Source: Adenophora triphylla var. japonica (lineage: Eukaryota > Streptophyta > Magnoliopsida > Asterales > Campanulaceae). Taken from it: 64,000 nucleotides of DNA. Position 1 is the first letter of the stretch, and every line of letters starts with the position of its first letter. The translations under genes and the position numbers were made by a program. The DNA lies in contig JAFEMH010002608.1 in the NCBI GenBank assembly GCA_022495995.1, positions 1 to 64,000 on the forward strand. Reading direction: 5' to 3'. A model generated the notes under the pieces. It was not told the origin of the DNA. It made no database searches and saw only the letters and a program-made list of their open reading frames with translations. This document shows positions 1 through 64,000 of the stretch, one piece after another.

Positions 1-298
1 CTCACAAAAAGATGGGTAATCTCTCTAAGAGATGGGTAATCTCACGAAAAGATGGGTAATCTCACGAAAAGATGGGTAATCTCACGAAGAAGATGGGTAA
101 TCTCTCTAAGAGATTGGTAATCTCACGAAAAGATGGGTAATATCTCACGAAAAGATGGGTAATCTCTCTAAGAGATGTGGTAATCTCCACGAAAAGATGG
201 GTAATCTCACGAAAAGATGGGTAATCTATAAAGATTCTCGGTGTAAAAAGATGGGTGATCTCTGGCTAAAGATGGGTAATCTCTCTCAGCGTACGGTA
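1..298. repeat. 20-bp tandem array
   Basis: Short tandem repeat running off the left edge of the window. Two unit types alternate: gatgggtaat followed by ctcacgaaaa, and gatgggtaat followed by ctctctaaga. About 14 units are visible, with small indels towards the right end. It lies just beyond (3' of, on the minus strand) the decayed protease of element 1. It could therefore be an internal minisatellite of that element, although the region to its left cannot be seen. It has no coding potential. Confidence 0.9.
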
Positions 299-379
299 AT
301 CGCTTTCTTCATCTTCGTGAGCCCTCCTCACTGCTCGAGTTCCTCAAATTACGTTGTCAGTTCCTTTCGACGAAGAAGT

Positions 380-1450
380 GGGTGAGGTCGAAACTATAAT
401 GTCGGAGGTCGGGTATGCCTTTGTAGGTTCCCCTTTTGGCGGGGCCGCCTTGATAGCCGCGGTAGCCTCTTGCTTTTTCCTGATGTCTGGCTGGTGTTGT
501 ATCTCATATGTCCTGAGCCTCTCCGACTGTAGTGTGGTCCTTGACTTTGATGACTTGGTGTTAGCCTTGTAACCTTTCTTGGCCGAGCCCTGATCCTGGG
601 ATGAAGTTCATGAGTTTCATCAATATCTTGGTCAAGGGCGGGAGGGATTTTGTCCCAGAATAGTGGGAAGGTACACGCTGCATATTTAGAATTTGGAAGG
701 TCTCCAAGAGTGAATACCCGATTAATTGCCATATCGTCGTCAATATGCTTGATTTCTAACACCGAATGTCGTTGGTGTAGGTCCCCTCGGTGAGTGACGC
801 TGTCGCTGTAGAAACAAGCTGTGGTTAGCTACGTTGCCGCTTGCAAAGTGGGCAAGCTTGAGGCATTGATGAATGGCGTGGATGCCACGCTATTGATTTG
901 ATGCAGCCAGGGACGCCTTGAGATAGGCTGTGTGTGAAAGTGATTGGAATGTCCAATACTTGGAACTCGGTGGGGATCACCCGCAACTGCCAGAACCGGG
1001 AGTGTTAAGAGTCAGCAACCCTAGAAATGTGCGGGGAAGTAGAATCGTAGGCCTTGACAAAGAAGTGTCCAGGGCCCGGAGGCTTCAAATATGTGGACTT
1101 GATGTCAAGCAGGTTCATCATCTTGGCGGGCAAGAACATTCATTCTGCCGAGCCTTCGTCACACCCAGCCTTGCGGGAAAGGCGGCAGCTCGTCCAAATG
1201 GAACCGTGATGTGGAAGCGGCTCATTGTGATCCTGTCCCAAATTTCTCGCGGAGTCCCAAAGTGCTGTGAGGTTGAGCTGATGATGTTGTCGATCATCCT
1301 GGATTACTTCACAGGATCATGCGTCCATGGGGAAGGCATGGTGACGGAGCCAAGCTTTCCTCTAGCTTCGAGCTTGTGAGGATATTTGATGTGATGTGAG
1401 CAGAGGAACCAAAGGGAAATGTTCGCCTGCAGGATCTGCTTGAAGGTTGG
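380..1450 (-). pseudogene. Decayed gag-protease of element 1
   Basis: The minus-strand translation matches the protease polyprotein of element 2 piece by piece. At 760-590 it reads as the LEIKH...WDKIPP...HELHPR stretch. At about 1240-1110 the DNA resembles the segment encoding the aspartic-protease catalytic loop. At about 1430-1310 it resembles the LKLEESLA segment. Frames change repeatedly and stops are frequent. In intact relatives this protein cleaves the gag-pol polyprotein. Assignment rests on similarity to the better copies at 14230-15531 and 48594-49752. Confidence 0.7.
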
Positions 1451-3030
1451 GTGAGGATCGGGTCCTCCAACATTTGAGAGAGTGGAGGTTTTGGTGGTAC
1501 CATCCAGGATTGCTTTGAGGCTTTGATGAGTTGAACTTTGGCTTATCCTTCCCTCGGGGATTATGCTTCTTGTTGGCGTAAGGTCGCGAGATTGGAGACT
1601 TTCTTGTGTCCTGATGCCTAAGCTTGTGGTGTCGGCAGGATATTTTTTGCTTTTCCACCCCTATAGGTTACGAAGCTTCGTGCTGTTTAAGAAGGAAGGT
1701 GAAGACTCTCCTGGAGAAAACCTTCCCTTCAATGCTATTGCCGTTGCCTAGAGGTGTCTTGAGGGATCTCAGTTTCGATGCATACCGGGGTCGTATGCTG
1801 AGAAGCTCCCAATTCGATTAAGGACCATAAATGCTCAAAGGATGCTTCTGACAAGCCCCAATAATCGAAACTTCAAAGTGAGACCCTTAGGATGAAAAAG
1901 TTCTCTTCGTGTGTGCAAAGCCCCGGTGCTGAAGAAATGAGTTGCGGTAGAAGCCCAAGTTTGAAGGAAGCGCCGGTCATCATGTGGGGATTCTAGAGTG
2001 GAATCTGATTCAGCCCCAATCTGAGTTGAACCTCCATGTGGCCTGGTCACGAGGCAACCGTCCTTGATTTTTTTTTCGATTGGTCAACCAAGGTGTATAA
2101 GAGGAATGAGCCTTGTAATGTATCCACAAGCCTTGCAGGGCGTATTTTTAGAGAAGCTGTGGAGCGAATCCCGATTTTATGTGGATGCCTAGTTTATTCG
2201 CGAGTGCACCAAAATCCTCGCTTGGGTTTGACTCTTTTGGGAGAGTATGAGCGTAAAGAGGTTTGGGCAGTTGTATGGAAGCTCTTGCTTGACGGAAAGA
2301 CAAAGTGTTTAGCTCTTAATTTTTCCTATATATCATAGAAAAAGAAGACTTGTCGTTTAGACATCCGAAAACATGTTTTATCCATAATGATCACAAGATT
2401 GCTTTTAAACCTCTTTGTTAATGTTCGGCCGTTGTTCAACCATTAAATCCCGATATGAACAAATGTCTTAATTAAGCTGTGAGAAGGGGAAAAGTCAACC
2501 GATGTCGCGGAAATCAAAAGTTGGTCGTAGTAAAAGAAAGGTACTGTGGTATGGGGAAGGTCATTGATGAGACTCGGGGTTTATGGGATTTGTATGTGTT
2601 TAGCTATGGACCCGTTCTGTTTGCCTTCAGGTTCTCCCTCGGTGTAAGGAGCTTCAGGTCGCCCAAGTCAGTTACGGCGGAACGGTAGCTTGGCCTGGGG
2701 AAAAAGGTGCTATGAACATTTGTGAGTTCCCTTTGGTGAAAAGCTGCTCGGATGGGAATGTTCTGGATGATGAGGTACGGGCCTCGAGGGTGATTCCTTG
2801 ACAAGTCATTGTTGACGGCTTCTTACGTTGATTCCATTGCTTCTTGATCGAGCGTCTTTCACCTGGGAGAAGGAATTCGAATGTAGCGTATAGGGCTTAT
2901 GATGTGTTTTTGCCTTTGCTTTCGACTCCGCCTCCATTGCTTATCGACAAGGCCTCCATTCTTCGAGCTTTAATTTTGTTTGCCCATCTCAGTCAAGCTT
3001 GTGATTGGCAACGTCTGGCCGGGTCCTTCG
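1451..3030. other. Unassigned interior of element 1
   Basis: About 1.6 kb between the protease remnant and the pyrimidine tract. By position it should hold the gag core, but I cannot align it to the gag core of element 4, and open frames are all under about 100 codons. It is probably decayed gag or foreign insert sequence. Confidence 0.4.
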
Positions 3031-3225
3031 CCCTCACTTTTTTTGAAGTTCTCGCTTTGAACTTTCTCTCTCTCTTTTTTTTTTTCTTTTTTTCTTTTTT
3101 TGAAGTTCTTTTTTGAACTTTCTCTCTTTTTTTCTTTCTTTTTTTTTTTTTGAAGTTCTTGTTTGAACTTTTCTCTCTCTTTTTTTTTTCTTTTTTTTTT
3201 TTCTTTTTGAAGTTCTTAAAGAGGA
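3031..3225. repeat. Pyrimidine-rich tandem repeat
   Basis: Three to four loosely repeated units of about 60 bp. Each has a T/C tract flanked by gaagttc and gaacttt, so each unit can fold on itself through a GAAGTTC/GAACTTT pairing. A similar T-rich stretch occurs next to LTR F at 54445-54580. Open frames through it are low-complexity artefacts. Confidence 0.8.
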
Positions 3226-3373
3226 CGCAAGGCATGCTCCTGCTTGAACTCTTCTCGATGCGCACGAGGGCGAAGGCGCAGCTCCGAGGATTTGTTGTCG
3301 ACAACGGGGTCAAATCTTCCGATGTCATGAGTGACTCTTTTGTTGTTCTTTGATATTGCAGCAGAGTCGTTAG

Positions 3374-3720
3374 ACTTGGTCCAAGGTAGCACATGGTGGG
3401 GATGTGTCTTTGGTAAGCGTACGGTATGGCTTGATGGAGGCCTTTGTGAGGTAAGGAAAGTGTATGGCTTGAGGGGCACCAGTTGACTTTCTCACACCGA
3501 TTAAGCCCGAGAACATTCAGTTATTTCCGAGAGATTATGTGTTGAGCAAAGCAAGTGATCATTTAGAGGATATCAACCATTTCATTAGTTGTAATGTAGG
3601 TGTGTCAAATAATGTACTCAAGTCCTAGCAAGAGAAGAGAAAAAAGACACTTATTTATAGAAACCCTTAAGATTAACTACAATGTCCGAGGCGGACTTGA
3701 TTGAACGAGGAAAGTACTAG
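3374..3720 (-). promoter_or_regulatory. Possible remnant LTR promoter
   Basis: Minus-strand CTATAAATAA (3651-3660) is preceded by the imperfect palindrome TCCGAGGCGGA (3685-3695), 24 bp upstream. This is the same box-TATA arrangement as in LTRs B to F. Just left, at 3362-3370, gcagagtcg resembles part of the primer-binding site complement. The segment may be a short or truncated LTR inside element 1's gag region. I could not find a convincing LTR end at the right. Confidence 0.4.
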
Positions 3721-3725
3721 AAACC

Positions 3726-4616
3726 CTACGAAGGTTGACCAAAAGACAATTGACAGATCTCGAGGATAGGGTAGCCCCTACTCTGGCTGCTCTTTTGTTC
3801 TTTGGGAGCTGACCGCTGCGGCGCTGAAGCTTTCCAATGCTTTTCTCTGCTAACTCTTCGGTAGATTCCATACCGCAGAGCCCAGAGGCAGTGATCAGTT
3901 TGTGCCCATAATCTTTTGGTGGAAGTGGAGGGATTTGAGGCCATGGAGCGGTTTGGAAGAACAAACAGTACAATGTTGTCCGAAGAAATGGGTCGGAAAA
4001 GTCAGCGGGACGAAACTTGGATGAGCTAGAGCATATTGAGAAGAAGAAGTGAAAGCACAGGAGGAATTTCCTGAGAGGGATATTAGGATCTATTTGAGAT
4101 GGTCCAGCTACGCTGGCCCGGCTGCTGTATTGAGTGAAAGGGGTATTATTGACTTGGCCATATATGACAGGGTTGCTTTGAGAGGTGGCAGTATGGAGCC
4201 CCAGTCGGCTGTTTCCTTGGATTGAAGGATTTCCATAAGTTGGTGGGGGAGGAACCTGGTGGAAGGTTTGAGGAGTTGATCGGAAGGGCTCGTTGTCCTC
4301 GATCAGAACAAAAGTACCGTGCTGCGGTTCGGGGATAGGCTGCTTATACCTTGCCCATTCAAGCCGTATGCCACGAAATTCTGGCTGATCTTCTTTTACG
4401 CCTTTTGTGAACCTCAAAGGTCCGGATGTGCTTCTTCAGTGTCATGTATACTGGCACCGGTGGCCGGGATAGGTAGTCCCCAGTCACGATTTCTCGGTGA
4501 GTCTCGACATGTCGGGAAAGTCCTAGGCCGAGGGGGAACTGGCTGACTGAAGCAGAGAACGATGATCTTTGCGTCAGTAAGCCGTAATTTTGGTGAGCGC
4601 CGACCGGAATTCTCAA
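3726..4616 (-). pseudogene. Gag N-terminal remnant of element 1
   Basis: The minus-strand frame beginning near 4616 with the residues MRIP matches the LRVP start region of gag in element 2 (16289) and element 3 (about 20220). Further along, the GTFVLIED motif (about 4320-4300) matches GTFVLIEDE in element 3. The rest is rich in Pro and Ser, as in the linker of these gags. Gag forms the particle shell that packages the RNA. This copy is shifted in frame several times and lacks a recognisable core. Confidence 0.6.
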
Positions 4617-4739
4617 CCACTCTCTACGTTCAGCTCACGGGGGACGAAAGGAGTATGGCTTCAAGTTTTCGGAAGAGGTATTTGGCTCTCAAGCTTTAAG
4701 GCTCAAAAAAAATTGGACCGTGAAAGGTCGAGGAGAGAT

Positions 4740-7700
4740 TTAAAGTTTGTACTTTCGAGAGGCCGGGATTGAATATATGAGATCGGACCACGAAGGTCTC
4801 GATCGGAGATCGGAGATCGAAGATCGGACCGCGAGAAGGTCGGGATCGACTATTTGAGATGGACACGAGGTCTCGATAGGAGATCGGAGATCGGACCGCG
4901 AAGGTCAGGATCACTATTTGAGAACGGACCACGAAGGTCGGGATTGGAGATCGAAGATCAGACCGAAGGTCGGGATCGACTTTTGAGATCGGACCGCGGA
5001 GGTCGGGATTGGAGATCGAAGATCGGACCGCGAAGGTCGGGATCGACCTTTGAGATCGGACCACGAAGGTCTCGATAGGAGATCGGAGATCGGACCGCGA
5101 AGGTCGGGATCAATTATTTCGAGATCGGACCGCAGAAGGTCTCGATTGAGATCGGAGATCGGACCGCAAGGTCAGGATCGACTTTGAGATCGGACCACGA
5201 AGGTCTCATTAGGAGATCGGAGATCGGACCGCGAAAGTCAGGATTCATTTGCGAGATCGGACCGCGAAGGTCTCGGTTGGAGAGTGGAGATCGGACCGCG
5301 AAGGTGGATTAACTTTGAGATCGGACCGCGAAGGTCTCGGTTGGAGATTAGAGATCGGACCGCGAAGGTCGGGATTCAGCTTTGAGATGGGACCGCCGAG
5401 GTCTCGGTGAGATTCGAGATCAAGCGAAGGTCAGGATTGGATTAGCATCGAGATCGGACCGAAGGTCTCGATTGAGAATCGGAGATCGGACCGCGAAGGT
5501 CGGGATTGGCTATTTGAGATCGGACCACGAAGGTCTCGATTGAGATCGGAGATCGGACCGCGAAGGTCGGGATTCACTATTTGAGATCGGACCGCGAAGG
5601 TCTGCGGTTGAGATCGAAGATCGGGCCGCGAAGGTGCGATTAAGAGATCGGACCGTGAAGGTCTCGATTGGAGATCGGAGATCGGACCGCGAAGGTCGGG
5701 ATTGACACTTGAGATCGGACCGCGAAAGGTCTCGATTGGAGATTTGAAATCGGGGCCGTGAAGGTCGCGATTAATATTTGAAATTGGACCGCGAAGGTCA
5801 CGATTTGAGAATCCGAGATCGGACCCGAGAAAGGTCGCGAATATTGAGATTGGACCGCGAAGGTCGAGATTTGAGATTTGAAATCGGACCGTGAAAGGTC
5901 GCGATTGAGATTTGAAATCGGACCGCGAAGGTCGAGATTTGAGATTTGAAATCGGACCGTGAAAGGTCGCGATTGAGGATTGAAATCGGGCCGTGAAAGG
6001 TCGCGGATTGAGAATTTGAGAATCGGACCGTGAAAGGTCGCGGTTAATTGGAATCGGACCGTGAAAGGTCGCGGTGAGAATTGAATCGGACCGTGAAAGG
6101 TCGCGATTGAGGATTGGAATCGGACCGTGAAAGTCACGATTGAAATTGAAATCGGACCGTGAAAGGTCACGATTAAAGAATTGAGAGATGCAAACCATGA
6201 AAGGTCACGATTGATTGAAATCGACCGTGAAAGGTCGCGATTAGGATTGAAATCGGGCCGTGAAAGGTCGCGATTAAGGATTGGAATCGGACCGTGAAAG
6301 GTCGTAGATTGAGATTGGAATCGGACCGTGAAAGGTCGCGGTGAGATTGAAATCGGACCGTGAAAGGTCGCGGTGAGAATGGAGATCGGGCAGTGAAAGG
6401 TCGCGATTGAGATTTAAAATCGGGACCGTGAAAGGTCGCGATTGAGAATTAAGTTGACCGTGAATGGTCGCGATTGAGTTGAAATCGGACCGTGAAAGGT
6501 CGCGATTGAGGATTGGAATGGACCGTGAAAGGTCGCGATTATGATTGAAATCGGACCGTGAAAGGTCGCGATTGAGTGGAATCGGACCGTGAAAGGTCGC
6601 GATTAGGATTGGAGATCGACCGTGAAAGGTCGCGATTGAGAATTGGAGATCGGACCGTGAAAGGTCGCGATTAAGAATTGAATCGGACCGTGAAAGGTCG
6701 CGATTGGAGAATTGAAATCGGACCGTGAAAGGTCGCGATTAAGACGGTGAAATTGAAATTGGAATCGACCGTGAAAGGTCGCGATTGAATTGGAATCGGA
6801 CCGTGAAAGGTCGCGATTAAGATTGGAAATCGACCGTGAAAGGTCGCCGATTGAGATTGAATCGACCGAAAGGTCCGATTGAGAATTGAAATCGACCGTG
6901 AAAGGTCGCGATTGAGAATTGGAATCGGACCGTGAAAGGTCGCGATTGAGGATTAGAATCGGACCGTGAAAGGTCGCGATTAAGTTGATCGGACCGTGAA
7001 AGGTCGCGATTATGATTGGAATCGGACCGTGAAAAGGTCGCGATTAAGATTGGAATCGACCGTGAAAGGTCGCGATTAAGGGATTGAAATCGACCGGGGG
7101 TCACGATTGAGTGAGATCGACCGCGGTCGCGATTAAGATTTGGAGATCACCGTGAAAGGTCGCGATGAGATTGAAATCGGACCGAAAGGTCGCAAGTTAT
7201 GATTGGAATCGGACCGTGAAAGGTCGCGGATTGAGATTGGAATCGACCGCGAGGTCGCAAGATTAAGGATTGGAATCGGACCACGGAAAGGTCGCTGAGA
7301 GTGGAACCGCGAGGGGTCAAGATATGAGACATCGGACTCACTTGGAAGGTCGCGATTGAGAGTTGGACCGCGAGGGGTCAAGGATATGAGATATCGGACC
7401 CACGGAAGGTCGCGATTGAAAGTTGGAATCGCGAGGGGTCAAGATATTAGATATCGGACCACGGAAGGTCGCGATTGAGAGTAGAACCGCGAGGGGTCAA
7501 GATATGAGATATCGGACCACGGAAGGTCGCGATTGAGAGTAGGACCACGAGGGGTCAAGGTATGAGATATCGGACCACGGAAGGTCGCGATTGAAAGTTG
7601 GACGTCGAGGGGTCGAGATATGAGACACCGGACCACGGAAGGTCGCGATTGAGAGTTGGACCGCGAGGGGTCAAGATATGAGATATCGTACCACGGAAGG

Positions 7701-7970
7701 TCGCGATTGAGAGTTGGACCGCGAGGGGTCAAGATATGAGACATCGGACCACGGAAGGTCGCGATTGAAAGTTGGACCGAGAAGGGTCAAGATATGAGAC
7801 ATCGGACCGAGGAAGGTTGCGATTGAGAGTAGGACCGCGAGGGGTCGAGGTAGGAGAGATCGGACCACGGAAGGTCGCGATTTGAGAGTTGGACCGCGAG
7901 GGGTCGAGGTATGAGATATCGGACTACGGAAGGTCGGGATTGAGAGTAGGACCGCGAAGGTCACTATTAA
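4740..7970. repeat. 3.2-kb satellite of short hairpin units in the 5' leader
   Basis: Roughly 90 to 100 units (counted only by eye) of about 30-33 bp, built around GACC-loop-GGTC. Three domains follow one another. About 4740-5640 has loop gcgaa and GGTCGGGATT flanks. About 5640-7290 has loop gtgaaa and GGTCGCGATT flanks. About 7290-7970 is a 58-bp dimer alternating GACCACGGAAGGTC with GACCGCGAGGGGTC. The flanking parts (AATCG...CGATT) are also mutually complementary, so nearly the whole array can form stems. It lies between the conserved leader block and the gag start of element 1. Open frames here encode only repetitive peptides and are not genes. Confidence 0.92.
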
Positions 7971-7999
7971 AGATTCCCGAGATGGGGCCATGCAATTGT

Positions 8000-9100
8000 T
8001 GTTTAACTTTACTGAAAACACATTTTTCTCAGAGTCCTAAAAGGTTGGAAAAGAGCGTGTCTTCTTTTTCGCAACTAACCCTAGAGCTCTAATCAGTGGA
8101 TCTCGTCACTACGCTTATAAGCCCCTCGTTTCCATTGTAGATCATCTTTCTCAGGACGAACTATCCCGAGCGAGGTCTGATAAGGCAAGCGAGTTCCACC
8201 GACAAAGGAAAAAGTGAACTTAAGGCTAGCTGATCACGCAAACTTTCAACGTATGTGACGCACGGGCCACGGTCGAAGTCAACATCCTTAAGTTAAGGCG
8301 GGGATCGTGCCAAAATTTCAGCATGATCTCTCCTGACTCGCTTGCGCGAGAGGCCTTAGCTTTTGGCATTGGCTAAGTTGTGGCTGGCACGGTGCATACG
8401 GTGAGGGTTTGGTGACACGGCGTCACATTGAACCTTCGGGTATATTTTTCGGCAGAGCTCCGCGTCAAAGTCAAGGCTGAAGAGCTCAAGACTTCGGGTC
8501 GGGGACGACCTTCGGTCTCAATCTCTCGAGCTTGACTCGTGGCGGGATTCGGCGTAAAAAACATACACTTAGGCTTTATGACACGAGCTAAGCCAAAAAC
8601 CAACCGGGGTCTTGGACAAAGTGTGACACAAAGAGTGCATGGCTTACACGGGCTAGGATGGGATGTTTGGGACGACCGTGCGCCCGAAAGGTGTCTGGCA
8701 GACCAATCGGGGTGCAACTGATAAGGCCATCCCGGTTTAGGGGTTGTAGTGTGCAGTGTACCGAGGCAGCAAGTGCACGTGAAGTGCGGTGTTCCGAGGC
8801 AGCAAGTGCGCGTAGTGTGCGGTCACTAAAATTCCTTTTCTGAGTAAAAACAGAGATTTTTCTTAAGAATGTGTCTTAAAGCATTTATGATGCACAGTTC
8901 AAAAGACAGCATGAAAATCAAACATGAATGGGGATGCATAAACATGGTAAGATTTTGAAAAGTCGACAATGTAATGCCTTTGAAAAAACCGTTCGAGGTT
9001 TAAAGTAACACACGCACACGAAAACGAGGAAGGGTAAACGAAAGTTTGACCCACGGAAGGCTTTTTAGAAAACAACGGTAGTTTTGAAAAAAGTATCTTT
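8000..9100 (-). other. 5' leader of element 1
   Basis: Untranslated leader between the primer-binding site and gag. A block at about 8025-8200 (containing tataagcccctcg) is shared with elements 2, 3 and 4 at 16430-16625, 20390-20590 and 53625-53825. A small minisatellite of about 42 bp (aggcagcaagtgc core) occurs at 8745-8830. The conservation across subfamilies suggests a packaging or translation role, but that is inference. Confidence 0.65.
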
Positions 9101-9118
9101 TCCCCAGCAGAGTCGCCA
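9101..9118 (-). other. Primer-binding site, element 1
   Basis: The minus strand reads TGGCGACTCTGCTGGGGA, two bases from the LTR end. This is the tRNA-primed start of minus-strand DNA synthesis. Its form resembles the tRNA-Arg-type site known for Ogre/Tat elements. Confidence 0.85.
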
Positions 9119-10111
9119 ACTGAAATTACCCGGATTTCGCGCGATGCGAAAGGCGGTTGTCTTTCGCGGGGGGTTGGTGTCTGAGACCTCGCTTCATGGG
9201 AAGGAAAAAATGAGGAGTCGCCATGCGGTTTTTGTATTTTGAGCCCAAACGTTGAGAAACGGCTATTGAAAATGGTGTCGTTTTTATTGGTAGCAAAAAC
9301 TTAGGAAAAGGCTTTAAAAAGGGGGATCATTTTTATTGGCAGCAAAAACGAGTAAAAAGCTTTTAGTACCAGAGATTGTTAGGTTCGGAGGTCAAGTTAC
9401 GTTTCGGGTAGAGTATTACGAGATCGCCCGAAACGCCTCGCATGACGAGTCTTTCTACCTTTCTCGAAATCGTGTGTGTGTGTGTGTGTTTTGAAATGGG
9501 GGCTTGAATGACAAGCTTAATCTTGGTTTGAATGTCAAACGTTGATTAGGTGACTTTGTTTGAAAAGACGAGCGTTTGAATGACAAACGTCGGTTTTGAG
9601 TTGAAAAGAGCGTTTGCGTGGCAAACGTCGATTTTGAGTTTGAAATGAGCGTTTGCGTGGCAAACGTCGATTTTGAGTTTGAAAAGGAGTTCGAAATGAG
9701 CGTTTGCGTGGCAAACGTCGATTTTGAGTTTGAAAAGGAGTTCGAAGGTCGAACTCCGGTTTTTTGAACCGGGCGAGTCATTGTTAACGATTTTTACGGG
9801 AAAAATGCGTATTAAATGATTTTAAGTGTCAAATGGCGGCTTTTAGTTTGAAGATGAGCGTTTGGAGGCCAAACGTCATTTCGCGTGTTTTGAAAGAGAG
9901 TTCGAAGGACGAACTCCGGTTTTGAACCGGGCATTACATTGTTAACGATTTTACGGGAAAAACGTATTAAATGATATGCAATCAACGAATCGGGTTGCGA
10001 ATCGGACTTTAAAAAGTAAATACTATCACGATCCAAACGGGTCGGACATTATAAATGACAGTATTTAAAGTGCGGTATCAACGGAATCAAATGATCCGGA
10101 ATCGTAAATGA

Positions 10112-10260
10112 CGATCAACGAGGCCAATCGGCTCGGAATTGTAAATGACGATCAACGAGGCCAATCGGCTCGGAATTGTAAATGACGATCAACGAGGCCA
10201 ATCGGCTCGGAATTGTAAATGACAGATCAACGAGGCCAATCGGCTCGGAATTGTAAATGA
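10112..10260. repeat. 37-bp tandem repeat in LTR A
   Basis: Four near-identical units beginning gatcaacgaggccaatcgg and ending gtaaatgac. Degenerate relatives extend to about 10310. Located downstream of the TATA box, so it would be transcribed in the leader. Confidence 0.9.
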
Positions 10261-10737
10261 CAGAAAGTAAATGACGATCAACGGATCGATCGATCCGGAA
10301 TGGTAAATGACATAAAAAGTAAACGGAACGGGGTCGGAATGCCGTTTTAACCCGTGATTACTTCTCTTACGGGAAGAGAAGAGGATCAAGGACTAAAACG
10401 TATCGGACCCCGTTAGACGGCGGTACGTCTACATTTTGAGAGTGAGAGAGGGAGCTACCTATGGCTAGGGTCGGCTCCTTTGGCTCGGTGGACGTATACG
10501 GGATACGGAAAGGTGTTTAAAAGGTGTTTCGGAAGTGTTTGGGCAGAGTTTCCCCTTTTTTTTGGTGCTTAGAAACCTAGGGATTTGGGCAGCGTTTCGA
10601 CTTGTGTCGGTTTAGCCTACGATCAGAATCTACCGACGAGTAGCACGAGGGCCCCCGAAGAGCGGAAGAAAGACAAGCCTTGTTTGCTTGGGGTGAAGAG
10701 GGAGTGAAAAATGTGTTAAAATGAGAAGGAGGGGGGA

Positions 10738-10956
10738 GTATTTATAGGGTAAAAAACTTGGAGGAGGGAGGAGAAACTTGGAGGTTAAGTTTGCTTGCTT
10801 AGTGAGGAAGAAAGAAAGCTTAACCTGATGGTTTTCTGTCCGGCAGAAAGAGTCCGGCCGGACTTGGACTGAATTTGGGGATATTTTGGTCATTTGGCCT
10901 TGAGTTTGACACGTCTTGGACACGTATTTAAACTGCAGAAAGAGTCCGGCCGGACT
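10738..10956 (-). promoter_or_regulatory. U3 promoter of LTR A
   Basis: TATA box at 10738-10747 with two copies of AGTCCGGCCGGACT, about 100 and 195 bp upstream. Unlike LTRs B to F there is no palindrome at the proximal 21-24 bp position. Confidence 0.6.
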
Positions 10957-11304
10957 GTTCCTGAAATTGGCTATATTTCCTGATTTGAACAAGTTACCTG
11001 CGTAGATCTTGTTCTCGCGTTCGATTTGATATGTGGTGGGCCCAAAACGGAGTTCGTATGAGGGAGTTATGACCTCCGGAAGGTCGAGACGCTCGAAAAT
11101 GGGAAATCTAATCCCGGAAGACCCCGAAAAGTACGTTTTTCGGGGAAAGCCATACTTTTACATGGGATAATGTGTGTTGAGTACGCTTTGATGTCGGGAT
11201 GCACGGGGCAGTCCCGGGATGTCTCGTTGACTCGAGAACGGGGAACTTAACGGGTTCCGGTTAACTTTTAACGGATTTTGACGATCCGGATTTGGGTACT
11301 TACA

Positions 11305-14027
11305 CCGTTCTTAAGGTATTGAAAGATCTGGTTGTACCATGGCTCATTGATGGGCTTGGGTTCTGGTTCGATCTCGCAATAGTAGGCAGGAATTTCCCTT
11401 CGTCCAACTTTGAAGGGCTTGATTGCTTTTCCCTCATGGATTTCCACGAGTGAAGCCAAGGTGGCTAAGGCGTCTGCGAACCGGTTTCGGTCTCTTGGCA
11501 AGTAGTGGAAGGTGGCCTCTTCGAATTGTGTGATGAGGTCTTCCATGCAGGCGTGGTATTTTTGCAAGCCTGGGTCTATGGTTTTCCACTTGTTTGAAAC
11601 TTGGTTGATGATCAGGGCTGAGTCCCCATAAACCTCGAGTTTCTGGACATTCCTTTCGAGTGCGGCCTGTAGTCCGGCAGCGCAGGCTTCATATTCGGCG
11701 GCATTGTTGGTTACCTCAAAATTGAGCTTTATGGCGATTGGGGTGTGCTCGTCCTTGGGCACGACCAAGAGCATACCGATGCCGTTTCCTCTTTTGTTGG
11801 CTGCTCCATCGAAGAACAGTTGCCATCGATTTTCGCCTTCGAGTGCAAAGATTCCCTCGTCTGGAAATTGTGGTTCGGGGCCTCGAGCTTCGTCAGTTGG
11901 GAAGTCAGCCAGTTGTTCAGCCATTGCCCGTCCCTTGATTGACTTTTGGTTCACGTACTTGATGTCAAATTCCGCTAGGAAGAAAGACCATTTGGCGAGC
12001 CTCATTGACAGAGATGGTTTGTCGAAGAGGTATTTGACTGGGTCCATTTTGGAAACCAAGTGTACCGTGTGCGACTGCATGTAGTGCCGTAATTTTCCGA
12101 CAACCCATACCAGAGCTGCGCAGGTTTTCTCGAGGGCTGAGTAGTTGAGTTCGCTGCCTTGAAACTTTCGACTGACGAAGTAGATGGCATTTTCGACTCG
12201 TGACTCTTTCTTTTCTTGACAGAGCATGGCTCCAACTGCGGTGTCGGTCACAGTTAGGTATAGCAACAGTGGCTTCTCCTCGTGGGGAGGACAGAGAATC
12301 GGAGGACTCACAAGGTATGCCTTTATTTCTTCAAAGGCATCTTGGCATTCTGAGTTCCATTCGACGTCGGCATTTTTCTTCATCAGTTTGAAGATTGGCT
12401 CGCACATGGAGGTCAATTGGTTGACGAAACGGCTGATATACTGCAGGCGGCCCATGAAGCTTTTCACCTCTGTTTGAGTTTGCGGTGGTCTCATTTCGAT
12501 GATGGCCTTGATCTTTTGAGGATCAACCTCGATGCCTCTCTCGGTGACCATGTATCCCAAGACCTTGCCTCGGCTGACCCCAAATGTGCATTTGGCAGGG
12601 TTTAACCTCATTGAGTGTTTTCGGAGGCGATTGAAGAACTTTCTCAAGTCTGTGAGGTGTTGTCCATCTGATCCCTTTGAGTGGATGATCATGTCATCGA
12701 CGTACACTTCGATCTCTTTGTGGATCATATCGTGGAAGAGGGCGGTTGCTGCCCGTTGGTAGGTAGCCCCAGCGTTCTTTAGTCCGAACGGCATTACTGT
12801 GTAGCAGTAGGTTCCCTAGGGGGTTGTGAAGGCTGTCTTTTCTTGATCTTCTTCGGCCATCTTGATTTGATTGTAGCCGGCAAACCCGTCCACGAAGGAC
12901 TTGACTTCGAAATTGGCTGTAGTGTCTACCAACATGTCGATGTTGGGTAGTGGAAAGTCGTCCTTGGGACTTGCTTTGTTGAGATCTCGGAAGTCCACGC
13001 AGCAGCGCACTTTTCCGTTGGCCTTGGTGACCGTGACTATATTGGAGAGCCATGTGGGGTATTCGATCACCCTGATGAAGCCGACGCGGAGCATCTTCTC
13101 GATCTCTTCCTTGACTTGTAAAGACCATTCTGGCTTGATTCGGCGTAGCTTTTGCTTGATGGGCCTAGCCTCGGGATTCAAGGGGATCCGGTGTTCTACA
13201 ATGTTTGGATCTAATCCGGGCATGTCTCGGTAAGACCAAGCGAACACGTCCACGAACTCTTTGAGCAGTGCAGTCAATGCGTCTTGCTCTGTGCCGGTGA
13301 AGAAACTTCCGATTTGCGTCTCTTTTGGCTCTTCAGCAGTTCCCAAATTCACTTTGGTTAAAACCTCCTCGGCAGCTTGGGCCCGGTTTTTCTCTCGTTT
13401 GATAACATGCTTAAAGATGTGCTTAATGTATTGTTCGTTTAATGTGTCTGCTTCTTTATCAAGTGAATCGTTATTAACTGTTTGTGTGTTAGTTAATTTA
13501 TCAGTTGTTAAAGATGCAATGAGAGGATACTCGGAAAGATCAAAGCATTCATTAAGAGCATACGGGAATACATTATTGGCAATGAGTTTGTAATATTCTG
13601 GCGTGAGGCCATCGGATGACTCGAGAGACTCAAATTCAAAGATAATGGACTCAGGATGGGTTTTGACACTGGACTCTAGGACTCGAGGGATCAGACCAAG
13701 TTGTTCGATCATGTCCTTTTTGCTGGCGGTGGGTCCGGAGAAGGTGGCCCAGTTATTGAGTGGCAATGAGCTTGATAGGAGGTGGGGTTTGAAAGGCTTT
13801 GTGTCACCGTTCCCAATCATGGCTATCATAGAGTTATCAGAAACAAAATCGATTAGGTCTGGCATCTCGATTTCTTCATTGAAGAGCAGGTGGAGCAGTG
13901 GCTCGTTCCAAGCATCGTCTGCGGAGTCTTTTGCTTTTGTCTTGGGCGTTGCTAGCTCGAATGCAGACTCATCTCTCTTGTTGAAGGCAGGGGCATTGAC
14001 AGAGATTTTTTTGAGTTTCTCTGCCAA
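11305..14027 (-). pseudogene. Reverse transcriptase, RNase H and second RNase H
   Basis: A single frame of about 900 codons broken once, at 12816-12818, by TAG where relatives have a Trp codon (TP-W-GTY). It opens with a linker, then RT (13100-12500) including the MPFGLKNAG and YVDDM motifs; the two Asp of YVDD are catalytic. RNase H follows (12400-11950). Last is a second RNase H (11850-11440) with FFDGA, NNAAEYEA, YGDSA and RNRFADALA supplying the D-E-D-D residues. The two-RNase-H layout is a hallmark of the Tat lineage. The frame ends by running into LTR A, so integrase is absent. Apart from the stop, the enzyme looks recent and nearly functional. Confidence 0.92.
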
Positions 14028-14233
14028 AGAGGGAGTTTTTCCGAACCAAAATTCTTGTGAATAGTGGTGGTCATGGGTCCCGGCAGAGGCGGTGTGTCGA
14101 GAAATGCTCTTCGAACGGGATTTGCCTTGAGGCCTCTGAATCTTGCAATATTCTGTTGGAGTTTGCCCATGGTTATTGGCCAGCTTTGTTTGGCGTTGAT
14201 CAACTCTGTTCCCTTCCCTTGGTCTTCCTTCAA
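13952..14233 (-). pseudogene. Protease-RT linker segment of element 2
   Basis: Short frame bridging the protease frame (ending 14230) and the pol frame (starting 14027), overlapping both. It encodes the conserved RGLKANPVRRAF and PPLPGP motifs seen at the protease C-terminus in elements 3, 4 and 5b. Relatives read through this region, so the two frame changes are probably mutations. An intron between pro and RT, as reported for Ogre, cannot be excluded. Confidence 0.6.
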
Positions 14234-15531
14234 GTTGTCATCCTTTTTATGAAGTACTTGGTCATGTCGAAGCTGTAAGGGCGAAGATCGGAGGTTGCGT
14301 GCAAGCCTCTTTTGTTATCTGTGAAGCATTTCCGTGCAGCTCGCTTGTCTTCCGCAATGTGTTCGGGAGTAGGAATGTATCCCATGCCATGGAGGGTATT
14401 CTGCTCTTTGATATTGATGATTTGTTGGGTACCCTGATGGCGTTTTCCCAAACCGAGCCCCGGGATGTAGTTCATGTGCTTCATCATTTTCATCGGGGGA
14501 GGGATCTTGTCCCAAATCAAAGGCAGGTCTATGTGGCACACCTGGGCCTTTGGTCTTTCGATGGTGAACCCTGTTAGCATCATACCATCATCGTCGTGTT
14601 TGATTTCTAAGACCGGGACGCCGTTTGTGTTGGTCCTTTCGGTGACTATGCTATCACCATAGATGATGGTTAGATCTGTTCCTTGGACGAACTTCACACA
14701 TTGATGGAGCGTGGATGCCACCCCATTGATCTGGTGTAGCCAAGGGCGTCCCAAAATGGCAGTGAATGTGATCGGGATGTCGATGACTTGGAAGTCAGTC
14801 GGGACCATTTGTTTTCCGAACCACAGGTTCAAGGTGGCTATTCCCAAGACTGGGCGAGATGTTGAGTCGTATGCCTTGATTGCCTGAGTTGAGGGCTTCA
14901 GATCAGTTGCTTTGATCCCTAGCAAATCCATCATTTTGGATGGCAGGACATTCATGGATGATCCCCCATCTACCAAGACCCGAGGGAGACGGCGCTCGTC
15001 CAGTTGAACTGTTATGTAGAGAGGCTCATTGTGGTCAGCCCCAAATTTTGGAAGCTCGAGCTCTGTGAAAGTGATGATGTTGCTGTAATTAACGTTGCTA
15101 ATTATCTGAACTGCTTCATCAGGTGTCACCGTGATGGGAACCATGGTCTGGGCCAGGCTTTCTTCCAACTTGAGCTTGTGCGGGTAAGATGAAGTGAGTA
15201 GGGACCAGAGCGAGATGTTAGCCTGAGTACGCTTGAGCTGAGCTAAGACAGGATCTTCAGCCTTCAGGTCCAGGGTTTCAGCTTCTTTGGCGTAGGGCCC
15301 CTTTTCAGTTCGTGGCTCAGGTATGGCTGGCCTTTTGTCTGCCCGGGGAGGATTCATTGGGATTTGACCGGAACTTGTCAGAACGTTCACCTCTGGCTTT
15401 ACTGCTTTGCTTGTCTCTCCTATCTCTGTAATGGGAGGACCTTGATGGCGTAGGGCCAGACTGCGCATTTCAATTCGTTCACCGCCACAGCTTTTGTGGA
15501 GACATCCATAGTGGCTTTGAGATCTTCCCAA
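14230..15531 (-). CDS. Aspartic protease region of gag-pro
   Basis: Frame of 433 codons. The N-terminal third is linker. The retropepsin domain begins with the ISLWSLLTSSYPHKLKLEES stretch and carries the catalytic loop VLVDGGSSMNVLP at about residues 190-200, with Asp as the active residue. Here the usual D-S/T-G is D-G-G, common in Tat copies. Downstream come ILGRPWLHQ, which forms the second conserved strand, and the WDKIPPPMK motif. It would dimerise to cleave the gag-pol polyprotein in the cytoplasmic particle. It overlaps the gag frame by 112 bp in another frame, so expression needs a frameshift or a repaired indel. The listed start is only the first usable codon of the open frame. Confidence 0.85.
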   Translation of the reverse strand: MGRSQSHYGCLHKSCGGERIEMRSLALRHQGPPITEIGETSKAVKPEVNVLTSSGQIPMNPPRADKRPAIPEPRTEKGPYAKEAETLDLKAEDPVLAQLKRTQANISLWSLLTSSYPHKLKLEESLAQTMVPITVTPDEAVQIISNVNYSNIITFTELELPKFGADHNEPLYITVQLDERRLPRVLVDGGSSMNVLPSKMMDLLGIKATDLKPSTQAIKAYDSTSRPVLGIATLNLWFGKQMVPTDFQVIDIPITFTAILGRPWLHQINGVASTLHQCVKFVQGTDLTIIYGDSIVTERTNTNGVPVLEIKHDDDGMMLTGFTIERPKAQVCHIDLPLIWDKIPPPMKMMKHMNYIPGLGLGKRHQGTQQIINIKEQNTLHGMGYIPTPEHIAEDKRAARKCFTDNKRGLHATSDLRPYSFDMTKYFIKRMTT

Positions 15532-16333
15532 GACAGGGGTTGGGGTATCTGGACCTTCGGGCCTTCGGTGGCGGTGCGGAGCTCGTCCCAGCTGATCATG
15601 GAGCAGACGTTGCCGTGGCCTTGTGCAGAGCTAGGCTGAGGAGATTTGCTGGAGTAGATGACGTAGTAGTCAAACTTTCCTGAGGGTTCTCCGAGGGTTC
15701 CAACTGTGGGGTCACCGGATTCGTACCTCTTCTTTAGCTTTTGTTGAGAAGAGGGTTTCTTCTTTCTTCGAGGGCGGCCCTCGTTCATTTCATCTTGGAA
15801 TTCCATTTCCAGATAAGCACTGCAATCGCAGACGTCCCACCAGATATGTTCGTTGTTCGGCGGTGGTACCGGGACCTCAGGAGGCTGAATGGGCATGTTT
15901 CCCTCCGGGGGGTTCTGTGGCTTTATGTCATAACTGCAGGGTTCGTACGAGGGCAACAGGTTGACTTCCGGGAGACAATGAGAGACGGTAGAGGCTGCAG
16001 GAACAGGCATGACTTTGGAAGCCCTAGGTAGTTGGGTTGCTAATGTCCCGAAGTGGTGCATGGCACCTTCGATCCAGGCTTGTTGTTCACCTTGGCGTTT
16101 CTCAATAGCCATGAGGACCTGCCAAACTTCCTCCAATGTTGAGAAGTTTCTCGGGGGTAAGGTCCCATTTTCCTCGTTATTATCCACTGACTTGGCCATG
16201 GGGAATTGACGGACTGTCCTGGTGACAGTGCTGGGAAGGAAAGACCATGTGGCTTTGACACTGGGAGACTGGTTCCCGGGTACTCTCAATCACTCTTTGT
16301 TAGCTGGAGGGGGTGACGGGCAAGGTTTAGACA
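15420..16333 (-). pseudogene. Gag N-terminal region of element 2
   Basis: Comparison with element 3 (MSKPYSSPPPANREWLRVP from 20271) places the original start near 16333. Here the ATG has become GTG and the Trp codon before LRVP has become TGA; beyond that the frame is open for 289 codons. It shows the FSTLEEV.Q.L..IEKRQ.EQQ.WI segment, a Pro-rich linker and a basic RPRRKKK patch. The retrotrans_gag core and zinc knuckle found in element 4 are missing, so this copy probably lost the shell-forming part by deletion. The end is out of frame with the protease. Confidence 0.7.
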
Positions 16334-17514
16334 CGGGAAGGCCTTTCGGGATAAAAGGGGGAAAGCTCACGTGGCATGCGGTTTCCGCTTCTTTTATATT
16401 TTTTTTTGTTGTTTTAATTTACTTAAAACATGTTTTCTCAGAGTCCTAGGTAGGTTGGAAAAGATTGCTCTTCTTTTTAGCAACTATGCTAGATCCTGGG
16501 TCAGTGGAGACCATCTGTGCGGCTATAAGCCCCTCGTTTTGCACCTGTATTTCGACATCCCAGAATGCACAGCCCCTGGCGAGGGTCCTATAGGGCAAGT
16601 GGTTTCCACCGGCCTAAAAGAAAAATCGAACTGAAGGACCGAGTCTGTCATGTTTGTTTTGATGCGTTAGCCATGTGAATAGTGAACCGAGCCGGCCATT
16701 GAGTCAAGATCGGGTCAAGAGTTCGGCATGACCTCTCTTTACATTGCTTGCGCAAGGGATCTGTGACGTTAGGCATTGGCTGGGTTATATCGTCATGGCT
16801 GACGTATCAAAGGCTTGATGACATGGTGTCATGTGGGCATGGATGTATATTCGGGACGGAACATCGTCAGGGTGTAGCTTCGGAAATCAAGATCAGGTCA
16901 AGATTTTAGCATGACCTTTCATCGCTTTGCTTGCGCAAGGGATCTTGAGTTCCGAGCCTTGACTCAGAAAATGGCCGGAATGGTATATGTATCCAGGCTG
17001 TATGACACGGACTGGGTAAAAACCAACCCAGTCTGGACAGAGTGTGACTCAAGACTCAAACGTGCAGGGTTGACGCTTGGCTAGGATGGGATGTTTGGAA
17101 TGACCCCGTACGCGTCCGAGAGGCGTAGGAAGGCCAAACGAACTGCAACTGAGACCACCCCGGGTTAAGGGTTGTAGTGTGCAGTGTATCCGAGGCAGCA
17201 GTGCGCGTAGTGTGCGGTGTAACCAAGGCAGCAGTGTGAGTAGTGTGCGGTGTAACCGAGGCAGCAGTGCGCGTAGTGTGTGGTCTCTAAAATTCTGTTT
17301 CTGAGTAAAACAGAAGTTTTTTGAAGAATTTTAAATGTATGCACAGATGTATATTGATGCATTTTTTTTGTATTTTTATTTTTTTTGTAAATAAAAAATA
17401 AAGCACATGCACACACACACAATAGTTAAAGAAAAGGGGTAAAATGAAAGTTTGACCCTCATCATCATTTTAAAAATCTTTTGTTTTTGTTTAAAAAGAT
17501 TTTAAAACAAAATG
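16334..17514 (-). other. 5' leader of element 2
   Basis: Untranslated region with the conserved leader block at 16430-16625. A three-copy 39-bp minisatellite (gaggcagcagtgcgcgtagtg type) lies at 17175-17285 close to the primer-binding site, and a CA run at 17409-17421. No gene is visible. Confidence 0.7.
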
Positions 17515-17532
17515 TCCCCAGCGGAGTCGCCA
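17515..17532 (-). other. Primer-binding site, element 2
   Basis: The minus strand reads TGGCGACTCCGCTGGGGA, separated by two bases from the end of LTR B. It differs from elements 1 and 3 by C for T at position 10. Confidence 0.88.
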
Positions 17533-17534
17533 AC

Positions 17535-19030
17535 TGAAACTACCCGGATCCGGCTCGCGCGCGGGGGCCCCGGCAATCTCGCATTTTTTCCGTAATGCGT
17601 CGCTGTTTCGGGAAAGTTCGCCCGGATCCGAGAGGCAGCGCGTTCGCGCCCCGGCATCTGGCTCATTCCCACTTTGCAGCGTTAGTTGGGAGGTGTCTCG
17701 CCGTGTTTTTGCTTTGTAGAGTCGCCACGCCGTTTTTATTAAGCCCAAAACATTGAAAAAGGGCATCAGTTTAAAAATAAACTGTTTTTGTGTGATGAGA
17801 TTTTGAGTTCGGAGGTCAGATGACTCCTCGGGAAGAGAATATTAGAATCTTAGAGCTCACCCGAGTCGCCTCGTAAAAACGAGTCTTTCGGATACCCCTA
17901 ATATTCTTTAACTGTTGTGTGTGTGTGTGTATGTGCTTTTAAAAATGCATGCTGTATCGGATGTCTACATTGTACACTGCTTTATTAAATGTATTGAAAT
18001 AGTAATGGAAGGAAGCCTTACCAATGTTGGTTCGTGTCTGTCTTCCGCTGGGGAATAGTGTTTGAGGATGGAATAGTGTTCCGATACGGACCGGGATTGC
18101 TTCGGGAGGAGCCAGTTTTCTGCGGACAGAGTTTTGGCGTGCATCGGGTTTGTAGGTTGCGTTTGGGCAGAGGTTCGGCGTGCGTTGGGATCGCAGGGAT
18201 CACTCGGGCAGAGGTTCGGCGTGCGTTGAGATGGCAAGAGTCACTCGGGCAGAGTTTCGGCGTGCGTTCAAGTTGCCGGTTTGACTCGGAAAGAGCCGGG
18301 ACACCTTGGGAAAGACCAGGCAAGGCCTCGGAGTACCACGAGGGGCCTCAGAGTACCTCGAGAGTGCCTCGGGGCAGCGCGAGAGCGTCGCGGGAGCGCT
18401 CGGAGAGGCTTCGGAGCACCACAAGGGAGCTCGGAAGGCCTCGGAAGGATCCGAAAGGGGCCGGGATTGCCCCGAAGGGTCTTAGAGGGGAGCCTGAAGG
18501 CTGGGGGGAGAGGAGAGAAGAGGGAAATGTGTGAAAATGAGGGAGGGGGAGCCCTCTATTTATAGTGTAGGAAAACTGCAAAGAGGTCCGTACGGACCTC
18601 TTAGGTAATCCAAATTTTTGGTTTTCCTCGATTTGAGGGAATCTGGTGGACTTTAAGGGGATTTTGGAATGATTATGTCTGGGTGCAATAAGGTCCGTAC
18701 GGACCATCTTAGCATGCAATAAGGTCCGTACGGACCAACCATGTAGGGGGGTAATGATGTTCTCCGGGATTTGAGGGAATATTGTGGACTTTAAGGGGAT
18801 TCAGTAATCATTGCAGCAAAGAGGTCCGTACGGACCATTTATGCTTTTCTGATTTCTGAATAATTCCCAAAAGGTCCTTTTGTCCCTTTTTATCCCAGAA
18901 AGGTTCCTCCCTTGGTTTGGCTTGGGGATTTTGAGAGTTTTGAGTGTCAAAGGTCTTCGAGACTGCGTTTGTGAGTCTGCGGTATTTCCCATGTGCTTGG
19001 AAGAGGGTGATCCAAATTGGGGTACTTACA
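17535..19030 (-). mobile_element. LTR B (5' LTR of element 2)
   Basis: Termini TGTAAGTACCCC (19030 on minus) and ...TTTCA (17535), about 1.5 kb. It holds CTATAAATAG at 18556-18565 and four GGTCCGTACGGACC palindromes. Repeats of about 40 bp with gggcagaggttcggcgtgcg lie at about 18165-18270. The paired hairpin region is at 17827-17883, and an internal copy of the primer-binding core (gagtcgcca) is at 17719-17727. Confidence 0.9.
18556..18836 (-). promoter_or_regulatory. U3 promoter of LTR B with four palindromes
   Basis: TATA box at 18556-18565. Perfect palindromes GGTCCGTACGGACC begin at 18586, 18692, 18723 and 18823. The TATA-proximal one is extended to a 22-bp perfect palindrome (18581-18602), and its TCCGTACGGA core sits 21 bp from the TATA box. 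The repeated palindromes suggest a dimeric DNA-binding protein. Confidence 0.75.
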
Positions 19031-19934
19031 GGTGGGTCCCGGTAGAGTTGGTGCATCGAGGAATTCTCTTCTAACGGGGTTTGGCTCGAGGCCTCTGAAC
19101 CTTTCAAGGCTTTGTTGGAGCTTCTCCCATTTGTTCGTTGTTGCTGACCAATCTTGTTTGGCGTTGATCAGCTCGGTCCTCTTTTTTGTGTCTGTTCAAA
19201 TTGCCGGTTTTCTTTGTGAAGTACCGAGCCATGACGAAGCTGTAAGAATGGAGGTCGGAGATTGCGTGCGAACCACTTCTGTCAGTAGCTGGGCATTTGC
19301 CGCGTGCAGCGTTTCTGTCTTTCGCAACATCTTTGGTAGTAGGGACGTACCCTAGGCCACGGTGGGTATTTTGTTCTTTGACTTCGATGATCTTGTGGGT
19401 GCCTTGATGATGCTTTCCCAGACCGAGCCCCGGAATGTAATTCATGAGCTTCATCATCTTCATGGGAGGAGGGATCCGGTCCCAAGTCAAGGGGAGGTCT
19501 ATGTGGCATACTTGGGCTTTCGGGCTTTCGACTGTGAACCCTGTCAACATCATGCCTTCATTGTTGTGCTTGATTTCCAAGACCGGGATGCCATTTGTGT
19601 TGGTCCCTTCGGTAGTCACGCTGTCCCCGTAAATGATGGTGAGATCACCTCCTTGGACAAACTTCACGCATTGGTGTAGAGTGGATGCCACCCCATTTAT
19701 TTGGTGTAGCCAAGGTCGGCCCAAGATGGCAGTAAAGGTGATTGGGATGTCGATAACCTGGAATTCTATTGGTACCATCTGCTTTTCAAACCACAGGTTC
19801 AGAGTGGCTATCCCTAAGACTGAGCGAGACGTTGAGTCATAAGCTTTGATCGTCTGCATTGATGGTTTTTGTAGCTTGGTGGAGGTGGGACCGCTGATAG
19901 CTTTGGGAAACCGGGGGAGCAGGCATTTCTTCAT
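19031..19934 (-). pseudogene. Protease fragment of element 3
   Basis: An open frame of 276 codons (19934-19104) continues out of frame to 19031. It carries IKAYDSTSR, LGRPWLHQ, GIPVLEIKH and WDRIPPPMK, closely matching the C-terminal two thirds of element 2's protease. The catalytic Asp loop is missing: upstream the frame passes directly into the gag N-terminus, so gag core and protease N-terminus have been deleted. LTR B truncates the 3' end. Confidence 0.8.
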
Positions 19935-20271
19935 CTTCTATGAGGACGAAGGTTCCATCCGTTTGGAGAACGGTGACGGTTCCGCGATGGCGCATGGTGT
20001 CTACGATCCAGTCTTGCTGTTCTTCTTGGCGCTTCTTGAGAGTTTTGAAGGCTTGCAGCACCTCCTCCATTGTTTGGAGGTTTCTCAGTGGCGGGGTTCC
20101 ATTTCTCTCACTGTTATCTATCGATCATGCCATGGGGGAATAGCGGAGTGTTTGGACCGCTGAACCGAAAGGGCTGTCGGACCTTGTAACTTTGATACTA
20201 AAAAGACGACACCTGGGTACTCTCAACCACTCTCGATTCGCTGGAGGGGGTGACGAGTAAGGTTTAGACAT
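19837..20271 (-). pseudogene. Gag N-terminus of element 3
   Basis: The best-preserved gag start in the window: ATG at 20269-20271 followed by SKPYSSPPPANREWLRVP. A frame change follows, then LQAFKTLKKRQEEQQDWI and the GTFVLIEDE motif. It ends by fusing with the protease fragment near 19860, so no shell-forming core remains. Confidence 0.7.
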
Positions 20272-21369
20272 GGGAAGGCCTTTCTTGGATAAAGGGGGAA
20301 ACCTCATGCGACATGCAGTTTCTCTTTTTTTATTATTATTATTTATGCTCTTTTTTACTTCGTTGTTTTAATTTACTTAAAAAAATATTTTCTCAGAATC
20401 CTAGGTGGGTTGGAAAAGATTGCTCTTCTTTTTCGTAACTATTCTAGATCCTCGGTCAGTGGAGACCATCAATGCGGCTATAAGCCCCTTGTTTTGCACC
20501 TGCATTTTGACTTCCCAGGGTGGACAGCCCCGGGCGAAGGTCTTATAGGGCAAGCGGTTTCCACCGGCCAAAAGAAAAACCGAACCTAAGGACCGAGCCT
20601 GTCATGTTTGTTTTAATGTGTCGGCCATGTGAATAGTGAACAGAGCCGGCACCTGAGTCAAGATCGGGTCAAGATTTCGGCATGACCTCTCTTTACCTTG
20701 CTTGCGCTATGACGTTAGGTTTTGGCTAGGTCATATTGTCATGGATGACGTTTTAAAGGCTTGATGACATGGTGTCATGTGGGCATAGATGTATATCCGG
20801 GATGGAGCATTGTCTGGGTGTAGCTTTGGAAATCAAGATCAAGTCAAGATTTTAGCATGACCTTTCATCGCTTTGATTGCCCAAGGGATCTTGATTTCTA
20901 GGCCTTGACTCAGATAATGGCCGGCATAGGATATGTATTCAGGCTTTATGACACGGACTGGGTCAAAAACCAACCGAGTCTGGACAAAGTGTGATGCAAG
21001 CATGCATGGTTGACACTGGCTAGGATGGGAAGTTTGGAATGATCTCGTGCGCGCTCGAAAGGCATAGGAACACCAATCGAACTGCATCTAAGACCATCCC
21101 GGGTTTGGGGTTGTAGTGTGTAGTGTACAGGATAAGAGTGCGCGTAGTGTGTGGTCACTAAAATTCCTTTTCTGAGTAAAACTGAAATTTTTGCAAAATT
21201 TTTAAATGTATGTACACAGATGTATTATGATTCATTTTTTTGTATTTTTTTTAAATAAAGCACATGCACACACACACACAACAGTTAAAGAAGGGGTAAA
21301 ATGAAAGTTTGACCCTTACCATTGTCTTAGAAATATTTTTTTTTGTTTAAAAGTTTTTAAAACAAAACG
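20272..21369 (-). other. 5' leader of element 3
   Basis: Contains the conserved leader block at 20390-20590. A single copy of the gtgtgtagtgta...gcgcgtagtgtgtgg unit, which is repeated in element 2, lies at about 21113-21155. No coding sequence is recognised. Confidence 0.65.
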
Positions 21370-21387
21370 TCCCCAGCAGAGTCGCCA
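21370..21387 (-). other. Primer-binding site, element 3
   Basis: The minus strand reads TGGCGACTCTGCTGGGGA, two bases from the LTR C end, identical to element 1. Confidence 0.88.
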
Positions 21388-21389
21388 AC

Positions 21390-22690
21390 TGAAATTACCC
21401 GATCCGTGGCCGGACGGTCATCTTGCGCTGTCGGGAGGTGTCGCTGCTGTCTTAGAGTTGCCACGCAGTTTTGATTACTCCCAAAACATTAAGAAAAGGC
21501 AGTTTTTTTGTTTTGTTTTGTTGTGTAATGAGATTTTTGAATTCGGAGGTCAGGTTACAACTCGGGAAGAGAATAGTAGAGCTCACCCAAGTCGCCTCGT
21601 ATACACGAGTCTTTCGATACCCCTCTTTCTTTAAAAGTTGTGTGTGTGTGTGTGCTTTAAAAAATGCATTTTGAAAATGATGTCTATATTGTATGCTATT
21701 TATTTAAATATTGAAATTAATTGAAATAGTGTTGGAAGGAGGCCTTACCAATGTTGTTTCGTGTCTATCTTCTGCTGGGGAATGTGTTTGATTGAGTGTG
21801 AATAGTGTTCCGGGACGGACCAGGATGGACCAGGAATGCCTCGGGATGGACCGGTGTCTGCGGACAGAGCTTCGGTGTGATTCGGGATGTACCGGTGTCT
21901 GCGGACAGAGCTTTGGTGTGCCTCGGGGTTGCTAGGGATATTCGGTCAGAGTTTCGACATGCCTCGGGATTGCTAGGTAGATTCGGGCAGAGGTTCGGCG
22001 TGCCTCGGGATTGCTGTGTGGACACGGGCAGAGGTTCGGCGTGCCTCGGGATGCCTCGGGATGTGCCAACAGGGCTTCGGGATGCTCCGAAATGGCTCGG
22101 GAAGCTTCAGAATGGCTCGAGATGGACCGACAAAGCTTCGGGATGATTCGAGAGCTCCTTGGGATGGCTCGGGAGCAACTCGGGATGGCTCAGCAGGGCT
22201 TCGGGAGGGCTTCGAAGCGCCTCGGGGTGACTCGGGAGGCCTCGAGAAGGGCTGGAGGGGCTCGGGATGCCTTAGAATGTTCCTAGCTTGCTGGGGGGAG
22301 GGAGGAGAGAAGGGAGGAGTGAAAAATATGATAGGGGGAGCCCTCTATTTATAGGCCCAAGAAAATTGCAAAATGATCCGCGCGGACACTTATGCAATCT
22401 CAATTTTTTGATTTTTCGGGATTTGAAGGAATATTGTGGACTTTAAGGGGATTTTTCAATGATGATTTTCACCCTGCAAAGTGGTCCGTGCGGACACTTT
22501 TGCAGGCTGACCATTTTTGTAAATTCCCAAAAAGTCCTTCTGTTTTATTTTATCCTAGAAGGGTCCTACCTTTGTTTGGTTGGTGGGTTTGGACTTTTTG
22601 GAGGTTACGGGTCTTTGGGATCACGTTTGTGTGAGTCCGCGGTGTTTCTCTTGTGCTCGGATGGGAGCAATCCAGATTGGGGTACTTATA
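21390..22690 (-). mobile_element. LTR C (5' LTR of element 3)
   Basis: About 1.3 kb. The 5' terminus reads TATAAGTACCCC instead of TGTAAG (one mutation). TATA box CTATAAATAG at 22345-22354. Boxes TCCGCGCGGA (22377-22386) and TCCGTGCGGA (22484-22493), each flanked by TGCAAA/TTTGCA-like arms. About five repeats of about 43 bp with gacagagcttcggtgtg lie between 21830 and 22060. The paired hairpin region is at 21561-21609. Confidence 0.87.
22345..22494 (-). promoter_or_regulatory. U3 promoter of LTR C
   Basis: TATA box with the TCCGCGCGGA palindrome exactly 22 bp upstream and a second, related palindrome about 107 bp further upstream. Confidence 0.7.
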
Positions 22691-23479
22691 GCGAGACACG
22701 CCAATCCCGCGCGAGACAAAGCTTCTGGACAAGTCCGATTTTGGCTAGGTTTAGGGCTTTTCTTCCTAAGGGTTAGGGATATTTATAAATTATAAATAGC
22801 CCCTTTAACCTCAGCCACATGATACAAAATTTAGGGTTTTGGAAACACTAAAAATTGATTTTGATTGAGAATTAAAGATCAAAAACACCCCAAATCAATT
22901 CCATAAACAATCATTGATTGTTGAATATCGATTAAACAATCGGGATCATCTAGCAATCCTTCAAGATACAAGATCTTGGTTCGTTCGCTTGTGGATTACC
23001 GATAGAGGGTGATTCCATTATCACCTAAAGCTTGAAGATCAATTCATCACAAGGAAAAACAAGGAGAAGATCAAAGGTTCGTCAACGATTCAAAGTTTGA
23101 ATCTAAGATTCGTTTTTCGAACAACAAAATCGTTGTTAAGGTATGTATATCTATTTAATAGTTTTAATCTCTTCATGTTAGACGGATTCAAGGCTAGGGT
23201 TTTGTTGTATGTTAAAATCTTTCGCTGCGTTTGTAACCCCAAAACCCAACACATAGATCCCTAAACACACTCCATATACACTCCATACACAAATCATCAC
23301 TTAAAAATTGACCATATTGGTCATTCCCATAGAACAGTGGACACCACCACACGAGTCAAAACAAAATACTAAACATAGAAAAGTTGTTGTAGAGTCAAAT
23401 ATGTGCTAACATGTAAAAAGAAAAGGAAAAGTTGTTCGGCTCAACCCAAGGCCAATAATTACAAATCCTCATTATGTCA
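22691..23479. other. Unassigned AT-rich segment, possible LTR remnant
   Basis: Sequence into which element 3 inserted. A plus-strand TATA-like ttataaatag (about 22777-22797) lies about 60-70 bp after two GAGACA words (22693-22725), and is followed by an untranslated-looking region and gttaaggtatgt at about 23140, which resembles a splice donor. No coding frame. It may be the promoter part of another LTR or gene. Confidence 0.35.
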
Positions 23480-24514
23480 AAAGGGCGTAGGGGAATCCTA
23501 AACTATGGTGCCTCTCAAGCCACTCGCATCACCATCACCTTGCTCATCATCATCATCGCCTGAGTAATGGTCCTCTTCGAGCCACATCTGATAGAAGAGT
23601 GGGTAGTATTTCTAGAAATACAAGTGAACAGTAAGGGTAGTATCCAACCATGTCTCCCTAATGGCCTGTAAAACCTAAGGAGAATGCCTCATCCCTCGCA
23701 CGTTGTCGAAAAATATGTAGAGCCCCATCGGCCTCATTTGATCCATGACCGCATCCAGTTTCTTAAGGTCACAACAGATCATGGCCACCTCCTTAGAACA
23801 CACTCGACAGTTCTGGATCACCTTGACATGATGTAAACAAAGAAAATAAAACAAGAAAATCAAATTTCAGGCCAAAATAGGTCAAATGCATCACTTTAGG
23901 CATACATTACCAAATCATGTCAATAGGCATTCAAAACGTGTTAGCACATAGAGTTGCAAATACACAAACTTGTGTTTGGCCATACAATTCAATCCCACCT
24001 ACAATCCTTAACAATTAGGACATTCATACATGCATGAAAGTATCATCAAAAGCCAGAAAAACAAAGAAAATCTAACATGCATTGCATAAAACCTAACATG
24101 GTGCAAAAGGGGGCAAAATCCACTTTTGATAGAATTGACAGATTAAAACATGCAATAGATGGATTTCAAACACAAAATTGAGTTCAAGATGGAGTTCTTA
24201 CCAATCCTTGACGAATATGATGAGTGATATGAGTCTCTCTCAAGACAAAAAGGTTGTCAAAGTGATATGTCTTCCCCTTGAGAAATTGTTCATTTGGTAG
24301 GATCGCCTTGGATTTTCCATGGATTTGATGAAGTTTGATGCCTAGAAAGGAATTGGAAATGGTTTGGTTAAAGAAATCAACAAGAAAAAGAAAAAACTTT
24401 AGGCAAGGGATCGCCTATGGTTCGGAATTGGGAGAGAAAAGTTTGAATAAAATAAAAAAACGAGGTTGACGCGCCTGATTTTAAGCTACAGCAGGAGTTG
24501 TCTCGTGTGAGACA
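23480..24514 (-). pseudogene. PMD gene copy 1 (truncated)
   Basis: On the minus strand the promoter palindrome at 24499-24514 is followed by exon 1 (about 24345-24202, open in one frame: KLHQIHGKSKAI...), a donor GTAAG at 24201-24197, an intron, and exon 2 from about 23824 (VIQNCRVCSKEVAMICCDL...). After the duplication junction it runs into an acidic tail (EEDHYSGDDDDE) and stops near 23490. The central PMD block present in copies 2 and 3 is missing here. An acidic tail also ends the PMD genes of elements 4 and 5, so this is the true 3' end of the family gene. Confidence 0.6.
24499..24514. promoter_or_regulatory. TGTCTC/GAGACA palindrome, PMD copy 1
   Basis: TGTCTCGTGTGAGACA, part of a longer run ending in a third TGTCTC. 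TGTCTC is the classical auxin-response-factor word. The spacing of 4 bp differs from the best-known everted repeats, so auxin control is only a possibility. Confidence 0.6.
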
Positions 24515-25079
24515 ACGTGTCTCATATGGGACAAGCCCCCAGATCAATTGGATTTTGGCCATTGACCAGAAAAGTCAAAGTAGCCCCAAAATAAAGAAAA
24601 ATTACATCTTTGTCACAGCAAATCGAACTCGGTTCGCAATAAGCTTGGGGTCAACCACGCGTACTGCGAAAATATCACAAATTCATGGCATCAACATGAT
24701 TTGGAGCCAAAATAGGCGAATCATCACACAATTTGATCAAAGATAGCAAGTTGTTTTAGGGATCTGATTCAGAGATCGGTTTCCCTCAAGTTCGGTTTGG
24801 AATCAAGATAGGTGAATCGCCATCAACATGATTCAGAGCCAAAAGAAGTGAATAATCATGCAATTTTATCGAAGAAAGCATATTGTCATTAAGAATTTGA
24901 TTCAGAGATCAATTTCCTTTATTACGATTCAAAGCCCAAACAGGCAAATCGTCATCAAAAGTGATTCGAAACCCAAATAGGCAAATCAACATCCAGTTCG
25001 ATCGAGGATAATGGATTGGAAATTAAAGGGTTTGATTCGAAAATCATTTTCCAGGCTATAACCGGTTACGCCAAAATGG

Positions 25080-26340
25080 TGGAACCCTAGTCATACTCCA
25101 CCACCTTGCCAAGATCCCTCTAAAAGTCAAGCAAAGAAAAACGGTCCATACAATAGTGGTTGGCAAAGATGTTCTTAGATAGACCATACCATATGAAACC
25201 CTGAACAACCCTATTGACGTTTCCGACATTGTTTACATCCAAGTTGTGGATGTTCTCCTCTAGATTGGTTCGAAGAGGCTTGAGCTCTATGCCACTACCC
25301 TTGTCCCTAGGGTTAAAACCAATGAGCCGGTTCATGTCCGCCGCAGAATGCTTGTAACCCGGATTCACAGGCAAAGCTCTGCTTGTACACTCCAACTCGG
25401 TTATAGCCTGGAAATCCGTAGGGGTCATGGTAACTTCCTAGAAATACAAGTGAACAGTGTGGGTATTATCCAACCATCTCTCCCTAATGGCCTGTAAAAC
25501 CTAAGGGGAATGCCTCATCCCTCGCACGTTGTCGAAAAATGTGTAGAGCCCCATCGGCCTCATTTGATCCATGAACGCATCCAGTTTCTTAAGGTCACAC
25601 CAGATCATGGCCACCTCCTTAGAACTCACTCGACAGTTCTGGATCACCTTGACATGATGTAAACAAAGGAAATAAAAGAAGAAAATCAAATTTCAGGCCA
25701 AAATAGGTCAAATGCATCACTTTAGGCATACATTACCAAATCATGTCAATAGGCATTCAAAACGTGTTAGCACATAGAGTTGCAAATACACAAACTTGTT
25801 TTTGGCCATACAATTCAATCCCACCTACAATCCTTAACAATTAGGACATTCATACATGCATGAAAGCATCATCAAAAGCCAGAAAAACAAAGAAAATCTA
25901 ACATGCATTGCATAAAACCTAAAATGGTGCAAAAGGGGGCAAAATCCACTTTTGATAGAATTGACAGATTAAAACGTGCAATAGATGGATTTCAAACACA
26001 AAATTGAGTTCAAGATGGAGTTCTTACCAATCCTTGACGAATATGATGTGTGATATGAGTCTCTCTCAAGACAAAAAGGTTGTCAAAGTGATATGTCTTC
26101 CCCTTGAGAAATTGTTCATTTGGTAGGATCGCCTTGGATTTTCCATGGATTTAATGAAGTTTGATGACTAGAAAGGAATTGGAAATGGTTTGGTTAAAGA
26201 AATCAACAAGAAAAAGAAAAAACTTTAGGCAAGGGATCGCCTATGGTTCAGAATTGGGAGAGAAAAGTTTGAATAAAATAAAAAAATGAGGTTGACGCGC
26301 CTGATTTTAAGCTACAGCAGGAGTTGTCTCGTGTGAGACA
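25080..26340 (-). pseudogene. PMD gene copy 2
   Basis: Promoter palindrome at 26325-26340; exon 1 about 26160-26028; intron; then an exon from about 25650 (IQNCRVSSKEVAMIWCDLKK) through WLDNTHTVHLYF to MTPTDFQAITELEC and NPGYKH (25428-25120). The last part aligns with VTPTDFTAIA in the antisense gene of element 5 and VTPSDYAAITG in element 4. It therefore belongs to the plant mobile domain family (PF10536-like), known from transposon-borne genes and host MAIN/MAIL proteins. At least one stop and one frameshift lie between the two blocks. Function unknown. Confidence 0.6.
26325..26340. promoter_or_regulatory. TGTCTC/GAGACA palindrome, PMD copy 2
   Basis: Identical 16-bp palindrome TGTCTCGTGTGAGACA at the same place in the second repeat unit. 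Confidence 0.6.
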
Positions 26341-26891
26341 ACGTGTCTCATATGGGACAAGCCCCCAGATCAATTGGATTTTGGCCATTGACCAGAAAAG
26401 TCAAAGAAGCCCCAAAATAAAGAAAAATTACATCTTTGTCACAGCAAATAGAACTCGGTTTGCAATAAGCTTGGGGTCAACCACGCGTACTGCGAAAACA
26501 TCACAAATTCATGGTATCAACATGATTTGGAGCCAAAATAGGCGAATCATCACACAATTTGATCAAAGAAAGCAAGTTGTTTTAGGGATCTGATTCAGAG
26601 ATCAGTTTCCCTCAAGTTCGGTTTGGAATCAAGATAGGTGAATCGCCATCAACATGATTCAGAGCCAAAACAAGTGAATTATCATGCAATTTTATCGAAG
26701 AAAGCATATTGTCATTAAGAATTTGATTCAGAGATCAATTTCCTTTATTGCGATTCAAAGCCCAAACAGGCAAATCGTCATCAAAAGTGATTCGGAACCC
26801 AAATAGGCAAATCAACATCCAGTTCGATCGAGGATAATGGATTGGAAATAAAAGGGTTTGATTCGAAAATCATTTTCCAGGCTATAACCGG

Positions 26892-28163
26892 CTACGCCAA
26901 AATGGTGGAACCCCAGTCATACTCCACCACCTTGACAAGATCCCTCAAAAAGTCAAGCAAAGAAAAACGATCCATAGAAGAGTGATTGGCAAAGATGGTC
27001 TTAGATAGACCATACCATATGAAACCCTGAACAACCCTGTTGACGTTTTCGACGTTGTTTACATCCAAGTTGTGGATGTTCTCCTCTAGCTTGGTTCGAA
27101 GAGGCTTGAGCTCTATGCCACTACCCTTGTCCCTAGGGTTAAAACCAACGAGTCGGTTCATGTCCACCTCAGAATGCTTGTAACCCGGATTCACAGGCAA
27201 AGCTCTGCCTGTACACTCCAACTCGGTTATAGCCTGGAAATCCGTAGGGGTCATGGTAGCTTCCTAGAAATACAAGTGAACAGTGTGGGTAGTATCCAAC
27301 CATCTCTCCCTAATTTCCTGTAAAACCTAAGGGAATGCCTCATCCCTCGCACGTTGTCAAAAAATGTGTAGAGCCCCATCGGCCTCATTTGATCCATGAA
27401 CGCATCCAGTTTCTTAAGGTCACACCAGATCATGGCCACCTCCTTAGAACTCACTCGACAGTTCTGGATCACCTTGACATGATGTAAACAAAGAAATAAA
27501 AGAAGAAAATCAAATTCCAGGCCAAAATAGGTCTAATGCGTCACTTTAGGCATACATTACTAAATCATGTCAACAGGCATTCAAAACGTATTAGCACATA
27601 GAGTTGCAAATACATAAAATTATGTTTGGCCATACAATTTAAGCCCACCTACAATCCTTAACAATTAGGACATTCATACATGCGTGAAAGCATCATCAAA
27701 AGCCAGAAAACAAAGAAAATCTAGCATGCATTGCATAAAACCTAACATGGAGCAAAAGGGGCCAAAATCCACTTTTGATAGAATTGACGGATTAAAACAT
27801 GCAATCGATGGATTTCAAACACAAAATTGAGTTCAAGATGGAGTTCTTACCAATCCTTGACGAATATGATGAGTGATATGAGTCTCTCTCAAGACAAAAA
27901 GGTTGTCAAAGTGATATGTCTTCCCCTTGAGAAATTGTTCATTAGGTAGGATCGCCTTGGATTTTCCATGGATTTGATGATGTTCGATGCCTAGAAAGGA
28001 ATTGGAAACGGTTTGGTTAAAGAAATCAACAAGAAAAAGAAAAAACTTTAGGCAAGGGATCGCCTATGGTTCGGAATTGGGAGAGAAAAGTTTGAATGAA
28101 ATAAAAAAATGAGGTTGACGTGCCTGATTTTAAGCTACAGCAGGAGTTGTCTCGTGCGAGACA
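26892..28163 (-). pseudogene. PMD gene copy 3
   Basis: Same layout as copy 2: palindrome at 28148-28163, exon 1 about 27990-27852, intron, exon with IQNCRVSSKEVAMIWCDLKK (27472-27300), then the MTPTDFQAITELEC block, open for 120 codons (27254-26892). It has the longest uninterrupted PMD segment of the three. The exon-joining region still contains a stop. Confidence 0.6.
28148..28163. promoter_or_regulatory. TGTCTC/GAGACA palindrome, PMD copy 3
   Basis: TGTCTCGTGCGAGACA, followed at once by a second perfect pair TGTCTCGTATGAGACA. Confidence 0.6.
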
Positions 28164-28705
28164 ACGTGTCTCGTATGAGACAAGCCCCCAGATCAATTGG
28201 ATTTTGGCCATTGACCAGAAAAGTCAAAGCATCCCCAAAATAAAGAAAAATTACATCTTTGTCACAGCAAAACGAACTCGGTTTGCAATAAGCTTGGGGT
28301 CAACCACGCGTACTGCGAAAACATCACAAATTCATGGCATCAACATGATTTGGAGCCAAAATAGGTGAATCATCACACAATTTGATCAAAAATAGCAAGT
28401 TGTTTTAGGGATCTGATTCAGAGATCGGTTTCCCTCAAGTTCGGTTTGGAATCAAGATAGGTGAATCGTCATCAACATGATTCAGAGCCAAAACAAGTGA
28501 ATTATCATGAAATTTTATCGAAGAAAGCATATTGTCATTAAGAATTTGATTCAAAGATCAATTTCCTTTATTGCGATTCAAAGCCCAAACAGGCAAATCA
28601 TCATCAAAAGTGATTCGGAACCCAAATAGGCAAATCAACATCCAGTTCGATCGAGGATAATGGATTGGAAATTGAAGGGTTTGATTCGAAGATCATTTTC
28701 CTCAT

Positions 28706-28930
28706 GACTGTTCAGAGCCCAAACAATCAGATCGTCATCAAATCCGTATCAGTTCGGTTCGAAGCCCAAACAAGTGAATTGTTTCAGTTCAGGCCCAGAC
28801 AGGCAAATCTTTATTTCCTAACGCTTTTACTGGTTCGCAGACCGAACAGGCGAATCATCAGACAAGTATTTTCAGAATTGGGTCATGATTTTATTCCTTA
28901 TTAATTTATCTTTACTTGCAAAACTATCGA
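28706..28930. other. Flank between PMD array and Pack-MULE
   Basis: Degenerate continuation of the ttcagagcccaaac repeats, including cagacaggcaaatc. No gene. Confidence 0.5.
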
Positions 28931-29434
28931 TTTTGAAAAGGGGAAAAAGCATTTTGGGCCCCAAAGTTTAGGGGATTCCTAAGTCAGGCCCTATTCTATC
29001 ACTATTTACAATATAGGCTCCAAAGTTGTTATTTTGTTAGTATTTTAGGGTTTTTAACTAGTTTTGTTAGAAAAATCTGTTAAATGATCTCGTGCAAGTC
29101 ACGTGTCATTTAACAGAGGATGTTTTTGAACACAAATTATTTTGTTGTTGTTTTAATGCAAATTAAATGAAAATAAATTAACCATATGATCCCTCAAATG
29201 ATTTATAACTTTATAAAATTCCATAACTACCCTTGTACCCCAAACAAAACCCTACCCCTCCTCTCCCTTCTCACACACACACTTTGTCTCTCTCTCTATC
29301 TCTCTCTCTCTCTCTTTAACTTTATCTCTCTACCCCCATCTCTCCGGTCAACCCCTCCCTCCCCATATGGCAATCCCACCCCGCCCACCTCCGACCTCAC
29401 TCTTCCCCTCTCCTCCCCGTTCGGCAATCCTACC
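28931..29434 (+). repeat. Left terminal inverted repeat
   Basis: Complementary to 29959-30452 over its full length. It contains TC-rich runs (29284-29320) and the motif ttaaatgatctcgtgcaagtc near the outer half. Confidence 0.88.
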
Positions 29435-29650
29435 CTCATCTCCCCATTCCTCTCTCTTTTTACCAGATTCTTCCCCTTTCTTTTTTGCTCCGGAAACTTC
29501 ACCATCTCGCCCTCTATTCCCCACCCACAACCCTTCCCCCACCACCCTTTCCTTTTCCCCATGTCAGCTCCATTCTTTCCTTTCAAACTCACCATTCAAT
29601 CTCTCTGTTCTCGACGACTCCATTTCAGTTTCTCCATATGGATCTGATTA

Positions 29651-29689
<39 letters not shown>

Positions 29690-29784
29690 AGGTGTTCGTG
29701 TACCGAATGAAATATTGATTTTTGAGGTGTTGAATCTTCGTAGGCTATGAGTGAAGAGAGAAAAAGGAGATAAAGAAGGGGAGG

Positions 29785-29958
29785 ATGGTAAATAGGGTTG
29801 ATCACGAGTATGATTATTTATTCAAGATCGTGTTAATTGGTGATTCAGGTGTGGGCAAATCCAACATTTTGTCTAGGTTTACCAAGAATGGGTTATGTTT
29901 GGAGTCCAAATCCACCATTGGTGTTGAGTTTGCTACCCGTACTCTTCATGGAGATGCA
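29785..29958 (+). pseudogene. Captured first exon of a RABA (Rab11-type) GTPase
   Basis: ATG at 29785 opens 58 codons that match plant RABA GTPases: N-terminal [19 protein letters not shown] with the P-loop GDSGVGKS at about residues 18-25, then the effector region with [11 protein letters not shown]. The similarity stops before the switch II motif WDTAGQE. The exon ends GCAG directly at the inner edge of the right inverted repeat, which continues gtagg, a plausible splice donor. A TC-rich 5' UTR-like stretch precedes it. RABA proteins act in trans-Golgi/endosome traffic. This fragment lacks switch II and the remaining nucleotide-binding motifs, so it cannot be a working GTPase. It could give a chimeric transcript or small RNAs against RABA genes. 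Confidence 0.88.
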
Positions 29959-30452
29959 GGTAGGATTGTCGGATGGGGAGGGGAAGGGAAGAGTGAGGTC
30001 GGAGGTGGACGGAGTGGGATTGCCAGACGGGGAGGGGAGGGGTTCATCGGAGAGATGGGGGTAGAGAGAGAAAGTTAGAGCGAGAGAGAGAGAGAGAAAG
30101 TATGTGTGAGAAAGGGGAAAGGAGGGGTAGGGTTTTGTTTGGGGTACAAGGGTAGTTATGTAATTTTATAAAGTTATAAATCAGTTGAGGGAACATATGG
30201 TTAATTTATTTTCATTTAATTTGCATTAAAACAACAACGAAATAATTTGTGTTCAAAAACACCTCTGTTAAATGACACGTGACTTTCACATGATCATTTA
30301 ATGGATTTTTCTACCAAAACTAGTTAAAAACCCTAAAATGTTGACAGAATAACAACTTTTGAGCCTATATTGTAAACAGTGATAGAATATGGCCTGACTT
30401 AGGAACACCCCCTAAACTTTGGGGCCCGAAATGCAATTTCCCCTTTTCAAAA
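29959..30452 (-). repeat. Right terminal inverted repeat
   Basis: Inverted partner of 28931-29434. Indels and substitutions relative to the left arm suggest the element is not very recent. Confidence 0.88.
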
Positions 30453-30479
30453 TGATATTCAAATTACCTAAAATTGCCT

Positions 30480-31592
30480 TTTTCAAGATTTTATGGAGTC
30501 AAACTACGCTTTTTGTCTAATTCTCTAATAGAGATACGTAGCAGTCGTGCGGCACAACCATTCCAAAGTTCTGAATGAATCTCTTTACTATTGACGACAT
30601 TACTTCTTTCATAAGTCATGTCACCAATTGGGCTCTATAGACACACCATTCTGAACCAATAATACATGATTACACTACTCTAGTCTCGCCTTTTGATTTT
30701 AGGAATGAGACAAGCAATTTTGTCCTGTTTTGTTATATTTATGACTGACTTCGTTAGTTTGTACTTAACTGACTAACTAAATAACAAAGAGGGACAAAAT
30801 TGTCAAAGATGGCTAGATGTATCATACCAGACAACGTGTCTCACACGAGACATCCCCTCCAGGAAGGTTGATTTCCTTTCATTTTCGACTTCAATCTCTT
30901 CCTTGTCGACAACTCAATCTGGGATTCACATGATTTATGAATATTCTAGAACCTTCTAGACCGGTATCTCTCACATTAAAGTGATTGATTCCTTTCATAA
31001 TTTTTTTCCTAACCATGGTAGTTAAGTCATCCTCGTGTATAAATAAAGGCAGACTCCCAGGATTTATGGTGATGCTTTCTCTATGCCTCCTAGGTTGAAG
31101 ATACATTTTGTTGCATTCTCTCCTAGAAATAATCACTAAAACAACTCTCAAATTACTCTAAATTTGTTAATCAATATCCTTGAAGTTGGATCTCAAGCCT
31201 TTGTCTAAGCTACCCCATGAAAACATAAAGAAATCAGAGGAAACTTCTTATATCTTTTTGTTCTCTTCTCAACCTCTCTATTTGATTTTTAGAGTAGTGT
31301 AGTTCCATTAAACCTAGGATCGGCCTAAAGCCTCTCCAAATCATGAGATGATCTCGAAGCACAATGATCTGACATCCCAACTAATTAACATAAACTAATA
31401 GGTTGATTGCATATTTTAAGATCTTTTGCTTAAAATTAATTATTTAAATAAATTAGTGAATATCTATAAGCAAGACCAATCTTAAAATTTGGTAGGATTG
31501 GTGCTACTTGACCTTACTACCCTATACCTTAATCCCCAAACCCACAAAATTTGAATAAATTGGTTTATCTATATTTTCATAAAATAATATAG
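30480..31592 (+). mobile_element. Probable LTR remnant (element 6)
   Basis: A plus-strand promoter layout: palindrome TGTCTCACACGAGACA at 30837-30852, TATA box tgtataaataaa at 31036-31047, and a transcribed-looking region to about 31590, where ggtggcgact resembles the first 8 bases of the Tat primer-binding site. If this is instead a 3' LTR, the PMD array to its left would be antisense cargo, as in elements 4 and 5. LTR ends were not resolved. Confidence 0.4.
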
Positions 31593-31959
31593 GTGGCGAC
31601 TTATAACTAGAAAGAGAATAAAAAAAAGAATAAACATAACGGTTTTTTTCCGCATTCTCATACCTGTAACAAGAACGATAAGGATGAGTAATAACTTTTA
31701 ATAGACTATATAGTTTATTATACGAGGACGCTAGGCTAAGTCCACATGTTTGAGTTTTTGGGGTGATTCTGTCTTCTCTAAGTTCAAGGGCTTGCCTCTA
31801 GAGCACTCATGAAAAGGATACAGTTGCAAGACCAATCCACATGTCAGCCTTCATAATTGCTTGTATGTGTTAGAATCATATGCTTGAACCATCTAATCAT
31901 AATGGAATTTGCTTCAAAGATATAAGTCTACAATTCTACTTGATGATGCCAAAATGTCG
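31593..31959. other. No recognisable feature
   Basis: AT-rich sequence without coding frames, repeats or promoter motifs that I can identify. Confidence 0.5.
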
Positions 31960-32851
31960 AATCAGCCCAAATCCAAGCGATCGGTATGCTCCGGCGATTG
32001 CTTAGCCTGAAAATAAGACAAAAACACGTAAACTAAGTAGGGGCTTAACCGGCAAAGGCCCTTCGGCATGAGAGTAAGTTCATGGTTTGTAGAGAGAGAA
32101 ACTAATTTGACAGAGTTTCGGAATATAAAAGTCACGTACCCGAATATGGAAATTATGGCTTGTATTTATAGTGATGGATTGACAGAATCCATGTTGAATT
32201 TGGACTGTAAAGAGATAAGGTATAATCCTAGGAGGATTATATCTGTTAGAGAGTCCTTATTTGACTTGAATTGATGTAGATAGATACAATCCTGATTGGA
32301 TTATAATTGCTTAATCCTTATTTAAATTGGATTGTTAAGACTGCTTGCCGGAAAGCCGAGATGACTGAATTCTTTATCTCGTCGTTGTGTAGGTAAGCCG
32401 AGGTGAATGAATTCCTTTCCTCGTAATATGAAGGTATGCCGACATGAAGATAAGCCGAGATGAATGAATTTGTCTCCTCGTCATATGAAGATATGACGAG
32501 GTGCGAACTTTCCTCTCCTCGTCATACATGGCCGTCTCGTTTCATGATGAGCGGGGCAAGGAATGAGAAATATAGGGAGCCCGTTGACAACATCAAGGCC
32601 TAGGGAGGTACCTCATCCTCAAGGGAGGCGATCTCGGCATTCGAGGGAGGTCTCCTCGGCACTTATAGTTGGGCATTTATATTTTCTTGTTGGGCCATGG
32701 TAAGCCTTGGTCGGCCTTGTTGATGCCAAGACAGACGTACAAGAGACCCATGTCGTAACTTGAGATGGATTATGTTTATGGCCCAATCCACTTGGGCCTA
32801 ACCCAGATAAGCCCATGTTCGTATCTCTGTTTATACTGTCCAGTGGCCCCC
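31960..32851 (-). mobile_element. Unclassified LTR-like remnant
   Basis: Minus-strand CACTATAAATAC (32162-32173). It is preceded upstream (32345-32530) by four degenerate repeats of about 45 bp built on gccgagatgaatgaatt and cctcgtcatatgaag. A perfect 11-bp stem with a GAAG loop lies at 32476-32501 (CCTCGTCATAT / ATATGACGAGG). It looks like the U3 region of another LTR, abutting LTR D. No termini could be fixed. Confidence 0.4.
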
Positions 32852-34109
32852 TGTGAATGTGTGCCCAAAATTTTGTTTATTGGAATTCACGCGAGTTTGA
32901 AGACATCCGAGTTATTTGAAAAACGGAGTCGCCACGCCATTTTGATTACCTCAAAACTTTGAAAAAAAGGTTTTATGGGTTCGGAGGTTAAGTTACCCCT
33001 TGGGAAGAACGTTTGGCGTTCACCCAAAGTGCCTTGCCGGAGCAAGTCTCCCGAGATTTCATTAATCGTGTTTGCTTGCGTGCTTTCTTTGTGTGCATGT
33101 GTTTGAGAGTAAAAAGGGGGAATGTCCCAAGTTATCTTCCGGACGTACAAACCATTTGTTGATTGTCACTCGGGATTTCTTGGAATTTATGTATTTGGGA
33201 TTATGATCCCGTCCTCATCTTATGACTTATGATCATCGCATTTTAAACCTCGGGACCCTCGGGACTTGCGTGATCGAGAGAATGACTCTCTTTTGGTCAA
33301 AGATGAGGTTCTTTAGGAAGGAATGTCCTTAGCCCATCAATCCTACGCTTTAAGACGGTCGAGCTCGTATAGAGGCTTCATACTCATTATTAAGTGATAA
33401 TCGGAGATATAGGGTTCAAGGTTATCCTTTTCCTAAAGAAATCATGAACCTTTAATGGAAGGAACGATGCAAAGATGAGAACTTTTACACTGGTCCGTTC
33501 CAAGGTTGGGGGAAAGGGGAAATGCAGGATGAAAAATGACTCTTTAATGAAAAGATGACATTTTGGTTTTAGCAAATGATGCTTTTTTTGATTGAAAGAA
33601 ATGATCTTTATGCAAGTGATGCGTAAAGATAGGATTTTTATGCAAATGATGCATTAGAAAAGGTTTTGAATGCAAAGGATGCATTTTTATTGGAAAAGAT
33701 TTGATCTTTATATGCAAATGATGCATAAAGATAACATTTTTATTGGAAAATAGGGGTTTTAGGTGCAAAGGATGCACCTTTATGAAAAAGACTACATTTT
33801 TATGACAAATGAGGTCTTAATGCATGCAAAGGGGAAGGGGGTGATAAAGAAATGATCTTTATGAATAAATGCCAAGTCCCAAGCAAGATATATGAATGCA
33901 ATGAGCAAGTATATCAATTAAAATGCAAGGTTAGGGCGTGCGAGGTTACCAATCATTTCCTTCGCTTCTTCGGACGGAGCTAGGAGGGGAGGTTCGTCTT
34001 GGGTCTTCAAGGAGGAGGGAGATGGCTTCTTGAGCTTCTTCTTCGCCTTCTTGAGCCTTCAAGGGTGTTCTTCACGTCTTGATTATATTGCTATGGAGTG
34101 TGTGTGTTT

Positions 34110-34145
<36 letters not shown>

Positions 34146-34478
34146 GAAATGGGTAGAGGAGGGCTCTATTTATAGGCAGTCTGGATAAGGCTAATGAAGC
34201 CGTGCGGCTGCAGGTCCTTTGCAAATGAGGCCGTGCGGGCTTATCCATTGTGACTCAGCATTCTAGAACCATGCAAGGTGGCATTATTCTAGAACCTTCC
34301 CTCCTAATTAAAAAAACGTGTTTCTTAATTAGGAAGGATTCCCTTCAGCCTTTATTTAATTAAAAACAGTTCCGGAATGTTTCCGGAACGCTGGGAAGGT
34401 CTGGGGAATTACCGGAAAACTTACCGAAAATGTCGGGAAAATTAACCGGAAGGCATGAGCCAGATTTGGGTACTTACA
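32852..34478 (-). mobile_element. LTR D
   Basis: Termini TGTAAGTACCC (34478 on minus) and ...TTCACA (32852), about 1.63 kb. TATA box CTATAAATAG at 34166-34175; palindrome AGCCGTGCGGCT at 34198-34209 and related GCCGTGCGGGC at 34230-34240. A GTT microsatellite lies at 34110-34143, and loose repeats of gcaaatgatgca type at 33600-33780. The hairpin pair at 32999-33046 has changed stems (TTGGG/CCCAA and CTTGC/GCAAG). Internal primer-binding core at 32926-32934. Confidence 0.85.
34166..34240 (-). promoter_or_regulatory. U3 promoter of LTR D
   Basis: TATA box with AGCCGTGCGGCT 22 bp upstream. The preceding bases ggctaatgaagccgtgcggc nearly match the antisense-gene promoter of element 5b at 57550-57569. 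Confidence 0.7.
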
Positions 34479-35045
34479 GAAGCCCCTCGGCAACGTCACT
34501 TGCAAGGCGAGTGGGGTTGTCGATAGAAAAGGATCCGATCTGGCGAATGCCGAGACGGATTGGGTGACCAAGGTGGTCGAGTGCTGAAACCTTTTTGGAA
34601 GGCTACTACGTATCCCGGAGGAATCAAGCCAGGCCGTAGTTCGGAATTAGGATCCGCTGGGGAAGGAAGAAGAGAAACTGGTCTCTTGCTGGGGAAAAAG
34701 AAGAGAAAATGACCTAGGAGGTCAAGCAATTGATCCTACTGGGGATATGCAAGGAGTGACACAGGTGGTCGGATATCTGAACTTCTATGAGGGGGCGCTT
34801 TATCACTGATGAGTGACAAAGAAACAGGGTGACCAAAGTGGTCGAATGGCTGGACCTTTTATGAAAGGCTACCTACGTATCCCGGAGGAATCAAGCCTTG
34901 ATCGTAGTTCAAGCATCACTAGATAGTTAGGAACGATGTCTAGGATCCTTGAGATTTTGACAATTCGGAGGCTGTCACCTGAAGAAGCTAGAGCTTATGG
35001 CGCTATCTCTTTATGACGGAGATAGAGGTAACTTAAGTTGGGAAA
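34479..35045 (-). other. 3' UTR of element 5a, LTR-proximal part
   Basis: Polypurine-like GAGGGGCTTC abuts LTR D and would prime plus-strand DNA. Two copies of the conserved hairpin ctacgta...cgtag lie at 34601-34640 and 34867-34910. GACC-loop-GGTC hairpins lie at 34566-34578 and 34831-34843. No gene. Confidence 0.6.
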
Positions 35046-35590
35046 CTTGAGCGTACGTCACTATTCGAGGATAGAGGTAGCACAAGTTGGAATGTCCTTG
35101 GGCATACGTCACTATTCGCGGATAGAGGTAGCACAAGTTGGAATGACTTGGGCATACGTCACTATTCGCGGATAGAGGTAGCACAAGTTGGAATGTCCTT
35201 GGGCATACGTCACTATTCGCGGATAGAGGTAGCACAAGTTGGAATGACTTGGGCATACGTCACTATTCGCGGATAGAGGTAGCACAAGTTGGAATGTCTT
35301 GGGCATACGTCACTATTCGCGGATAGAGGTAGCACAAGTTGGAATGACTTGGGCATACGTCACTATTCGCGGATAGAGGTAGCACAAGTTGGAATGACTT
35401 GGGCATACGTCACTATTCGCGGATAGAGGTAGCACAAGTTGGAATGACTTGGGCATACGTCACTATTCGCGGATAGAAGTAGCACAAGTTGGAATGACTT
35501 GGGCATACGTCACTATTCGCGGATAGAGGTAGCACAAGTTGGAATGACTTGGGCATACGTCACTACTCGCGGATAGAGGTAGCACAAGTT
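35046..35590. repeat. 11-copy 50-bp minisatellite in the 3' UTR
   Basis: Unit starts of ggcatacgtcactattcgcg at about 50-bp steps from 35051 to 35551. Almost perfectly homogeneous apart from the first unit and single-base changes (acttg versus tccttg). 3' UTR minisatellites that can seed satellite DNA are known from Tat elements. Repetitive open frames here are not genes. Confidence 0.95.
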
Positions 35591-35976
35591 TAGAGTTCTG
35601 ACAATTCGGAGGTTGTCACCTAGTGTTATCCCGTTATAGCAGGAATTAACGGAGGCGGCGGGAATAAAGCTTGATTGCTAAAGAGATAAGGGATATTTTA
35701 CGAAAAGATGTTATCTTGGTTAAAAGATAACGGAAATTGCATGCCCAAGTGGAAGGTCCAGGCGGGATTGTAATTTACGCTCGGAGCGAATGAAGCCGCC
35801 GGCATGAGATGGAGAAAAGAAGCCGCGTACGGCTAGGAGCACCCGTTTTTCCGATTATTTAAAAGCAGATTTGAACGGGGGACTGGGCACTTGCTGCCGC
35901 CCACTTCAGCCAGAGAGAGAGAAGAGAGAGAGAATTTCGAAATTTCTTCAACCCTTTTTGCTTCTATCGATTGGAA
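35591..35976 (+). promoter_or_regulatory. Promoter of antisense gene 1, element 5a
   Basis: AGCCGCGTACGGCT at 35821-35834 is a slightly expanded version of the LTR D box. It is followed 21 bp later by TATTTAAAAG (35856-35865), then a purine-rich 5' UTR (gagagagagaagagag) and ATG at 35977. Confidence 0.6.
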
Positions 35977-38473
35977 TGGATCCGGAGGGCAATCCCATAC
36001 CGAGGCAAGCAAGAAGGAACATCTCCGCGGCTGCGAGAAGGAGGAGAAAGGAGCTCGTTCGGACGGAGAGGAAGTATGACTTCCTTACGCCTCCATCGGA
36101 GCTTTACCCGGGGAGAAGGGAGCATAAATCAACGAACCCGCGATCGGTTGGGGTAAGCATTCTCATTTTGCTCAAATCCGATGATTTTGCTTGAATTTTG
36201 AATGATTTAGGGCTTGACCCGAATTTTAGGATTTTTTAAATGATTTTTTGAATGATTTTGAGATGCATGAACAACCTATGAGGCTAAGAATATGCATGTG
36301 CAACTTGTTTGACAAAATTATGAGAATGACTCACTTTTTTTTCTCGCAAAATGAAGTAGGAATGAGAATTTTTCAAAATATGAGACGGAGTTCTTGCCTT
36401 GTGCTAGAACTAGGTCAAAATTCTGATTTTCAATGAGAAAACATGATTTTGGAAGATGAAAATGATTCATGCATGCCATTCTTTGAAAGAATAATGCTTA
36501 TGTGCGAAGAATTGTGATTTTGTGCTTTAGGAAAGCAATGACGCGTTTCAAGTGATGAAAGACACGTTTTTGATGCAAAAGATATGCTAGAAAAACTTTT
36601 GTGAATGCTTTTCTTTTGAAAATATGTGCACTTTTGAATATATGCATGCTTTTGAAATGATATGAAGGACTGACGCTTCTTTTTGATGTGCTTGTCTACA
36701 GGAGAACAAGTCTAGAGGACCATCGGAGATTGCAGTTAAGCTTTGGCAGAGGATGCCGGATTTTGAGAAGAATGGGGTAAATCCCAAGCGGTGGTGAGGG
36801 CTACGGCTTTGGATGCATTTGTAGAGGCCATCCGCGGGGTGTTCACATCACCTCTAAGAGCAAGGGCTTAGTCCAGGCCCTTTACGAGTTACGGTGGGAC
36901 GGTACACATAGCTTTCACACGAGTTGGGGAGAGGCGACGGTGACTCCTACCGATTTCACGGCTATTGCGGCCTACAGTTCACTTAGGGAGGCCCGTGACT
37001 TGGAGAGACCATATTACGAGGAGTTCCAGGCTTTGGTCGGGTTTGAGCTGATTCCCAAGGGGCTGGGGATGGAGACGCGGAACGTCGAGGTGGCGATTCG
37101 GACTTGCATGCGAGAACTTTGCTGCTAATGATGTGGACTGTCAGCCAGCTGGCTAGACAACATTCATATGGTTGATGCTATCAGTCACTATCTTCGCCAA
37201 TTGCAGGACGCTAGCTATGACTTGCCTCCTTGACTCTCTGGAGGATGTGGATGGGATAGGGACGGTCTCTTGGGGCGAGGCCGGATTGGCGGAGTTGTAC
37301 TTCTCATTGGACATGTACAGTCGGAACAAAGGCCGCTTCCATGGGTACTTCTCATTTGCCCTTGAGGTAGTCTCCTTTTTTTCTTTTCTCTTTTCTGTCT
37401 TGAGACTTTTATAAGAGAGAGAATGACCTTTTGATGTTTTGAACATGCGAGGCTGGTTTTGTGAGGTGATCGGGTTCTTCCCTTAGAACCAGCAGAGTGA
37501 TGTCACCATCTTCCCTGCTATGGTTATTTGGAGGAGATGCGAGAGATAAATTCACGGGAAGACCCGGATTACCTTCGATTACAAAATGGTGAGGCCGGTC
37601 ATCAACGGGGATGGGCACGACGGAGTGGACTTCTACCCACAGGGCGAGTATCCGGAGATTTTCTTTGGGAGATGCCATTGAGGTGACGAGGCGAGAGGAG
37701 GTGGCTCACTGGCGACATGTGATGTCATTTACTTGGGGGACCGCTTCTCGAGGCATGGTCATGTTCCCCCACTAGATGCCATTACTCCTTCGACCCTCCG
37801 GCCACGGATCTGCGGCCCAGGACTGGCCGGCGGATGAGATTGAGAGGTACCGAGGAGGTATAGGCTGCGGAGGAGTATTTTGACATGGGTACCCCTACGC
37901 TGTGTTTGTGGAGCGGCGCTGAGGACGCCACAAAAGCTAGTGAAGGCAGCGGTCACTCGGGGATATGGGGAGGATGAGCCTGCGACCCGCCGATCCCTCC
38001 TGCGCATCTGTCCTACGTGGTCCATGGAGTGCCGAGGAGGATGAGGATACCTGTCCCAGATGCTAGGGAGCCCCGGTACACCTTGCCGCTGATAGCATTG
38101 TAAGTGTACTCTTAGGGTCTTATTCCCTTTTTAGCTTTCAGATTTTACGCTTTTGCAATTTTACGAGATTTTCTGAGATTTTCTCTTCTTTTTCTCGGGT
38201 TCCAGCTCGCACTTACGATAGGCCGGTCGAGCGAGAATAGGGGCCGGAAGGACATGTGCCGGTCTCTTCGAGGAAGCTTGCTGCGCTTCGAAGGCGGCGG
38301 CGGATGCACGGGAGCACAGGCGCAAGAGACGGCACGTCGGGGCACAGCGTCTACCTCATCGGCCTCGGAGTACTCTTCCAGTGCCTTGCCTCGGGGGCGG
38401 GGACCCAACGCTGACATTCTGGAGCAGCTGGCTGAGTACGGGCACGATAATGTCCATTTGTCTGACGTGAGCG
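35977..38473 (+). pseudogene. Antisense gene 1 of element 5a: plant mobile domain protein
   Basis: Multi-exon gene antisense to gag-pol. Exon 1 (35977-36150) encodes MDPEGNPIPRQARRNI and a basic RRRRKELVR patch, ending at gtaagc. Exon 2 begins after ctacag (36702). The PMD block follows: WDGTHSFHTSWGEATVTP, then TDFTAIA and later GEAGLAELYFSLDMYSR, to a gtagtc donor at 37366. A further exon carries VTRREEVAHWRHVMSFTW to gtaagt (38100), and the last starts after ttccag (38206). Two or more frameshifts and stops interrupt it, and LTR E cuts it before the acidic C-terminus. PMD proteins include MAIN/MAIL; the transposon-borne role is unknown. Confidence 0.72.
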
Positions 38474-40213
38474 TGTGATGATGTTGCCATTCGCGGGAAA
38501 AATTCGATTTTTGCGTTTCTTTGAAAAACCAAATAAAACCGGAAAAACGGAGTCGCCACGCCATTTTAATTTTGAAGGGCCAAAACTTTGAAAAAAGCCC
38601 GAGATCAGAGATTTAGGTTCGGAGGTCATGTTACGCGTCGGGAAGGACGTTAGTGTGCACCCGACGCGCCTCGTAAAAACGAGTCTTCCAAGCTGAAAAT
38701 CATTTGTGTGTGTGTGTGTGTGTTTTGGCCAAAATAAGTTGAAACTCAGAAAAGTAAAAATTGGGATATCTTTTTAAGACTTTAAACTGATCCCATGATT
38801 TTTTGGAAGATTTTTGGATTGAGATTTGGTACTCAAAAGACCTTTTGAAGTTGAGAGCCATTTCTGCCAGAATGAAAAAGGCAGTGGACCTTTGATTTTG
38901 AAATGGATTCAAGGGTCTTAAAACTTCATAATCTGGATAAACTCAGAGAATGAAAGTTGTTCTAGACACCTTAAATAAAGTTTTTGCGAAGGAATTTTCC
39001 ATTTTGGAGAAGATTTGAGGGGTCAAAACCTTCTGGAAACCTCAGATATGAGATCTGGATTCTCAGAAGCTGATGAACTAGCCTCTGAAAGAAAATTTAA
39101 AAAGAGGAGTTTTACTCACCCAAAAAATAAGGTAAAAATATGTCTGGAAAGCTCTGGATGTTGGCTACAAAAAGTATTTTGTAGTCAACACCAGATTCCA
39201 AGTTCATCTGTGTCCAAAATTTAAGACCATGGACTGAGGTCTGAGAAAATTGCTACTGGACAGCAACTTCTCAAGAAAGAAAATATGATTTTAAGGGGGG
39301 TTTTGCATCCATGCTTGTCCCCATTTCCCTAGGTTTTGGTTAGTGATCACTAGACATTTTAGTGGTGAATCAACTATACCAAACCATCCTTGGGGTACAT
39401 TAGGACTAAGCATTTCATTTGCTTGGGAAGGGGAATTTTATCCTTTGAAATCAAGATTTTGTGCTTGAAAATGGTTTTTTAGGGTTTTGAAAGTGCATTT
39501 TTGCAAGTAAGCAAGAAAAGCTTTGAAAATGATGTTGATCTTTGTAGAAGATCATCCATGGAGATGGTCTTCCATGGTGATCTTCTTAGATCTAGAGCAA
39601 GAAGATGAAAGAACTACATTTTGTAGTTTGAAGATGCATGCATGGATGAGATTTAGGGTTAGGAAGAGGAGGGTTTACCAATCTTCCTTGTGTTCTTGAG
39701 TTTTTGGCTTGAGTGTATGAGTGTTTAAGGCTTGAATATGAGAGTGAATGGATGAGTATGAGTTGGGAAAGATTGGAGAGAAAAAGGTGACAATTCTTGA
39801 AGAATTCTCACTGTTTTCTCTCTATATTTCGCCAGAGGTTCGGTGCAATTGTGTTCTCCCTTTTTTATTTTTGTGACTGGAGGGCTCAATTTATAGCCCT
39901 CTGAATTTTACATACTTATCCGCGCGGACGAGTCCGGTGGCGTGCCTTTGTTCATTAAATGCGGCTCCGGCTTTGGACACAAGGAATAAAATTCAAAAAT
40001 TCCAGCAGAAATTGTTTTTCAACTTGCTGTTTCGGGTTATTTCCAATTCTTTTGCTTTTTAAGATTCCTTGGAAGGTTTAACTCTAAATAGCAATGCCCA
40101 TTTTACCCTCACTTTGTTAGAAAAGTTAGGATTGTTAGGAATTGTTAGAAATGTTATAACTTTCGTTAATTTTCTAACGAAAATTCTAACAAGCTCAAAT
40201 TGGAGCACTTACA
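38474..40213 (-). mobile_element. LTR E (3' LTR of element 4)
   Basis: Termini TGTAAGTGCTCC (40213 on minus) and ...ATCACA (38474), about 1.74 kb. TATA box CTATAAATTG at 39887-39896 with TCCGCGCGGA at 39919-39928. TG run at 38703-38725. Hairpin pair GCGTCGG/CCGACGC and CTCGT/ACGAG at 38636-38683. The left end interrupts the PMD gene of element 5a; the right end adjoins the element 4 3' UTR. Confidence 0.87.
39887..39928 (-). promoter_or_regulatory. U3 promoter of LTR E
   Basis: TATA box with palindrome TCCGCGCGGA 22 bp upstream. Confidence 0.7.
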
Positions 40214-40574
40214 GTAGCCCCTCGGCGACGGCGCTTTCGAAGGAAGCGGGGTCGTCGATAAGAGTAAGGCTCCATATTTGGCAGGATGATCGAGTGATCG
40301 GGTGGCTGAACCTAGCGATAGGCTACCTACGTATCCCGAATGGGAATCAAGCCAGTCGTAGTTCGGGTCTCTGACCCTGGAGATGATGGCGTTTTAGGTG
40401 CCTCGAACCTGATGAGCGAGTCCTGCAGTCGGTTACTGGAAAGAAACTCTGCTGGGGATAAGAGATGACCATTTTTGGTCTGATGGCTATCCGCTCTGCT
40501 GGGGATAGGAATGACCATTTTTGGTCTGACGGGTATCCGCTCTGCTGGGGATTTTTGCGATTTATCGCTTTCTA

Positions 40575-40800
40575 GTGATAGCGTCTTAGGTGCCTTGAAC
40601 CTTGGAGATGGCGTTTTAGGTGCCTCGGACCTTGGAGATGGCGTTTTAGGTGCCTCGAACCTTGATGATGGCGTTTTAGGCGCCTCGGACCTTGATGATG
40701 ATGGCCTTTTAGGCGCCTCGGACCTTGATGATGATGGCCTTTTAGGCGCCTCGGACCTTGATGATGATGGCTTTTTAGGTGCCTCGGACCTTAATTTGAA
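40575..40800. repeat. 33-36-bp minisatellite, element 4 3' UTR
   Basis: About seven units of gatggcgttttaggtgcctc / ggaccttg. They grow from 33 to 36 bp by a gat triplet in later units. The open frame through it (40511-40918) is a by-product. Confidence 0.9.
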
Positions 40801-41049
40801 ATGGCCTTTCGGTGGACTTCGTCTGCTGCCGAAGGGGAGGGTGACCGTTTTGGTCGAGGGGCTGGACCTAATGATAGGCTACCTACGTATCCCTAGTGGG
40901 AATCAAGCCCTTTCGTAGTTCGAGTACTACTCGAGATCTCGCTGGCTTTTGGGATTCCGTTAACTTTCTTTGGGGATTTCGTTAGCCTTTCTTTGAGGAA
41001 AATCAGACGTACTCGTGCAGGAAATCGGTCTTACGTTTGACTACTTGGG

Positions 41050-41412
41050 AGATGATTTTGATGAAAGATACGGGATCCGTTATCTTTCTCGGGGCACTCG
41101 GTCTTACGTTTGGCTAGCAGGGAAGATTTTGATGAAAGATACGGGATCTCGTTATCTTTCTCAGGGCACTCGGTCTTACGTTTGACTGCCGGGGGTAATT
41201 TTGATGAAAGATACGGGATCTCGTTATCTTTCTGGGGGCACTCGGTCTTACGTTTGACTGCCGGGGGTAATTTTGATGAAAGATACGGGATATCGTTATC
41301 TTTCTCAGGGCACTCGGTCTTACGTTTGACTGCCGGGGGCAATTTTGATGAAAGATACGGGATCTCGTTATCTTTCTCGGGGCACTCGGTCTTACGTTTT
41401 ACTGCCGGGGAA
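41050..41412. repeat. 71-bp minisatellite, element 4 3' UTR
   Basis: Five units with starts (gatgaaagatacggg) near 41060, 41131, 41203, 41275 and 41346. Open frames on both strands through it are repetitive and not genes. Confidence 0.92.
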
Positions 41413-41528
41413 GATTTTCTTGACAAGGGGTTGACTTTGGTTAACTTTGGTTACCTTTGTCAAGTTGGGGACTGAATTGCGGAGTCCTGGAATTTTAAGG
41501 GGCAAAAGGGTCATTTTGACCCTTGCAA

Positions 41529-41704
41529 TCCTATCCGCGCGGATAGGGACTGAAAACCAGGGGTATTAATTAGGGCCAACGCCCTTTCTCTTCCCCATTC
41601 AGTTTTTTGAGTTTTACGAGAGCAGAGGGAGAGAAACCAGCCATTCCGCCATTTTTGGCCATTTAAGCTTCAAAATTCCTCCGATTTTCTTGATTTTTCG
41701 AGCG
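41529..41704 (+). promoter_or_regulatory. Promoter of antisense gene 1, element 4
   Basis: An 18-bp perfect palindrome CCTATCCGCGCGGATAGG at 41530-41547, its core matching the LTR E/F box, followed 20 bp later by TATTAATT (41564-41571). ATG at 41705. Confidence 0.65.
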
Positions 41705-44528
41705 ATGGAACACGGGGAAGGCGCTTTTCAAGGCCAAGGACGTGGCCCGGTAGCGGAGAGGCGATTGGAGCTCGTCCGGATGAGGAGGCATTACAATCTT
41801 TCGCAATCGGTTGAGGAGGAGTATTACCCCGATGCTTGGCAACATTGGGCTTCGGATCCGCATCTCCGAACGGTATACTTTGAAACCCTTTGATCCCTTT
41901 GTTGATTTCTTGCTTGAAATTTGAATTTTGGGTGATTTTTGAATTAATTTTTTTTTTGAAAATTCGAACGATTGATGTTCTTGGCTTTGAATCTTGATTT
42001 TGATGCTTTGCATGTTGTAATGAGTATATGAGTAACCTAAAATGTGCACTTTGCTTGGGAAAAAGAATTGGCATTTTTGCCACATTTTTTTTTCAATTCG
42101 AAAATTACATGTGAAAATTCGAAGAATTGTGATTTTTTTTTTGAAATTAAATATTGCATTTTGATGATGATGATTTTTTTTTGAAATTGAATTTTGATAT
42201 TTGATGAATGATGATGCAATGCATGCATTTTGTTTGGAAAGAATGGGCATTTTGCCAATATGGGATGTATATATATTTTTTTGAAAAGTGGGACGGATTT
42301 TTCCTCCCGTTGCATGTAAGATGGATGATATGCATGTATGCATTTTTTGTTGAAAATGGGACGGAGTTTTTACTTCCGTAGGAATGCATCCTTTTTTTTT
42401 TTGATGAATGCATTGGGACTTGCTGAAAATTGTTTTCTTTCATGCGAGAAAAATGGGGCTATGCTCATTGTATGCTGTTATGCTGTCGGATTTTTTTTTT
42501 TTTTTAATGTAAATGCAAATGCAATCTTTTTGACATTTTCTCTTTTTTTTTTTTTTTTTTACGGGGCGGACACCGTTTTGTGACGGGCTTGGTGAACAAG
42601 ATGAAGACTCGAGGGTCGGTGGAGTACGTGATTGACTTGTGGGATCGGCTTCCGGATGCGGGCCGAGGAGCTTTGCCGAGTCCGAGACAGTTGTTGTCGA
42701 GACGGGGCTCGGGAGTTCGTCGAGTGCTTGAGGGGACCGGGTCAAGTTCCCTAAGAGCAAGGGCTTGATGTTTGCTGCGCGCGGCCTTTGGTGGGACGCG
42801 ACCCACACCTTCCACTTCTTCGGGGCGAGGCTACGATTACGCCCTCCGACTATGCTGCGATTACGGGCTGTCCTTTAATGGACGCGGCATTGAGTGGCGG
42901 GATGGCTACGGCGATGCCGATCTGCGAGCTCTTAAGGATTTTCCCCTATTCCCAAAAAGGGGATGGGGATGGAGTATGCCGTGGTCTACGGCAAGATTGT
43001 GGAGACCATTGCGAGCTATGAGGCCGGGAGGAGAGGATAGGCGCCGTCAGTTGCCGGGGCCTTCTTGTGGTTTGCCTTTTCGAGCACCCTCTTTGGGCAT
43101 CTTTGAGGGACGGCGATCTTTGCCTTCTTGAGGTCCTTGGAGGACATGGAGACGGCCGGAGATGTCTCTGGGGAGAGGCCGGGCTGGCGAGCTTTATTTT
43201 GCTCTTGATAGGTACAGTAGGAAGGCTGTGAGCTCCTTGTACTGCTTCGAGTTTGCCCTGGAGGTATAAGCTCTCTTTTTGCTTTCCCTCTCTTTTTTGA
43301 GCACGCACTTTTCTTTTGCACTGGATTGATTGGATTTTGACCTTTCGCAGGTATGGGCATTGGAGTTTTTCCACGTCACGGTGTGGCGGCGGCCGGCGGA
43401 GTACGTCGGGCGTATCCGGTCATGCGATCTTGGTCCAAGCATGCCGGGAGAAGATAAGCTCCGAGGGCGTACGACTCTCGTGTGCGCGGATTGCCTTCCT
43501 TTGACGGAGGCCGAGACGGATGAGGGGATGATATTCTTCCCACAGGATCGCTTTGAGGTAGCGCTTGGTGAAGGCGGCGAGATCCGGACGGTGCGGCGGA
43601 GGATTTTGAGGGTCGACTGCGATGCCTATTATCTGGGAGAGAGGGTGACGCGCCGGCATGGCGTGAACTCGCCTTTGAGGACACCGGTGGAGCCTCCTGC
43701 CGATATGATGCACCCGAGCGATCGGTCCGTGACACTGGGATGATTATCGAGCGAGTCGGCACTTCTCGGACTTCGTGGCGATTGAGCCGTATGCGACATT
43801 CGTCTTGAGGAGGCTGAGGATGCCTCGGGTTACGGATAGGGAGGGGCTTGGGATCCCGCGGTACCCTCGGACGGATTTTTCCTATATCCAGGATGGGGTC
43901 CGATTGAGGGTGCAAATCCCTCAGCCCGAGCGACTTCCACGAGCTTTCCGGCCTCGTCCGGGTATGAAGGTATGGCTTCTCTTTCCTTTTTTTTTTTTAG
44001 CATCACTTCCCTTTTTTTTTTTGACGCTTTTGCTTTTGTGCAGTTTTCGGAGGTGGTCGTCGAGAAGCTGACGAAGCAAGTGATCGGAGCCAAGAGGTTC
44101 ATCAGGAGGATGGTCGCTTGCGGGGCTCCTCAGGCTAGAGCGAGGCGACCACGGCCGGCGCCTGTCAGACGGGAGGCTTCCCCTATTCGCTCAGAGACTT
44201 CTTCAGAGACTCCTTTGTCTCCTCTCCTTGATCCTCGCGCGGTGTTGCCTTCGGATCACGTCATTCTCGGGGATCCACACGGGCGAGGACACGTATGGCG
44301 GCATGGCGGGTCGTCTTCGTACGTGCGGGAGTCAGACGCCTTCACCTTCGGGTACGATTTTTCGCGAGATCTTGGCTTGCCCTATCGGAGCGTGTCGGTT
44401 GGTCTGACGAGCCTCTCTCTGGAGACGAGGACGATTCCCGAGCCGAGATTTTCAGGGCTCCTGAGGAGGCGGGCCCGAGTCGCAAGAGGGGCCGGGGGGA
44501 GACATCGGGTGCTGGAGACTCCGATTGA
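41705..44528 (+). pseudogene. Antisense gene 1 of element 4: plant mobile domain protein
   Basis: Exon 1 (41705-41872) encodes MEHGEGAFQG and RRLELVRMRRHYN, with donor gtatac. A long AT-rich intron follows. Exon 2 (about 42560-43264) carries VNKMKTRGSVEYVIDLWDRL, then WWDATHTFHFFG, EATITPSDYAAITG and the RAGELYFALDRYSRK-type end of the PMD. Exon 3 starts after tttcgcag (43350) with VWALEFFHVTVWRRPAEY, and exon 4 after tgtgcag (44041). The tail is basic, then acidic (DEPLSGDEDDSR), stopping at 44528. Frameshifts near 42650-42900 and 43735 break it, but splice sites and domain order are clear. Role unknown; the family is suspected of nuclear functions. Confidence 0.75.
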
Positions 44529-45009
44529 TTTTTTTTTTTTTGAGATTTAGATTTGTACAGATTATGCACATTTTTTTTTGGATGTAATAATTTAGGATTT
44601 TATTTATGTTTGTTTGTTTTTTTTTTATGCACACTCTCTTTTTTTTTTTTTGGAATGTAATAATTTAGGATTTTATTTTATGAATGCAATGCAATATGAA
44701 TGCAGTGTTGCATGAGCCTTGGTTTTTTTTTTTTTTGCAAGGGTGTTTGGTATATGGACTGGTTTGGGGAGGTTTTTTTTTTTTTGCACAGGTTTCGAGC
44801 AACCGGGACGGAATATTCCTCTTTTGGAGTAGCAGCTTGGACTGTTGCAGATTTTTTTTGGAAAGCAATCCCATCCGCGCGGATGGGGACTGCATCTGAC
44901 AGTGTCCTTTAATTTTGGTTCAGACCTGGTCTTGCTTTATTTCAAATTCAAATATCCTCTTCAACCTCCAGTCCAAACAGCCATTTTCGGGGAGAAAGAG
45001 AGAAAAACC
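44529..45009 (+). promoter_or_regulatory. Intergenic region and promoter of antisense gene 2, element 4
   Basis: T-runs and an aatttaggattttattt repeat (44587 and 44662), possibly the polyadenylation area of gene 1. Then an 18-bp perfect palindrome CCCATCCGCGCGGATGGG at 44870-44887 with AT-rich TTTAATTTT about 24 bp downstream. ATG at 45010. The bases around the palindrome (gcaatcc...gggactg) also match the gene 1 promoter. Confidence 0.6.
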
Positions 45010-46510
45010 ATGGAAATGGCCAAAAATTCTCCAAAATTGTCCAAAGAAAGGCAAATGTTGTTCTTTGAAAAGTTCAAGGAGTGGTGTAGGGAGATCATGC
45101 ACGAGAGAAGATCATTCTTTGAAGAAAGGTACAAGGTACGATGCTTGTGGTCTCTCAAAGAATTGGTTCCGGATTATGACCTCTTAAGAGCTTCTTCTTC
45201 GTTTTGGGATACTAGAAGGCATGTCTTTTGCCTTTCCTTCAACGAGATTGTTCCGACTGTCGAAGAATTTCGGGCCTTGCTTGGAGGTCCGGAGGTGGAA
45301 GAGATAGCGGTCCCTTTGCCCGGAGTGGCTTCTTTTCTTGACGAGATTGTGCGTCCTCCTTCATCTTTCCCCGGAGGAAGCGCAAGGTATGATCCGCGGT
45401 CCCGATCATTTCGATATTTCCGGTCTTCCCGACAGATTTAGGAGCCTAGGCTTGGTGGATGATGCCTATTGGGATGCCTTTGCACTTTGTATGTTTGGCA
45501 CCCTGTTCATGGTCTATTCCTTTGGGATTTGCCATCGGTCTCTGCTGGATGTTGTCGTTCAGCATCACACAGGCAGAGATGTCGTTCCTTTGATTCTTGG
45601 GGAGACTTTTCATGCTCTCGACAGTTAGCTACCGGACGGCGGTACATGCACGGGGGCAGCCCGTTTCTCTTGACCCCGTGGGCGATGGAGCGTTTGGGGG
45701 TTCTTCGGGAAACCTACGATATGATCGAGGCCTTGGACTTTTGCCGGGAGAGGTGTTGATGTAGATTTTGATGATCGGGGCTCGTGGGAGCGTTGGATGG
45801 CGGGTCGCCGGGCAGAAGATATCGAGATGGTTGGTGCCTCATTGGCGGGTGGAGACTCGCGAGTGCTTCGGGACGGGTCCCAGGTGGTTATGCTTCCGGG
45901 GCTTTCTCGGTCCGGTTCTACATTTCGGCTCACGGTCTGAGACGGTTTGGCTTGGAGCGAGGTTCCTTTGGAGGGTTTTGATGATATAGCCACCGGGGTG
46001 GTGGCTCCTGTTTCCATGGATGATCCCTCGGTGTTTCCATTTCTTTCCCGAGCATGGAGGTATGATGCCTTTCCCCCTCGGGTCATTCTCGGGCGTCAGA
46101 GACCGGTGTTCTTGACCACTTGGTACCTGGATTGGTATGAGAGGCGTGCAGGAGAGACTCGAGGTGGCTATTTTGAGACGGCGTAGAGGCCATTGTGGGT
46201 GCGGAGGACCGACTGTTTGAGAGGAGGAAGGCGAGGCGAGGGCCAACCCTCGTGACGGGAGCGGAGACGCGTGGCCGACTACGAGGCTTACGTCAAGAGA
46301 CGGGAGAGGAGGGCTCCTATGCTACCGGCTAGGCTACGGGAGATGAGGGATGACGCTAGGGCTACTAAGGCCCTGACGGAGGCTGGTTTGATAGACCCTG
46401 TCCCTATACCGCAGCTTGGTAGGAGGAATACCGACATTTTTCCGGTTCGAGAAGAAAAAGACTCGAAGGGGAAGAAGAAGGGAGAGGCCGATCTGAGTGG
46501 CTTGGAGTGA
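45010..46510 (+). pseudogene. Antisense gene 2 of element 4: DUF7745-like protein
   Basis: Intronless, about 500 codons if frame changes are ignored. It opens MEMAKNSPKLSKERQM, then the FCLSFNEIVPTVEEFRALLG motif (about residue 75), which resembles the start of plant DUF7745/PMD-related transposon proteins. Later parts are DISGLPDRFRSLGLVDD and SPFLLTPWAMERLGV, which fit the same family. The end is highly charged (ADYEAYVKRRERR; EEKDSKGKKKGEAD). Frameshifts lie near 45390 and 45630, with stops near 45760 and 46185. It converges on the integrase gene. Family assignment is from memory of motif order and should be checked. Confidence 0.6.
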
Positions 46511-46930
46511 CTACGAGGTTTCCAAGTATCCCTTCCTTGCCATGACAGACACATTAGTTTGATTATGTATCTTAGTTTTCCTTTAGCGGGTTGCCGAGTT
46601 GTAGGAATGAATCGGGCTTAGACTCATCAAAGAGCTTTTAACTTGTAATGAATTTTTGAATTGCTTTAGAGTTTTTCGAGACGCTTTCATGGTACGATCA
46701 ATCGTATTGATGCCAAAGTATGGCTTTTTATTTGTGCTTTAGACCGAACCGTTTCCGGTGCCTACGTTCCCCTCATTTTGAGGAGCTCGGGTCTTCGTAG
46801 TTCAACCTGGTGAACTCTTTTTTTTTTTTTTTCTTTGTTTTTTTGTTTTTTTTTGGTGCAACCACATTTTTACCTAGGCCGCCCTTTTCGGGTTTCTAAC
46901 CTAGTTGGGTATTACTCTTTTAGCACTCTT

Positions 46931-46979
<49 letters not shown>

Positions 46980-47047
46980 TTTTTTTTGTTCTTTTTTTTT
47001 CTTGTTTTTTTTTTTTTGTTTTTTTTTTTTTTGGTCTTTTTTTTTTT
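46511..47047. other. Convergent intergenic region with hairpin and poly-T
   Basis: Lies between antisense gene 2 (plus) and integrase (minus). A conserved ctacgt...cgtag hairpin at 46761-46800, then a T-rich tract from about 46819 to 47050, including a run of over 40 T. It may serve transcript termination on one or both strands. ORFs of poly-Phe are artefacts. Confidence 0.6.
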
Positions 47048-47800
47048 TTACGCGTAGTATCTGCGCAGCTTGTCACCATTCACTGGGTGTACAAAGGGAT
47101 TCCCGTCGAGGTCTGCAAGTTGCATGGCTCCTCCGGAGAAGATCTTCTGGACGACATATGGCCCGACCCATACAGGCTCCCATTTGCCGAGAGGGTTGAT
47201 ACGGACTGGGGGCTTTTCTTTCAGAACGAGATCACCTTCTCGGATCTCCCGATGCTTTACTTTCTTGTCGAAGGCTCTGGCCATTCTTCCTTGGTAGGCT
47301 CGGATGTGTTCCATGGCCTTCAGTCGGCGTTCGTCTAGTAGGGCCAATTCATCATGGCGACTCTGGAGCCATTCGACCTCGTTGATCTGGCTTTCCAGCA
47401 GTATACGGAGCGAGGGGATTTCCAGCTCGATTGGGAGTACGGCTTCCATTCCGTATGTGAGGGCAAACGGTGTTTCCCCAGTTGCCGTTCTGACCGATGT
47501 TACGCAGCCCCGCAGTGCCAGGTGTAACTTCTCGGGCCAATCTCTGCCTTGGACAGCCATTTTCCGGATGATATTTTCCAGAGTCTTGTTTGCTGCCTCG
47601 ACGGCTCCGTTGGTTTGGGGCCTGTAGGGAGATGACTTGTGACGGGTTATTCGGAATTCCGCCAGCAGTTTTTCACATTCCCCTTCGAAGTGGGATCCAT
47701 TATCTGAGATGATTTCGGCTGGCAACCCGTATCTGCACATGATGTTTTCTTTGATGAAGAGGGCAACTTTCTTTGAATTGAGGATTTTGTAGGACTTTGC
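47048..47800 (-). pseudogene. Integrase C-terminal half, element 4
   Basis: Frame of 230 codons (47740-47048) extended upstream to the deletion junction. It contains IISDNGSHF (second catalytic Asp), YRPQTNGAVEAANKTL (third catalytic Glu) and the C-terminal DNA-binding part ending LADLDGNPFVHPVNGDKL. The HHCC zinc finger and the first catalytic Asp are missing. No chromodomain follows, as expected for Tat. Integrase would insert the DNA copy into the chromosome; this remnant cannot. Confidence 0.88.
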
Positions 47801-48593
47801 AGAGCATCCTTTCCACTTCCTTCGAAGAAATGACCAATCTGCGTCTCTTTAGGCTCTTCCTAGCTTCCCAAATTCACACTTGTCAAAATCTCTTCGGCGG
47901 ACTTGGGCTCGATTTTCCTCTTTCCGGACAACCTGCCTTAAAGATTTTTTTGTTGTTTGATTTTTTTTGTTTTATGTGTCTGATTCTTTATCTAAGGAAT
48001 TATTATTAAAAAATTTTTTTATTAATTAATTCATCATTAGTTCAAGTGGCAATCAAGGGCTACTCAGAAAGGTTCGTCATTTCATTGAAAACGAAAGGGG
48101 ATACGGTGCTTGCTACGGACTCGTAGTCTTCGGCGTAAGGCCATCGGACGACCCTAGAGACTCGATCTTAACAGAGAGAGACTGGGAGGACTTGTCCAAG
48201 ATTGACACAAAGGGACGGGGACCAATCCAAGCTTGGTGATCATTTCCTCCTTGGTCGCGGACGGGCACGAGAGAGTTTCCCAATTCTTTAGCGGCATCGG
48301 CTATTGGTGGCCTCATGACTCGGGAACCTGTGGCTGTTTTTGTTTTCCTTTCTCAATTGCCGCTATCATCTCTTGGACCGAGCCGAGATCAATCAGGTTG
48401 GCACCTGGACTTCTTCTTCGAACAATTGCTGCATAACCGAGACCATCCCAATCATCCGAGGGAAATTCCGTGGCCTTAGCTTTTGGCACTGTCAGTTCGA
48501 ATTCGGGTTTCGGATCTTCACTGGCGTAGGAATAGTGGTTGTGAGCTTCTCGAGAACTGTTCCACCGGGTCGAGCACGCCTACGAAGGTATAC
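47801..48593 (-). pseudogene. Protease-RT linker of element 4 with deletion junction
   Basis: Encodes the linker homologous to the region before RT in element 2, including MRPPIADAAKELGNSLVPV and the EEPKETQIGHFFEGSGKDAL motif. It then jumps near 47800 into integrase codons for SYKILNSKK, out of frame. So about 3 kb of RT, RNase H and integrase N-terminus is gone. Several stops. Confidence 0.75.
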
Positions 48594-49752
48594 TCACTCT
48601 TCATGGCGGTGGTAGCCCCCAGTATCTTGGGTAGGTCCGGGGAACATTCTACGGACCGGGTTAGCCTTGGTTCCTCTGAACTTGTTGAGGTTATCTTGTA
48701 GCTTTAGCCATCCTGCCGTAGGAGTGGGCTCTGTGATGTTTCCTGGTTGTGTGGGACCCTTTACAAAGTAGTCGGCCAAATTAGGACTTGAAGGGGAGAG
48801 ATTTAGGGTTGTCGACCAGGGACCTTTCTGTGGCGGCTTCAAATCTTTTTCCTTTTGCGGTGTCCACCGGGGAGGCCTCATATCCCAGTAGTGGCGAGTA
48901 TTCCGTCCTTTCACCTCGATGAGTTTGAAAGTTCCTTGTTGGCGCTTCCCAGGCCGAGGCCGAGGTAGATAGCTCATTTTTCTCATCATTTTCAAGACCG
49001 GTGGGATTTTATCCCGAGTGACCGTCGGATCTATGTTGCACACTTGGGCCTTGGGAGGCTCGGCCGTGAAGCCCGTTAGCATGTGACCTTCCTCGTCATG
49101 TTTGATTTCGAGAATAGGTATTCCGCCCGTATCTGTGCCCTCTAAAGTGACTAAATCCCCGTAAATGGTCGTCAGATCCCCATTCGAGGCAATTTCACAC
49201 ACCGGGTGGAGGCTTGAGGCGACCCCTTTCACTTGGTGCAGCCAAGGTCTTCCTAGCGGGGCATTGAAAGTAATCGGGATGTCGATAACCTGGAATTCCA
49301 CGGGTATCAATTTCTCGTCCCAGTTAGAGGTCTAAAGTAGCAACTCCGAGGACTGCTCGGGATGTTGAGTCGTAAGCTTTGACTGTGAGAGAAGAAGGCT
49401 TCAAGTCTGTAGTCTTGATATCAAGCAAGCTCATGATCTTTGCTGGAAGAATGTTCATTCCGGACCCATTATCAACCAGGACCCGAGGGAGGCGTCGTTC
49501 ATCCAGCTGGACTGTGATGAAGAGAGGCTCATTATGATCAGCCCCAAATTGAGGGAGGTCGAGATCTGTGAAAGTGATTATGTTCCCGTAGTGGATGTTT
49601 CCAATTAGCTGTACCACATCATCGGGAGTAGCATCAATAGGCACGAGAGTGCGAGCCAGGCTTTCTTCTAGCTTCAGCTTATGGGGATAAGATGAAGTGA
49701 GTAGAGACCAGAGGGAAATGTTGGCTTGTGTTTGCTTCAACTGGGTGAGCAC
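48594..49752 (-). pseudogene. Protease of element 4
   Basis: Two frames meeting near 49320: 49752-49324 carries ISLWSLLTSSYPHKLKLEES and the catalytic loop VLVDNGSGMNILP; 49310-48594 carries LGRPWLHQVKGVASSLHP, GIPILEIKHDEE and the C-terminal KANPVRRMF motif. A small indel joins them. The domain is otherwise well preserved. The loop Asp is present, with Asn-Gly after it. Confidence 0.85.
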
Positions 49753-51273
49753 GGGATCCTCTTTTTCGAGTCCGGAGTTTCATTTGTCTTAACATAGGGG
49801 CGGCGATCTTCTTTTGGTGCTTGATCTGTGGCCTTCTTATCTGCCTTGGGATTTCCTTGGAAAATCTGCCCAGAGCGGGTCAACAGATTAACTTCCTCAT
49901 CAGTCGTCTCTTGACTGGATTTCTTCAATGCTGCTAGGGTCAATGGGGGAGCCCTTTTGGCTATTGGCCATTGGTTCCGACGGAGTCTAGGGACAGTGAG
50001 GGACTGAGGTGTACTGGCTCCTTCCTGGGCGGCCCTTATAACTGCTTCCCAAGTCACAGGCTTTCGGGTTTGGGGTTGTGTTGTTGCCCCCTGGATGGCC
50101 CACAGAGCTAGGGCGTCCTCTGATTCACTCTCATGGCCGGCCTTGCTCATTGTTATCATGCAACAAGAGTCGCTATTGTCGGGACTCGGCGGCTTTTCGA
50201 TTTCATCCCCGGTATAGTGCAGCCATTCTGGTTCCTTTCTGTAATATTCAGAGTTGGAGATGATTATAGCACTTTGTGTTGGAGGCGCATCCGGTATCAT
50301 GCCAGTTTCTAGGACTTCTCTGAAAGCTGACATACATTCGGGAAAGGTGACCTCTTCTTGGGTAACCCTGATAAGGATCGTTACCTTGCTTTCGGGCGGA
50401 TTTGATCTGACCAGGGTTATTTTCTCATTTGGGCGGATGGGAGTTAATTTTCCTCTTTCTAGCAAATCTTCAACTATCCGCTTGGATCGGATGTCTGAGA
50501 ATCCTTTCCCCAAAGCATGGTAGGCAGTGTTGAATTCTATGACTTCCACATACTGTTCATGAAATTTCATGGCTTTCATGTCCTCGGTCTCATATTCGTC
50601 TTCCGAAGTTTCCTCGTCGTCGCTTGCTGACAACCAACCATTGTGCCTAGCTCCCATGGGCTCATTTTCGGCATGATTGTTCCAGATTGCTTCCGGATCG
50701 GGGGCCTCAGTTGACTCTTCACTCTCGTCATCATCATCATCATCGCTGTCGTCGGAATCTTCTTCCCATACTACCGGGATTTCGCCGAGAGGGAACGTCG
50801 ATCAAACCGTTTGGGGAATATGGGTGCGTGCAACCGCAAAATTGTCATATGTTCCCATTCCCGGAAGCGGCAATTGTGACTCGCCTTCTCCTCCCGTAAA
50901 TTGCGGGGGAAGAGTGAGAGGGGTGGCACGTATTTGACACCGGGTAGGATATAGAAGGAATCCTCCTCTTCCGATTCTTCGCCTGTTCTCGGGATCATAT
51001 TCGGGCTTTCCCAAAGCCAATTTGCAAAAGTGTACTAGCTCCGAGATGCTCTTCGGCCTCTTTCTTTGATAAGCCCCAAGTCACAGTGCTCCCGCCGGAA
51101 GCTTTCTTGTTCGATTCTTCTCGATTGTTCTAACCATCTTGTGTAAATGGTCCTCTCATATTTTGAGCGGAACAGCCCAGTTCTTCGGTATCGGCCTCCC
51201 CTTCATCCGAGAAATAGCGGGACTCGTATTCTTGCAAGGAGTCTCGACATGAGACCAAGATGGGTTGATTCGT
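49737..51273 (-). pseudogene. Gag C-terminal acidic region, element 4
   Basis: The open frame 50657-49737 (306 codons) begins MGARHNGWLSASDDEETSED. It contains the segment YVEVIEFNTAYHALGKGF and ends in a linker to protease. Upstream, in other frames, lie LPLPGMGTYDNFAVA and a DDSDDDDDDESEES acidic run. It corresponds to the spacer between zinc knuckle and protease in Tat polyproteins. Confidence 0.65.
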
Positions 51274-52168
51274 TCAACATGTCCTCAAGGCCGAGGGGAA
51301 TCCGAATTCGGGATCCTCGACGAGGTTGGCCACGGGTATTTGGGGACCTTCATCGGCATCTTCACTGGCATGCGAAGATTCTCCGCATTCAATCATATTC
51401 ACCTGATTATGGTTCCGTGGCAGCGGATTTTTGAGTGTGTTAGGCCCTCGGGGCCTTCCAACTTTCCTTGCTCTATTAGCCCTGGATTGCCTTTTTGAGT
51501 AAAGGAAGCGGCTATGGGTCGGATGTCCAGTGAGCTTGATGAAGGCACAATACTTTGTAGTATCCACGGGAGCATTCGGATTTCTGGGTTGGAAATTCTC
51601 CAAAGGCCGCAAGCAAGCCTTCTTTCACCGATCCCTAAAGATGTCATTCGGGGGCATCCCAAAGTTTTCGAGATTTATGACCCGCGTGCAGGCTCCGGCT
51701 TCCTGGGAACAAAAGGAGTCGTGTTGTTACATTCACCTGTCCCGCATAGTTAATCATCTCTTTGCCTTTAGCGGGAAGCAGGGCGGTGTTTGCGGGAGGA
51801 GCCCGTATCTGTAGCGGAGTGCGAGCGGTCCGGTTGCGATTGTAGGCCTTTTCAAACTTAGGCTGCGGAGTTAACCGTGGCAGTAAGTACGAGTATGGGA
51901 AGTGACTGAGGAGGCTCTCGAATGTGGTTTCAAGCATGGCTTGGAAGATGTCCGGTTGTTCCTCTTCGGAAGGAGGGATGGCCATTTCACTGAGTTTCGG
52001 ATTCCACCGCTTGTAGAAGTCCCCAACATTCTCGTGGAATGCACTTGTTGTTTGTAGGTCAACCCTATTTGTTTCCCATTCCAAGTTGGCCTTATATTTC
52101 TCTGTGAAGGCATTGGTAATCTGGTCCCATGTGGCCACACGGCCCGAGGTTTCAAACGGAAGAACCAT
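51274..52168 (-). pseudogene. Gag core (retrotrans_gag) and zinc-knuckle region, element 4
   Basis: The 52168-51644 frame reads WDQITNAFTEKYKANLE, then HENVGDFYKRW and LSEMAIPPSEEEQPDIF, the typical retrotrans_gag pattern (W...F...F, then F...RW). Downstream in another frame, KYCAFIKLTGHPT (about 51560-51520) resembles the C..H....GH...C knuckle region, partly decayed. This is the only gag core recognisable in the window. It would form the particle shell. Confidence 0.75.
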
Positions 52169-53400
52169 TTTAAGGCACTTTGGACTTCAAGGATAGGCCC
52201 GAAATAGTCGAGCTTCTTGATTGGTGCACCATCCTTTGGCTTTCATCGCCAAGGTATATGTGTCCAAATGGGTTTTGGGACATGCGGTCCCATCAAAGAG
52301 ATCCGAGATTAGGCATCACGAATTTGTGGGGGGAGAGGAACAATGGAGTCCGGGTGCACGTACTTAGGCCGGAAGGCGAGACTTCTTGGCGATCGGTTCG
52401 GCGATACTGCGCTTTCATTTCCTTGTGTTGTTCCATGAACCGGGCCGGATGAGGGTCTTGTGGCGGAACCATGGCATTCAAGCTAGTGGTGAGCTAGAGA
52501 GAGGAGCTACCACTGAGGCGGGCGGGTGGAGAGGGAACGGCCGATCCCGGGGACGTAGGTGAAAACTGTCACAGGGGGTGAGTTACCACAGGGAGCATGA
52601 GTAGGAGCACGAGCAAAAGGGTAGAACCTTGCGGCTTCTGTTGATTTTCAAGGCGGCAAAGTAGGTGGGGGCGAGCCGATGTAGCCAGGATAACTTGGAT
52701 TTCAGTGGGGCCCGTAAGTAGGCTTGAGTGCGGGGCTGCTGTCCGGATTGTTGAATTGCATGGCTGCTTGTGGTGAAGGTGTGTAACCGGGGAAGTGCTG
52801 CGGTCCTGGTGATTCGGATGACCTTAGGGATGGAGGCTTGGTAACCCGTAGAAGTGCGAGTGAGGAATGGATTTGTGTGAGGAGCGGTGAACTAATTACG
52901 AGGAGGGGCTACCAGGTTGTGGCGGCATTCCAAAGCTGTGGGTCCATTCTTTGTGAGGTCCGGATTGATCGGTTCCGAGCGAGGGAGGATCCAGTGGGCG
53001 TGGCATTCCGAGATAGCCCAAACCATGAGAAGACATTCCTTGCGATTTTGCCCCATTGATTTGTGCCGTCGGGCTGCATGGATCCGGTGGTGCGTGGTTG
53101 GGGAGGCTGGTTGTCCCGAAAATCGAGAGCATGGAGTTACGGTAGTGGCACCATAGGAGGTGGGTGGCGGCATCTGGTGTAGTCGGGCGTGAGAGTGGGG
53201 TTAGCATCCTGCGTCTTCTTCCACGGTGAAGGTGCCATACGGATTGAGGGCGCGGCCAGGATCGTGACTCTTAATAGCCTCCATAAAAGTTTGTTTAGTG
53301 TGCTTCTGTCGTAACCTCATACGATACGCTAGCGATTCCCTTTGTTGCTCTGTACGAGGGTCCGGGAGGCGGAGTGGCGTTATCCCCATCATTACCGGGC
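52169..53400 (-). pseudogene. Gag N-terminal and Pro-rich region, element 4
   Basis: Strongly decayed. 53392-53201 holds EQQRESLAYRMRLRQKH and YGTFTVEEDA, matching the EEQQDWI...GTFVLIEDE region of element 3. 53200-52480 is Pro/Gly-rich linker without a stable frame. Confidence 0.5.
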
Positions 53401-54605
53401 GATGCGAGACATTCGAAACCGGAGTCGGAACAAAGCAGTGAAGGCGACGATGCGCTTGACTCTTCCCAAGCGATCAAACGGTGACCCGGTGCCGAAACCA
53501 AGCTTTGTGCGGAGGCTGCGGGGGAAAGGACATGAAGGTTCGGATGTGCAGGAATGGAAGGAGGGTAGGTGTTTGGGCTTTAGGCTCATACGACATGCGA
53601 TTATTTGTTCACGTTTACTTAAAACATGTTTTATTAACCTAATTGGTTGGAAAAGATTGCTCTTCTTTTTCGCAAGCTACTACGATTCTGGATCGGTGGG
53701 CCCCGTCACTACGTCTATAAGCCCCTCGTATTCCACTGTATTTCGACCTCCCGGGGTGGACGGCCCGGGCGAGGGTCCTATAGGGCAAGCGGGTCCCACC
53801 AGGCCGAAAGAAAAACGATCCTAAAAGTCTGGCGGGTAATCGAGTCTTAACGAGCATTCGATGTAAAATTACGGACAAAGGCGACGTCGAAAGTCAAGAT
53901 CATGTCAGGGGCTCGACGAAAAGTCGGCATGATTTGGGCGATAAATGTCCACGATTGATCTTGACTTGTCGTCGGTTAAGCCGTAATTAGGCATGGAATA
54001 TTCATTAATCCTTGATGACTCGGTGTCAATCTTTGGGAGTCGGTGTATAATTTGTGCGATCGGAGCCGAAGTCAAGGCGCCGGTCAATATCTTGGTCAAA
54101 GTCTGCGGCGGAAAGCCGGCGAGCTTCGGCGATAAGGGTCCCGAAAGATATTGAGTCGGTATGCCGACAAAGGCTTGAAAGGAAAGGTCTATACACGGAC
54201 GGGGGCATGACACGGACCGGACTAAAAACCAACAGGGTCTCGGACAAAGTGTGTCACGGACAAGTGCGTAGTCGACACGAGGCTCCATTAGGATGTTTGG
54301 GTAGTCACATTGTGCTCATCAGAGGCGTAATAAGACCAAACGGACCGCGACAAGGATTTCCCCGGGTTAAGGACGTAGTGTGCAGTGTACGGTCACGTGC
54401 GCGTAGTGTGCAAGCAGTCTATATTCTTTTTCTGAGTAAAATAGAAATTTTTTTTTTTATGTGTCTTAAAAATATGATGCATGATTTATTTTTTTTTTTG
54501 AGAATTTTCTTCTTCTTTTTTTTTCTTTCTTTTTTGAAAATCTTTTTTTTTTGAATTTTTTTTTTTGAAATTTTTAATGAGCACATAAGCACGTAAGCAC
54601 GAAAA
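53401..54605 (-). other. 5' leader of element 4
   Basis: Has the conserved leader block (53625-53825, with tataagcccctcg) and one gtgtgcagtgtac...gcgcgtagtgtgc unit (54379-54412). A T-rich stretch with short TTTGAAAA inverted pieces follows. The canonical primer-binding site is truncated: only gagtcgcca remains and runs straight into the LTR interior. Confidence 0.65.
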
Positions 54606-56292
54606 CGGAGTCGCCACGCCATTTTAATTTTGAGGGCCAAAACTTTGAAAAAAGCCCGAGATCAGAGATTTAGGTTCGGAGGTCATGTTACGCGTCGGGA
54701 AGGACGTTAGTGTGCACCCAACGCGCCTCGTAAAACGAGTCTTCCAAGCTGAAAATCATTTGTGTGTGTGTGTGCGTGTGTGTTTTGGCCAAAATAAGTT
54801 GAAACTCAGAAAAGTAAAAATTGGGATATCTTTCTAAGACTTTAAACTGATCCCATGATTTTTTGGAAGATTTTTGGATTGAGATTTGGTACTCAAAAGA
54901 CCTTTTGAAGTTGAGAGCCATTTCTGCCAGAGTGAAAAAGGCAGTGGACCTTTGATTTTGAAATGGATTCAAGGGTCTTAAAACTTCATAATCTGGATAA
55001 ACTCAGAGAATGAAAGTTGTTCTAGACACCTTAAATAAGATTTGTACGAAGGTATTTTCCATTTTGGAGAAGATTTAAGGGGTCAAAACCTTCTGGAAAC
55101 CTCAGATATGAGATCTGGATTCCCAGAAGCTGATGAACTAGCCTCTGAAAGAAAATTTGAAAAGAGGAGTTTTACTCACCCAAAAAATAAAGTAAAAATA
55201 TGTCTGGAAATCTCTGGATATTGGCTACAAAAAGTATTTTGTAATCAACACCAAATTCCAAGTTTATCTGTGTCCAAAAATTAAGACCATGGACTGAGGT
55301 CTGAGAAAATTGCTACTGGACAGCAACTTCTCAAGAAAGAAAATATGATTTTAAGGGGGGTTTTGCATCCATGCTTGTCCCCATTTCCCTAGGTTTTGGT
55401 TAGTGATCACTAGACATTTTAGTGGTGAATCAACTATACCAAACCATCCTTAGAATTACATGAGGACTAAGCATTTCATTTGCTTGGGAAGGGGATTTTT
55501 ATCCTTTGAAAATGAGATTTTATGCTTGAAAATGGTTTTTAGGGTTTTGAAAATGAGTTTTCTTTGTAAGAAAGTAAGAAAACTTGAAAATAATTTTGAT
55601 CTTTGTAGAAGATCATCCATGGAGATGGTCTTCCATGGTGATCTTCTTAGATCTAGAGCAAGAAGATGAAAGAACTACATTTTGTAGTTTGAAGATGCAT
55701 GCATGGATGAGATTTAGGGTTAGGAAGAGGAGGGTTTACCAATCTTCCTTGTGTTCTTGAGTGTTTTGCTTGAGTGTATGAGTGTTTAGGGCTTTAATAT
55801 GAGAGTAGAGTGGATGAGTATGAGTTGGGAAAGATTGGAGAGAAAATGGTGACAATTCTTGAAGTGAATTCTCCTTTGTTTTCTCTCTATATTTCGCCGA
55901 GGTTCGGTGCAAAATGTGTTGTTCCTTCTTTATTTTTGTATTTGGAGGGCTCAATTTATAGCCCTACTGAAATATGCAAAGATGTCCGCGCGGATGGGAT
56001 CCCTCGGCGATGCCTTTGTTCATTAAATGCGGCTCCGGCTTTGGACAAGAAGAATATTTCTTTTCAAAATTCAAATTAACGGCCCGGTTTTGTGTTTCCG
56101 GCCATTGCCATTTTTGGTTTTCTTCGTTTGTTTTGCTTTTGAGATTCTTTTTAAGGTTTAACCTTAAATAACAATGCCCATTTTACCCTCACTTTGTTAG
56201 AAAAGTGAGGATTGTTAGGAATTATTAGAAATGTTATAACTTTCGTTAATTTTCTAACGAAAATTCTAACAAGCTCAAATTGGAGCACTTAC
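54606..56292 (-). mobile_element. LTR F (5' LTR of element 4, end-deleted)
   Basis: Near-identical to LTR E from the internal gagtcgccacgcc onwards, but lacks the terminal ~75 bp that LTR E has at 38474-38549. The 5' end reads GTAAGTGCTCC with the first base(s) altered (acttac then gggcgag). TATA box CTATAAATTG at 55952-55961; TCCGCGCGGA at 55985-55994. Hairpin pair at 54692-54739. Confidence 0.85.
55952..55994 (-). promoter_or_regulatory. U3 promoter of LTR F
   Basis: TATA box with palindrome TCCGCGCGGA 23 bp upstream, as in LTR E. Confidence 0.7.
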
Positions 56293-57208
56293 GGGCGAGT
56301 ATCCAGGAGATCTTCTTTGGGAGATGCCATTGATGTGACGAGGCGAGAGGAGGTGGCTCACTGGCGACATGTGATGTCATTTACTTGGGGGACCGTTTCT
56401 CGGCGGCATGGCCATGTCCCTCCATTGGACGCCATTACTCCACACGATCCTCCGGCCACGGATGCTACGGCCCGGGGATTGGCCGAGAGGATGAGATAGC
56501 AAGTACCCGAGCGGGCGTGGGCTGAGAGGAGTACTGGCATGGACACCCCCTACTGGCTGTGTTTGTGGAGCGGCGCGAGGACGCCACGAGGAAGCTAGTG
56601 AAGGCGGCGGTCACTCGGGGGATATGGGGAGGATGAGCCCTCTTGACCCGCGCACCGATCCCTCTGGCATCGTCCTACGTGGTCCATGGAGTGCCGAGGA
56701 GGATGAGGATACTGTCCCCGATGCTAGGGAGCCCGGTACACCTTGCCGCTGATAGCACTTTGTGAGTATACTTTTAGGGTCCTTCCCTTTTGACATTTCG
56801 AGATTTTACGCTTTTTGCAATTTTAGATTTTAGATTTTTAGATTTTCTCTTCTTTTCTCGGAGTTCCGGCTCGCACTTACGATAGAGTGATCGGGCGGAA
56901 TAGGGGCTGGAAGGACATGTGCGGTCTCTTACGAGGAAGCGGCTGCGCCGAAGGCGGCGGCGGATGCACGGGAGCACAGGCGCGAGACGGCACGTCGGGG
57001 GCACGGCGTCTACCTCATCGGCCTCGGAATACTCTTCCGGTGCCATGCCTCGAGGGCGGGGACCCAGCGGCCCGACATTCTGGGCGGTGGTGCGAGTACG
57101 GGCACGATAATGTCCATTTGTCGACGTGAGCGACCGGGGAGGACTTGATGAGGAGGCTAGCATCTATGAGTTGAGCGGCGATGAGGAGGAAGAAGAATCG
57201 GAGGCCTA
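56293..57208 (+). pseudogene. Antisense gene 1 (PMD), 3' part, element 5b
   Basis: Starts mid-exon where LTR F ends (GRVSRRSSLGDAI-type reading; VTRREEVAHWRHVMSFTW). It continues with the same donor gtgagt (about 56762) and the last exon (from about 56872). It ends in an acidic tail (YELSGDEEEEESEA) and a stop at 57206-57208. The first ~830 bp duplicate 37644-38473 of element 5a with clear divergence. Frameshifted at several points. Confidence 0.65.
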
Positions 57209-57735
57209 GGAGGTCTCTAGGATAGATTTGGAGCGAAAACAAACAATGAACAATTTTTATGCACACTTTGTTTATTTTTGCTTTATTTGGCGCCGATGGG
57301 GCGAAAACATTGTATTTACATTTTATTTACTTTTCTAATTTATGCTTTTTCAATTTGCATATTATGTCACGAGCCTTGGGGGCGACTTTTTGCTTAGGAA
57401 TTGGGGTGGCTGGGCCAAAATGATTTATAATGGTATATAAATGCTTGAATGGCTTCTACGGATATGTTTTTGTACGGGTTTTGGTTGAAAAAGTGGGGTG
57501 AAAACTCCCTTGGGCAGCAACTTTGGTTGCTGCAGAATTTCTGCGAGAGGGCTAATGTAGCCGTGCGGCATGGCCTTGAGGAAAATGAAGCCGTGCGGCT
57601 TACGGTTCTGTCACAGTGGTTATTTTACGAATAAAAGCAAGGCTTGGCCATTTCATTTCATTTTCACTCTAGACTTGTCCCAATTGTTCCCGAGCATATT
57701 TTGGACCTAAAAGCACCATCTTTGAACACTTTGCG
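57209..57735 (+). promoter_or_regulatory. Promoter region of antisense gene 2, element 5b
   Basis: Two GCCGTGCGGC boxes (57560-57569 and 57590-57599, the latter within AAGCCGTGCGGCTT), followed by ACGAATAAAAG about 30 bp downstream (57628-57638). The remainder is the AT-rich end of gene 1. Confidence 0.6.
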
Positions 57736-59195
57736 ATGGAGAAGCCCGTCGGATTGCAAAGGGAGAGCGAGACCATTTTCTATCCGGTCTTCAATCTTGG
57801 GCGAGACATAACTTCCAAAATCACAAGTAGCTTGATTCTTCCTTCAAGATCAAGTCTTTATGGCATTTGAGGATCTCCCGCCCGATTGGGACCTGTTGAG
57901 AGCCGCGGCAAAGTTACGGGACGTCCCGAGGAGACATGTTTCTTGCTTCTCTTACAACGAAATTGTCCCAACGCACGAAGACTTGAGCCTTGATTGGGGG
58001 TCCCGAGGCGAGGCTATATCTATTCCGGCGATCGGAGACGTGCCGGTGACGGTAAAGCTTGCATCTTTTAACGAGATTCCTTTGGGAGAGGCGAGAGGAT
58101 GATGGTAGCCCGGATAGGATTGACCTTTCGATATCCCGGGCGAGGTTTGGGTCTCCGGATATGGCTGCGACCACGGTGGCTATGGATGCTTTCATTCTCT
58201 GCGTATTCTACATTTTGTTCAACTCTTGAGTCCGTGAGGGATCTGTCATAGTGGCCTCTTGGACATGGTCGAGAGGCTGCGAAGTGGGAAGGATATTGTC
58301 CCCTGGTTTTGGGAGGAGACATTTCATGGGATCGACGGGATGGCTCGGGAGACCATTTCATGAGGTCAGGGAGTCAGGCTATGTTGACTTTGTGGGCTGC
58401 GAGGAGAGGCTCGGGGCTTTGCACAGGGCTTTGCCGACTCGGTGCCCTTGGGTGATTTCTCGGAGAGGTGCGCCTAGAAGCGGCGAGGAACGGGGTAGGC
58501 TGGGAGGCGATGATGGCTAGGCTATCCACTTCGGACATCCGTTGGTGGATACCACATTGGAGGTTGCGGACCCGGGAGGATATTTCGGGAGTCTTATGTT
58601 GTGAGGGTTCCGGATTACCTGCTTGGTCATCCTTCTATATACCTGCTTGGTATCCCGGGCGGTTTGGGGCTTTACGGGAGCCATTGAGTGATTGGGAGGA
58701 CATCCGGACCATGGAGGTGGTGTCATTGGACATGAGGGATCCGGCCGGCTTCTCTTTCTTCTCGAGGGCTTGGACATATCTTTGCTTTCCCACCCGGGGC
58801 TATCTTCGGGAGCGGGAAGAGCACCATCTTGACCCTTTGTCTACTTGGGGCGAGTACGAGAGGGAGATGGGAGCGACTCGGGTTATCTTGGAGGATAGAC
58901 GTCGAGCTTTATTGGGAGGCGCGACTCGAGTAGGACTACGAGGAGGCGAGGCTAAGGCGAGTTGCCATAACCGGTCGAGGTGACTTGGTCGGAGATATGG
59001 AGGCTCGGTACAAGAGGTTGTCAGAGGTCGCTCCTTTGGCCCGAGGCTCGAGAGGGAGGAGGTGCGGACTCGTGCTCGGATAGAGAGAGCACTTATTGAC
59101 ACGGGGTTGGTAGAGGCTCCAGTGAGGATACCAGAGGTCGGGATGAGGGATACCGACATTATTGAGAAGAAAAGGAAGAAGACTCGACGAGGCTG
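57736..59195 (+). pseudogene. Antisense gene 2 of element 5b: DUF7745-like protein
   Basis: ATG at 57736 (EKPVGLQRESETIF). A frameshifted FSYNEIVPTHEDL motif (57950-57990) corresponds to FNEIVPTVEEF in element 4. Further along are the SFFSRAWTYLCFPTRGYLRE region (58750-58810) and REREEHHLDP. It ends charged (DTDIIEKKRKKTRRG at about 59150-59195). At least five frame changes. Converges on the integrase remnant, as in element 4. Confidence 0.55.
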
Positions 59196-59815
59196 AGGAA
59201 AAGGGAAGAAGACCGAAGAAGACTCGGCGAATGACGGCGAGATCTTTTCTTAGGATTCCCTTATTGCCATTTTGCAAACACATTAGTTTATTTAGGCATT
59301 TTATTGTATTTTAGATCTTTGTAGCGAGGTTAGCGGAGTCAAGAGGTAGACCGTGCTTGAACTCATCAAGAAGTTTTTAACTTGTAATGAACAAGAAATA
59401 TTATTTTAGAAATTAGTCAAGACACATTTCATGGAAATTCAAATGTCTTTTTTTTTTTTATTGATCAGGACATATTTCAGGGAAACTTAATCGTCCTTTT
59501 TATTGTTTAGACCGACCATATATGGTACGCCTACGTTCCCCTTTTACAAGAAAGGCTAAGGGGCTCGGGTCTACGTAGTTCATTACAGTGAACTAATTTT
59601 TTTCATGTGCGGCCATGTTTTTGCCTAGACCGCCCTTTTTGGGGTTTTCGGCCTAGTGGGCATTACTCTTTTTGCACTAAGATTTTTTCTTTTTTTTTTT
59701 TTTTATATGTGCAACCTGTCTTTTGCCTAGACCGCCCTTTTTGGGGTTTCGGCCTATTTGGGTATTACTCTTTTGCACTAAGATTTTTTTTATTATTTTT
59801 TCTTTTTTTTTTTTT
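59196..59815. other. Convergent intergenic region, element 5b
   Basis: Contains the conserved ctacgt...cgtag hairpin at 59529-59578, whose inner arms CCCC and GGGG also pair. Two near-copies of tgcctagaccgccctttttggggtt (59622-59650 and 59718-59745) and T-rich tracts follow. Equivalent in position to 46511-47047. Confidence 0.6.
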
Positions 59816-61040
59816 ATTAGACATAGTATCTTCGGAGTTTATCACCGTTGGTGGGTGGACAAAGGGATTGCCATCCAAGTCTGCAAGCTTCATGGCTCCT
59901 CCCGATAATATCTTACGCACCACATGGGCCGATCCAAAACGGGTTCCCATTTTCCCGGGGGTTGTCTGCGGTAGGGGCTTTACTTTCGGCACTAAGTCAC
60001 CCTCTTTGATGTCTCGGCCTTGACCTTTTTATCAAACGCTCGGCCATTCGCCTCTGGTAGGCTCGGGTGTGTTCCATGGCTTTTAGCCTTCTCTCGTCAA
60101 GCGGGGCTAACTCGTCATGCAGGCATTGCGCAACCATTCCACTTCATTGACACTGTTTTCCGGGAGGACCCTTAATGACGGGATTTCCAACTCCACTTTG
60201 GTAACACTTTGCTTCCATCCCGTAAGTTAGGGCAAAAGGAGTTTCTCCTGTATTACGACGAGACGTTACGCCCCCGAGTGCTAGGTGCGGCTTTTCGGGC
60301 CAATCACGACCACGGGTGGCCATCTTAGGATGATCCGCTCGAGTGTCTTATTAGCGGCTTCCACGGCTCCATTGGTGAGGTGCATGCGGGGACGACTTGT
60401 GGCGAGTAACTCGGAATTCGACGGCGGTCTATCGCAGTCTCCTTGAAGTGTGACCCATTATCGAGAAATGATCTCGTTGGGCACCCCATATCTGCACATT
60501 ATGTTTTCTTTGATGGCTGGGCCACTTTTTGGAAGTGAGGACCTTGTAGGACTTGGCCTCTACCCACTTGGTGAAGTAGTCGATGGCTACCAACACGAAC
60601 TCGTGCCCATTGCTTCGGTCGGGGCTATTTTCCCTATCACGTCAATGCCCCAAGTTGCAAACGGCCAAGGAGTCGTCATGCGGTACGAGGTCATGAGGTG
60701 GGAGATGGTTGAGGTTGGCAAACCGCGGCACTTGTCGCGGGGTTCGGACGTCTTTGAACGCGGTCTGTCTCCATGGAGATCAGTAGTAACCCATTACGAG
60801 GATCACTTGCATCGGGGCTGGCATTCATGTGAGGACCGCAAGGACCATTGTGGACTTCGGTCATCAACTCTCGGCTCTTTCTTGAGTGACACATAAGAGG
60901 AGTGGTCCTTGATAGCGTTTCTTGTACGGGTTGCCTCCTAGGATGACATAATGGGAGGCCAACCTTTTCGGGGCTCGCAAGCTTTTGGCTCACGACACCT
61001 TCTTTTGGTCTACCTTCTTCGTCTACGAAAGTGACTCTCC
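59816..61040 (-). pseudogene. Integrase of element 5b
   Basis: From right to left: the zinc-finger region with VHNGPCGPHMNA and MGYYW-like residues (60860-60740), a segment for FTKWVEAKSYKVL (60600-60540), the catalytic core around 60480-60330, and the C-terminus GGAMKLADLDGNPFVHP (59900-59850). Every part sits in a different frame, with small indels throughout. Confidence 0.75.
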
Positions 61041-61900
61041 GTCTTTGAGGAATTGGTAAATGCGATTGTACCAAGGTTCCTTTATGGGCTCGGGTCCCAG
61101 GTCCACTTCACAACGAAGGCTGGGGCTTCTCTTCTACCCACTCTGAAGGGCTTTATGGCTTTTCCCTCGGGGATCTCTACCAATGAGGCTAGAGTAGCTA
61201 GGGCATCTGCTTGAATCTGTTCTTTTCCCTCGGCAAGTAGTGGAAAGTCACTTCTCTGGCTGTCCGGTCAACTCCTCCATATGGGCATGATACCGTTGCG
61301 GATTAGGGTCCACGAGTCTTCCACTTGTTGGAGACTTGGTTGATGATCGAGGCGAGTCTCAGTAAACTTCGAGCTCCTTGACATTTCTTTCTAAGGCGGC
61401 CTCCGAACCCGGCAATGCGGGCTTCATACTCGGCGACATTGTTCGTGGCGGGAAAGTTCAACTTGAGGGCTATGGGGGTATGCTCATCTTTCGGATCGAC
61501 CAATAGCATTCCTACACCATTTCCTCTTTTGTTAGCGGCTCAGTCAAAGAACAATTGCCATCTATTCTCGGGCTCAGCTGCAAAGATCCCTTCATGCAGG
61601 AATTGGGGTTCGGGCCCTCTGTCTTCATTCTTGGGGAAATTCGCCGGGTGATCGACAATGCTTGACCCTTGATGGCCTTTACGGTCACATAGTTGATGTC
61701 GTATTCTGCCAAGAAGAAGGACCACTTCGCTAAACGCATTGAGAGGAAGGCTTGTCAAAGATGTACTTGATGGGGTCCATTTTCGAGACCAAATTCACGG
61801 GGTGGGCTTGCATATAATGCTTCAATTTGCCGACTACCCAGACCCAATCCTGCACGGGTCTTTTCACATCTTTGAGTAATTGAGCTCACTCCCCTTGTAG
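61041..61900 (-). pseudogene. Second RNase H and RNase H end, element 5b
   Basis: Matches the C-terminal part of element 2's pol: NRWQLFFD (61570-61545), MLLVDPKDEHTPIALKLN and NVAEYEA (61509-61420), QVSNKWKT (61340-61320). The FADALATLA-type motif region near 61200 is partly deleted. Confirms that this subfamily also had two RNase H domains. Confidence 0.75.
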
Positions 61901-62870
61901 CTTCCGGCTGACAAAGTAAATGGCGTTTTCTACGAGAGTCTTTCTTTTCTGAGCAAGCATAGCCCCAAGCCGTGTACGTGACGGTGAGATAGAGCGAGAA
62001 GAGGCTTACGTCTATGTGGGGGCATAGTACGGGGGATGTACTAAGTATGCCTTGATGCGGTCAAAGGCATCTTGGCATTCTTCGGTCCATTACGTGTCCA
62101 CATTCTTCTTCATGAGCTTGAAGATGGGCTCGCACATAGTGGTCAGCGGTGTGGCTTGGTGATGTCTTTGCAATTTACCCATGAAGCTCTTGACTTACAT
62201 GCGGGTTTGAGGTGGCCTCATATCCATGATGGCTTTGATCTTTCGGGGTCAACTTCTATACCTCGCTCCGTGACCATATACCCAAGCACTTTTCCCCTTG
62301 TCACTCAGAAGGTGCATTTGGCGGGGTTTAATCTCATGGAATGTTGTCTCAACCTCTCAAAGAATTTTCGTAGGTCAACAAAGTGCTGCCCACCCTCTCC
62401 TTTGGAGTGGATTATCATATCATCTACGTAGACCTCAATCTCCTTGTGGATCATGTCATGAAAAAGCGCGGTCGCGCCCTTTGGTAAGTAGCCCGGCATT
62501 CTTGAGCCGAATGGCATTGCGTATAACAGTAGGTTCCCCATGGTGTGGTGAAGGCTGTCTTTTCTTGGTCTTCCTCGGCCATCTTGATGCAGTTGTAGCA
62601 CACCAAAACCATCAACGAAGGATTTGACTTCGTAGTTGGCGGTGGAGTCCACCGGGATGTCTATGTTTGGCGAGAGGGTAGTCGTCTTTGGGGCGGCCTT
62701 GTTCGGATCTCGGAAATCCACACGGCGGCGCACCTTCCCATTGGCCTTGGTTACGGTCACGATGTTGGACAACCATGTCGGGTATTCAATGACTACGATG
62801 AACCCTACCCGCAGTAGCTTCTCAATTTCTTCTTTGACACCTGTAGAGACCATTCCGGCTTAATCTTTCT
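61901..62870 (-). pseudogene. Reverse transcriptase of element 5b
   Basis: The 62853-62305 frame keeps EEIEKLLRVGFI, YPTWLSNIVTVTKANGKVR, then EVYVDDMIIHSKGEGGQH with the catalytic YVDD, and MRLNPAKCTF. Small frameshifts occur near 62590 and 62510. Left of 62300 the connection to RNase H is broken into short frames. Confidence 0.82.
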
Positions 62871-64000
62871 CGGTTTACGCTGCGGCTTAGCATCGGTGCT
62901 AGAGGGATTACGTGTTCTACTATCGAAGCTGTCTAGCCCGGCATATCCTTGTATGACCATGCAAACACGTCGACGTATTCTACGAGCGGCTCGATCAATC
63001 TGTCCCTTTCAACCCCCTGGAAGAAGCTTCCAATCTGTGTCTCTTTAGGTTCCTCAATAGTACCCAAGTTCACACTTATCAAAACCTCCTCGGCGGCTTG
63101 GGCCCGGTTTTCCTCTTTTACGAAACACCTTAAAGATTTCTTTAATGTATTGTTCGTTTAGTGTGTTTGCATCTTGTTCAAATGATTCATTATTAAGCTT
63201 GTTGTTAAGTTTTGAGTTAATTTATCATTTGTTAAGTTGGCAATAAGAGGATAATCGAAAGATTTGTCATTTCATTCAAAATAAGGGAAAGATGACATCG
63301 ATTACATTTTCATAATCCTCGGGCGTGAGGCCTTCGGATGACTACGAGGGCTGGAATTCAAAGATTCTGACTCGACTGAATAGACAACGGGGGTGTTTGA
63401 CACGGCGGGTTGAGAAGGACGAGTACCAATCCAAGCTCCGTGATCATTTCTTTGTCGGCGGCTATCGGCCACTGAGAATGTCTCCCAATTCTTCAATGGC
63501 ATTTTGTCTTAGTCACCAAAGTGCGAGGATCAAAATGACTTTCACCATCGTCTCCAATAACGGCAACTATCTCATCATACGAGCTGAAGTCGATCAAGTG
63601 CAGGATTTGTGCTTCTTCGTCAAACAACTCTTGCAAACCCCTTGGCTGTCTTCCTTCTGGCGGCTTCTATCTGGGCTGATCTTTGGAAGAGCTAACTCAA
63701 GGCGGAGAAGTCCATTGTCCCGGATGCTTGACTCTTTGACCTTTGGCCGGATTTCCTTTGAAGACGTACTCATTACGAGCGGTAGTGGTAGCCCCGGGGA
63801 TATCGGCAAATCAAGGAACATTCTTGAACGGGATTGGTGGCTTTCCCTAACTTTCTCAAGGTTCTCTAGAAGGGTTTTACGCAAGGAGATACAGCGATCA
63901 CTTTCATCATATTGTGTCCCTCCTTTTGTAAAGTAATGGGTCGAGACGGGCGTAAGGATGGAGAGTGGACCCCTTCACCTTTCGTGCCTTTAGCTTTTAC
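62871..64000 (-). pseudogene. Pro-RT linker and protease C-terminus, element 5b
   Basis: Residual motifs follow the order of element 2: ETQIGSFFQGVE-like (63050-63010), the AQAAEEVL.KV region (63120-63070), SDGLTPE near 63335, and at the edge (63880-63790) a stretch equivalent to the NKFRG..ANPVRR.F protease C-terminus. Many stops. Continues beyond the window. Confidence 0.55.

What the first reader, a model, noticed from the sequence alone, without database searches (positions are those of the whole stretch)
34166..57638. Antisense genes carry the same palindrome version as the LTR of their own element
Element 4: LTRs E/F have TCCGCGCGGA and both antisense promoters have it inside 18-bp perfect palindromes (41530-41547, 44870-44887). 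Element 5: LTR D has AGCCGTGCGGCT; antisense gene 2 has GCCGTGCGGC twice (57560, 57590) and gene 1 has AGCCGCGTACGGCT (35821). In gene 1 of both elements the box lies 20-21 bp from an AT-rich TATA-like word. This links opposite-strand genes into one regulon per element. By analogy with VANC proteins of VANDAL elements, the antisense product could be an element-specific activator or anti-silencer.
Basis: partly seen in the sequence, partly recalled or inferred. Interest (0 to 1): 0.88.

Follow-up and report, generated by a model that had tools for sequence, protein, structure and literature searches.

The report
Retrotransposon families with private promoter switches
In this plant genome each of four families of a jumping element carries its own version of a short palindromic DNA tag in front of its main promoter and of two backward-running genes, which suggests that each family runs a private genetic switch.

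Summary
The boxes are one composite site, roughly GCAA-N6/7-CCG-NN-CGG; CCG..CGG is constant, the adjoining bases are family-specific. The box lies just upstream of TATA in the LTR (23-24 nt in 16 of 20 sampled LTR ends) and upstream of both antisense genes. In the window's own 2.48-Gb genome the four versions occur 6,525 to 47,555 times. On contig C1, 36 of 46 box pairs 1-7 kb apart match in version (permutation mean 11.7, maximum 24); on C2-C7, 23 of 24. Spots predicted from coordinates alone for two further families were antisense promoters in 4 of 4 cases. Gene 1 encodes a plant mobile domain (PMD), gene 2 a DUF7745-like protein. PMD genes in Gypsy elements, and a regulatory guess for antisense ORFs, are in print; an operator shared by LTR and antisense genes was not seen in the papers searched. 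Who binds the box was not tested: an element-encoded regulator (0.6) is favoured over host factors (0.3). Activator, anti-silencer or repressor is open.

The parts
10851..10956 (.). LTR A, version A: two boxes AGTCCGGCCGGACT (10851-10864 and 10943-10956)
18581..18836 (.). LTR B, version B: four boxes GGTCCGTACGGACC (18581-18602 as a 22-bp palindrome, 18692, 18723, 18823)
22377..22495 (.). LTR C: boxes TCCGCGCGGA (22377) and GTCCGTGCGGAC (22484)
34168..34176 (-). LTR D TATA box (TATTTATAG on the plus strand)
34198..34238 (.). LTR D (element 5, 3' LTR): boxes AGCCGTGCGGCT and GGCCGTGCGG, 31 bp apart
35795..35834 (+). Element 5 antisense gene 1 promoter boxes: GCCGCCGGC (imperfect) and AGCCGCGTACGGCT
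   Evidence: relatives L027 and L030
35979..38473 (+). Element 5 antisense gene 1 (broken, with introns), PMD-like
   Evidence: PMD 20.8 bits, below cut-off 34.9
39890..39896 (-). LTR E TATA box (TTTATAG on the plus strand), 23 nt from the box
39919..39928 (.). LTR E (element 4, 3' LTR) box TCCGCGCGGA
41530..41547 (+). Element 4 antisense gene 1 promoter box CCTATCCGCGCGGATAGG
   Evidence: 2,094 genome sites, reversed control 0
41564..41572 (+). TATA-like word TATTAATTA of element 4 antisense gene 1
41705..44525 (+). Element 4 antisense gene 1 (broken, with introns); its relatives in L020 and L022 match PMD PF10536
44870..44887 (+). Element 4 antisense gene 2 promoter box CCCATCCGCGCGGATGGG
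45010..46507 (+). Element 4 antisense gene 2 (broken), DUF7745-like
55985..55994 (.). LTR F (element 4, 5' LTR) box TCCGCGCGGA
57559..57600 (+). Element 5 antisense gene 2 promoter: two boxes GCCGTGCGGC, 30 bp apart
57736..59200 (+). Element 5 antisense gene 2 (broken); its one scanned piece (58456-58980) gave no Pfam hit, the related copy in L019 gives DUF7745 at 21.8 bits (cut-off 26)

Best explanation
The boxes are operators of a family-private control circuit. SHOWN: each of four families carries its own version of one composite site (GCAA arm plus CCG-NN-CGG palindrome) at the LTR promoter and upstream of antisense genes 1 (PMD) and 2 (DUF7745-like). In the LTR the site sits at a fixed distance from TATA and is a conserved island in a variable stretch; promoters of one family share almost nothing else. 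INFERRED: a dimeric DNA-binding regulator, most likely the product of antisense gene 1 and/or gene 2, reads the family's own version, so that the element controls its genomic RNA and its regulators together by feedback; families evolved different versions with matching readers and so avoid cross-talk. Activation or anti-silencing is favoured over repression because the site is kept in the LTR, where loss of a purely repressive site would help the element to spread.
For: Version matching: 36 of 46 pairs on C1, 0 of 10,000 permutations as high; 23 of 24 on C2-C7, 3 of 20,000 as high; 10 of 11 landmark elements on C1 with both boxes; 5 of 5 of the 12 landmark sites fetched. Blind prediction: 4 of 4 spots are antisense promoters with the family's box; gene-2 identity supported by BLASTP E 2e-22 and 6e-28, gene-1 first exon by 2e-07 and, weakly, 0.001. 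Footprint and fixed TATA distance. Shared sequence limited to about -16 to +8 around the box centre. Boxes in pairs 29-33 bp apart in 8 of 10 multi-box contexts (hand count). Genic PMD proteins MAIN and MAIL1 are needed for genes with one promoter motif (passages of PMC7156037).
Against: No binding or expression data. Families are few (four), so the family-level chance is (1/4!)^2 = 0.0017, not the pair-level figure. Version 4 letters also occur in LTR C. Ten of 46 pairs on C1 mismatch (they look like neighbouring elements, not proved). Four of 12 landmark sites had no recognisable box in 3 kb (at most one mismatch). PMD and DUF7745 have no shown DNA-binding activity in the passages read, and the AlphaFold model of gene 2 was useless. 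A clear TATA word was not found for every antisense promoter (for example L044).
Confidence: 0.6

Rival explanations
1. Host transcription factors of one DNA-binding family read the boxes; different element families have specialised on different paralogues, and the antisense genes carry the LTR's site so as to be expressed in the same cells.
For: Plant LTR promoters are generally driven by host factors (recalled). The constant CCG..CGG with changing neighbours would also fit a family of host paralogues. Binding was not tested here.
Against: Needs a separate host reader for each version and parallel change at three promoters in each family. The site was not searched for in host genes.
Confidence: 0.3
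2. The box is a site of repression or of host silencing (for example a CpG-rich nucleation site) that the element keeps for dosage control, read by an element or host repressor.
For: CpG-rich palindromes in a silenced repeat; genic PMD proteins MAIN and MAIL1 act in silencing (passages of PMC5418596 and PMC7156037).
Against: A site useful only to the host should decay in successful families, yet it is the most conserved piece of its surroundings. Self-limiting repression is not excluded.
Confidence: 0.07
3. Concerted evolution: short promoter modules are copied or converted between LTR and antisense genes inside an element, without a matching reader.
For: Same orientation of the arm relative to the element in most rows, and up to about 24 bp of similarity.
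Against: Similarity stops sharply outside the box; spacing to TATA in the LTR is kept; within family 5 the centre differs steadily, TA in gene 1 and TG in LTR and gene 2, which conversion would erase.
Confidence: 0.02
4. Chance or base composition.
For: With two elements in the window a coincidence was possible; 18-bp palindromes as such are not in excess.
Against: 2,094 to 47,555 genome sites against reversed-pattern controls of 0 to 321 and the pairing tests.
Confidence: 0.01

Closest known systems
VANC proteins of VANDAL (MULE) elements, Arabidopsis
   Same: Element-specific short motifs in non-coding parts, versions that differ between related families, and a proposed self-encoded reader (passages of PMC5735166 and PMC10398659).
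   Different: DNA transposons; motifs accumulate in tandem-repeat arrays. Here the site stands singly or in small groups at promoters of an LTR retrotransposon. No binding or anti-silencing shown.
Antisense ORFs of Retand-lineage elements and gene23 of Grande
   Same: [quoted passage not shown] own antisense promoter in Grande; suggested regulatory role (PMC11963269 parts 1-3 of 5 and passages; PMC7264820 passages).
   Different: Those carry TRP28 (PF04195) in 97% of clusters; here PMD and DUF7745. No shared operator is described in what I read.
Gypsy-encoded plant mobile domains (PMD-A1/A2)
   Same: PMD genes encoded by Gypsy elements across angiosperms, function unknown (passages of PMC5418596 and PMC9289625).
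   Different: No link to LTR promoter motifs in the passages seen; the clade of gene 1 was not tested.
MAIN/MAIL1/PP7L and the DOWN motif, Arabidopsis
   Same: PMD proteins needed for genes sharing a promoter motif (passages of PMC7156037 and PMC9899485).
   Different: Host genes; direct recognition not shown; motif (CATGCAGTTT in MORC1) shares only TGCA(A/G) with the arm here.

Membership tests
VANC-type anti-silencing system | Element-specific motif that differs between related families | tested here: met
VANC-type anti-silencing system | Motifs accumulated in tandem-repeat arrays | tested here: not met
   boxes are single or in groups of two to four; no CCGNNCGG in the tandem arrays 35021-35590 and 41025-41418
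VANC-type anti-silencing system | Encoded by VANDAL (MULE) DNA transposons | tested here: not met
   LTRs, RT, RNase H and integrase domains
VANC-type anti-silencing system | Protein binds the motif and removes DNA methylation | not testable with these tools
   needs experiments
Retand antisense ORF (TRP28) | Antisense ORFs between pol and 3' LTR | tested here: met
Retand antisense ORF (TRP28) | TRP28 domain PF04195 | tested here: not met
   no PF04195 hit in the pieces scanned; broken copies and pieces only
Retand lineage | Position in an RT tree | not tested
   no tree was built
Plant mobile domain PF10536 (gene 1) | Score above the Pfam gathering cut-off (34.9) | tested here: met
   L020 65.6 and L022 81.1 bits; the window's element 5 exon 20.8, below
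DUF7745 PF24924 (gene 2) | Score above the Pfam gathering cut-off (26) | tested here: inconclusive
   P0001, a relative 55% identical over 56% of the query, 28.9; this genome's pieces 11.9 to 25.3, below

The most novel reading that the evidence does not exclude
Plant Gypsy elements encode their own sequence-specific transcriptional regulators: the antisense PMD and DUF7745 proteins are a DNA-binding pair that reads GCAA-N6/7-CCG-NN-CGG, and at least four mutually insulated reader/operator systems, with thousands to tens of thousands of sites each, coexist in one plant genome. This would give the plant mobile domain, whose function is called unknown, its original job.
Probability: 0.42. Interest if true: 0.92.

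Novelty: new variant of a known kind. Interest (0 to 1): 0.78.

Why it matters
What the antisense genes of plant Gypsy elements and the Gypsy-encoded plant mobile domains do is an open question in the papers read. A family-specific operator shared by the LTR and both antisense promoters makes it directly testable, with matched and mismatched boxes as built-in controls.

Tried and rejected
Searches for relatives elsewhere failed: viral contigs with an RT/RNase H piece, a gene-2 piece and a PMD alignment, and genome contigs with P0001 and the PMD alignment, gave no relative. The protein database gave 1 relative of gene 2 and 2 of gene 1, without context. Solved structures: one chance-level row for gene 2 (E 0.41). 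AlphaFold of gene 2 from 8 sequences had mean pLDDT 38 and was not searched further. A version-free survey of LTR boxes (TTTATAG-N20..26-CCGNNCGG) did not complete. Searches of the genome with PF24924 and with P0001 did not complete either. Chance palindromes were rejected, and simple copying of whole promoters too.
Full report
WHAT WAS CLAIMED. All quoted words are at the quoted places.

ANATOMY. The window is a nest of Ty3/gypsy elements in minus orientation. Internal repeats and reading of the sequence give 5' LTRs A (about 9.3-11.3 kb), B (17.7-19.03 kb), C (21.5-22.7 kb) and F (54.6-56.29 kb), and 3' LTRs D (32.9-34.47 kb) and E (38.47-40.21 kb). Element 4 is E to F; element 5 has D as 3' LTR, is interrupted by element 4 and runs off the right end. 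Elements 4 and 5 each have two genes on the plus strand between pol and the 3' LTR. The elements behind LTRs A, B and C are cut short and I found no antisense genes of theirs in the window. The element behind LTR B has RT, an RNase H and a second RNase H-like domain, and a G-patch. Aligned pol stretches of elements 4, 5 and B are about 67-72% identical, those of B and C 77%, with 80-83% in the 5' leader.

ONE COMPOSITE SITE. Flank-symmetric boxes share CCG-NN-CGG: TCCGCGCGGA (family 4), GCCGTGCGGC or GCCGTACGGC (family 5), GTCCGGCCGGAC (A), GTCCGTACGGAC (B). Thirty boxes from the window, L027, L030 and L041-L044 were aligned on the centre (one, L042_32, was cut by the end of its stretch and left out of the profile; boxes lying 30 bp apart overlap, so rows are not independent). 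Identity between different promoters of one family is 0.46, 0.63, 0.68, 0.78, 0.72, 0.42 in successive 4-bp bins from -16 to +7 and 0.18-0.36 elsewhere. Between families the arm bin (0.49) and CCG..CGG (0.57-0.65) persist while the bins beside the core fall to 0.34 and 0.17. In most rows the arm has the same orientation relative to the element, although LTR and genes are transcribed in opposite directions.

PROMOTER POSITION AND FOOTPRINT. In 20 family-4-type LTR ends taken without asking for an LTR box (15 from stretches chosen for the gene-1 box, 4 landmark sites, 1 from the window), 15 have TCCGCGCGGA 23 nt and 1 has it 24 nt from TTTATAG; 3 have variants with one or two changed bases and 1 lacks the TATA word; of the 4 landmark sites 2 are exact and 2 variants. 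The box columns are 0.96 conserved, 20 bp on each side 0.72, the rest 0.84. In contexts with more than one box that I could identify, the nearest pair is 29-33 bp apart in 8 of 10 (family 5 LTR, gene 1, gene 2; family B LTR, gene 1, gene 2; L033 gene 1; L036 LTR with one imperfect box), the exceptions being LTR A (92) and LTR C (108): a hand count. Three helical turns would put two dimers on one face of the DNA.

GENOME-WIDE TEST. The window is contig C2608 of a 2.48-Gb assembly. Forward counts with reversed-pattern control: CCTATCCGCGCGGATAGG 2,094 (0), GGTCCGTACGGACC 47,555 (0), AGTCCGGCCGGACT 8,174 (1), ATCCGCGCGGAY 19,579 (321), AAGCCGTRCGGCT 6,525 (15). Only the first places of each were listed, so tests use contigs whose lists are complete. 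On C1:1-2,900,159, boxes closer than 600 bp merged, 97 sites give 46 pairs 1-7 kb apart, 36 of the same version; 10,000 label permutations average 11.7 and reach 24 at most. The 10 mismatches look like neighbouring elements, which was not proved. On C2-C7, where versions 5 and A are completely listed, 23 of 24 pairs match (mean 13.7; 3 of 20,000 as high). Of the 31 LTR-end landmarks on C1 (100 listed in all), 11 have exact boxes in both LTR and interior, 10 of the same version (7 family 4, 3 family 5) and 1 not (version A box 7.4 kb inside); 12 have no exact box. Of 12 landmark sites fetched in list order, skipping one already covered, 8 have an LTR box with at most one mismatch and 5 also a gene-1 box; 5 of 5 agree in half-site class (1 TCCG, 4 GCCG). 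The landmark itself favours two related groups of elements.

PREDICTION CHECKED. For versions A and B the window has LTRs but no antisense genes. Box coordinates alone suggested promoters at C1:205763 and 202570 (A) and at C1:564394/564424 and 567910 (B). All four 1.1-kb stretches hold the box and a matching reading frame downstream. The gene-2 pieces match a family-4 gene 2 by BLASTP (E 2e-22 and 6e-28); the first exons of gene 1 match that of element 5 at 2e-07 (A) and only 0.001 (B) (elements 4 and 5 match each other there at 3e-05). In Pfam only one of the three pieces scanned gave a weak hit (L042, DUF7745 11.9 bits; L043 and L041 none; L044 not scanned). In family 4, the 19 gene-1 sites of L005-L024 (L008 is an LTR hit) have an LTR-side box in 15, a gene-2-side box in 15 and both in 12 (L017 ends before the LTR). 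These 20 stretches hold 50 exact family-4 boxes, 1 of family 5 and none of A or B. Thus LTR, gene 1 and gene 2 carry one version in each of four families; with families as units the chance is (1/4!)^2 = 0.0017. Within family 5 the inner pair is TG in LTR and gene 2 but TA in gene 1, so there the family mark lies outside the centre.

GENES. Gene 1 is a plant mobile domain gene (81.1 and 65.6 bits in two family-4 copies; cut-off 34.9). Gene 2 belongs with DUF7745 (P0001 28.9 bits; pieces of this genome 11.9 to 25.3, below the cut-off of 26) and hits PMD weakly in two pieces. PF04195, typical of Retand antisense ORFs, was not found in the pieces scanned. The copies in the window are broken.

HOW IT PROBABLY WORKS. 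A palindrome next to TATA that stands at three promoters and changes version in step in each family is what a self-encoded dimeric regulator would leave behind. Gene 1 and gene 2 are the natural candidates because they are the genes under the site. Genic PMD proteins are needed for genes with one promoter motif, directly or through another factor (passages of PMC7156037 and PMC9899485), and authors have speculated that PMDs captured by MULE elements serve anti-silencing (passages of PMC5418596). A host factor family remains a serious rival. Activator, anti-silencer or repressor cannot be told from sequence.

WHAT IS KNOWN. Antisense ORFs in Retand elements, the own antisense promoter of Grande and a suggested regulatory role are in print (PMC11963269 parts 1-3 of 5 plus passages; PMC7264820 passages). 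PMD in Gypsy elements is in print (PMC9289625 and PMC5418596 passages). VANC and its evolving motifs are in print (PMC5735166 and PMC10398659 passages). A shared operator of LTR and antisense genes was not seen in the listings or in the passages read; DUF7745 as a word is in no held paper. The original papers on Grande gene23 and on extra ORFs in plant Gypsy elements, cited in these, were not read.

Noticed in passing
37642-38473 and 56293-57132: An 832-bp direct repeat of element 5 gene 1 flanks element 4 (86% identical; the LTRs E and F are 92%). One reading is ectopic recombination between two element-4-type insertions at different points of two element-5 copies, which would make element 4 a chimera.
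   Followed up: partly
box arm, for example 18575-18602 and L042: The arm TGCAA/TGCAG shares TGCA(A/G) with the MORC1 DOWN motif CATGCAGTTT, which depends on PMD proteins. Suggestive only; TGCA is also the core of the RY element (recalled).
   Followed up: no
L019:744-1388: An element-4-type LTR end lies directly upstream of the start of a family-5-like gene 2, a nested insertion that removes its promoter.
   Followed up: no
14233-15630 minus strand: G-patch domain (22.4 bits, cut-off 22) beside an aspartyl protease in the gag-pol of the element behind LTR B; G-patch in plant Gypsy elements is reported in PMC9289625.
   Followed up: no
23609-28742: Three tandem copies of a 1.8-kb unit, 96-97% identical, beside an inverted repeat at 28925-30457.
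   Followed up: no
35021-35590 and 41025-41418: Family-specific tandem repeats (50 and about 72 bp units) between 3' LTR and antisense gene 1, as known for Retand elements; they hold no box.
   Followed up: partly
G000:C1, for example 1345561-1346838 and 2935407-2936578: Further groups of ATCCGCGCGGAC boxes, pairs about 31 bp apart with another box 1.1-1.2 kb away, may be one more family with the family-4 core.
   Followed up: no
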